A DNA stretch of 64,000 nucleotides, from NCBI GenBank assembly GCA_950106755.1, contig OX467082.1:24118001-24182000 (forward strand), written 5' to 3'. A program made the translations under genes and the position numbers. The notes below the pieces were generated by a model. It worked only from the letters and a program-made list of their open reading frames with translations. It did no database searches and had not been told where the DNA came from. The DNA comes from Climacium dendroides (taxonomy: Eukaryota; Streptophyta; Bryopsida; Hypnales; Climaciaceae). Positions 1-64,000 of this stretch are shown one piece after another (within the stretch, counting starts at the first letter, position 1; each line of letters starts with the position of its first letter).

Positions 1-462
1 CCTGTTGAGGAGATGGTGGAGTTGCGACAGTTTATGGTGGCTATGTCACAAAAGAACGACTCCAAACTAGAGGCCATTATCAACAATCTTGGTGGGGCCA
101 TGCCTCTAGCATCTGTACAACCGTCTCAGGTTGACCAAGTGCTTTTGCTGCAGGGAGCACCAGCAAGACCAATGATGAGTGGATCCTCAGCTTATCCTCC
201 ACTCCACGATTGACTGGGGTGCCTTTTGTCTCTCTCACTCCTCTTGCAGGTTCCGCAGATCCTCCAGCTCCTCCTACTGAGGAGTGCCCCTCCACCCTTG
301 CACCTCCACTTGATGACGAGGACATGGCTCGAGTTCCACTTGATGGTGGCAGGTCTTCAGAGACCTTGGAGTCTAGCCCGAAGATGCCCGCGGATCCTGC
401 CATCGCCATTGATGATGATCGGAGTCATGCATTGGATGGCCAGGATGCACCATTAGATTGAC
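1..462 (+). pseudogene. Gene P, last exon remnant (copy C)
   Basis: The translation matches the last exon of gene P in element A (MVELRQFMVAMSQKNDSKLE... onward), a coiled-coil followed by a proline/serine/acidic disordered tail. A frameshift near 200-212 moves the reading frame from the first part (to about 213) into the second (210-461). The end, an ALDGQDAPLD tail followed by TGA, is at the same place as in copy A. About 35 bases downstream lies a degenerate copy (496-510) of the palindrome AGCTCGAGTCGAGCT, which is also found after P in A and B. The upstream exons lie outside the window. Confidence 0.8.
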
Positions 463-706
463 CACACAATCACTCGATATCATTTGTATAGAATTAGCTT
501 GACTCGAGCTGATTTGTGTCATAGGTTGTACTTAGATAGAGACCCTTAGTGTAGGAGACAAAACTTTTTGATAGAAAACAATTTTTTGGCAAATCCATAT
601 CTTCATGTAAGATGATGAATTTTTTGTATTCAATTTTATTAATCAATTATATGGATTTTCAGTAAAATTTTTAAATCTTGTTTGTCTGGCCCTTCCTGAA
701 TTGCAG

Positions 707-1891
707 AACTCCTCTGTTGGCTATCTCAACTGGACCGAATGAACTTCCAAAATCTATTGCTCCTATACAGCATGTACAAAGTCCACCATTTGGTTGTGGC
801 ACTATGGAAGCTACAAGTGGAGGTGCACCAGAATTTGAGTCCATGCACTTAGATGATGACATTTCTATTCCCGACGTTCAACTTCTGGAGATTGAAATGC
901 CGGACCCCGTTGGATCGACGTTGCCTTTGTGGGAAAAGGTAACCTCTTGCCCATGTGTCCTTGATCTTTGTGCTAATAGGTACCTCTGTATTCATAGTCT
1001 GCGACGTTTGGATTTTGCCTTTTTCCTTGAGTTTCGAAATGTGTCAGTGCAGCTTAGTAACTGGCTGCACATTTGTCCGTTTGATAGCAGGGATCGGTTC
1101 CTCCATCTGAACGTGGAGATACATCAAAGGATGTTGAAATTCCATTGACGTCTAGGGTGACCGTCGCCGAGAAGTAGTTAAATGTTGTCCTGGACTTGAA
1201 TGGAGTCTTGTGTGTCTGTGAAGACGCCAAGTACAAGGGGTGGACTATGCACATCGGGAATGCAGACCAACCGCACTCCGCCACGATTCCTGCGATTGTG
1301 GGACCGAAGGCGGTCTTTGTCCGCCCAAATTGCGCTCATTTTCTTTGTGAGCTAGGATTGATAGCACATGTTTCTATTTGGAGCTCAATGAAGAAGTTTA
1401 CTGTTCAAAAAATAATTGATTATCTTTTTGTCGATCTGGATAAGCCCCGCATTATACTTGGGTAGGAGTCTTGCACGACACTCAAGTGTGAGGAACAAGG
1501 CTGAATAGTCACATTCAGGGAGCCAGGCACCACCAAGGACCTGTTCGTGAAGGATGCGAACACCTTGTTTAATAATTTCAATGGGCAATTTCTTCGAGAG
1601 AATATTGTCATAGTTGACGACAGTCTTATGAAGCACTTCATGAACAAGTCGGAGAACGTTGTTCTCCCCATCAGCTGGTCTCCCAAGGGTAACGGTCCTA
1701 GGGACTCATATTTGGACATGGTCCTTTTGCCCTGGCTCAAGCGACTTCACGTAGCTCGAGATGAAGGGTTGAAATCATTTCGCAAGAGTAGTGCGGGGAA
1801 GATTGGGCGGAAGATGTTGTATGACGAGAGAAATCGTGGCATGTACAATAGTCTTATGGATGCAGTCAGAGTATCTTCAGCGTACCGATAG
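707..1891 (+). pseudogene. Gene Q remnant: NIF/FCP1-like HAD phosphatase (copy C)
   Basis: There are two exons, 707-938 (after TTGCAG, donor GTAACC) and 1091-1891 (after GATAGCAG), exactly as in copy A. The second exon encodes the HAD phosphatase domain: a DLNG motif at the nucleophile site, the conserved RPNC, IWSSMKK and a VDDS motif. It is broken by in-frame stops at 1175-1177 (TAG for a Trp codon in A), 1463-1465 (TAG for CAG) and 1502-1504 (TGA for CGG). All three are explained by C-to-T or G-to-A transitions. The VDDSP motif reads VDDSL here. The copy cannot make a full protein. Confidence 0.85.
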
Positions 1892-1990
1892 CGCATTGCA
1901 TTTCATTGCATGTTCTTCAACCATGTCGATGCAGTGACTATATCATTGTCTAATCGGCGTTATGAGAGGGTAGTTTATTTATTGCTTTAG

Positions 1991-2183
1991 TTCAAGTCGA
2001 GTCGTGCTGAATGGCATGTGGATTGTTCTCTGAGTTCCTAGTGAACTTCAGCTCGCCTCGACCTTAATGGCTCGTGCATTTGCATGTATGGTTAGAGATA
2101 TATGTAATTTCTATAATATATACTTTTCATGAATACCTTTCTGTATTTTCTTCTTCATCCAGTTTAGGTCGGGTCAACCTCAT
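1991..2183. repeat. Degenerate 21-bp palindromes between Q and R (copy C)
   Basis: Three imperfect copies of the A-type palindrome (half-site near TTCAGGTCGA, one central base, reverse complement) lie at 1991-2011, 2047-2067 and 2163-2183. The same three positions are occupied in element A (8827-8847, 8771-8791, 8655-8675), so they were already present in the common ancestor. Confidence 0.7.
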
Positions 2184-2292
2184 TCGATGACCAGGACTTC
2201 CTAAACTGCATATTTGTTATTGGAGTTTGCTTGTAAATGTAATTATAGTTACAGTTTTTGCTTGAATTGTTCTAATCTCTTTCTTTTCTTAG

Positions 2293-2697
2293 AATTTGGG
2301 AATGTCGTCCTCTCTTGTTTGGCACACCAGTCTTCCGTGCACTGCATCAGCTGACTCTTTCTCCGACTACGGGCAGAATCGAATTCTGAGTACAGGAAAC
2401 TTCATGTGTTCGGCTGCCACTGCAAATTTGACAATGGACTTCTCTCTAAAGCCCGTTGATGATGGGGTGGTGGATAGTCCCCCGGGTTTAGTTTCACATC
2501 GTCTAAAATCATATTTTCCATCGCCCATGAAGTCTAGCGATGTTTTTGCTACACCAATGTCGTCCTCACCTTGCGATAAAGCAATACAGCGGAAACTATA
2601 TGGTGAGGACGTGGGTCCTTACTCAGATGTTCAAGGAAATATGAGGGCTTTCCAAGCTCATGGATTACAAGCAAGTACAACCACAGGCCGAAGATGA
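2293..2697 (+). pseudogene. Gene R exon (copy C)
   Basis: An exon following TTTTCTTAG, 134 codons long, closely matches the R exon of element A (8141-8545, minus). It is serine/proline-rich with the shared core ILSTGNFMCSAATANLTMDF. The family is not recognised. Like copy A, it stops about 100 residues earlier than copy B, which continues into a basic, charged C-terminus. Since the rest of fragment C is decayed, I treat it as a remnant although this exon itself is open. Confidence 0.6.
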
Positions 2698-2947
2698 CAA
2701 AGGCAATCGTAGAGCTCAAGAGTAAATGTTACGTATAGTACTTGTTCATAGTGTAGAGTCATACATTCATGCTTCATGAAAGCTCAATGTGCATATTACA
2801 AAACAACTCAGTGCTCGAGTGAATTACACTCATAGTTTTATAGTGTACTTAGTACAATGTAATGAACTACATTACTGGCTTTTATAGTTCGTTGCCTGTA
2901 ATATAGTGTCACTGGCCCTACTCAAGCATAGTTGGAGATGTATGGAA

Positions 2948-3360
2948 AACACTATATTCATTAAAATGAGAGTTTTCCAAGAAAACGAGAGGTTCTAAAT
3001 ACATAGTTTTCTTTAAACATAGGTGATTTTGTTCTATACAGAGAGAAAAAAGCAATGCATCATTAGGAAAGAGTCTAAATACTGGAAGTCCATTATGAGA
3101 AGAATGGAATTTACTGATAATATCCATCAAATATACAAGTAATAGTGTGTACACAATGGAATGACACTTTGGATTCTAGACTTTACAATAGCCTTTTATA
3201 AGGAACCCAAAATTACATTTGGATTGTAGACTTTACAGTAGCCTTTTATAAGGAACCCAAAATGTTATCATGGTCAACAATTGTTGATGTTCAACTGTAC
3301 ATCTATATTGTACCGGATGATGTAGCTCATGCTCCGTAATAATCATAATGTGCTTTACTA
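2948..3360. other. Left subterminal region of element B and C/B junction
   Basis: No gene. The block ATTCATTAAAATGAGAGT, followed by TTCC and a second GAGAG motif, also occurs at the left end of element A (7695 onward), about the same distance below gene R (403 against 442 bp). In A some 300 bp of GC-rich terminal sequence follow outward; here they are absent and fragment C begins instead. A 50-bp tandem duplication (TTTGGATT-TAGACTTTACA...) lies at 3168-3263. Confidence 0.6.
3168..3263. repeat. 50-bp tandem duplication
   Basis: Two adjacent copies, beginning at 3168 and 3218, share GACTTTACA-TAGCC and TTTTATAAGGAACCCAAAAT with few differences. There is no coding content. Confidence 0.85.
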
Positions 3361-4077
3361 CTATGACATACTCTTCAACTTCTCATATGCCTTCAATATT
3401 TCCGGTCCTCTACTATACCCAGTACAAATTGCGGACCGCTCTCGAATGATGTCCCACTTTTGCTTCTCCAAGGACCTTTCTTCTGCAGCATTCCATAAAC
3501 GACGGCTCCCTTCTAGTCGGGACTCTCTACTAAGACTTGAGCACTGACGTTTTGGAACATTCAAGTATCTGCGTCTATGAATTGGAGGTAGTGGAACCTC
3601 CGATGTGGTTGCCTCTGCAATATACATGGAAGAGCTCTGAGATCGCTTCGTTTGGACACCCTCCGTCAGTGGAGGAAGGCGGGGAAGAGAGGAAGCAATA
3701 TTTGGATGCACTTGGCAAATCTCACTTGGAATGTCTAAAGTTACATTTGTTCCAATGCCTGGACAACCTTCCTCCCTGTAAAGCTTCCTTTGAGTCATTC
3801 GATCAGAAGTAGACGGTAAAGCACGTTGGCCAACGGATCGCAGCGGCGACGGGGAGCAAGAAAGCCGCGGACGCGTCCTACTACTCGGAGAACTGTCGAC
3901 CACGTTGTCCTCAATAGGCTTCGTCGAGAAATCCATGGTGGAATTTGCAGTAGCGGCCGAACACAGTAAATTTCCAGTGCTGAGAATGATGTATTGCCCA
4001 TAGTCTAAGATGGAGTCAGCAGAAGCTGCACAAGCGAATCCACCTTTTGAAACATGGGCCTCCGAAGTTCTCATCAT
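3361..4077 (-). CDS. Gene R exon (copy B), unknown function
   Basis: An exon of 239 codons begins right after an acceptor (TTGATAG) and ends in TGA-type stop at 3361. It shares with copies A and C the core ILSTGN-CSAATAN-TMDFS, then a serine/proline-rich part, and continues with a basic charged end (EERSLEKQKWDIIRERSAIC and further). I recognise no domain. It lies 0.4 kb downstream of Q on the same strand. It could be the last exon of a Q-R transcript or a separate gene whose first exon is non-coding; the sequence does not decide. It is the longest of the three copies and has no internal stop. Confidence 0.6.
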   Translation of the reverse strand: MMRTSEAHVSKGGFACAASADSILDYGQYIILSTGNLLCSAATANSTMDFSTKPIEDNVVDSSPSSRTRPRLSCSPSPLRSVGQRALPSTSDRMTQRKLYREEGCPGIGTNVTLDIPSEICQVHPNIASSLPRLPPLTEGVQTKRSQSSSMYIAEATTSEVPLPPIHRRRYLNVPKRQCSSLSRESRLEGSRRLWNAAEERSLEKQKWDIIRERSAICTGYSRGPEILKAYEKLKSMS

Positions 4078-4241
4078 CTATCAAGCAAAGAAAGGCACCG
4101 ATTGAAGAAGAACATAACTCAAATTGAGAAAACATTGCCGCGCAATACACAGACCTAACAATATAAGAACTAAAACAAAAGACAACACCCAGCAAAAAGC
4201 TCAAAAGAACTTTGACATGTATATAAGCCAAGCATGTGCTG

Positions 4242-4439
4242 TTTAGGTCGGACCGACCTAAACTGCACAAGTTGAAACGAATGAAGTGAATCACACATCA
4301 TACTGGAACAAAGCAGTTCAAACATATCACACACAAAACTGATATCGCTTAAACGTTCTGAATGGATTCATTCAATCCACCAGTCTACTAGTATCAATTA
4401 AAAAATAAGTATATACAATTTAAGGCGGACCGAGCTAAA
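4242..4439. repeat. Two 21-bp palindromes in the Q-R spacer (copy B)
   Basis: A perfect palindrome lies at 4242-4262 (half-site TTTAGGTCGG) and a degenerate one at 4419-4439 (TTAAGGCGG half). They occupy the spacer between genes Q and R, matching the position of three A-type palindromes in element A. Confidence 0.8.
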
Positions 4440-4493
4440 ATGCGCCAGTCTTGCAGTCGAACTACACTTCCCTAGGAAACCATAGACCATGAC

Positions 4494-5607
4494 CTAACTC
4501 AAACTAGACGAAGCGCGAACTACTTCCATTAGCACTTCGTATTCCTTGCGGTTCCTTTTGTCACAAAGCATTCGTTGCCCAATTCTTCCAGGACCATTTT
4601 CCTTGAATGCCTTCAAACCTTAGTCTCGAGCTATGTGTAAACGTTGAAACCAAGGAAGCAAAACATCGAAAAGAAAGGAGTCCCGCGGACCATTCCCTCT
4701 ATAACTCCACGAATCAGGCAGTATGACATTATGAGGCCTGTTCATTATATGCTTCACAGGACTGTCATCTACAATGACAGTATTGTCAGACGAGAAGCTT
4801 CCTCTTCTATCTTTAAATAACCGGTCTAGATTTTTGAGGAATAAGTCCTTGTCCATTCCTGGTATTTTGAAATAGGTCAACCTTCCCGATCTATCTCTTT
4901 GTTTTAGTGTTTGGCAGGAGTCCTGCCCAAGTATTTCTGAAGGCGGCAGTTCGTCTCGGAAAAGATATTGAGAAATCAGTTCAGTGGTAGACTTCTTCAT
5001 AGAACTCCACACTGAAACTGTTGCAAATTTTTGAAGCTCTGTAATGAAATTAGAGCAATGAGGCCGCACCCACACAGTCTTGGGTCCGACTAACGCGGGC
5101 TCAGTTGCGGAGTGCGGCTGCGAGAAGTCTCTCAATTTTTTGTGCGACAATCCCTTGGACTTCCAATCTTCGCAGACACATAGAATGCCATCTAGGTCTA
5201 GGACAACATTGATCCACTTGTCCGCCACCCTGGACCTGAATGGACAATCGACGCCCTCCGAAGTACCTTCACGACGACATGGAGGATCGGATTCCTGCTG
5301 TCAAAAGGAATAGAGTGAGGACAGTTAACATTCTGCACGTCCTCTTCGTGTCGACACTACAAAGATACGAATTCCAGAACCCGTGGACAATAGGGAAATG
5401 AACATACCTGTTGCTGAGAGGACTCAGCAAGAACATCAAGTTCAGTCTCGGGTTGAATGTCAGTCGTAACCACCTTCTTTGATTCACTTTGAGGAGGTTC
5501 CAGCATCGGCATTTCATCAAGGGCAACAAACTCATTTTCCAACACAGGAATTGATGGTGCTACAGAAGAAGCGCGAGTTGTACAAACATTGAAAGCATTC
5601 GGAAGCC
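4494..5607 (-). pseudogene. Gene Q: NIF/FCP1-like HAD phosphatase (copy B), one premature stop
   Basis: Exons are 5408-5607 (acceptor TTGCAG, donor GTATGT) and 4494-5294 (acceptor ACAGCAG). The first encodes a low-complexity leader; the second encodes a compact HAD domain. Visible motifs in order: nucleophile motif VVLDLDGIL (canonical DxDG), a RPHC-F segment, motif II in VSVWSSMKKST, the ESCQT-like motif typical of the NIF family, and motif IV VIVDDSP. Known NIF/FCP1/SCP proteins remove phosphate from serine, often on nuclear proteins such as the RNA polymerase II tail. A TAA at 4620-4622 replaces a Glu codon present in A; the frame stays open beyond it for 41 codons to TAG 4494-4496, so only about 42 residues are lost. 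The start codon is uncertain because an upstream exon may be missing from the model. Confidence 0.8.
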
Positions 5608-5795
5608 CTGCAATAGAAGAATTAAGATAGAATGTTGTGTAAGACAACGATATATTACAGCCTCAATAAATGAGTGTTAAAATACAAAATTGATTACAAA
5701 ATTTGGAACTCCATGGTTCAGTCCACTAGAAGTTCCCGTGTCCATAAAGAAACTCTATACACTATATCTACAAATGCAGCTCTAGAATACACATC

Positions 5796-5810
5796 AGCTC
5801 GAGTCGAGCT
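5796..5810. promoter_or_regulatory. Conserved palindrome after gene P (copy B)
   Basis: AGCTCGAGTCGAGCT lies just beyond the end of P, next to the conserved words ATCGAGTGATT and ACATCAGCTC. It is found at the same place in A (10332-10346) and, with one change, in C (496-510), while the flanking bases have diverged. It may mark the P 3' end or the Q promoter. Confidence 0.5.
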
Positions 5811-6943
5811 ACAACAAATGACATCGAGTGATTACTTGGCACAACCTGTTGGTGGATCATTGGCGTGGTCGGTGGTATTCCCGGGCACTACCCCTTCTGG
5901 ATCCACAGACAATTTCTGCCCACTATCACACTGCTGATCTTCCTTGGATATCCCCTCGCTTGCAGCTTGTGCGCCCTCCAAGGTCGATGTGACGTTCTTG
6001 GGTGATGAGGAACTCTAACCTCCACGTGTTTCTCTCACAGGAATAGGCGGAGGGATAAAATCTGGAGGCCCCAGTGGAAGAGGCGGAGTCGCAGCAGCAT
6101 CCCTCTGCGGAACGGAGACAGCACTATCATTGGATCCTGATGGGTTGTTTCCAATGAAGAGTTGCTGCGAAGCTGTTGGTGGTGGAAGCGTGGCAATAGG
6201 CTGGGCTTGATTTCTATCCAAGTACGATTGCCACATTACCCGATTATGCTCACGCTCCTCCCTATTCAACCTTTGTTCTTCTAGGAAGGCCTGCGCTAGA
6301 CCCGCAAAGTTTTTAGTTGATTCCTTTTGGAACTCTAAATTTTCCTCCCGGTCTTTCTTTTGTTCGCGCCTGATTTCCTCTTGCTGCTTCAAGACCACCG
6401 CCAGCGACATCGACAAGGCTTGCATATGGTCCACCTTCTTTTTCTTAGCAGGCCTAGTTTTGGAAACCGGAGTTTCAGCATCAACAGGTGGGACTGTCGT
6501 GTTCTGCAGCCCTGTTGAGCTTGACGACCCTAAATTGGTCTGCGATGCACGAGCACCTGGAGTGGTGATTTCGTCAAACACGTCGAAATCCACCGCAATG
6601 TCTTCTACGTCGAAGTCATCCTCTTCCTCCTCATTTTCATCTTCCTCAACGTCTTCTTCCATGCGCCTCTTCCCCCGGTTTTGGCCAGGCGAGGCAGCAG
6701 TCTCCGAGCGCCCCCTTGGTCTGGTCGAATCAAGGTTGGATTGCGACTCACGTTGAGTGGATACAATGTCTTCGTCAACAACGTATGAGGAGTTGAGGAA
6801 GTCATCCTTGTCCAACGATAAACCGACCGTGGCAATATTTTGCCAGATGTCTATTTCGCAATCCGGGACAATAGCGAAAACATCTACCCAGCTCATCTGC
6901 AGCCAAACACAACATGCAGAATCTCAGAGTTACTGACTTGCAA

Positions 6944-7161
6944 TTTAGGACGGTCCAACCTAAACAGCATCAAAGGAACACAGGCTAGGATAGGAAAATA
7001 ACGTCGACTATTATGACAATTAATCATTGAGTTCCAGCCTATGTATGCATTTTAGGGCGGTCCTCCCTAAACTGCAACCAGGATCTAGAAATTGTTCATT
7101 GACTACAAGTAAGCAGTAAGCGTCAAGTGCAGGTTTGCAATTTAGGTCGATCCGACTTAAA
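6944..7161. repeat. Three 21-bp palindromes in P intron 2 (copy B)
   Basis: Copies lie at 6944-6964, 7051-7071 and 7141-7161, with half-sites TTTAGGACGG, TTTAGGGCGG and TTTAGGTCGA. All are inside the intron between exons 2 and 3; the last begins about 14 bases after the donor. The same intron of element A contains A-type palindromes at 11459-11642. Confidence 0.85.
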
Positions 7162-7382
7162 TTGTAGCGATGTACTTACCAGTGCAGCACATGTCAATTT
7201 GCTCCCAGCAAAAACAGAGAATACGCTTGACCCCGGATGGCAGAACTTCTTGATGATCCCAAGGTAGAATTCCATTTGCAGCTCCATAATATACATTCTA
7301 AACGGTAGCTCATTGTACCTCTTAGATTCTTTATAAGTGATTGTATTTGGAGCTCGAAATTCCGGTTCAATCCGGACCTGCG

Positions 7383-7390
7383 TTGGCAGG
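7383..7390. repeat. Target site duplication, left (TTGGCAGG)
   Basis: This 8-bp word is repeated exactly at 27409-27416 on the other side of element A. Removing one copy plus element A rejoins gene P of element B in frame (LQSPDLPT to QVRIEPEF), which agrees with the uninterrupted homologous exon in A. Confidence 0.95.
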
Positions 7391-7690
7391 CAGGGTTGTC
7401 TCGGACGTATGTCCATCACGAAATCGCGTCCAAAATCCGGACGTCCAGACGTCATGGACGCGGCCGGACTGTGGTCGGTCGGCGTCTAGCGGTTGGTCAG
7501 ACGGTCGTGGGAGCGGTCGGGCGTGACGTCGCAGCGGTCGGTCGGGTGGCCGACGGAGCGGTCGGGAGGGCGACCGACGGAGTGATCGAGGGGAGTCGGG
7601 GACGTCTGACGGAGCGGTCGGGCGGACCGCCAGTCCGCAGGTTCGGGAGCGAACGGATCGTCCGATCGAACGCCGTCTGCAGGTTTAACG
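7391..7690. repeat. Left terminal inverted repeat and GC-rich subterminal block of A
   Basis: CAGGGTTG is followed by CCGGACGTCCA and then about 200 bp packed with CGGTCGG, GACGGAGCGG and related words. The right end (27085-27408) has the same word set in inverted orientation without long exact identity. Such subterminal repeats are typical transposase binding zones. The base composition is strongly unlike the AT-rich interior. Open frames here are by-products of the GC content. Confidence 0.85.
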
Positions 7691-8140
7691 TAATATTCAT
7701 TAAAATGAGAGTATTCCACCGAAATGAGAGTTACAGAAGTTTAATTTCATTTGAAAACGGAGAAGAGAATTCCTCAAACAATATTCAAATCATACAAGAA
7801 TTAAAATCAAATGAGCACAAGTAGGAATCAAATATCATAACCACAAGGTAAACGTTCATATTGACCTTTCACTTGTACACCATGAGTTGTTCCATACATC
7901 TTGAACTATACTTGGCTAGGTCCAGTGACACTATATTACAGGCAACAAACTATAAAGGCCAGTAATGTAGTTCATTACATTGTTCTGCGTACACCGTAAA
8001 AGCTACGAGTGTGATTTACTCGAGCTCTGAGTTCTTTTGTAATATGCACATTGAGCTTTCATGAAGCATGAATGTACGACTCTACACTATGAACAAGTAC
8101 TATACGTATCATTTACTCTTGAGCTCCACGATTGCCTTCG

Positions 8141-8545
8141 TCATCTTCGGCCTGTGGTTGTACTTGCTTGTAATTCATGAGCTTGGAAAGCCCACATACT
8201 TCCTTGAACATCCGAAGAAGGACCCATGTCCTCACCATATAGTTTCCGCTGTGTTGCTCTATCGCAAGGTGAGGACGACATCGATGTAGCAAAAACATCG
8301 GTAGACTTCATGGGTGATGGAGAACATGATTTTGGACGATGTGGAGCTGAACCCGGGGGACTATCCACCACCCCATCATCAACGGGCTTTAGGGAGAAGT
8401 CCATTGTCAAATTTGCAGTGGCAGCCGAACACATGAAGTTTCCTGTACTCAGAATTAGATTCTGCCCGTAGTCGGAGAAAGAGTCAGCTGATGCAGTGCA
8501 CGGAAGACTGGTGTGCCGAACTAGAGAGAACGACGTTCCCAAATT
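8141..8545 (-). CDS. Gene R exon (copy A), unknown function
   Basis: The exon follows TTTTCTTAG and encodes about 134 residues beginning NLGTSFSLVRHTSLP and containing ILSTGNFMCSAATANLTMDF. It is serine/proline-rich without a recognised domain. It ends about 100 residues before the B copy, whose charged C-terminus is missing; the following bases show no trace of it. It lies 0.4 kb downstream of Q on the same strand and may be its last exon or a separate gene. Confidence 0.55.
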   Translation of the reverse strand, partial: NLGTSFSLVRHTSLPCTASADSFSDYGQNLILSTGNFMCSAATANLTMDFSLKPVDDGVVDSPPGSAPHRPKSCSPSPMKSTDVFATSMSSSPCDRATQRKLYGEDMGPSSDVQGSMWAFQAHELQASTTTGRR

Positions 8546-8654
8546 CTAAGAAAACAAAGAGATTACAACAATTTAATCAAAAACTGTAACTGTTATTACA
8601 TTTACAAGTAAACTCCAATAGCAAATTTGCAGTCTAGGAAATCCTGGCCATCGA

Positions 8655-8847
8655 ATGAGGTCGACCCAACCTAAACTGGAGGAAGAAGAAAATACAGAAA
8701 GGTATTCATGAAAAGTATATATTACAGAAATTACGTATATCTCTAACCATACATGCAAATGCACGAGCCATTGAGGTCGAGGCGAGCTGAAGTTCACTAG
8801 GAACTCAGAGAACAATCCACATGCCATTCAGCACGACTCGACTTGAA
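8655..8847. repeat. Three degenerate A-type palindromes between Q and R
   Basis: Imperfect palindromes at 8655-8675, 8771-8791 and 8827-8847 keep the AGGTCGA/TCGACCT core with several mismatches. They correspond one by one to those in fragment C. Confidence 0.65.
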
Positions 8848-8945
8848 CTAAAGCAATAAATAAACTACCCTCTCGTAACGCCGATTAGACGATGACACAG
8901 TCACTGCATCCACGTGGCTCATGAACAGCAATGAAATGCAATGCG

Positions 8946-10135
8946 CTATCGGTACGCTGAAGATACTCTGACTGCATCCATAAGACTATTGTACATGCCA
9001 CGATTTCTCTCGTCATACAACATCTTCCGCCCAATTTTCCCCGCACTACTCTTGCGAAATGATTTCAACCCTTCATCTCGAGCTATGTGAAGTCGCTTGA
9101 GCCAGGGCAAAAGGATCATATCCAAATATGAGTCCCTAGGGCCGTTACCCTTGGGAGACCAACTGATGGGGAGAACGACGTTCTCCGACTTGTTCATGAA
9201 GTGCTTCATAGGACTATCGTCAACTATGACAGTATTCTCTCGAAGAAATTGCCCATTGAAATTATTAAACAAGGTGTTCGCGTCCTTCACGAACAGGTCC
9301 TTGGTGGTGCCTAGCTCCCTGAATGTGACTATCCGGCCTTGTTCCTCACACTTGAGCGTCGTGCAAGACTCCTGCCCAAGTATAATGCGAGGCTTATCCA
9401 GACCGACAAAAAGATAATCGACGATTTTTTGAACGGTAAACTTCTTCATGGAGCTCCAAATAGAAACGTGTGCTATCAATCCTAGCTCACGAAGGAAATG
9501 AGCGCAATTTGGGCGGACAAAGACTGCCTTCGGTCCCACAATCGCAGGAATCGTGGCGGAGTGCGGTTGGTCTGCATTCCCGACATGCACAGCCCACCCC
9601 TTGTACTTGGCGTCTTCACAGACACACAAGACTCCATTAAAGTCCAGGACAACATTCAGCCACTTCTCGGCGACGGTCACCCTGGACGTCAATGGAATCT
9701 CAACATCCTTCGACGTATCTCCACGTTCAGATGGGGGAACCGATCCCTGCTATCAAACGGACAAATGTGCAGCCAGTTACTAAGCTGCACTGACACATTT
9801 CGAAACTCAAGGAAAAAGGCAAAATCCAATTGTCGCAGACTATATACGAACATAGAGGTACCTATTAGCGCAGAGATCAAGAATGCATGGGCACGAGGTT
9901 ACCTTTTCCGGCAAAGACAGCATCAGTCCAACAGGGTCTGGCATTTCAATCTCCAGAAGCTGAGCGTCGGGAATAGAGATGTCATCATCTAAGTGCATGG
10001 ACTCAGATTCCGGTGCACCTCCACTTGTAGCTTTTATAATGCCACAACCAAATGTTGGACATTGTACATGCTGTACAGGAGCAATAGATTTCGGAAGATC
10101 ATTTGGTCCAGTTGAGATAGCCATTAGAGGAGGTT
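8946..10135 (-). CDS. Gene Q: NIF/FCP1-like HAD phosphatase (copy A)
   Basis: Exons are 9903-10135 (acceptor AATTGCAG, donor GTAACC) and 8946-9746 (acceptor GATAGCAG). The second is open for 266 codons. HAD motifs in order: VVLDFNGVL (nucleophile Asp kept, but the second Asp of DxD is Asn), RPNCAHFL, IWSSMKKF, GQESC, and VIVDDSP near two thirds of the exon. The family consists of serine phosphatases, often nuclear. The D-to-N change at the acid/base position would be expected to cripple catalysis while leaving phosphoserine binding possible; B has the canonical DLDG. The leader exon is acidic and not recognised. Its ATG is not conserved in C, so translation may begin in an earlier exon. P lies 0.25 kb upstream on the same strand. 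Confidence 0.85.
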
Positions 10136-10331
10136 CTGCAATTCAGAAAGGGCCAGACAAACAAGACTTAAAATTTTTACAGAAAAATCCGTATAATTGA
10201 TTAATAAAATTCATTACAAAAACGTCATCATCTTACATGAAGATATGGATTTGTCAAAAAATTGTTTTCTATCAAAAGTATTGTCTCCCACACTAAGGGT
10301 CTCTATCTAAGTGCAACCTATGACACAAATC

Positions 10332-10346
10332 AGCTCGAGTCGAGCT
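10332..10346. promoter_or_regulatory. Conserved palindrome after gene P (copy A)
   Basis: AGCTCGAGTCGAGCT lies about 35 bp beyond the P stop, flanked by the conserved word GACATCGAGTGATT. It is kept in all three element copies. It may act in P 3' end formation or in Q transcription. Confidence 0.5.
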
Positions 10347-11458
10347 AATTCTATACAAATGACATCGAGTGATTGTGTGGTCAACCTGATGGTGCATCCT
10401 GGCCATCCAATGCATGACTCCGATCATCATCAATGGGGATGGCAGGATCCGCGGGCATCTTCGGACTCGACTCCAAGGTCTCTGAGGACCTGCCACCATC
10501 AAGTGGAACTCGAGCCATGTCCTCGTCATCAGGTGGAGGTGCAAGGGTGGAGGGGCACTCCTCAGTAGGAGGAGGAGCTGGAGGATCTGCGGAACCTGCA
10601 AGAGGAGTGAGAGAGACAGAAGGCACCCCAGTCAATCGTGGAGTGGAGGGTAAGCTTGAGGATCCACTCATCGTTGGTCTTGTTGGCGCTCCCTGCAGCA
10701 AAACTACTTGGTCAACCTGAGACGGCTGTACGGATGCTAGAGGCATGGCCCCACCAAGACTGTTGATAATGGCCTCCAGTTTGGAGTCGTTCTTCTGTGA
10801 CATTGCCACCATAAACTGTCGCAACTCCGCCATCTTCCTGGCCTGCCTGTCAAACATCATTTGATCCAGTTCCCGCCTCCTCTTTAGCTCTGCAATTTCT
10901 GCATCATAGTCGTCGGCGGCTTGCAATCTTCCCCTCTTTCGCTTCTCCCTGGAGGCTGGAGACAGCATGGCAGAGGTGTCAAGTGGTTGACCCGACGACG
11001 CTGATGATCCCCGGATGCTTTGAGAGCGGATCACTGGAGGGGTGCTCCGATCCATGGGAACGTCGTCGTCGTCGTCATCAGCGGCTGCCCCATCGCTGTC
11101 GGAGGACTCACACACTATGATTGCAGATGACCTCCGACCGGACGGCATGCTTCCCTCTCCAGTTGCCTTCCCCTTGCGCTTTGATGACGAAGGCGTGCTT
11201 GACCCCGATGGTCGGCGCGGGAATTTGCCCTCATCAACATAGTATCCCTTTGGAAGAAAATCGTTCTTATCCAGTTTCTTCGCAGTGGTTGCAATTTCAG
11301 TCCACTGGTCAGACTCCTCCGAGTCCCCTACAGCAAACACATTAACCCCACTCATCTGCAAAGTCACACACAGCGTCACATACTATCAGATTACGATAGT
11401 ATGAAAATTGCCAAACAAGGATACAATGGTATTTCATGTAATGTCAGCAGTAGGTTGG

Positions 11459-11642
11459 GTCAGGTCGACCCGACCTGAAGTTCACTCTCGGGCACTCAAT
11501 GCCACCGGTCAGGTCGAGCCAAACTATGGAGGAACACACTCCAGTCAATGCTACGAGTCAGGTCGACCCGACCTGGTTTCTATCACCTTATAATTTCAAG
11601 AAGAAATACATGTTCATTTTATTCAGGTCGAATCGACCTTAA
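11459..11642. repeat. A-type palindromes in P intron 2 (copy A)
   Basis: Palindromes lie at 11459-11479, 11557-11577 and 11622-11642; a half copy starts at about 11509. Half-sites read TCAGGTCGA. All lie within the 334-bp intron between exons 2 and 3. Confidence 0.85.
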
Positions 11643-13084
11643 CCATAGCCAAAACATTACATTGTGGAATTCCTTGTGTTCAGGCTTACCATCGCAGTAC
11701 ATGTGAACTTCGACCCAGCGAAGAATGACATTACGCTTTCTCCAAGAGCGCAGAATTTCCTCACAAGATTGAGGAAGAACTCCATCCGTAGCTCAGTATT
11801 ATTAATCCTGAACTCTAGCTCGTTGTAAGCCCCGGGCCTCGTAAATGTTTCAGTATTGGGAGCATCATAAGAAGACCTCATTCTCACCGTCCTAGCATTG
11901 CTTGGGCTTTGCAGAATGGTCAGGTAAATTGGTTCCACCACCTTCTTGCTTCGTGTAGACAAGTCACCGATACGCTCATTGGGTGAGGGAATGTAGTTAG
12001 AGAAACTCATGGAGTACTCCTTCAACGCGGGATTGCTGTCTATGAAGTGAAGTGCTTACGTTTGCTCGGTGAGGTCGGAACAAATGAGCACCCACACCGG
12101 AATGTCCTCGAGAAGGGGCTGGCCCTTTTCTTGGAAGGACTCGACAACTGCAGCGAAGTATGGATTGGCTGGCGTACACTTAGACTTTGACACCACATTC
12201 AGGGTGTAACGCAGGTCCCACACTCCAAGCTTGATGTCCTTCACGCTCTCTGCAGTGAGCACGCCTCTAGGCCAATCTTGGTGCGTCTTATACATAACGT
12301 CATATGGACGATAATATGCAGTGGATTTTGGAGGCACAAAATTGTTTCTCTGTTGCAGGAAGACCCGGAAAAACTCAACCGCGTACATTGACATCTCCTC
12401 AGCGCTCTTCCCCTTTGCTCTTGACTGCTTCGCCTCCATCCAGTATTCGTTCCCTGGTTGCTCTAGCAACACGTTCATGGTGGCACTTGTGAAGTTCCGA
12501 CTTCGTTTGAACTCCCTCCACTTCTCGTGGTTCAGCTCGTTTAAGGAAGACATGAGCCCGAGGCTTGCGTCCAGAGCGTGAAGCTCCATCTTCACCTTGT
12601 GCTTGCGCTTCCTTCTGTCCACCCACTCCCTAGCAGTGTAGCAGCTCTCCTGTACAGCAGAGAGAAGCTTGACTGTGACCTTCGGGTAGTCCTTGTTCTT
12701 GCTCCCTGGATTCTGATGCAGAATATGTTCGGCCAACTTCGACAAGTCATTGAAGGAAAGGTTCCCGAGCACTTTGAAGAACTCATGCGTCAGATTCCCT
12801 TGCTCGGGCTTCCAAGTGGCCTTCTCGTTGTACTTCAATCTAGTATTGGGGTCTATCAACTCCCCATGCGCAGCACTAGAAATGACCTCGCTCCACAGGT
12901 TGTACACGTCGTCCGGAGTTGTGATTATCTTGAGCTCGTTTCGGATCTCGAGCTTCTCCTTGGCATCCTTGCCTTTTGTAGCCTTCTGGGCCTTTAGTAC
13001 ATCCAGCAGAGCGAACCGCTTGTACATTGCCGATGAGAATTCCTGCAACGCAATTTTATATGTCACAGTCAATTTGGAGCTCTC

Positions 13085-13264
13085 TATTCAGCTCGGACCG
13101 ACCTAAACTACACATTTCATTTTGAACGTCGAATGCACCTTTGTCGTTCTGCTTACTTCGAACTCTTCATTCATTATCACGTGAAGAGAATCAATACATC
13201 ACCTATGCTGGCTGAAACACTAGGTGGCAGACGACATTCTCAGATCAGGTCGACTCGACCTGAA
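13085..13264. repeat. Two palindromes in P intron 1 (copy A)
   Basis: One at 13085-13105 (half-site TTCAGCTCGG, mixed type) and one at 13244-13264. On the minus strand the latter starts about eight bases downstream of the exon 1 donor GTAAGA, as does the single palindrome in the same intron of B. Confidence 0.85.
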
Positions 13265-14762
13265 TCTCTTACCATGAATTTCTTCTTATTTGCTGTACTC
13301 TCAGCGTTTCGCCTGACGTTGGACATTGTCGCTATTGGGGCCGCTTCCCTCGGATTGCGTGGCCTCCCCATGAGCTCCCACACTTTTCTGGCTCCCAGAA
13401 TGTTTGTTGACCACGAGGGCTTCTGCGCCACGAAGTGGTTGACCCTATTGTAGTACGCTGATATGTCCCGTAGTTTCTGGGCATCTGTGGACCAGACCAC
13501 GTAGCAATTCCATTGACGAAAGTTCTTGACAATCTCTTCGTCAAGGTTTTGGTCCACCATCATTTTGCTTGCAGTCACACTATGCTGCCCATTGATGATG
13601 TAGAAGTTCTTCCTTTCAAGTGCTGGCCAGTCCTCCGGCTTTGGCTTCTCGAAGCAATCCACTAGCATGACACACAATGTTTGTTTTGTGGACTTATCTG
13701 GCATTTCCCAGAGGTATGTCATCATGTCCTCCGCGAGCTTCATTTCATGGCTACGGATGTTTAAGTCCTCTGGGGCCTTGATGAGCTGCTCAATGGAAAT
13801 GGTCTTCTTATCCTCCAGGCCAAAGATGTGGCGTCCGTTCAGTGCTTCCAGTAGGCCTTGTATGCCTCCGCGGACGCAATGTAATCGTGCGATTTCTTGG
13901 CGTCATAAGGGACCGGGACCTCAGTTACCGCGGATACAAAACTCAGCTCCCCTGGTAAAACTGCACTAGGGTCTTGCTCTGTTGCTGCCGCTGTTGAGGT
14001 TGATGCAAACTTACTTTTCATGGGAGCTCGTGATGGAGTAGCGGCCTGCATGGACTTTCTTGTCCCCCGACTTTGTTGGGTTCCAGGTGTACCCATTGAG
14101 CTCTGTCCCTCCACGTTACTTGGAAACTCTTGGGAGACAGTTCTAACAGTCATGTCTTTCTTCTTTAGCTCAAGTTTCGTCTTCAGAATTGTGAAGTCGT
14201 TGAGGAGTGTCTTCAGGCGAGAGTATAGGGCCTTCCCCGTTGCCAACTTCCCGTCCTTTGTCTTAAGTAGTTGTGGTCAACTTTCTTCTCAAGGTCGGGA
14301 ATCTCCGTTCTGTACTCAGTCGGTTCCAGCGTTGACAGGAAGTGCGATATGTTGAAGGCACATCTTGAGGAGTCCAAGCGAATAGTGAAGTGGTACTGCT
14401 CGCTTTCGGGTGTACCAGTCACAGCTGTAACACACCGAATTTTCAAGAACGGACCATTGTCGTGGGCAACGTCCTTTATCTTCTCATTAAAGGATATGTT
14501 GAAGAAATGGTCGGTGTCTTTGAACTTTGCAGCGAAGCAAATGAGGTTCTTAAATGGAATCATGTGGAGACTCCAACTCTCAATCTTTTCGGGATTTTTG
14601 AATTCCCAGTAGTCTTCGTCATTGTCAAAGTCGTCTCCTTCCTCCCCAGAGGATTCGTGTGCACAGCGTACGTAGAAGGCCTCCAGCTTCTCGATTTGGT
14701 CATCCATTCTGCATTCATTTTTCAAACGGGATGTTGTTAGAACAAGAGTTGTTGCTATGTTG

Positions 14763-16263
14763 ATTCAGATCGACCCGACCTAAAAACCAGTACATGGAGC
14801 TTCTACATTTCATCTTCTATGTGTTTGATCTACTTGGACTCGGTTTGTTTTGCTTCTTACGCTTCAGGTCGACTCGACCTAAAGTTCTAGTCGGAATAAT
14901 CAAATATTTCTGCTACTGTGTTGTCCTCAATTTTATTGATTAATATTATCGGATCGTCCTAGTACGTATTGTTCTCACTTTGGAACTGGCATTTCAGGTC
15001 GGTTCGACCTGAATTGCATGCGGTAGTGTTATTATGTTTATTGTTGGTAAGTCGATGATTATTAGAAATGTGCCTTTTGGTCAATTTGTTAATTATACTA
15101 GGTGTTTAATATAGTCATGTAAATATGTATGTTGCTGAAGGGAATACATATTTGCTGTGCCAGATTGCAAAGGGTCTTCCTTGCAGTTCAGGTCGGACCG
15201 ACCTGATCTGCATTTAATTTTGACGATCACGTTATTTCTCATCTGGGATGTTAGTGACAATGTCTGCTACTCAGTTGCTTGCCTTGTGCTGACAATGCTA
15301 GTAGGTGTACACTTCAGGTCGGTCCGACCTGAAATGGATGTTCATCTCATGTCAACATTGTCCATGAAATAGCACAGACAAATGCAAAGATTTGGGAGAG
15401 GATATGAATTATGGGCCTCTACAATTCAGGTCGATGCGACCTGAATCGTAGTGAGGGTCATGTGACGTACATCACCGACATGTTAATGAACTTATTTATT
15501 TGTCCATTTGTTTATAAATAGGTGTCTAATATCGTGATAGTTATTAATTTGTTGGTCTTACAACTTATTTGACACGTCAGATTGCATAGGGTGTTCTCTG
15601 CAGTTCAGGTCGAACCGACCTGATCTGCATTTAATTTTGACGATCACGTTATTTCTCATCTGGAATGTTAGTGACAATGTCTGCTACTCAGTTGCTTGCC
15701 TTGTGCTGACAATTCTAGTAGGTGTACACTTCAGGTCGGTCCGACCTGAAATGGATGTTCATCTCATGTCAACATTGACCATGAAATAGCACAGACAAAT
15801 GCAAAGATTTGGGAGAGGATATGAATTATGGGCCTCTACAATTCAGGTCGATGCGACCTGAATCGTAGTGAGGGTCATGTGACGTACATCACCGACATGT
15901 TAATGAACTTATTTATTTGTCCATTTGTTTATAAATAGGTGTCTAATATCGTGATAGTTATTAATTTGTTGGTCTTACAAATTATTTGACACGTCAGATT
16001 GCATAGGGTGTTCTCTGCAGTTCAGGTCGGACCGACCTGATCTGCATTGAATTTGGACGACTTTGTTATTTGTCTTCTGACCTGTTAGTGCAATTCACTT
16101 CCATTTAGTTGCCTTCTTTGGAGAGAAAATGCTAGTAGGTGTGCATTTCAGGTCAGACCGACCTGAAATGCAGGTTTCTCTCATCTGAAAATTTTCTTGG
16201 AACTTGCCCGAACCTAGGATATATGCTTGAGGGGATATGCAATTCAGGTCGATGCGACCTGAA
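14763..16263. repeat. Left palindrome array of element A (12 copies)
   Basis: Twenty-one-base palindromes begin at 14763, 14863, 14993, 15187, 15313, 15425, 15604, 15730, 15842, 16021, 16147 and 16243. The half-site is TTCAGGTCGR with one central base. The array lies directly upstream of gene P, between its first coding exon and the central domain, so it is well placed to control P transcription or to serve as element-specific binding sites. Apart from the palindromes there is no gene in this stretch. Confidence 0.95.
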
Positions 16264-16280
16264 TTGCAGTTTCGTTCAGG
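15160..16280. repeat. 417-bp tandem triplication containing three palindromes per unit
   Basis: Palindromes at 15187/15604/16021, 15313/15730/16147 and 15425/15842/16243 repeat with an exact 417-bp period (401 for the last). Units 1 and 2 are nearly identical, including ATTTTGACGATCACGTTATT; unit 3 has diverged between the palindromes while the palindromes are kept. This suggests recent amplification of sites plus selection on the palindromes. Confidence 0.95.
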
Positions 16281-16413
16281 CGCCTTACATTCGTGGTACG
16301 TAAGTTTGACAAGATGATGCCCGGGTAGTATTGGGCTGATTTTGGGGAATTTGTGTGGTTGTGGCTGCTCATTTCTTTCCTTGACATTCTGGATTCTAAT
16401 TCGTAGACCTTCA

Positions 16414-16560
16414 GTAAACCCTAAACCCTATTTCTAAGCAATGGACCCTAAAAAAACCCTGGACCCTAGGCACTGAACCCTAAACAAACCCTGGAACTGA
16501 AGTACTGGACCCTAATCAATGAATGCCATTTTCTGAACCCTAAACCCTAAACGAAGTCCT
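16414..16560. repeat. Degenerate telomere-like CCCTAAA patch (A, left)
   Basis: Repeated AAACCCTAAACCCTA-like words with variants (GGACCCTAA, AACCCTGGA) mark the outer border of the left palindrome array. The strand has the C-rich motif. They are too degenerate to be a functional telomere. Confidence 0.8.
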
Positions 16561-18653
16561 GTGCATTATAATTCACCTTGGGAATTAAAAAATGAGGATC
16601 TTGAAATGCAATGCAGATGGATTAATCTCCTAAACCTGCAATATTATCCACATTTTCAACAAATTCAAGAGTTGAAAAAGCCAAAGAAATCAAAAACATC
16701 TTAAACCAGCAGACCACCTAAACCTAAAACCAAAAAGTCATTGTACAAACCTACAACATCCCAAACAAGCATGTTTCCATCTAGAATCTCCCAAACCATG
16801 AATTCTAACAGAAAACAACAAACCTCACGAGAACTAAAAAAGGAACGTTCGCTCACGATACATCCCGCAAGTTAAACCCCATTGGACATTGCAGCTAGCT
16901 TTACAACAATCACAGAAATCACTATTCAAAGTTGAGATGGTGCAAGAGAATTGAAATTAATACATACCTGAGTTTCTACAAACAAGCGCTATGCAACTTC
17001 AGCCTCAACTTAGCTCCTACTTTCAGTGTACCTGCTTATTATGGACTCCACAATCTTGTAACTCCAGTGCTACAATTGTCAATCTGAAATGCAAAAAACA
17101 AACCAATTTTAAAAAACTGACATTGCAAGCCAAATGCCAAGAAACAAACTGCAAACATATTTCAAGCAACCACATTCCTTCCAACAATTACAAATAAAGA
17201 TCCAATCTGTTGGGAGCAAATACCATCCAACAGAATACACAACTCTTATCTCCAGAAGCTCATTTTCTAGAATAAATTGTGCAACCACATGTGAGCAAGG
17301 AAAAACAAACAATGAAGTTCTAGATACTAACCTCGTTGTTGTTGTTGTAGCTTATCCACCAGTACCTATTCTTGGAAGTAGAATAAGGTTACACAACCTT
17401 GCGCTTGAGAACCTCGGCAAAGTGCTCTGGCACAATACAATCCCCACACAAGTACAATGAGGATTCACACAAGTAGCTGAATCCAACAATGTAGAAACGC
17501 AGACATGCATTTGTAGAAATGCACGCAGCTTGCAGAAATGCACGCAGCTTACAGAAATGCATCTTGTAGAAATGCACGCAGCTTGCATCTCATACAATGT
17601 AGAAATATCATCTTATGCATACAAATCATGAAATGTCGTGAAAGTACCTCCTCCATTATTTTGATTTCAAGACTTCAAAGGGTGGATTGAACAGTATTCC
17701 CAACACAAAGCAAATACAAAGCAAAAAAACCAATCCCAAACCCGAAGTGTCCAAAGAAGCAGAAGTGCCACTTTCAAATTAGTACCCTAAGAGGAACAGA
17801 GACTCAAATCTTGGAGGAATTGAGAAAAGACCCAAGAGAACCCTTAAACAGACCTAAACCCTTAAACATGCCTCAAGAGAACCATTGCACTAACACAACA
17901 GTGATGAATTGAGTCAGGTTTTTACCTCAAACTCCAAACCCTGCTTCAAGATGCACGTCCTTGAGATCAAGCTGCACCTCGTTCAGATGCAAACACACAG
18001 CACCAGCCAGCAGCTTCAAGTCCCCCCGATCGAATGGAACTCCATAATCACACAGAAAACAATGCTCAAGGTCCGCTTCTTCACGACGCCCGCCTTGAGG
18101 TTCGCTTCTTCACAGCTTCAAGTCCCCCCAATTGAATCGAACTCCAAAGTCACACACAATGCGGAAAACAAGGTCCTCTTCTTCACGACGCCCGTGCTAA
18201 AAAAAATACGTGTCCACTGCCGGCAAGTGGGAAATGCACAAACAACAAAGATGCAACAAAAATGCGTCCAAAGAACAGTGGAATGCACGAGAATATAGCG
18301 GAATGCACGAGAGAACAGTAGAGGAAACAACAGAGGGAACAACAGAGGTGCACAACAAAACAACGGACACGAAAATGCGCGGACACCAAACCCTAGGTTT
18401 CCAGACCTCTGCAGGCAAATACCCGGCGGTCTAGGTACCTGGTTCTTCCAGGTGGTTTTAGGTACCCGACCTTCTTCAATACCCGGCTTTGATACCCAAC
18501 CATCTTCAATACCCGTCCCAAGTACTTGGACCGTGATATATCCCTTTTTGTAGCCTCACATAATAATAGATACCCTTTTTCCAAAATTTGGTTTGTTTAT
18601 CATACTACTAAAATCATAAGTCTCTCTATAATATCACAAATGCTATCATTAAT
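16561..18653. other. Gene-free part of the central domain of A
   Basis: No supportable gene. The region contains short tandem runs of a GAAATGCACGCAGCTTGCA word (17510-17590) and a 102-bp direct duplication (18011-18112 and 18113-18200) carrying TTCTTCACGACGCCCG. The C-rich words AATACCCG and GGTACC recur at 18420-18520. Short open frames in all six phases have no common conservation with element B. Confidence 0.6.
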
Positions 18654-19247
18654 ACTAGGGGCTCATGCTTGCTATGCTACGCATTCATTGTATTACATAT
18701 TAGTAAAAATTTGATATATTTGAATAGATTGCATGATAATGATTTCAATAAGTCTGTAAAATAATTATTTTAAATATTATGTAAAAATATTGTCAATCAT
18801 GCATACATAGAAATTGTATTTTTACACAATGTGATATCATAGAAATAGAGTAGCTGTTTGCAATCACTTCTATAATATCACTTTTTACAAAGGGTGATAT
18901 TATAGAAATAATATAGTTGTTGCAATTAAGGTGATATTAGAGAGGATCCATATGATGATATTATAGAGAAGGCAAATCCATTGCTTCTCTTGGCTTTACA
19001 CTTCTTTGCATTTCTATGATTTTGTTCTATTGTGAGTTGTGAGTTTTCATGATTTCAATCTTCTATTGCTACTACTAAATAATTTTGAGAAATTCATTCA
19101 ATTGAAGTGATTTTGGATTCCAAAAGAATTAAGTTCTTCAGAAAGTTTTTGAGATTTTTATTTGAAGATTTATTTGAAAGTTTTACACAACAATTCTTAT
19201 AAAATTCTAATGATGAATGGATAGCATAGCAAGGGTTAGCGCCAACC
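18654..19247. mobile_element. Inverted-repeat element related to the AKR intron 3 insertion
   Basis: It begins ACTAGGGGCTCATGCTTGCT and ends near AGCATAGCAAGGGTTAGC, in reverse orientation to the elements at 48281-49139 and 62756-63616. The internal GTGATATTATAG words are shared. This copy is shorter and more diverged. No coding capacity. It lies nested in element A. Confidence 0.75.
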
Positions 19248-19329
19248 CATTTCTTGCTCTGCATTTTATCTAATACATAAAAATTCTACTGAAATTTTGA
19301 GGATGAATTCATCGGGTAGGATTTTAGGG

Positions 19330-21110
19330 TAAAATTATTTTAAAAGAACCGTATTGCTTTCCTACACTTCTTCAATTGAAATGGATTTCAAAACAAATAC
19401 TCTACAAATCATGTTGTATTTAATAAAACCCAAACCAATAAATTATATCAGTTTGACGTGCAAGCATGTCAACAATCGTAACACAGTCACAAGTTGCAAA
19501 TGTTCAAAATAATTAGGATTCATGGAAAAACTTAATTTTAAGACAACCCTATTGCTTTCGTACGCTGCCTTCTTCATTTGAAATGGATTTCAAAACAAAT
19601 ACTCTACAAATCATGCTGTATTTAATAGAACCCAAACCAATAGATTATATTGGTTTGACATGCAAGCATGTCAAGAATCGTAACACACAAGTTGCAAATG
19701 TTCAAAATAATTAGAATTCATGGAAAAACTTAATTTTAAGATAACCCTATTGCTTTCCGACGCTGTCTTCTTCATTTGAAATGGATTTCAAATGAAGAAC
19801 TACAAATCATGCTATATTTAATAGAACCCAAACCAATAAATTATATTGGTTTGACGTGCAAGCATGTCAAGAAACGTAACACACAAGTTGCAAATGTTCA
19901 AAATAATTAGGATTCATGGAAAAACTTAGTTTTAAGATAACCCTATTGCTTTCCTACGCTGCCTTCTTCATTTGAAATGGATTTTTAAAACAAATACTCT
20001 AAAAATCATGTTGTATTAAATAGAACCCAAACCAATAAATTCTATTGGTTTGACGTGCAAGCATGTCAAGAAACGTAACACACAAGTTGCAAATGTTCAA
20101 AATAATTAGAATTCATGGAAAAACTTAATTTTAAGATAACCCTATTGCTTTCCGACGCTGTCTTCTTCATTTGAAATGGATTTCAAATGAAGAACTACAA
20201 ATCATGTTGTATTTAATAGAACCCAAACCAATAAATTCTATTGGTTTGACGTGCAAGCATGTCAAGAATCGTAACACACAAGTTGCAAATGTTCAAAATA
20301 ATTAGAATTCATGGAAAAACTTAATTTTAAGATAACCCTATTGCTTTCCTACGCTGTCTTCTTCATTTGAAATGGATTTCAAATGAAGAACCACAAATCA
20401 TGATGTATTTAATAGAACCCAAACCATTAAATTCTATTGGTTTGACGTGCAAGCATGTCAAGAATCGTAACACACAAGTTGCAAATGTTCAAAATAATTA
20501 GAAATCATAGAAAAACTTAATTTTAAGATAACCCTATTGCTTTCCGACGCTGTCTTCTTCATTTGAAAGGGATTTCAAAAGAAGAACTACAAATCATGCT
20601 GTATTTAATAGAACCCAAACCAATAAATTATATTGGTTTGACGTGCAAGCATGTCAAGAAACGTAACACACAAGCTGCAAATGTTCAAAATAATTAGGAT
20701 TCATGGAAAAACTTAATTTTAAGATAACCCTATTGCTTTCCTACGTTGCCTTCTTCATTTGAAATGGATTTCAAAACAAATACTCTACAAATCATGTTGT
20801 ATTTAATAGAACCCAAACCAATAAATTATATTGGTTTGACGTGCAAGCATGTCAAGAATCGTAACACACAAGTTGCAAATGTTCAAAATAATTAGGATTC
20901 ATGGAAAAACTTAATTTTAAGACAACCCTATTGCTTCCCCACACTTTTTCAAATGAGTTTCCAAAAAAATACTGTAGTCTTGATGTTGTAATTAATACAA
21001 ACCAAACCATTAATTTGTATCGGTTTGACGTGGAAGCATGTCCGAAAAAATAACACAGAAGTTGCAAATCTCTGCGAAATAATTCGGATTCATGGAAAAA
21101 TTAATATTGC
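19330..21110. repeat. 197-bp AT-rich satellite array in the centre of A
   Basis: Eight to nine tandem units, marked by AACCCTATTGCTTTC at 19348 (variant), 19545, 19743, 19939, 20138, 20334, 20530, 20726 and 20934, with periods of 196-208 bp. Each unit carries GGTTTGACGTGCAAGCATGT. Middle units are the most alike; the last is diverged. No gene. Confidence 0.95.
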
Positions 21111-21245
21111 AAACATTATAAAAAGAATTTGAAAGTGCATGCAGTATAATTCCTTAGTATGTACTAAAACCTTGAATTCACTTCTAAATTAAATATTTGT
21201 TCAATATTTCAAAAACATGATATGAAATGATTTATTAATCTACAA

Positions 21246-21412
21246 AAATACCTGAACCCGAGACCCTAAACCCTAGAGACTCTAAACCGTAGAGACCCTA
21301 AACCCTAAAGATCCTAAACCCTGAAAACCCTAAACCCTAAACCCTAAAGACCCTAAACCCTAAAGACCCTAAACCCTAAAGACCCTAAACCCTAAACCAT
21401 AAAACCCTTATT
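21246..21412. repeat. Telomere-like CCCTAAA patch (A, right)
   Basis: About a dozen units of ACCCTAAA with inserted GA or AGA (GACCCTAAACCCTAAA). Together with the left patch it brackets the central domain of A. Element B has the same pair. Confidence 0.9.
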
Positions 21413-22337
21413 GATAAAATCACATGCAAACACTTGGGTGGTGCAAAAGGTTGTATTTGTCTAAATTTACAAACAGACCCTAACTTCAGCAAAATCAAAT
21501 TGACTTCCAGAAATTCCAAAAGAAAAAAAGACAATGAAGACTTCTTGCCTAGATTCTGTTACAAATAGAATCTAGAAATTAGTGCTTAACGGTGTAAGAA
21601 AGCAACCTCATAGGTACTTAATAGTTGTCAGTGTCTATTTCTGTCATGAACAGTGTAGGCGGGAATAAAAAATCAAAGGAATTTGCGGAAGGAGTTCAGG
21701 ATTTTCAAATTCCGTTCTACAGCTCCCGCCTTCGCATTCGCGCTTACACATTGCCGCCAAAATTGTTTTGAATGTCGTTGTGTCCGCGCGCATTAGGGTA
21801 CTCTCCTTCTCCGTCGCGAATACATGGACGTTCATGTGAGATTTCACTTCTCTCATGTCATTACTGGCCTCTATCAACTTCTGTACTTGTACTATCTAGA
21901 GTGTCGGAGTATTGCGCTTCGAGGATCTCGGTGAACGCGCTTGTTGCCTTCCGTATGTCCTCAGGTTAGAAGCCTTTAGTATTTTCAAACATTTTCATTC
22001 AATGGATTGGACATAGTTACTTTGTAAGCACATAGTAGTTTTCTGAGTGTGTATAATGTTTCTTTCAGCGCTGCCATTTATTGTCGAGTTCCTAGTTGCT
22101 GAAGTTGGCAGAGTGCGTGTGTTTCCAACGTTTATTACTGAAAATCGAGTTGCACGATTATGAGTTCTGGGCTTCCTCAATTTTTAGTGACAAGGTCTTC
22201 ATTCAATGTTCAGTTCTCGACATCTGAGTTGCCGAATTCTGAGAGTGCAGTGCCCGATTATCTCGCCGGGAAACCCGGAACACGAGATCACGGTTACTAC
22301 GAGACTGGAAACACAATGTCCGAGAAATCCGGAACTG
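21413..22337 (+). promoter_or_regulatory. Probable promoter and leader region of gene T (A)
   Basis: No gene seen. GC rises at 21700-21800 (CTCCCGCCTTCGC, GCCGCCAAAATTG) compared with the AT-rich flanks, as in the matching stretch of B near 36780-36850. The region lies between the telomere-like patch and the right palindrome array, upstream of T. Promoter assignment is inference. Confidence 0.35.
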
Positions 22338-23204
22338 TTTAGGTCGAGTCGACCTGAATACGAACAACGGTACATGAGTAAATTTTAATGCACTTCAGGT
22401 CGAGTCGACCTGAATGTGAGGTTCTCTACATTAGTCATTCGTTCATGCAACTCAGGTCGAGTCGACCTGAATGTGAGGTTTTCTACATTAGTCATTCGTT
22501 CATGCAATTCAGGTCGAGTCGACCTGAACTGACACATATGATAGTAATTGAAGTAATGTAAAACGTATCCTAGGTAGATTGAATTGTTCTGTCATTGAAT
22601 ATCATTTATGAAATGGTATTCATGGCAATTCAGATCGAGTCGACCTAAACCGTATCTATAATTGTAATTTCATTCAAGTGAAAATCTCATAGATGTCCTG
22701 CTGAAATTCTCGATATTCACAGATTCAATCACCAAGAATTCTGTACGTAATGATAATAGTGTGCAGATATGATTCGGCTCACTGCAAGTCCTCATTTCAG
22801 GTCGGTTCGACCTGAAGTGTGGGTACTCTTATCCCAGACTTCAGTTCGAGAAGTTCGAGATTTATAAAGGAATAAAATTGGGAATTCCCTGTACAATTGA
22901 TCAGATGAAGATGAGTTCATTATCTCAGAATACAAAGGACACTTCAGGTCGATCCGACCTAAAGTTCAGGATTGTACTCAGTCTTCTTACATTTATATTT
23001 TCCGCTAACAAAAATTATACAAGGCCAGGGTTCAGACACTCCAGGTCGATTCGACCTGAAAACAAAGTTTACATATATCTGAATTTATAAGAAATTTTAA
23101 TGAATGATGTCAATTGCAGTTGAAACCTAGGCTTCACAGAATAAGTTCGTTGGTGTCATAGATGTACCTATAACATTTGGTGATTCAGGTCGGGTCGACC
23201 TGAA
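22338..23204. repeat. Right palindrome array of element A (9 copies)
   Basis: Palindromes start at 22338, 22394, 22451, 22508, 22629, 22796, 22943, 23040 and 23184. Most are TTCAGGTCGA, one base, reverse complement. The first four are 56-57 bp apart, with spacer duplications. The array lies immediately upstream of the first coding exon of T, mirroring the left array before P. Confidence 0.95.
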
Positions 23205-23275
23205 CATGAATGAAATTGCATGATCTATGCTGCAATTCACTTACCCTATTTCACATTGCATTTTTACAGGTATCC

Positions 23276-26167
23276 ATGGATACTATAGATGACTCTGATG
23301 ACATGAACATATCATCGGGTTCTGAATCCAGTGAATTCAGACATGATGAAGAGGATTTCATGGCATCTTCAGAAGACGAATTTCAAAATGTCGAAGCAAT
23401 GAATGTTGGGGTCCCAGAATGCGAAGGTCTACCGCGTCGGCTTTGGAATACTCGAGTTGTCACCTTGTACAATGAGGCTGGAGTGCTTGTGGGTGAAGGT
23501 GTCTGTCATAGTGTGAACTCTGACCTCGTTTTGGGTGCCAATGGCCCTCTTGGTGACACCCACGTGGCGATCCACATCTCCAAAACACATAGCGAAGAAG
23601 ACCTACCAGAGGAACAAGTGTGCTCATTGTTGGCTTGGCCTATTCATCTTGTCCACTGTCGTGGAGCTAGCCTTAGAGACCATGAGGCTAGGGACAAATT
23701 CAATTGTCTCCAACAGGCTCTCTTAAATCCGCCCTCTTCGACGTCTTCGAGACCATACACAAGTATGGTCCGAAATGCGCCCCGTGAAACAAATTTGAAA
23801 TCGAAGGAGTTGCTTACTCAAGATTCCATCCATGCAGTGTCTACTAAAATATGTTGTAGTCGCAACTGTGTTCAGCCATTTCCTAGGGATAAGATTCGAG
23901 CCTTTCGTGAACGCATGTATCGCAACTCCACGTTCAAACACAGGACCTACATGAAAATGGATGTGCATAGGCAGGTGCATGTTGACGAGCGTGGTAGACG
24001 AATGGTGTCAATTGACAATACACCGGTATGTATGCGAGCGTGGATGCATATAGCTGGGGTCCCTGAGGCCACATTCTATCGCTACCAATCGTACATGAGG
24101 CGTGGTCGAGAGGCAAAGGACCATGGCAATAAGGGAACGGTGAAACCGAGGAAACACACTCAACAAGCTATAGCAACATTGAAGTGCATTCTGGAGAAAG
24201 AGGCAGATCACATGCCTCATCGTACGAAGACCCTGAAGTCAGGAGAGAAAGTTGTGGCCAAGATCCTACCTTCCACCTTCCAGTGGAAGGGTAAGATGAA
24301 AGAACTCAATGATGTCAATGCTGTTTTTGGACTGAGTGAGGTGTCAGCTTCGAACTTGAGTAAGATTAGGTGCTGTAAGTTCCCTGAGTATGAGGTGAAG
24401 AAGCCTGGAGACAATTTTGCGCGATGTGGCACATGTGACAAATTGCAAGACCTCAAGAAGGGTGCTATAAGTGGGTCTCACAATGAATTAAAATATTCTC
24501 GGAAGTTGGATAGGCACAATGAGATTGCTCGAGCTCATCGAGAGTTGTATTATGCAAACCGTCATCGTTCAGTAGCTTTTCCACACGAATGCCTCACAGT
24601 TATGCATGACAAGATGGATCATGCAAAGACTGCTTCTCCAGTCTTTTCCCACAGGAGTAAGGAGCTTGATGGCCTTGTGAAATTGTCTGTGTCTGTCACT
24701 GGCATGATTGCTCATGGTCATGGAGATGTACGTTACGCACATTATGGTTTGGATCTCTTTAAACACGATTCAAACTATACAATTGGTTCTATGGCAAAGT
24801 TGTTGCGGGATCTGGAATTGCCATCGAAGTCTTCTTCTCGGCAATTATTTTCTGGGTCAGGGTCTTCAAATTTGTTCAGGGCAATGCTGCAGGGTAAAGA
24901 AATGTGCGACGCGTCACTGCCACCACCTCCAATGAATGCAGTTCCAGCAGTGCCTTTGCCTCCTATTTTGAATGTGCAAATGGACAATGCCACCGGCGAC
25001 AACAAGAATAGATATGTTTTCTGTTTCTGGTCTCTACTTGTTGCTAACAAGATCTTCAGAGAAGTGTATGTCAACTTCATGATTGTTGGTCACACACACG
25101 ACGACATTGACGCATTGTTTGGAAGATGGAGCATGCTGTTGAAGAAGGAGAACTTCCCAACAATCCCGGCGCTCATGAAGTCATTCATGGATGTTGAGTC
25201 TATTCCTACTATCCCTCACCTCATAGAGGAGGTGCCTGATTTCAAGCGTTTCATTGCAGGAAAATGGATGGATGGTGATGAAATCCTTGTGGGACACACA
25301 AGACCGCAACAAGTGAAGTTCTACCTAGACTCTGTTGGATGCCCAGTCATGAAGTACAAGTTGAAGTGCACGGATGAAAACTGGTTAGGCAGGCACGGTC
25401 AAGCCATTAAGTTGTGGAAAGAAGACGATGAAGGACGGAGTCTGTGGCCACGTGGTGTGCCTTTGCCAGTACCACTCAACCCAATGAAAGGTGTCCATGA
25501 CATTGTTAAAGGTTTATCAAGATTCATAAACTATTGGGACGACTTGTGTAGAGCAGACGTGAGTGGAGAACATCGTAGGCGCTATGAGAATGTGGTGCGC
25601 TATTGGCGTGGTGTAAAGGCAGCTCTTCAAGAGCCCCTTCCTACTTCTAATGCTCTAAAAGATGGTTTCTGGCCAACTACTCGTATTCAAGTGACAGAAG
25701 CTGACCATTTAGACAAAGATGGTGAAGATCTCGAAGAGCATGGAGAGGATGAGCCTTATGTTGGGCCCTTGAGGGATCGTCCACAACCATCCTTTAGGGT
25801 GGCTCGAGATGTATACGAAGGGTATTTTGTTGCAGTTCGCCTTGCAGACGGTGACAGCAGACCAGTTTGGATTGCCAGAGCATTGTCTGATCCAAACTCT
25901 AACCCCGAGAAACCAAACTGTGTGCACATTCAATAGTTTCGGCCAACATCACGCAATCAAGAAGTTCAAGACTTCTATGAAGGATGGGATAGTGATAGAG
26001 GTTTGCTTTGGAAGGTTGATGAAACCGAAGAACCTGCGTGGGAGACAACAAACGCTTTAATTACAGCATGGAAGTCTCAAAACAGAAGAGGAACTCGCCA
26101 ATGCAGAATCAAGATCCCTACAGTTCAAATCGAAATCATCAACCAGAGTTTGGCTTCATATACATGA
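23276..26167 (+). pseudogene. Gene T: DUF7869-type protein, candidate transposase (copy A), one in-frame stop
   Basis: The start ATG at 23276 lies just after an acceptor (TTTTTACAG), as in copy B; the 5' leader is probably spliced. The frame encodes 963 residues but TAG at 25934-25936 (Tyr in B) cuts the last 77. Domains: acidic N-terminus; a small beta-rich domain (VGEGVCHSVNSDLVLG) near residue 80; a Cys-rich FRERMYRN-TFKHR block; RCGTCDKL near 385; then a probable RNase H-like core with HDKMDH (D445/D448), MDNATGDNKN (D570) and GHTHDDIDALFGR (D609/D610). The spacing of acidic residues suits a DDE/D nuclease. A C-terminal chromo/Tudor-like YFVAVRLADGDSRPVWIA segment follows. It is the best candidate for the mobilising enzyme. 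Confidence 0.8.
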
Positions 26168-27084
26168 TATGGAGAAATCATGTACATACATTGGATGCAT
26201 TTTAACTATGACATTCATATGGAGGGTATTGTTTTATTTCTACATCTTATATGAAGTTGTTTTTCATTGCATAAGTGTTGGACCCTTAATATTATAATAG
26301 ATGATAGTCGTTTCAGTTTTTTTTAGAGGATATAGGTTTCCGTTGATTGATTCTATTTTAGTGTTTAATACTGCATGATTGTTTTCAAGTGTATGTTTTG
26401 TGTTTACAAAACAATGGAATTTAAATACAGTCTTTAATATATATATATATATATATATATATTTTATTTTTGAGCTATATTTTCTCTATTTTTTAATTCA
26501 TTTTCTTATTTGTGTATCACTAAATATATTTTATTTGAAATTACATTGCTATTGGAGAAAAAAATGTAGTGGATATATCCACTATTTATTTGGTTAACAT
26601 GTAAAGCACTTGTCACATTCTGGGTAGGGGGTTGGTTGGTTGTTACAACTTTTCTGCCGGCAAAGCTCACTTAGTAGCACCAAGTCATGTTTTTTCTCTC
26701 TAGCTCATACAAACCCAATGGGAATCGAACCCGGACTGCTTCAATGAGATGAACAACCCCTTACAACCAACCGCAGAGCTTATGACTTGGTGTTCAAAAG
26801 ATGTCATTCTCTTCACTTATATAAATCAAAACATATACCCTAAAGCAAACTTCATGTATTTGAATAGTCCATCACTAAAAAGACTCTCATTTTAATGGAA
26901 ATTGTGTATTACAACTAGCAAAGTTAGTATTTGCCCACCTAAACTACTTAACATTACAATTCACTTTTTAGGGCCTAAATGGAAAATATTATTATGAGAG
27001 GCCCTAAACCTCTCAAAATATTGAATATTGTGTTGTTTGGGGTAGGTTCGCGTCGTCCGGGGTAGATTCAGGAAGACAAGTTTT
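26168..27084. other. 3' flank of T and inner right end of A
   Basis: No gene. It holds an (AT)n tract at 26436-26463, a tRNA-like SINE candidate, and the subterminal motif ACTCTCATTTTAATG at 26882, which is the inverted counterpart of the motif at 7699. Confidence 0.6.
26625..26800 (-). mobile_element. Possible tRNA-derived SINE
   Basis: Read on the minus strand, TAAGCTCTGCGGTTGG resembles a Pol III A box and GGGTTCGATTCCC is a perfect B box about 45 bases downstream. The pair is enclosed by the inverted words CACCAAGTCAT/ATGACTTGGTG and GGTTGGTTGT/ACAACCAACC. There is no cloverleaf, so it is not a functional tRNA. A tRNA-headed SINE fragment is the likeliest explanation. Confidence 0.4.
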
Positions 27085-27408
27085 AGGTTTGGGCCCGTCC
27101 GACCCGTCCGACCCGTCCATCCGCGCGGTCGACCCCGACCGCCCCGTGGTCTGCGTCCGTCTGGTCGGTCGGCCCCGTCTGCCCTATCCGTGCGGTTGGC
27201 TCCGTCCGCCCCGTGCTCCGCATCCGTCCGCTCAGTCGGCCCTGTCTGCCCCGTCCTCGCCATCCGACCGCTCGGTCGGCTCACTGAACCGGCCGACCGC
27301 TCGTCCATTGGACGGGCACAAGTCCGAAATTTCTATATCCCCGGACGCTCAAAAACCCGTGGACGCAGACGTTGGACGTCCGGGCGTCCCAGCGTCTGTG
27401 CAACCCTG
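27085..27408. repeat. Right terminal inverted repeat and GC-rich block of A
   Basis: Rich in CCGTCCG, CCGACCG and GACCCGTCC words, ending GGACGTCC ... CAACCCTG. It mirrors the left end in word content. The 8-bp end is exact; the next 60 bp are alike around CCGGACGTCCA. Confidence 0.85.
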
Positions 27409-27416
27409 TTGGCAGG
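27409..27416. repeat. Target site duplication, right (TTGGCAGG)
   Basis: Exact copy of 7383-7390. It sits in exon 2 of gene P of element B. Confidence 0.95.
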
Positions 27417-28662
27417 TCTGGACTTTGGAGAAAAATGAGCGGTACTTTCCTCAGCGCCCTTGCCGAATTCGCTGGGAGATCATAAAGTCTCTCATTTTTC
27501 GCTGGGTAGTAATCGGAGAAACTCCGATTATATGTGCGTAAGACCTCATTTTTCTCAACGAACCCGAGGACTTGAGATAAGTCGGTCTCGTCCTCGACGA
27601 TGAACAACCAGGTCTTGACTTCTTCAAGCAGAGGTTCCTTCATTTGTTGTTGAGACATTAGTACTTCCAGGAAGAACGGCTTCTCCATCGTGGAGTTCTC
27701 CTTTTCCAGCACTCCGGGAATCGATCGAAAATCGATCACTCCCAAACCGATCAAGCTCACTGTCTCCGGCGTCCAAACATCCGCCGGCCAGTTCTCGTGT
27801 GTGTTGTAACGTATGCTGTAAGGACGCAAATGTGCGACCGACGAAGGAATGTGAAATTGGTTCTTCTTTTCCAGGAAGACTTTGAAGAAGGTCTCTATCT
27901 TGGGATTGATGGTTGCTGCTATCTTATTTCTCCCTCGGGTTTGCTTGGTCATCGAAAAATATACCTCACCCGGCCTTTCGAGCAACAGATTCATCGTTGC
28001 ACTAGTGAAGCAGCGGCTCCTCTTGAACTGTCGCCAGTTCTCTGGAATGAGCTCATTCCTTGCATTGAACAAGTTGAGTTCTGGGCAGATTAGGTGAATC
28101 TCTTTTTTCACCATCTTCTCCCACTTCACTCTCTCCACCCATTCCTTGGCGCTATAGCAATCTTGTACAACCGTGGACACCAGTTTGATTGTCACTTTCG
28201 GATATGGGTGGTGGCAACTTGGGCCAGAGCGATTGAGAATGTGCTTCGCCAATTTCTTCATATTGTCGTAGCTCAGATTTCCAAGGGGCCTGAAGAAGTC
28301 TCTGCTCATCGCGCAGCTTTCTTGTTTCTAGTTCTCCTTCTCATTGAACTTCATCTTCGTCTCTGGATCGATGAGCTCCCCGTGTGCAGCACTGATGATA
28401 ACTTCGCTCCAAACCTCGTAAACGTCATCGGGCGCAGAAATTATTTTCAGTTCGTTTGTAAGCTTCAGCTTCTCGTCTGCACCCTTCTTCTTTGAGATCG
28501 TGAAGCTTTTATTCACGTCAATCATGGCGAATCTGAGATTAACTACCTTTTCAAAACTCTGCACAAGGATTGACCAAATTCATTAACTTATAATCTTATC
28601 ATAAACTACACTTCAGAAGGAGCTCTCTCAGAGAGCAAGTACAAAATTGTAAGCATATGCAG

Positions 28663-28683
28663 TTTAGGGCGGTCTGCCCTAAA
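28663..28683. repeat. Palindrome in P intron 1 (copy B)
   Basis: Half-site TTTAGGGCGG with one mismatch in the other arm. On the minus strand it begins about eight bases after the exon 1 donor GTAAGC, the same offset as in element A. Confidence 0.85.
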
Positions 28684-30170
28684 ATGCTTACCTTGTACTT
28701 TTGCGTTAGCGCAGTATGGGCTTTGCCTCGTTCTGAGGGTCCACCAATTTTGTCTCCTTTCGGAGGTGCCGGTCTTCCCATGGAAACCCACACAGTCCTT
28801 GCTCCCAAGATATTTGTTGCCCAAGATGGCGTAGCAGGTTGAAAGTGGTTGGTCCGATTATAGTATGCGGAGATTGTCCTCAACATCTCCTTATCGAGTG
28901 ACCAAACCACGTAGCATTTCCAGGTTCTGAAGTGTTTTTTCACTTCTTCGTTCACCATGCTTTCCTCTTGCATCATCAGGTGGCTTGCAGCTACGCTGTG
29001 CTGGCCATTGATGATGTAGAAGTCTCCGTCCATCACCTCCTCCCATCGAGGTGGATCTCTTTTGCCTTTTGGCAAGACCGGTGTGACACAAAGAATTTGC
29101 TTCACGCTCTTGTTTGGCATGTTGACAAGATAATGGAGCATCTCTTTAACAATTTTGTCCTCCTTCACGCGTATGTTGAGTTCGGCAGGTGCCTCCTTCA
29201 ATTTTCCAATCGGCAACTCTTTCTTCTCACCAACTCCGTAGATAAACGCGGTGGAGTACTTCTCCTAGAAGTTCTTGTACAGAGCGCTTATATCTTTGTA
29301 GTTTGGCTTCCGCTCTGTCTTAAGGGCTTCCGGAACGACATTCATTTCTTCGAGATAGCTTGCCGACTCCACGCCTGACTGCTCCGATGTCCTCTCCACT
29401 GCCTTCCTTGCTGACCCGGATGCCAGCGGACTGCTTTGAGGTGCTGTTGCTGGAGATGGTGGGGGCTTCCTGTTTTTCTTGCCTTTACTTTGTGACCCAG
29501 CAGCCTTCTTCCCCGTTGATGGTTGACCTTCATCTTGAATAGCTGTCTCAACGGATACCGTCCGTGGAGCCATGAAGGATCTTTGCATTGCTATCTTCTC
29601 TTTGATGACTACGAAGGAGTTCATCAGGAGCGTGATCTTCGTGCATAGTCTGCTTTCCGTCAATGGAGTTCCGTCCATGTTGTGGTACTCGCCACTGTCT
29701 ATTTTGCGCTCCAACTCTTTGATCTCCAATCTGTATGGCGTTGGCTCTAGACTCTCCAAGAATGGCGATATGTTGAACCAAATTTTTTCTGAGTTCAAGA
29801 GTAATGTGAAGTGGTACTGATTGCCCGCTGGGAATTCGTTGTTGGTGGTGACGCAGTGAATTTTGATAATAGGGAATTTATCCGTAGACACTCGCTTCAC
29901 TTTCTCGTCAAATGAGATCAGCAGATACGTCTTTGAATTCCGGTACTTCATGTTGAAGTGCATGTTGTCTGTATGGGGCACCATCTTCAGACACCACGCG
30001 TCCACCTCTTTTGGATTTTCGAACTCCCACCAGTCCCCTTCTATCATATCCTCGTCTACATTTGGACTTTCTTCTTCAACATCCTCTACTCTTTTGAAGT
30101 GCGCCTTGAGTTGATCCATGTATTCCTCCATTCTGCGCATGGACAATTAGAATTCAGTCTATTGTTGCGG

Positions 30171-30851
30171 TTTAGGACGGACCGAGCTAAACTGTTGCTA
30201 GACGTAGACGCACATTTTTCTTGTTGATATTTCGTAAGGCAATTGTGATTACGCCATTATTTATTTTTGATTTTGTAGTCTTTTGTTTGTTGGCTACGTT
30301 TCTGTATTAGTCTGCAGATTAGGGCGATCCGCCCTAAACTACTGGGATTATTCTTTGGTTTGTAAGCTATTTTGTTTAATTAGTATAAGAGCCATTGAGT
30401 TTTAGAAGTATTTTATCTACCAATCATCACTGAATTTCTTCAATGTGTCTGATTTCTTTAATCATTTTATGGTAATGTCTATGCTTCTATCGTCAGTGTA
30501 GTGCTTTGGAGTGCAGTTTAGGGCGGTCCGTCCTAACTTGCACATGGACTATATTTTTTATTTTTCAGCGTAGCATATGCATAGGGTTCATCAATTCACG
30601 TGATTTAGAGAAATGTAGTTTAGGACGGTCCGCCCTAAATTGTGCATGGACTACATTTTTGATTCCTTACCGAGTTAGCGTACCTTATATGTAGAGTTTA
30701 TGAGTTCTTATTATGAACAAAAATTCAATTAAGGATGGTCCGCACTAAATTGCGCATGGACGACATTTTTGATTTATCAACGTAGCATATATATAGGATT
30801 GATCAATCCTCATGATCTACAGAAATGCAGTTTAGGACGGTCCGCCCTAAA
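30171..30851. repeat. Left palindrome array of element B (6 copies)
   Basis: Palindromes start at 30171, 30318, 30517, 30619, 30729 and 30831, consensus half-site TTTAGGRCGG, one central T, reverse complement. They lie directly upstream of gene P. Around them the motif GTGCATGGACTACATTTTTGA recurs in part (30540, 30645, 30757), indicating a roughly 105-bp tandem origin. Confidence 0.95.
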
Positions 30852-31009
30852 TTGCAGACGTTCTATTTCCGACTTTGCACTCAATAGCCGCTTGATATCC
30901 GGGGATATCTAGGTGATACCCGCCTAAGACCCGGAGATATCATGGTCATATCCGTCAAATTCTATGCGAGGGTTAACACGTTCTTTAGCTGTAAAGCTTG
31001 ATAATTAGA

Positions 31010-31078
31010 ACCCTAAACCCTAAACCTCTAATACTAAACCCTAAACCCTAAATCCCTTAAACCCTTAAACCTAAACCA
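31010..31078. repeat. Telomere-like CCCTAAA patch (B, left)
   Basis: Six to seven units of CCCTAAA with small variations, just outside the left palindrome array, at the place corresponding to 16414-16560 in A. Confidence 0.9.
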
Positions 31079-33120
31079 TTTATTAACATCCAATGCAGAA
31101 GTCCTGACCTGCCAAATAACACAATGATAGGTTTTTGATACTTATCTCCTTCCACAAATGAAAAAATCCTCAAAGCTGCTACCACAAACGTATTCAAATC
31201 ACACTGCTGCAAATCCAAGAGTGCAAAACAAGGAGTGAGAAAACAAGAAAAGTAGAATTGCAACTACTTAGTCACATGTAATTTGGGAGACACGCAATTG
31301 ATTCGTCCCCAAGTTCAACAGAATTGCAACATCCAGATGCAATTGAAACCAGTGCTCCCAATTGTTTTCCACCATTCTATAAATAAAAATGAAACCCACA
31401 AGCATCCCACAACCCACAATCCACAAGCATTCCACAACCCACAACCCACAAGCATCCCACAACCTACAACCCACAACCCACAAGCATCCCACAACCCACA
31501 ACCCACAAGCATATGACCTAAAATTGCACCACAGAATCCTTAAAATTCAATCACACGGAAACAAAACTCTAATACAGCATAGCATCTAATATGAATCTCA
31601 TCAAGCAAGGAACCAGCAACTTGTGAAATTAGCACTGTCTGGCAATTTCTAGCAGCTTGAATTTAGGTAAAAAAAGCGTGAAAAAAGATTGGCAAAGTAC
31701 CTGTTGAAACGAGGAATTCTGATTTTGTGCCTCCCACTTCACAACTGAAGTATGTCGCAGACAGTAGGTGCAGTTCAAGTGTAGCTCGCACCAGCTTGCA
31801 CCAAGCTTGGTACCTCGCAGCAAGCACCTCGCACCTCGGACGTTGCACATCGCACCTTGCAGCAAACACCAAGCACCTCGCGCAGCAAGCACCTCGCACC
31901 TCGCGCAGCAAGCACCTCGCACCTCTCACCTCAGACAGCACCTCGCACCTCGCATAGCAAGTGCAACTCAAAGAACAGCTGCATCCTAAACCTCGCACCG
32001 CAACAGCAGATGCAACTCAGACAGCAGGTGCAACCCTAAACCTCACACCGAGTACCAAGCACCGAGCACAACAATAGCAAGTGCAACCCTTAACCTTGCA
32101 CAAAGGATTCAACACCAAGCACCAAGTACGAAGCAATCAAGCACCAAGCAGCAAGCAATCCGCACGTCGCACCTCGCAGCAAGCACCAAGCACCGAGCAC
32201 AGCAACAACAAGTGCAACCCTTAACCTTGCACAAAGGATCCAGCACCAAGCACCAAGTACGAAGCAATCAAGCACCAAGCACCAAGCAAGCAAGCAGTAC
32301 GAGCACCAAGCAGCAAGCAAGCAAGCAGTACGAGCACCAAGCAGCAAACACCTCGCAGCAAGCACCAAGCAGCAAGCACCTCGCACCTCTCACCTTAGAC
32401 AGCACCTCGCACCTCGCATAGCAAGTGCAACTCAAAAAATAGCTGCATCCTAAACCTCACACCGAGCACCAAGCACCGAGCACAGCAACAGCAAGTGCAA
32501 CCCTTAACCTTGCACAAAGGATCCAGCACCAAGCACCAAGTACGAAGCAATCAAGCACCAAGCAGCAAGCACCAAGCAGCACGCAATCTGCACGTCGTAC
32601 CTCGCAGCAAGCACCAAGCAGTACGCAATCCGCACGTCGCACCTCGCAACAAGCACCAAGCAGCAAGCAATCCGCACCTACCACCTTGCAATTTCAAATT
32701 TTGAGCATTCCTCACAGCTCTCTCGCCGCGCTCCTTCGCTGCAACCCAGGCGGCCAACAAACCTCTCCACAATGACCTAAACCCTAAACCTCAACGAAGA
32801 AACTGAACCCTAAACCAAACCAACAAAACTAACAAAGCTAGCAAATGCGCTGACCCAAACCCCCGCTCGGCGAAAGGAGGGTGACAACCGACCGGGGCTA
32901 CACTGAGCCTCCAACCAGGGTCGGTATTAGGTTTGGACTTAGGGTTGGTATTAGGTTCAACTACCGAGGCTACAAGGTCGGGAACCAAATCCACAGGGTC
33001 GGCAACTGAGGCCGTAGGGTTGGACGTCGGTGCTACGGGTTTTTTTTCCATTTTTGAAGAAGTGCCATATTGGCAATATAAAAAATGATATTGGTTTTCC
33101 AAATTGCAACATTTATCCAT
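31079..33120. repeat. Central domain of B, left half: minisatellites
   Basis: No gene. There is a short tandem array of ACAACCCACAAGCATCCC at 31390-31512, then a long irregular minisatellite at 31800-32700 built of AGCACCAAGCAGCAAGCA and CACCTCGCACCTCGCA words, with larger copies of TGCAACCCTTAACCTTGCAC at about 32080, 32212 and 32495. A small CCCTAAA patch occurs at 32776-32815. Open frames here are repeat artefacts. Confidence 0.85.
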
Positions 33121-36100
33121 TTAAGGGAGCCAACCCATTTTGACCACTTAAGCCGTTTGGACTATTTGCACGGCTGATTTTTTCAAAACTTTCATTTCTA
33201 CAAGTTTCGAAAGAGGCATTACAATGTAGGCATAATTTTTTAGATGTTTTTTTGCAACATGAAATTATTGAGAACTTTAGTGGAAAATGGGCTTTCTTCT
33301 ATTCTGATGATATAGCCCATTATCTTTCCAACAATTTTGATTGCAATATTGAAACTCTCCTAAGCCAATTATATAGTACGACAAGTGCATAGAAAGTTGT
33401 GCCATATGTAATTGCTTCAAATTTTTTGTGCACAGTCAAAAAGGCAATGGTCTATACTACCAGAATGGGATGTCGGTTATAAATGGGTTGCCTCTTGTAT
33501 TAGATGTATGGTATGGTTTTCATCCACAATTGGGCAATTTCATGTAATATATTTTTATATTTCAAAGTTGTCTAGCAATTTCATCCACTTTTTCTAGCAT
33601 TTTTTATAATCTTTTTTAGGGCAATCCTTCCTTTTCATAAATCATAACAATCTTGCCCACTTAGAAGTTGAACTTTGCATGAATAAAAAAAAATGGGAAT
33701 AGAATGGGCCCTCCCCTTGAATGGTCCAAATCCTTCAAATGTCTTGCAATAATTAAAAAAGAATGCTCAAATAAATTTAAAGCAACTTGAAATTCATGCT
33801 ACACATTGGATTCTACATTAATTCTCAATGCTAGCCCATTTAGGAGTTAATTTACATGTGAAAAGGAAGGATTGCCAAGGATACGGCCGTTGTACCTTAA
33901 CGGTTCAAAATTAAAAAGGTCATGGAATTTTGTAAGTGATTGCTCAAATTTTGATCAAGCAAGTTGTAAATAGTGGTACAAGCGACATCGTGCATTCATT
34001 TTCAATCTTGCCCACTTAGAAGTTGAACTTTGCATGAATAAAAAAAAATGGGAATAGAATGGGCCCTCCCCTTGAATGGTGTATTCTATTCAAATCATGG
34101 CCTTATGGAATGAATTCATAAAATGGTAAATAAAATATATATTAGTACAAGTTATGAATTAGATGAACTTTAAGATTTTATAATAAAAAGCACTACTAGT
34201 GCTTCTTTTATACATTTTTGCAAGCAAGAATAATATGTAATTCAATAACTCATGTGCTGTAGTATAGAAATACTAAAGTCCAGAAACCATGATGTATATG
34301 AAAATAATCAAACGCAAAAGACATGTACAAGTTGCATACTAATTGAACATTTAGATTTCATGATAAAACATTATTGATGGTCATTTCATTCATTTTAACA
34401 CGCAAAAGAATTCTAATTGAATAAGTCATGTGCTGTAGTTTACAAATAATGAAGCCCAAAAGCCATGACATATATGAAAATAATAAATAAACGAAATACA
34501 TGTACAAGTTGCATACTAGATGAACATCTAGATTTCATGATAAAACAATATTAAAGGTCCTTTTATGCATTTTTACATGCAAAAGAACTTCTAATTGAAT
34601 AACTCATGTGCTGTAGTTTACAAATAATAAAGTTGAAAAGCCATGACATATATGAAAATAATAAAACCCAAATACATGTACGAGTTGCATACTAAATGAG
34701 CAATTTAGATTTCATAATAAAACGAAACTAATGTTCCTTCTAGGCACTTGGAGACATGCCAAAACAAATTAATTGCAATAAATGATATTGAGAGACTTCG
34801 AATTTTTATCCATATGAAATTGTAGTTCCATTTCGAATAATTAAAAGGTATGAAAAAAAAATATATTACAATCTACAAATCTATATTTATTGGGTTGAAT
34901 TCAAAGAATCTTGTTACAAATCTTGAACCCAAATTTAAAATTAGGAAAATTCCAATTCATTTTATTGATTAAAAAATTGTTGAGAAGAATTTATTACATT
35001 GGTCCACCGATCCACGATGCCAACACTAGCTCTAAGCGTTATTACAAGTGTATATTATTTGAGTCTGGAAAGCTACAAAAAAAGGTTTTGCACGCAAGCA
35101 CATAAATATGGTGCAAGTTGTAAACGTTTTGAATTCTCAAATTCCATGGATTGAGCGTTCAGACGTCCAACTCATTTTTGAAGAAGTAAATAAAACCTTA
35201 AAATTTTAATGTACTACAGATGCCTTTCAAATTTTGACTACTTTCTATAGATAACTAAGAAAATATCTTGCATGATTGGTGGCACATTTCAAATAATTAT
35301 AGTGCTAGTGCCTTCATGATTGAATGGCACTTGCGAGTGTGAATTACCATAATGTAAATTTATAATTTATAATTGAGAGTGTGATGTGAATGCAAGGTGG
35401 ACTCCACCATGATGGGTTTCCCTAATTTATCATTTCAATAATTAATGTTCTTCACTTCAAGAGATGACCTCACCTTTTGCCACTTCCAAAGTTCATTGTA
35501 TGTGTCAATCACCCAAATTTTCAGTTAAAAATGATTGTTTAGTCATGTGTTTATGTTTAAAGAAGTTGAAAAGTCCGTCATATAGGATCTTCATACACCA
35601 TAATTATTATTTAGTGCAATAGGAAAGTCCTCTGCAAAGGGTGTTCATGATTCCATTGAACATGCAAAAAAATATACAATTACATAATTTTTAACATGAG
35701 TACCAAATGCATCTTTCATTTTATGTGCTTATCTTTCTACATTCTCATGTGGAATGTAAAAATTCACGTAGTACATTGTAAAAAAACAAAAAATTATTTT
35801 ATTTATTGTATGTGTACTTTATTTTCAATATAATGCTCAGAACTAATTTGAATATAATGCCCACAACTAATTTGAACTTCCTTAATGAAAATTTTGAGTA
35901 TTCACGTTAAAAATTTCATGACATTTTAAATTTTGGACATCTTTAGTCTAGTGGCCATGAAACGTGTACATGATTTATTAAATGGGCAAGCATTGACAAT
36001 TTGCTTGGAATCCAATGCATAACTTTAGTTACAGTAATTTTTGGCTTTGCCAAGGATACTAATTGATTTATTGTATGTCTTCCATAATGTTCTATTATTT

Positions 36101-36306
36101 TAAACAAAAAGAGTAATTCATGGACTTCTACATTTTTTTAACTACTCAAACCCATTTGAAAAAGTATCAATTAATTTTTTTTAAGTTCATTTGTAAGGCT
36201 TTGGTTTATGCCAAAGTGTTAAAACTTTTTTTTTCCAGTTTTTTCAATGTTTATGTATGTATGCTTTTTTCGAATGTTGAACATTTAATCCACATTTTTA
36301 ACATTG
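33121..36306. other. Central domain of B, right half: AT-rich, no gene
   Basis: A 72-bp direct repeat (ACTTAGAAGTTGAACTTTGC onward) lies at about 33650 and 34007. Four tandem units of about 177 bp start near 34146, 34323, 34500 and 34676, marked by ACATGTACAAGTTGCATACT and CATGTGCTGTAGT. From 34800 to 36300 I see only AT-rich sequence. Confidence 0.75.
34145..34800. repeat. 177-bp AT-rich tandem repeat in the centre of B
   Basis: Three and a half to four units with a period of about 177 bp. They occupy the same relative place as the 197-bp satellite of element A but show no clear sequence similarity to it. Confidence 0.85.
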
Positions 36307-36357
36307 GACCCTATACCCTAAACCCTAAATCCTAAACCCTAAACCCTAAACCCTAAA
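36307..36357. repeat. Telomere-like CCCTAAA patch (B, right)
   Basis: Six units of the type CCCTAAA, nearly regular, on the inner side of the T leader. It corresponds to 21246-21412 in A. Confidence 0.92.
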
Positions 36358-37311
36358 GCATTGTTTACATTTTGTACACCAACATTCATAAACAAAGAGA
36401 TTTTATTTTTAAAATGCAAAGTCAACAAAGTTACAAAAGTTCAATACATTCTTTGCACATGCATTGTTGCGTGGCAAGGAAAAGGAAGGAGAGAATGTCT
36501 CACCTACTTCTGGAAATCTTTAATGTTAGACAAAAAATCGCACGCAAAATTTGCTTTGTCAACACTGTGATTTGCGAAAAAAATTTCCAGTAGTTGACTT
36601 TGCAAATCCGCAAACACCTGAAATAGGCTTGAATTTGAAGTAAGCACTGTCAAGTGGACGACTATTTTTCTAATGAAAGACTGCACGAACTTCTTCCAAA
36701 GATCGTGTGACCTGAAAAAGTGCTACAAAGTGGAAAACGAATCTCCCGAAAAAGAATTTGAAATTTGAATTCATTTTGTTTTGGCGTGGCCCCCTTCCGG
36801 CGCCAAAACTTTGCTCCCCCCGGTGTGGGTGGCCGGGTGCTTTGTGTATGCGCGTTGAGATTGTTAGTGTCGTTCTCATTCTCATTTGGCTTTTCTTATG
36901 TAATCGTGAACCTGTTCAAGCTCTCTGTTATTCATTGTTGTCATTTTCTTCTGTTGTGGTTTGAACACAATTGGACGAGGCGTTCTGCAGTTCAAGGTGC
37001 GCTTTGCGTACAACCAACAGATGAAAGCATTTTCTTTGTCCAGACATTTGTAGCACTCCAGTACTTTGTGCATAGTCATAGAACGCAACAGATTTCAAGT
37101 TCGACAGAGTTCTCCTCTTCTTCTTGAACATTTTAATTTCGTATTGAGGAATTTGTATTGTGCTCATACATTTTCAAGTACAAGTTCAGTTTTAAGTCAT
37201 CATATTGAATTCAATTTCTGCGGTATGAATAGGTACCCTGGTTTGTAGCTGTAAAATCCGGGGTCTATATTTAGAAACTTCAGTGGGCTACATGTTTTTG
37301 AAGACGTGCAA
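36358..37311 (+). promoter_or_regulatory. Probable promoter and leader region of gene T (B)
   Basis: No conserved ORF. A GC-rich stretch at 36780-36850 (GGCGCCAAAACTTTGC, GGGTGGCCGGGTGC) interrupts AT-rich sequence, comparable in position with 21700-21800 of A. Likely the start of a spliced leader of T; inference from position only. Confidence 0.35.
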
Positions 37312-38441
37312 TTTAGGACGGTCCGTCCTAAAACACAAGTAGACCATGTCATGACTTGTATTTCATATCGAGCATATAACGTTTTTGTAAGAAGTGCAGT
37401 TTAGGTCGGTCCGACCTAAACTGCACTGCGATGGGAAATAATTTTATGAATATGACAACAAAATACAATAGCACTGAATCCAATTTCCTTGACCCTATTC
37501 ATGTAGTTTAGGGCGGTCCGCCCTAAATTGCAGATTGACAAACCTAAATATTTTCTGAAGACTTGAATAAGTTGGGGTTTCTAATAAATAATCACAAAAT
37601 TAACAGTTTGGATATGCACTTTAGGTCGGTCCACCCTAAAATGCAATGCATCAACGCCTTAATTTATATTCTATATAGTAAAAAATTTATTAGTGGGACG
37701 AGCAGTTTAGGTTGGTCCGCCCTAAATTGCAATGCATCATTTACCCACTGAAATGAAGACAATTTATATTTACGCTATATATACTGTCATTGCAGTTTAG
37801 GGCGGTCCGTCCTAAACTACATATTGACAAACCTGAATGTTTTAGAAGCATTAACTAGGTAGGTATTGCTATATCTTCAATACACGGAAAGTCCGGACAT
37901 ACACTTTAGGACGGTCCGCCCTAAATTGCATTGCAATAGTTTTTTATTGCACAACAGTGAACAAAGCAGGTTCTTGTTCAATTTAGAAAGGACTTCGACT
38001 ACCTTCACGCAGTTTCTACCGGTCATGCAGTTTAGGGAGGTCCGCCCTAAAATACACTTCTTCCTTGTTCAATTTATAGGGTTTCAGCATGTCGAGTCTG
38101 GAATATTTCACACTATGTTCATGCAGTTTAGGTAGGTTCGCCCTAAATTGAAATGCCACAATTTTTGTACTTAAGAAATAAAATATGAGGGGATGTCTTA
38201 TTTAGTTTCTAAAATCTGACAAAGTGGTCATGCTATTAGCCTCAAAGCGCCACACCATTGATATTAACAGATTAAGAAAATGAATCAGGTCTGCGGCATC
38301 TGTGTTCAGAAAATTTCACACTACTGTGAAGCAGATAAGGGTTGTTAGCCGTACAGTGATCATTTATTTCGATCAGATTGGTCTTCATTGATCTAGAACT
38401 TTGTCTGTCTAGTTGTGCAGTTTAGGGAGGTCCGCCCTAAA
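37312..38441. repeat. Right palindrome array of element B (10 copies)
   Basis: Starts at 37312, 37400, 37507, 37620, 37706, 37796, 37905, 38031, 38127 and 38421, with 85-125-bp spacing except the last. Half-sites are TTTAGGGCGG, TTTAGGACGG, TTTAGGTCGG and TTTAGGGAGG. Some arms carry single mismatches, but the TTTAGG/CCTAAA ends are almost always kept. Gene T starts 100 bp downstream. Confidence 0.95.
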
Positions 38442-38543
38442 CTGCATTTATATAAATTAAAAAATTACATTAAATAAAATTTGACAGGTCTTTCTTTATC
38501 TATTAATTTTCTATTCCAATTGTGGTTTATGGTTACAGATAAT

Positions 38544-41381
38544 ATGGACTCCGCTGATGTTCCACTTGACCTCATAGACTCATCAGACGATGAACTCCAG
38601 GTACTTCAAGAAATGAGTGCTGGCATTCCTGAGTGTGAAGGGCTTCCTCGACAAAAATGGAATACAAAGTTTGTTACTTTGTATAATAGAGAGGGCGTTC
38701 TTGTTGGAGAAGGTACTTGTCATAGTGTGAATTCAGATCTTGTACTTGGTGTCACTGGACCTCTTGGAGACACTCATGTGTAAGTGCACATTTCAAAATC
38801 ACATTCTGAAGTGGACATTTCTGAAGAGAATGTCTTCTCATTAGTAGCTTGGCCTATTGAGCTCGTGCACTATCGTGGTGCTAGTTTACGCGATCATGAA
38901 CAGAGAGACAAATTCAACTGTCTGCAAGCAAGTTTAATAAATCTACCATCATCCAAATCTGCTAGGCCCTATGCAAGTGCCAACCGAAATCCGCCTCGTC
39001 AAACTGCTGTCAGAGCAAAAGACCTCCTTACACAAGAGTTAATCAACATGGTGTCTAGCAAGGTCTGCTACAATAAGAATTGTGTCCAACTGTTCCCGAG
39101 GGAGAAAATTCGGGCATTTCGAGAAAGAATGTACAGAAATTCAACATTTAAACACCGTGCCTTCATGAAGACTGATGTGCATAGACAAATTCATGAAGGT
39201 GCACATCGAAGGAAGATGGTTACAATTGAAGGCATAAATGTGTGTTTGCGCGCATGGATGCTTATTGCGGGAGTTGCTGAGTCTACATTCTATCGCTACT
39301 CAAAATACATGAAGCTCGATCGAGAAGCAAGGGATCACGGTAATACAGGACTGTTGAAGCCTAGAGAACATACCTTACAAGCAATAGCTTCTTTAAAGTG
39401 CATTCTTGACAAGGAAGCCGATCATATGCCGCATCGCACCCGAAGTCTGAAGGCAGGTGAGAAGGTCGTGTCAAAGATTCTTCCGGCCTCATTTCAATGG
39501 AAAGACCAATTGAAGAAACTCAATGATTCCAATGCGGCCTTCGGATTGAAGGAGATCTCCACTTCGAACTTGAGTAAAATAAGGTCCACAAAGTTCTCAG
39601 AATTCGATGTGAAGAAGCCAGGGGATAATTTTGCTCGGTGTGCTACTTGTGACAAGCTAAATGAGCTTGTTAAGGGTGCTATCAGTGGATCTCAAACTGC
39701 TTTGAAATGGGCAAGAAGATTGGATAGGCATCTTACCATTGCTCGTGCCCATAGGGATGTATATTACATCAATCGAGAGTTGTCATTCAAGTCTCCGCAT
39801 GAATGTCTTACAATCATACACGACAAAATGGATCACTCGAAAACCGCTTGTCCTGTGTTCTCTCACAAGAATAAAGAACTCGATGGCCTCATGAAGCTAC
39901 CAGTTTCTGTGACGGGCATGCTTGCACATGGTCATGCAGATGTACGCTACGTGCATTATGGCTTGGATGTCTTCTCCCATGACTCCAACTATACCGTTGG
40001 ATCAATGGCAAAATTGTTGCGAGATTTAGAGTTAGTTCCGAAGTCTTCTTCTAGAGAGTTGTTCAAAAATTCAAAGTCCACTACTTTGTTTAAGGCTGTA
40101 CTAGATGGTGCAGACATGTGCAACGTGTCACTACTGCCGTTGCCAAATACTTTAGCTCCAACCATGCGGCTACCGCCCATTTTGAACATGCAGATGGACA
40201 ATGCTACTGGAGACAACAAGAATAGATATGTTTTCTGTTTTTGGTCTTTACTTGTTGCAAACAAAATCTTCCGGGAAGTGTACGTGAACTTCATGATTGT
40301 GGGTCACACACATGACGACATAGATGCGTTGTTTGGAAGATGGAGCATGGATTTGAAGAAAGACAACTTCTCAACAGTACCAGCACTAATGAAGTCGTTC
40401 ATGGATGTGGATTCCATCCCCGTTATCCCTCACCTTATTGAAGAAGTGCCCGATTTCAAGGGTTTTATAGCAGGGTCGCTTGTTAATGGTGATGACATCC
40501 TCGTTGGACACACAAAACCACATCAGTTGAAGTTCTACCTAGATTCAACGGGGTGCCCTGTCATGAAGTACAAACTTCTTTGCACTGATGCAGAGTGGTT
40601 AGGAAAAGACGGAAGAGGCATCAAATTATGGAAAGAAGATGTTGAAGGGCGAAGTTTGTGGCCACGAGGTGAACCGCTGCCTGTTCCGTTGAAGCCTATG
40701 AAAGGCTTAGATGACATCGTCAAAGGTGTGTCGGGGTTCGTGAAATATTGGGACAATTTATGCAATGCAGATGTCACTGGGGATTACCTAAGATGTTACG
40801 AGCACATAGTGAAGTACTGGCGTGGCGTCAAGACAACGTTGATGGAACCATTACCTACCTTTGGTGTTTTGAGAGATGGTTTTTGGCCAACTTCACGAGT
40901 AGTAGCAGATCGAGCGGATGAATTGAACGAGGATGGTGAAGAGCGTGAAGAGTTTGGGGAAGATGACCCGTACATTGGGCCGTTGAGTGGTCGTCCAAAT
41001 TCATCCTTTCGAGTAGCTCGAGATTTGTTTGAAGGCTATTTTGTTGCAGTTCGCCTCGCAGATGGTGACACTCATCCGGTGTGGATTGCAAGGGCATTGT
41101 CTGATCCAAACTACAGCCTAGAAAATCCGAATTGTGTCCGTATTCAATACTTCCGTCCAACATCAAGGAATCAAGATGTTATAGATTTCTACACCGGATG
41201 GGACAGCGAAAGAGGTCTGCGTTGGAAGGTAGATGAAACTAAACCTCCTGTTTGGCAACACACTGATGCTCTTATGACAGCGTGGAAGTCAAGGATCAAG
41301 AAAGACACTCAGGAGTGCATGATTAAGATCCCTGCTATACAAATTGAAGTCATTAACGAGAGCTTGAATTCCTATAATTGA
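38544..41381 (+). pseudogene. Gene T: DUF7869-type protein, candidate transposase (copy B), one in-frame stop
   Basis: The start ATG at 38544 follows acceptor GGTTACAG. The frame covers 945 residues with one TAA at 38781-38783, which replaces a codon for Ala in A (THVAIHIS against THV-stop-VHIS). Downstream the homology with A is unbroken. Conserved features: CYNKNCVQLFPREKIRAFRE, the zinc-like RCATCDKL, and the acidic signatures HDKMDHSKT, MDNATGDNKN and GHTHDDIDALFGR, likely an RNase H-like core. The chromo/Tudor-like C-terminus is intact and ends with NESLNSYN. The TAA overlaps a GTAAGT word, but splicing there would remove conserved residues, so I read it as a stop. Translation could restart only beyond the N-terminal domain. 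Confidence 0.8.
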
Positions 41382-41561
41382 GAAGCCATATGTACATAAG
41401 GGTATATGTGGTATGCTTTATTTTGTATTTTCCATCCACATATTCTGTGTAATGGATGGAATTTATATATTGCAGTAGATGGCATATACTTTAATTATGT
41501 TGGGTTGGATTTATAGTTTGGTATTGTTTATATGCTTTGAAATGTAGCTTTTGTTTTTACA

Positions 41562-41665
41562 AGTGACCTTATTTCCATGAATTAGCCCTTTGTTAGGCTA
41601 GTGACCTTATTTCCATGAATTAGCCCTTTGTTAGGCTAGTGACATTATTTCCATGAATTGCCTTG
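41562..41665. repeat. 38-bp tandem repeat
   Basis: Two complete and one partial unit of AGTGACCTTATTTCCATGAA plus TTAGCCCTTTGTTAGGCT, starting at 41562, 41600 and 41638. It lies 180 bp downstream of T of element B. Confidence 0.9.
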
Positions 41666-43000
41666 TATGAGGATGGTGTTGTAGCGTAGTAGCGTTTATT
41701 TGCAATGCTTCAATTTTTTTTACAAGTGCATGTCAAATTGGACATTGAAGTGAACGTTACTAGTGGCAGATGCTGATGCACTCTAGGGCTCAGCTTGTTC
41801 TTTTCAAAGCGAGTACATCTGAATAGTATGTAAGTAGAAGTCAAAGTTTCCTTTGAGTCCCCCATTCCATTGAATGCGCAGGTATGTTTTACAATAACTA
41901 TGTGCATCTTACAGGAAAGCAAGTGCCTCAATGGTGCTCAGGTAAGGCTAGGAAGTGTAGGTAATTAGAGGATGTCAAAAGTGAATAATAATTGTGTGAT
42001 GGTGTTGCAGGAAGACATTGAAGTCCTTGGTGAGTCCTCAAGCCGGCCTTGGCGTGCTGTGAGGACCACGCAAGTTGCGAAGGGCATGAAGGCTACACTG
42101 AAGGCAACAATTCCCAAAGCGGTGGGTCTTCCTAAACCTACCCAACCCACTAAAAAGGTTAGAAAGGCTGCATTCCATTCACCCATACTTTCATTTGTTT
42201 TTGTATGCAACTTAAAAAAATAATGCAAGTGTAGCATTCCTTGACATTTGTTGTGGCTGTATAAGAGTCCCAGAAATAAACATACACGAGTAGGTACTGC
42301 TGGTTTTGACTTGGTGTGGTACGATGCAGACTGCTGTTGTTAAGAAATCGGATGTACCTCGGAAGAAGTGAGTCCTTGTTTGCCATAGCGTGTCCAACTG
42401 AACGTCGCATATGATGGTCAAGTATGTTATTCAGAACATTGAGTAGAACGCACCATGTTTTCACCGAAGGTGCTGTAGTTAATGTTGTTGTGGATTTCTT
42501 CGTAGTACTAGACTATGGGCATGTACATAGCTATTTTGTGCAGAAGTTGGCAAGTGGCCTTATAATCTCAATGCCATTGAAAACACAGGCTTCTATGCTT
42601 GGACATCTCTTACAAAAACATATAATTCATCTTCTAATGGCATATCTCAATCTTCCATTCACTCATGTATATGGGCTGTAGAGTACATCGTCTTTGATGT
42701 TGAGGTTTATGATTCACGTTGTTCATTTCGTTTGAGAAAACATCCTTCCTCTCGCATTGTATGTCTTCTGTAATGCTCAAGAAAACACTGCAGTTGTCAC
42801 TGTGCGTGTCGAACGGAACACTAAGTGCAAAACAATGCATACCTCAGTACATGGGTTGCTCTACTTAATGTCACAATAGACGTATATGTGGACGATGTCT
42901 ACGATTTCAACAAAGAAGAAATTCCACAGTATTGTCCACCCAGCTCGTTTCCTAAAGCACATTCTCGTTGACTCTAATGTCATTTAAAACATCCTCTTGT
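41666..43000. other. Unassigned region downstream of element B
   Basis: No firm gene. A short open stretch at 42011-42160 between TTGCAG and AAAAAGGTTAG looks exon-like (basic, proline/lysine-rich, ending KPTQPTKKV), but no partner exon is visible. The right terminus of element B was not found; no CAACCCTG-like end or CGGTCGG block occurs. Confidence 0.35.
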
Positions 43001-43440
43001 CAAATGTGACGTCTCAGAGAACATCACACAGAACATCGGCATGTACCGCAGAAAAGTGCCACATCAGCTGCCACGTAGGTTGGGTGCACCGGAAATTATT
43101 TTCCACGTTGGATATTCAGGGGTCCATGTCATTGGACACGTCAGAACGTCGTTGGATGAAAAAGTTGTCCCACGTGTCCCTGCTCATCGTTAAAAATCCT
43201 ACGTGGATGCCAAAACCCCTCCACATGGTACTCTCAGAAATTCTTGGGTGACCCTGTTGTTTTCGATGTCACAAAAAATTTAAGCACGTTTTAGCACATA
43301 ACATGGCCCGTTTTTGGCCCGTTTTTGGCCCGTTTTTTTAAACGGATTTTTTTAGACGTCACTATAGGCACCGTCCTTGTTAAATAAAACATCATGGCAC
43401 GTTTTTTCCGATGTTAAAAAAAACACTGAATTCTTTTAGT
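43000..43440 (-). mobile_element. CACTA-like transposon terminus
   Basis: The stretch ends at 43440 with GAATTCTTTTAGTG; on the minus strand this is CACTAAAAGAATTC, the form of an En/Spm (CACTA) end. Inward follow repeated subterminal words: ACGTTTTTTCCGATG, three GGCCCGTTTTT units and many GACGTC/CACGT words. The opposite end is not in sight, so size and cargo are unknown. It abuts the start of the segmental duplication. Confidence 0.55.
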
Positions 43441-43514
43441 GATTTGCAAATGATGAGTTCACTTACCATCCTTGTTGTACGGCATCCTTCATTCCTAAGT
43501 CATATCTAGTTGCA

Positions 43515-44180
43515 GGGTGATTGCAAGAAACACTTGTACTAGCTATTCTTTGTCATACGTTGCGAGCTGAGTTGTTTTTTGGCCATAACTTTTGTGTTTT
43601 AACTTCGAATGACTTAAGATTTACAAGGAAGGTATTCATGACTATCCTACAACTTCCTTGATTTTTTGGTAATTTTCAAAAATAATTTACTATCCAAAAA
43701 TAGGCCCAAAATAAATGTCACACATGCCAATTTGGAGGTTTTAGTACTTTTGAGTACCTTTTTCATATACCCTACATTAAGAGAATTATATGGAGTTGTT
43801 CCTTACATATAAATACAACTTTTCACCGAAGGATTTTTAAAAATAATTAATTTTGTGTGGTGTGGAAGTCTATGAAAAGAGCTTCCTTCTGCTTGCATTT
43901 TGAAACATAAAAATATTATTTATTTATTTTTACTATTTTTAACTAATTTTCACATCAAAAGTCCTATTTTCTTGAGATTTGGTACTTTTCAAGTTCTCCT
44001 AGTTAGAGAATTTTCCTACACATTTCCTTTCTTGCAAACCTTCATTTTAGAAGTATATACATAATTCATATTTTTTTAATTTTGAAAAAATTAGTTTTCT
44101 ATTTTTAAAGTACTACAGAAGAAAAACCATGAGTACTGTGAAAACGCAACAAAATCGACAAGTATTTCTTGCAATCACCC
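43515..44180. mobile_element. 666-bp non-autonomous inverted-repeat transposon
   Basis: Ends are GGGTGATTGCAAGAAACACT and, on the other strand, GGGTGATTGCAAGAAATACT, an inverted repeat of about 23 bp with one mismatch. The interior is AT-rich and non-coding. In copy 2 of the duplication the flanks meet directly (TAGTTGCAG|CCAGAATCC, 58600/58601), proving insertion after the duplication. Flank words are TTGCAG and TACAG; a long target duplication is not clear, so the superfamily is undecided. Confidence 0.9.
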
Positions 44181-44189
44181 TACAGCCAG

Positions 44190-44485
44190 AATCCCCGTGA
44201 TTTCCCAAAGCAAACCGCTTTCAACACGACACCGTTTACCGCAAGCACGTTGAAATCTTTAAAGAAAAACTATAACTTGTACTGCAAATTCTACAATGAG
44301 TGGGCTGTGAAGGAACCCTGAAGCGAGGCTGTCTTGGCAGAAGATGGCGTCCTGCACATGGTACACTGCAAATCCTACACTACTGTCCGTGACAAGCCGG
44401 TGCAAATGGCTCCAAAATTGGACACTATATCCAAGCATGGGCAACGTGAGATCCATAAAAAATGTATAGAGCAGATTCAATAAGA
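44190..44485 (+). pseudogene. BED-like zinc-finger protein remnant (copy 1)
   Basis: The translation reads KFYNEWAVKEP, stop, SEAVLAEDGVLHMVHCKSYTTV and DTISKHGQREIHKKC. The pattern W-LAEDG-C---C/Y---KP-DT--KH---H resembles the start of BED-type finger proteins linked to hAT transposons. A TGA interrupts it. Assignment is tentative. Confidence 0.35.
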
Positions 44486-45729
44486 AATATTCATTTTAAG
44501 TTTATTCATATTTGATAATATTGTATTAATGCTGAGGACCTATTCATATTGTTGTATTTGATAGGTTTGTAAGAATGATAGCATATTATGTGTCATGCTA
44601 TTATTATGTTATATGCATTGTTGGTGCATTTTGTGTCTATCTCCTTCTAACTTAGGCATTGGAGTTCCCACTTTTGTTGGCTACAGGTTCTAGCAACTTT
44701 AGTGGTTAAGAAGTTTAAGTTTGAGGGAGCAAGTTAATTGTCCCCAAATTGTGTGCCACTTTTTCATTGCTAATTTGTCATTGCTTGTAGTTGCTTACAT
44801 TATGCTAATGTAAACTTCTTGTCCATCTTTTTAGTGCATTATACTAAATCAAGCATCAGAGTGTTTGTGTTTGTTTTGCCGGTCTTGTTGTGCTACTTGT
44901 GAAGCTATAAGAACTAGGAGGAATTTTTTCAAATTTTGATTTTGAATGTAACTTTCCTTTTGTGACAAGAATGTTTGTTCTTCTATATCAATAAAATCAC
45001 CATTTTTGTGCTTGATGTGTTCATTGAATTGCCTAAATCTCTACAAACTTCTATGTATACAAAACAAGTGCACCCTAAAGCAATTTACAAGTGCACTCTT
45101 GGTAGCTTAATTTCAGCCAAATTTAAATTCCATGTCATAACTTCATTCAACACCTTAGATTCAAAAGTAGCCAGTTTCATAATAAAACAAAGCCCAAATC
45201 TCAGTATGAAGCCAATGACTTTTCTGCAAAAATGACACATCTATTGTAAAAAAAGCCACATGGCGACTCCTTATTTGCTCTCTGGTAACAACAGAGCACC
45301 TTGCCTTAAATGAAAAAAAAACCCTTGAACTCCATCACCATCATCCAAGGCATTGATTTTAGCCACAAATCAACGCAATGAAGTCCTTATCTCATTTATT
45401 AGCAAAAGTCTGTCATGAATTGATGTAAGACTATCATGGGTGATTTTCAAGGTGCTTGCATTGGGCGGTTCGTCTGTCATGGTTTGCTTTACCTTACTTG
45501 CTATTCACTCATTGCAAAAAAACATAATTAATTGTAGCAAAAAGTAGCTCTTGCACACATTCCTCGAGTGTCACCATGTTCACACCCTGGGCATATACTG
45601 TATTTACTGTACGTACTCATCTAACTCCGCTTCCTCTGGATCTCTAAACCCAAGTCATCAAAATTCAATGCTTATCAAACCAAAGAGACTGTCGAAGCCA
45701 CCAAGCTACTTTGTCTGTACACAACTCTC
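44486..45729. other. Downstream flank of AKR copy 1
   Basis: No supported gene. The short plus-strand open frame at 44975-45235 is repeated at 59394 in copy 2 only because the DNA is duplicated; it lacks coding features. Confidence 0.6.
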
Positions 45730-51365
<5,636 letters not shown>

Positions 51366-52167
51366 GATCGATCTGCAAGTGCTATCCCAGAGGTCTCTTG
51401 CTATGCTAACTTAGTAATTCAGTCGATCGAATTGGAACGGGAATTTGAAAAGGACTTCTAAACACTTGATTGAGCCTACTTCAGCAAGTTCAATTGAGCA
51501 CTCGACTGTCAATGAGCTCTGAATTTAATCTAATCCCACATTAAAAGGGAAGGCGATCGATTGGGGATGAATTAAAACAACGGAGTAACGTACGGAGAGC
51601 GAAGGAGCGCAGGAAGTTTTGGTTGAGGCGGGGTGCAGAGTTGCAGGCAGGTGAGTTCATGCGCCACGGCCAACTGGCAAGTGTGCGCAGTCTTCGTCGG
51701 AAGTTACATGCTCAGGTGCAGAAGTGGAAGGGAAGCAAGTTGTTAGCTTCTGCACAAGCTCCGACTTACAGGCCGCGTGTTAAATCCAGTGTATTTTTTA
51801 AGCTTTTCCCTTGGTAGCGCGACTGCCCTGGAATGTAACCAAGGAAGGAATAAATGGATAGAATCATGCACTTTAATTTCTCATCCATAATTTATCTATT
51901 ATAAGTTACTTTCATCCAAATATTGGCTATCACTAGTATTTTTTTTAGAGAACTTTGGTGATTTCATCCACATTTTTGCCCATTTTTTATAATGTAAGAG
52001 TAGCCACACACCCCAAAGCAGGGGGTTCTGGCAACAATTCGCCAATAAAAAATTCTTGGTTAAATCGTGCCAACGAAGGTGGGTCCGGATGACGTGGCAT
52101 GCGGGCTGGACCACGGGCCCGGCCAAAGCCCGACCAACCCGGCACTTGACGCCTGCTCCCATCGTCT
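51366..52167. promoter_or_regulatory. Upstream region of AKR copy 1
   Basis: The 5' flank contains the likely leader and promoter of the AKR gene. No clear TATA box or other gene can be fixed. The open frame at 51623-51817 on the plus strand has no supporting feature. Confidence 0.4.
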
Positions 52168-52834
52168 CCGAGTTTGAGGGAGGGCTCCCTCCATCTGAGC
52201 CGTCCAGATGGATCCATGGTGGAGATGGAAGGGCGGGCTCCAGTGTCCACAGTTTCGGCTTGGCTACCCACCCACCTCATTGCATGGGGAAAACACTAAA
52301 TTTATTTATTTTTCATTTGGGTCCAAGTTGTAATGTCAATTGTTTTATATTTTTTTTATAAAACCAAAAGATCTTAGTTAGAAATAGAGGTTACGCCTTC
52401 ATATTTACCCTAAACGATGCTATACACATGCCTTGTTACTAAAGCTACATGCCTAACGGTGCTCCGCTCTAGGCCCAAACCCTACTCGCTTCGCTATGTA
52501 GGATTTGGGTGCTACAATATAATTATAAAATTTCATTTTCAAGGAGAACCTTAAAGTAGGTGGATTAAATTTTTTTAATTTGTCACATATGACAAAATTT
52601 GCAAATTTTGAATTCATATTTGCAATTAGAGGCCCTAAATTAGCTAGGAGATGTGAAGATATACAAATTTTAAGCGGCACAAAATAGGGGGCAATTTTTA
52701 CATTTATCTTTTGACGGGGCAATAGGGGAGGCAATCCTCCTTGGCCCAAAAATTCTATTTGGGCGTCGCCCTTCCATCTCCACTGTGGATCCATCTGGAG
52801 GGCTCAGATGGAGGAAGCCCTCTCTCAAACTCGA
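52168..52834. mobile_element. Foldback/MITE-like element with 68-bp terminal inverted repeats
   Basis: Arms 52168-52235 and 52767-52834 are inverted copies (GAGTTTGAGGGAGGGCT, CCATCTGAGC, CCAGATGGATCCA, GTGGAGATGGAAGGGCG) with about six differences. Each arm itself holds a small hairpin CCATCTG/CAGATGG. The interior is AT-rich and non-coding. Confidence 0.85.
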
Positions 52835-52840
52835 GGTTGC

Positions 52841-55100
52841 CTAGTTGCTAGGTTGGCCCCTCAACACACGGCAACTTATAGTAGGACAGAGTGAAACAAC
52901 ATTGATAGTAAGGAATGTACAATAAAAATACTTAAAACCATCAATGCAAAAAAAATTTGTAGTGTTAGCAATTGAAAATTTTTAAAAGAGTTTTTAGATA
53001 TGGCATGTTATTTCTATGAATTTTCAAAGTCAAAGCTCCCTAGACCATAGAACCCGTCATGAGGTTGGATTCAAAACTGAAGTTCAATAAAATGTGCAAT
53101 CAACTAGTTGCAATTAAGTAAGGAACAATTTAATGACACTTTTGAGGGACACTTCAATGGAAGTCTAGGACACTTCAAGGGAAATCCATTGTGCATTCAT
53201 GAATGGGTATAGAGATGATTTTGGATGTTTCTACCTTAAAGTGGATACCCAAAAATTGCCACTTTTTGCTACTATGCCTAACATTCATTATTATATTGTT
53301 CAAATATTAGCGTTTGAATATTAGTGTTTGAATTGACAAAAATCTTTTTATTGGCCCTACAAAAATCAAGCAATTGCACTTTGCAAGGTCACATTTGTAT
53401 GAAAAATGTCTAAAATGTTGGCGCTTCTTCGGATTCATTCTTCAAGGCAAGTTTTTTTTTTTTTTAAAAGTCGTTTTCAACTCCTTTTTCATGTTAAAAT
53501 AGTAAATTGGATTCCTTTAGTTTTCTAAAAATTGTAAATTGGATTCCTCTACTTTTCATGGGCCTTTCTCTATAATTTTTCTATTCAACTATTTTAATAA
53601 TCCTCTTGCAAATATTGCAAAGTTTCGTATAAAAATTTGGAAAACCTTCCGTCCTTTCTTTGAAAATTGACCAATTCCAATACATGGAAGTCTACCCTAA
53701 TTAGAACAACTTTTATATGGTGGATTTCTAAAACCATGCCCAAATTTTGATGTACATGGATTCTACATCTTAAATTGAGTATCTACTTAGTTTCAAGACT
53801 TTTTAGGGTATGCTTCTGGAGATGCATTTAGATGTGTTTACTGTAGGAGGAATCAAAACTTAGTAATGGAGTTGAGATTGAACCTTTTTTGGAAAGTTTG
53901 TTTGCATTTGAGGCTACTAGCTAGGTATCCAAGTCATAGTTAAGGTTTTCTTAACCTTGTAAAGACATTGAGGTCAAAAAATGGCAGATGGATGACTTTC
54001 CAAATCACTGTAGAAATGAAGAATGCACCTATTAGTCCAAAAATCAGATCATTTTTGAGTGTTTATCTTAGTCATAGGTTGACATACTTCTAGGATTAAA
54101 AAAATGTTTGGATGTCTTGAGGGTTTACTACACACAAGACAGTGACCAAAAAATTAGGTGGATGAAAAATGTGACAAATGAAATTATGACTCAGTTTGCA
54201 TTTAATATAAGAGAAAATTAAGGTAAACTAGCCTAAAACAAGCAAAATTGCTAGCTTCCTTTGTTGACATTTTTGAAAAAAATTATAAAATTCATATAAA
54301 GACAAGCATGGAAAATAGAGAGAGCAATTGAAATTTTATTTTTTTGATAAAGTATAAATTTGTTATGAATTTTTGAAGAGTTCTACCTAATTGGTCCAAA
54401 ATAGTCTCTAGATTACCCCAAAACCACCAAAATTTTTATCCATAATGGTCCTCAAGTAATCACAATATTTCTTGATATAGCCAAAATATTTCTTAACATT
54501 GATGGCCATGACACAAAGGATTTAAAAAGTTAATTTTTGTACTAAATTTACACTGGAAAGGTAAAAGTTTGTAAAACAATCTCTAGTAACTCCATTAGGG
54601 TTTTTTTTCTGGCGATTTGGGGCAAAATTGCACCAAAATTGATTAGGTGGCACCAAGCCTATAGAAAAAAATACAAAAAATGAACGTAGAGTCGCCCAGT
54701 GCAGTGTGGACCTAGTGCTGATTCTGTTTGAAATGTGCATGGAGGCTAGGATTTTGTCGTCAATCTTGTCTTAGGGTTTTGCTATTTGTTTCTTGAGAAG
54801 GAGCCATTTTAGCTGTAGGTTGTCGTCTCCATCACATTTGCGTGCCACCTTATCATTGCACCGATCTCCTTCATAGCCACCCTCTCTCACATTGAAGACC
54901 CTGAGCACTACCTTCACACTTGCAATAAAGTCTTGCGTAGCCCACTCCTCGATGCCATAGCTGAGTAGGGAGCTAGTGAGGATTTGAGTTTGTGGCATTT
55001 GGAGCCAGTACGCAATGTGTACAATGAGGTTCAGATCGCTTAAGTCGCCACATTGATTTCCACTTCTTATAATATGTAGCTCCGTCTTCTGTGGGTAATA
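52841..55100. other. Gene-free AT-rich region
   Basis: I see no gene, conserved motif or clear repeat in this stretch apart from simple A/T runs (for example poly-T near 53450). Confidence 0.6.
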
Positions 55101-55456
55101 AGAATTATGGAGGTTGTTATTGGAATCATGGAGTGTGTTTATGTGAACAATCGTGGAGGGTGTTGCTACCCTGAAGTGTTGCTCCAGAATGGAGAATGGT
55201 TCGCTTACTGGGCTATATGTAAGCGTGGGCTAGCTAAAGAGAGAGTGATAGTATCCTTTTTGCTTTGGTGTTTGGATTTTGTGTATGAAGTGTGGGATTG
55301 TTGGCGTTGTTCAAGCTCCGATTTAGGGGTTGAGGTTCCTCTTTGGTCGACATTGGTTCGATATTGTTCATTTCGGAGTTTGGCGCTTTTGCTTTGATAT
55401 TGTCAACGACGTTGTGACATTGATTTTAGGGTTTGGAGGGGGTTTTGGTGTTGTCC

Positions 55457-56083
55457 ATGGCGGACTCTGTTTCTACTCTCAGAGATATTGGTTTCGCAAG
55501 TGCAGCGAAAACCACAAATGCCGCAATGCAAGCGGAGAAGAGAAAACGAAAATTTGCGAGGCTGCAGTAGGAAGCAAAGGCAGCGGACCGGAAGGCTCAA
55601 GCGATGAAGAGGGCCTTGGAAACAGAGGCTAGGAAGAATGCTCGAAATAGGAAGACAATGCGGAGCTACTTCACCTCAAGTCGAAATTCGTTGAACCGTG
55701 GGCCTTTGCTATGCTTGCTGAAGGAGGTGGGTGATATTGACGCAGCAAGTGGCTTTGCCATGGGATCTTCCAGTATTCAATTGACGGACACGGAGTTGGG
55801 TGGCTCTCAATCCATGGATACAGAAATTCTTCTGTCTTGCCCTGCTGTAGTTCCTATTTCAGATGACGAAGGAAATTTTGATGATTCAAAAGATGATCCA
55901 GACTTGAGTGCAGACGAGATGTTGGATTCCGAAGATGACGCTTTTGTGGACCCGCCATGTCATAGGATTAAACAGCGGAAGAGTGCAGATATAAAGTTGA
56001 AGGGTGCAAAAGCTTCATTACCGTTGTCGTGCTGCAAATGCATGCACTATGTAAAAATATGTACATCTATATATTTTAGGTAG
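55457..56083 (+). pseudogene. Decayed coiled-coil/acidic protein remnant
   Basis: The frame begins MADSVSTLRDIGFASAAKTT, continues with a lysine/arginine-rich coiled coil (QAEKRKRKFARLQ), a TAG at 55568-55570, then in the same frame KAQAMKRALETEARKNARNRKTMR, and ends with an acidic stretch (ISDDEGNFDDSKDDPDLSADEMLDSEDDAF). Composition on both sides of the stop is coherent, so an interrupted gene or transposon ORF is likely. The family is not recognised. The next 600 bp contain a short open frame (56467-56694) that may be another fragment. Confidence 0.4.
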
Positions 56084-57189
56084 ATTTTGATATTTATAAC
56101 ATAATAAAAAAGATGACGTCATTTAAGATGGCTTTAAGGTGACGCTTTATCTTTGTTGTTACAGGCAACTATAAAGAGAAAGATTCACTTGAGAGTATCA
56201 TCACATTTGATTTGATTTTTTTTGTTTTTCATTTAGATTATACTATGTCGAATTGAAGGATTTTTTCTGAGTCCCAAGATAAAGAATCTCAACTAGAGCG
56301 AGAGTTTGAATTTCCTTTATCGCAACTACAGGATCAACCACAACAGCCACTAGATCTTTCATTGCTACATAGGCGGCCAAGAGATGAAGCTGGGCCATCG
56401 CGACCACCAAAATAACCTTGCGTGGAGAAACGATGGCACGGCAATCTTCAACGTGATGCTTAAGCATTGGTGATTCTATTGCAAATTAGATGTGTGGAGC
56501 TCGACAGTCGTGAAGATACATTTGAAGGATGTTTTGAAGGTTTAAATGACGAGCAATATTATTACATCGTGAGGCCTATCGAAGGGAGTTGTGATCACCA
56601 ACAATGGTTAGTAGGGCCAGTTAACCTTTTAATTAAGGCGAATTGTACCGATTACGTTGTTGCTACTATCAAACGCATCCTCAAATTTCTGTAGATGGAA
56701 TGATATTTTAATTGAACCTTTAGTTTTTTACCTCTAATAGATGTATATTGAGTTTTAGTTCTTCATTCCATATTTAGAGTTATTTTCTATAATAGTTTTG
56801 TGTTTGAGAAGTAGTTGGAGGGAGATATTCAAATGGTTTGCCTTCTAGGTGAATTTGAAGTGAATTTCTTTCAAAGATAAAGATAAGAAGATAGTGTGGG
56901 GCCAAATAAGTGCTCAATTATTGTTAGAAGAGTTTTGGGAGTGAGTTAGGGGCTGAACTTACTTGTTTGTGTGGTTAGAGTGAAGATAGGGTGGAGAGAA
57001 AGGTGGGTACTATTCATCTTTTCTCCCGTTGTGAGTTTAGGGAAGGACCTGAATGTTTGGAGGCCCATTGTATTGTGGGTTTTTAGAATTTTGGAATGAA
57101 AATTGATAAAATTGTGTATCATGGTGTCTTTTTTCTAAATTGATCTCACTTGCTTGATTTGAAGTTGTAAATCAAAAGTTGTGCTAGTT

Positions 57190-57700
57190 TGAGTGGAGGG
57201 AGGTTTGTTGCCTTCGAAATTAAGAGGCAGAGGCAGAGACTTCGACCAACCATAAAAGACGGACAGGTTCTTGGTTTGCAATGAAATTTGGAGAAAGTGT
57301 AGGAAATTGAGTTAGATTTTTAGAAAGATATCACTCATTCTATTTGAAGCTTGTATGAGTGAGATATGAGTGTAGAAGTGAAAAAGGGGCTGCTGCCTTT
57401 ATTTTCTTGAGGCCGAAACTTTGAGCGGCCATGAAAGATGGACAGAGTGTTAGTTTGATTTGAATTTTGGAGAGGATGTAGGAAATTTTGTTAACTTTTT
57501 AAGAAGCTATCATTTGATGTGATTGAAGCATTTATGAATAAATTGTGAGTGTGGGAGTGAAGGAGAATCTGTTGCCCTCACTTTTAAAAGCCGAAACTTT
57601 GGACGGCTATAATTATTGGTCAGAGCATTGAAATGAGTTGAGATTTAGAGGAAGTGAAGGGAACTGTATTGGCTTTTCAGAAAGTTATCACTCATTTCAT
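57190..57700. repeat. Diverged tandem repeat, about 190 bp
   Basis: Three diverged units share GCCGAAACTTTG/GACTTCGACC, GACGGACAG/GATGGACAG, GGAGAAAGTGTAGGAAATT and TATCACTCATT words. Non-coding. Confidence 0.65.
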
Positions 57701-57860
57701 TTGAAGTTGTGAAGTAACGGTGGTGTTCATTCAAAATTTAGCTTTGAAGTTGGAGTTGGGGCGGAAATTTAAAGTTGGAGTTGGGGTGGAGACTTGAAGT
57801 GATGATTTGAAGTTGGAATTGAGGTTTAAAGACATGAAGATTGAAGAATCATGTGTTGTG

Positions 57861-58075
57861 GCTTGTTATTCCTAGCCGGATTTGGAGGCTCGTTGTCTTT
57901 CTATTGTTATTTCTAGCCAAATTTGGAGGCTGGTTGTCTTTCTATTGTTATTCCTAGCCGGATTTGGAGGCTTGTTGTCTTTCTATTGTTATTTCTAGCC
58001 GGATTTGAAGGCTCGTTGTCTTTCTATTGTTATTCTTAGCCGAATCTGGAGGCTTGTTGTTTTTCAATTTTGCAT
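57861..58075. repeat. 41-bp minisatellite, five units
   Basis: The word TAGCCGGATTTGGAGGCT recurs at 57873, 57914, 57955, 57996 and 58037, exactly 41 bp apart, each followed by TTGTCTTTCTATTGTTATT. No gene. Confidence 0.95.
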
Positions 58076-58526
58076 TGTAAACCAGTTGCGGGCTCCGTGG
58101 ATATCCAGTATTAGCTTCGTTTTGTATTTGTGGCGACGAAGTGGGATTAATCACCCACATGATCGATCTTATTTGTTGTTTCCACTGATGAAAGGCGCTT
58201 CCTAGTCACCGTGGGTTTGAAGTTTCGGAGCCCATCATTCGGATGGCAGCTCGTATTCTGTTGTCCCGTTTTATCCGTCCGAAAATTTGTTTCTTATTAC
58301 ACACCCTTACCCTTACTCTTATAGAGCCACCACATGATAGGCCAACGGGGAAGAGTTTGAAGATTGAAAACTAAAGACTAAAAGATTTGACTAAAGATTG
58401 AAGACGAAGTTTAAAGATTTACGAACAACAATAATTTTCGTTGTTCCATATTTTCATTCTGCACTTGATTGGTGAATTTACGGATGACAAGTTCACTCAC
58501 CTTCATCATCTTTGTTAGTGGACTGG
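58076..58526. other. Unassigned flank upstream of duplication copy 2
   Basis: No gene recognised. This sequence is absent to the left of copy 1, where the CACTA-like terminus lies instead. Confidence 0.55.
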
Positions 58527-58609
58527 ATTTGCAAGTGACGAGTTCATTTACCATCCTTGTCGTACGACATCCTTCATTCTTAAGTCATATCTAGTTGCAG
58601 CCAGAATCC

Positions 58610-58905
58610 CCGTGATTTCCCAAGGCAAACCGCTCTCAACACGACACCATCCACCACAAGCATGTTAAAATCTTTGAAGAAAAACTATGACCTGCACCGC
58701 AAATTCCACAATGAGTGGGCGGCGAAGGAACCCTGAAGCGAGGCTATCTTGGCAGAAGATGGCATCCTACACATGGTACGCTACAAGCCTTGCATTACTG
58801 TCCGTGGCAAGCCAATACAAATGGCTCCAAAATAGGACACTATATCCAAGCATGGGCAACGTGAGATCCATAAAAAATGTATGGAGCAGGTTTAGCAAGA
58901 AATAT
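58610..58905 (+). pseudogene. BED-like zinc-finger protein remnant (copy 2)
   Basis: Duplicate of the fragment at 44190-44485; encodes KFHNEWAAKEP, stop, SEAILAEDGILHMV, then a second stop before DTISKHGQREIHKKC. More decayed than copy 1. Confidence 0.35.
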
Positions 58906-60201
58906 TCATTGTAAGTTTATTCATATTTGATGATATTGTATTGGTGCTGGAGACATATTCGTATTGTTGCATTTGATAGGTTTGTAAGAATGATAGCATG
59001 TTATGTGTCATGTTATTATTATGTTATGTGCATTGTTGGTGCATTTTGTGTCTATCTCCTTCTAACTTAGGCATTGGAGTTCCCACTTTTGTTGGCTGCA
59101 AGTTTTAGCAACTTTAGTGGTTAAGAAGTTTAAGTTTGAGGGAGCGAGTTAATTGTCCCCAAATTGTGTGCCACTTTTTCATTGCTAATTTGTCATTGCC
59201 TGTAGTTGCTTACATTGTGCTAATGTAAACATTTTGTCCATCTTTTTAGTACTTACATTGTGCTAATGTAAACTTTTTGTCCATCTTTTTAATGTATTAT
59301 ACTAAATCAAGCATCGGAGTGCTTGTGTTTGTTTTGCAGGTCTTGTTGTGCTACTTGTGAAGCTACAAGAACTAGGAGGAATTTCTTCAAATTTTGATTT
59401 TGAATGTAACTTTCCTTTTGTGGCAAGAATCTTTGTTCTTCTATATTAATAAAATCGCCATTTTTGTACTTGATGTGTGCATTGAATTGCCTAAATTTCT
59501 ACAAACTTCTATGTATACAAAACAAGTGCAGCCTAAAGCAATTTACAAGTGCACACTTGGTAGCCTAATTTCAGCCAAATTTAAATTCCACGTCGTAACT
59601 TCATTCAACACCTTAGATTCAAAAGTAGCCAGTTTCATAATAAAACAAAGCCCAAAACAAAGCCCAAATCTCAGTATGAAGTCAATGACTTTTCTGCAAA
59701 AATGACACATCTATTGTAAAAAAAGCCACATGGCGACTCCTTATTTGCTCTCCGGTAACAAAGGAGCACCTTGCCTTAAATGAAAAAAAAAACCTTGAAC
59801 TCCATCACCATCACCCAAGGCATTGATTTTGGCCACTAATCAATGCTATGAAGTCCTTATCTCATTTATTAGCAAAAGTTTGTCATGAGTTGATATAAGA
59901 CTATCATGGGTGATTTTCAAGGTGCTTGCATTGGGCGGTTTGTCTGTCATGGTTTGCTTTACCTTACTTGCTATTCACTCATTGCCAAAAAAAACGTAAT
60001 TTATTGTAGCAAAAAGTAGCTCTTACACACATTCCTCGAGTGTCACCATGTTCACACCCTGGGCATATACTGTTTTTACTGTACGTACACTTCTAACTCC
60101 GCTTCCTCTGGATCTCTAAACCCAAGTCATCAAATTTCAACGCTTTTCAAACCAAAGACACTGTCGAAGCCACCAAGCTACTTTGTCCGTAGACAACTTC
60201 C

Positions 60202-64000
<3,799 letters not shown>

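What the first reader, a model, noticed from the sequence alone, without database searches (positions are those of the whole stretch)
14763..38441. Element-specific 21-bp palindromes: a diverged recognition code
About 30 palindromes in A have half-site TTCAGGTCGR and 22 in B have TTTAGGRCGG, all 10+1+10 bases. They occur in arrays next to the first coding exon of both divergent gene groups, and also in introns and intergenic spacers. Half-site differences follow the element, while the length and central base are fixed. This is what is expected when a dimeric element-encoded DNA-binding protein and its sites co-evolve. P or T are candidates.
Basis: partly seen in the sequence, partly recalled or inferred. 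Interest (0 to 1): 0.92.

Follow-up and report, generated by a model that had tools for sequence, protein, structure and literature searches.

The report
Family-specific palindromes in moss transposons
Large mobile DNA elements in what looks like a moss genome carry rows of short mirror-image DNA sites whose core letters differ from family to family, and some of these families also encode a protein with the fold of a bacterial site-binding protein (ParB) that may read them, so a self-recognition code can be watched changing as the elements diverge.

Summary
Element A has 29 and element B 22 palindromes of 10+1+10 bp; none lies in the exons as placed. A (7391-27408, TSD TTGGCAGG) sits inside an exon of B, and half-site type follows the element across that nesting. 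The centre base is not fixed; in B the symmetry reaches 31 bp.

In the 412.6-Mb host genome types A, B and a third, T, give 4754, 1882 and 14,421 places, reversed-pattern controls 0, 0 and 3. At loci chosen by their P protein, blind to sites, 88 of 89 (B) and 67 of 67 (T) classified palindromes are of the expected type. A fourth type, D, was found by pattern. All share TT-N5-CGR; the middle bases change.

The parts
7391..27408 (.). Element A: nested transposon, ends CAGGGTTG...CAACCCTG, GC-rich imperfect terminal repeats
   Evidence: 8-bp duplication TTGGCAGG at 7383-7390 and 27409-27416; joining the flanks restores B's reading frame
2950..7390 (.). Element B, left part (left end lost at about 2947, against copy C)
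27409..43300 (.). Element B, right part (right end not determined)
23210..25936 (+). P of A: DUF7869 protein, probable transposase; in-frame stop at 25934-25936
   Evidence: Pfam PF25273 E 3.7e-41
38478..41381 (+). P of B: DUF7869 protein (long ORF 38784-41381, with a 5' part from 38478)
   Evidence: Pfam PF25273 E 6.8e-43
10386..14713 (-). Q of A: 4 exons (ends approximate); N-terminal domain, ParB-like domain, methyltransferase-like remnant, coiled-coil-like part; frameshifts
28693..30146 (-). Q of B exons 1+2: N-terminal domain and ParB-like domain (INGQHS); in-frame stop at 29265-29267
27417..28558 (-). Q of B exon 3, first part, with a second in-frame stop; continues at 7390-7180 beyond the A insertion
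7180..7390 (-). Q of B exon 3, second part (methyltransferase motif-I-like FAGSK)
6015..6896 (-). Q of B exon 4 (acidic, coiled-coil-like)
8946..9749 (-). NIF/FCP1-like phosphatase domain of A (in the same chain as Q in some annotated moss homologues)
   Evidence: Pfam PF03031 E 4e-13
4620..5300 (-). NIF/FCP1-like phosphatase domain of B
   Evidence: Pfam PF03031 E 4e-16
14764..16263 (.). A-type palindrome array beside Q exon 1 (12 sites, partly in a 417-bp tandem repeat)
22338..23204 (.). A-type palindrome array beside P exon 1 (9 sites)
8655..13264 (.). A-type sites outside the two arrays: introns of Q and further non-coding DNA downstream (8655, 8771, 8827, 11459, 11557, 11622, 13087, 13244)
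30171..30851 (.). B-type palindrome array beside Q exon 1 (6 sites)
37312..38441 (.). B-type palindrome array beside P exon 1 (10 sites, one of them a tie)
4242..7161 (.). B sites in an intron of Q and further 3' (4242, 4419, 6944, 7051, 7141; 4242 is a tie and 7141 nearer A); another at 28663

Best explanation
The palindromes are operator sites for a dimer of the element's own ParB-like protein (Q), encoded divergently from the probable transposase P. Each half-site has a fixed frame, TT at the outer edge and CGR beside the centre, which places the two subunits; the five bases between are the family-specific word read by Q. Arrays lie in the non-coding DNA before both genes, with further sites in Q's introns, so Q would load along its own element and not on relatives. 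Its likely job is self-recognition that keeps the element's two promoters active, or tunes them, against host silencing: the logic of VANC in Arabidopsis, carried out by a ParB-type protein with an FCP1-like domain. Shown: the sites, their frame, family specificity at the loci examined, absence from placed exons, persistence of sites where the DNA between them no longer aligns (one T pair), the P-Q layout in A, B and 25 listed pairs, and the ParB fold in a Q homologue. Inferred: that Q binds the sites, that T and D families have their own Q, and what binding does.
Against: No binding data. Q was not shown beside T or D families: the 3 T-family P copies with a listed Q within 20 kb are 2 convergent and 1 tandem, and the D-linked P at C1:23110544 has no listed Q within 20 kb (only 95 of 1035 Q candidates were scored). 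The part of Q after residue 431, where ParB proteins carry their DNA-reading helices, is modelled at low confidence. Q's box is NGQHS, not the GxRR-type box of ParB (recalled), so nucleotide binding is doubtful. Foldseek's best PDB E was 1.1e-3, none at 1e-3 or below; Pfam and PDB sequence searches gave no ParB match. A large P0024-like group (open frames of 989 aa) has no word assigned. T-family P at C1:5193346 has no exact T site within 3 kb, the nearest listed being 5.7 kb upstream. Mixed cases: L018, fetched at an A-type site, has 6 B- and 2 A-type palindromes; L034 has 1 A-type. The window's copies of A's P and of both Qs are broken by stops or frameshifts.
Confidence: 0.5

Rival explanations
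1. P (the DUF7869 protein, probable transposase) is the reader; the palindromes are internal transposase-binding sites, as in the subterminal repeats of Ac or Spm (recalled).
For: P is well conserved (mean column identity 59% over 25 sequences) and its N-terminal half has short helices that could bind DNA (my reading). Site type follows P families, and P, unlike Q, was seen beside T- and D-type sites.
Against: No palindrome within 1 kb of A's ends and sites in Q introns far from the ends. P's model gave no clear fold match, so this neither helps nor harms.
Confidence: 0.2
2. The palindromes are bound by a host factor that the elements have captured as enhancers.
For: Promoter-proximal and intronic placing fits enhancer use.
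Against: At least four different core words, each tied to one element family where examined. Sites far from any element were not surveyed; 15 of 16 stretches fetched at A-type sites held P or Q.
Confidence: 0.1
3. The palindromes act as RNA or DNA structures (hairpins or cruciforms) or small mobile palindromes, not as protein sites.
For: Near-perfect symmetry; some lie in introns and tandem repeats.
Against: At permissive positions the two arms vary nearly independently (10 same vs 8.3 expected; 16 vs 13.3); fixed TT and CGR frame; orderly family code.
Confidence: 0.05
4. The sites are targets of DNA modification by Q, which resembles a ParB-methyltransferase fusion; the mark labels the element as self, like a restriction-modification system.
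For: ParB+methyltransferase proteins are reported in algal transposons (PMC12477816, passage); a motif-I-like stretch is present in 16 of 23 Q homologues or fragments; each half-site holds a CpG.
Against: No [DNS]PP[YFWH] motif in any of the 23 (motif recalled; several of the 23 are fragments).
Confidence: 0.1

Closest known systems
ParB-like + DNA methyltransferase accessory proteins of algal transposons (Ectocarpus Sola1-1_Ec32; green and red algae; PMC12477816)
   Same: Large element (21.5 kb there), ParB-like protein on the strand opposite the transposase, proposed to bind and modify its own element (passage seen).
   Different: Here the presumed transposase carries DUF7869 and the duplication is 8 bp; the methyltransferase motif IV is absent and an FCP1-like domain is joined; here candidate binding sites are identified. 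The passage I saw names no binding sites.
VANC anti-silencing proteins of VANDAL elements, Arabidopsis (PMC5735166, PMC10398659)
   Same: Short motifs in non-coding DNA of the element, including introns and upstream regions, often in tandem repeats, differing between related families (passages).
   Different: VANC motifs are 8-9 bp, those of VANC21 arrayed in one orientation; these are 21-31-bp palindromes in a fixed frame, and the candidate reader has a ParB fold.
Bacterial ParB-parS, Noc-NBS and KorB-operator
   Same: ParB-type fold; dimers on palindromes; known switch of word between relatives (ParB/Noc, PMC7383237, passages).
   Different: Eukaryotic transposon; 21 bp with an odd centre; no GxRR box. 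A ParA partner was not looked for by a search of its own.
KDZ and other transposons carrying TET/JBP genes in fungi (PMC12730594, search listing and start of abstract only)
   Same: DNA transposons carrying a gene able to act on DNA methylation.
   Different: Different proteins; no palindromic code mentioned in the listing.

Membership tests
ParB/Noc family | ParB/Srx-type N-terminal fold | tested here: met
ParB/Noc family | GxRR-type nucleotide-binding box (recalled) | tested here: not met
   N-G-Q-H-S-V at 376-381 invariant or nearly so in its place over 44 sequences; NGQHS seen in 16 of 23 sequences, the other 7 showing no such box (mostly fragments)
ParB/Noc family | Helix-turn-helix DNA-binding domain after the fold | tested here: inconclusive
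   Most of the model after residue 431 has pLDDT under 50
ParB/Noc family | Palindromic cognate sites on the same replicon | tested here: inconclusive
   Palindromes and Q occur together in A and B; binding not tested; Q not seen beside T or D
VANDAL/VANC anti-silencing system | Family-specific motifs in non-coding DNA of the element | tested here: met
   No site of 51 in placed exons; family specificity
VANDAL/VANC anti-silencing system | MULE transposase | tested here: not met
   P hits DUF7869 only; no MULE domain in the 20 window ORFs or 15 Q homologues scanned with Pfam
VANDAL/VANC anti-silencing system | VANC homologue | not tested
   No comparison with a VANC sequence was made
VANDAL/VANC anti-silencing system | Loss of DNA methylation caused by the protein | not testable with these tools
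   No methylation or expression data at hand
Algal ParB+methyltransferase accessory proteins | ParB-like domain with a methyltransferase domain bearing its catalytic motif | tested here: not met
   Motif-I-like stretch in 16 of 23; no [DNS]PP[YFWH] in 23 of 23
Algal ParB+methyltransferase accessory proteins | Encoded opposite the transposase of a large DNA transposon | tested here: met
   Divergent P and Q in A and B and in 25 listed pairs
DNA transposons with target-site duplication | Terminal inverted ends, duplication and an empty site | tested here: met
   8-bp duplication and restored reading frame at A's insertion

The most novel reading that the evidence does not exclude
A eukaryotic ParB-parS analogue: each transposon family carries tens of parS-like nucleation sites, and its own ParB-like clamp loads there and spreads along the element, marking it as self and keeping it open. 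The five-base word inside a fixed dimer frame is switched as families split, giving a readable series of specificity changes (at least four words, about 20,000 sites in one genome).
Probability: 0.22. Interest if true: 0.93.

Novelty: new variant of a known kind. Interest (0 to 1): 0.78.

Why it matters
How selfish elements re-target their own regulators when they split into families is an open question; the case I know best is VANC in Arabidopsis. Here one genome holds thousands of sites of at least four separate words in one fixed frame, with a candidate reader of known fold. That makes stepwise change of a protein-DNA code directly testable in vitro and by comparison of copies, and it would give a binding target to the ParB-like accessory proteins reported in algal transposons.

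Tried and rejected
Rejected: terminal transposase sites (no palindromes near A's ends); hairpin structures (arms nearly independent); chance. Other half-site words in the TT-N5-CGR frame, counts only: position 4 = C/G gave 48 places against 149 in the control; positions 4-5 = TG gave 4 against 1; AC gave 0 against 2. So no abundant further word in those classes. Words outside this frame were not searched genome-wide. Dropped before the counts: CG-containing palindromes fitting none of the three words, listed there (7 in the 8 T loci, 0 in the 10 B loci); loci L001-L004 and L026 as overlaps.

Full report
What the window is. The named relatives of the P protein are from the mosses Physcomitrium patens and Ceratodon purpureus; most of the 120 listed are unnamed. 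The window lies in a 412.6-Mb assembly of 123 contigs at C1:24118001-24182000.

Nested elements. A spans 7391-27408, with ends CAGGGTTG and CAACCCTG and an 8-bp duplication TTGGCAGG on both sides. Removing A rejoins an open exon of B's Q gene. B's left end is lost at about 2947, where it meets a copy C that is 93% identical to part of A in inverted orientation. B's right end was not found. So half-site types can be compared on both sides of a real boundary: A-type inside A, B-type in B on both flanks (one B site nearer A, two ties).

Observation. With up to 4 mismatches there are 29 sites in A, 22 in B and 3 in C. Five simulated windows gave 0 A-type and 0-1 B-type. Length is fixed; the centre base is not. 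B's half-site extends to TGCAR-TTTAGGNCGG. Sites flank the first exons of both divergent genes and lie in introns of Q. The intron after Q's exon 2 has a site close behind the splice donor in both elements, with element-specific letters. No site of 51 in A+B is in the exons as I placed them by eye (P about 1e-10). None is in the spacers or within 1 kb of A's ends.

Genome-wide test. A-type: 4754 places at up to 2 mismatches, control 0. B-type: 1882 at up to 1 mismatch, control 0. I fetched 20 stretches, 16 around listed A-type sites. Of these 16, 12 held P, 3 held only Q and 1 held neither. Over all 20, 13 held a P 84-98% identical to A's, and in those 13 all 118 classified palindromes are A-type. 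The presence of A-type sites there is by choice; the P identity and the absence of other types are not. One stretch, L018, has 6 B-type and 2 A-type. Loci chosen by P similarity are the blind test. Ten B-family P copies (of 52 scored) have 88 B-type and 1 A-type palindromes. The eight best copies like P0035 (of 49 scored) have 67 T-type and no A- or B-type. T is a new word, TTATCNTCGA, first seen upstream of a diverged P next to an A copy; it gives 14,421 places at up to 2 mismatches, control 3.

Fourth word. From A, B and T I took the frame TT-N5-CGR and searched the own genome with position 5 = A/T, which excludes all three: 899 places against 235. Of the 26 places shown with letters, 23 are palindromes of the TTYAACTCGR kind, some with one imperfect arm (type D). 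Four D-pattern places lie 353-789 bp upstream of a P0024-like P at C1:23110544; their own letters were masked, so their type rests on the pattern. Classes with C/G at position 4, or TG or AC at positions 4-5, gave nothing clear above control. A large P0024-like group (open frames of 989 aa) has no word assigned. T-family P at C1:5193346 has no exact T site within 3 kb.

Constraint. In a FastTree of P, A copies, the window's B copy and T copies fall on separate branches. Upstream of T copies L038 and L044, on either side of a deep split, the 20 blastn matches printed all fall on palindromes: the sites persist where the DNA between them no longer aligns. At variable positions the arms change nearly independently (10 same vs 8.3 expected; 16 vs 13.3), as for two subunits each reading a half-site.

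What is known. [quoted passage not shown] VANC proteins of Arabidopsis bind family-specific motifs in non-coding DNA of VANDAL elements (PMC5735166, PMC10398659, passages). ParB and Noc show switching of palindromic words between relatives (PMC7383237, passages). I found no report of a palindromic code in such elements in the listings of my searches, which cover open-licence papers only.

Verdict. The family code is well supported as a pattern. The most likely reader is the ParB-like Q, with P the main rival. Binding, nucleotide use, spreading and anti-silencing are inference.

Noticed in passing
window 44183-49523 and 58598-64000: Direct repeat of 5.4 kb at 96% identity; both copies hold a 26-bp unit repeated three times.
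   Followed up: no
window 21261-21408 and 31009-31084: Tracts of the plant telomere unit AAACCCT inside the central spacers of both A and B.
   Followed up: no
window 19337-21105: 196-bp tandem array, about 9 copies, in A's spacer, with its own 21-bp AT-rich palindrome AACCAATAAATTNTATTGGTT; a close variant occurs in several other A stretches.
   Followed up: partly
window 8946-9749 and 4620-5300: FCP1-like domain: B has DLDG, A has DFNG and 8 of 8 homologues that showed the motif have DLNG, so phosphatase activity may be lost in many copies.
   Followed up: partly
window 7391-7700 and 27050-27408: A's ends are rich in GGACG/GGTCGG repeats; a subterminal ATTAAAATGAGAG occurs inside both ends (7699, 26884) and at 2960 near B's lost left end; candidate transposase sites.
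   Followed up: partly
own genome C1:7818965-7825741, 8006211-8014209, 14739681-14746096: T-type sites often sit in two clusters 5-8 kb apart; in these pairs one cluster prefers C and the other A/G at position 6.
   Followed up: no
own genome C3:15063155-15151555: Four Q copies with identical scores spaced exactly 29,031 bp apart: a tandem multiplication of a whole element or an assembly feature.
   Followed up: no
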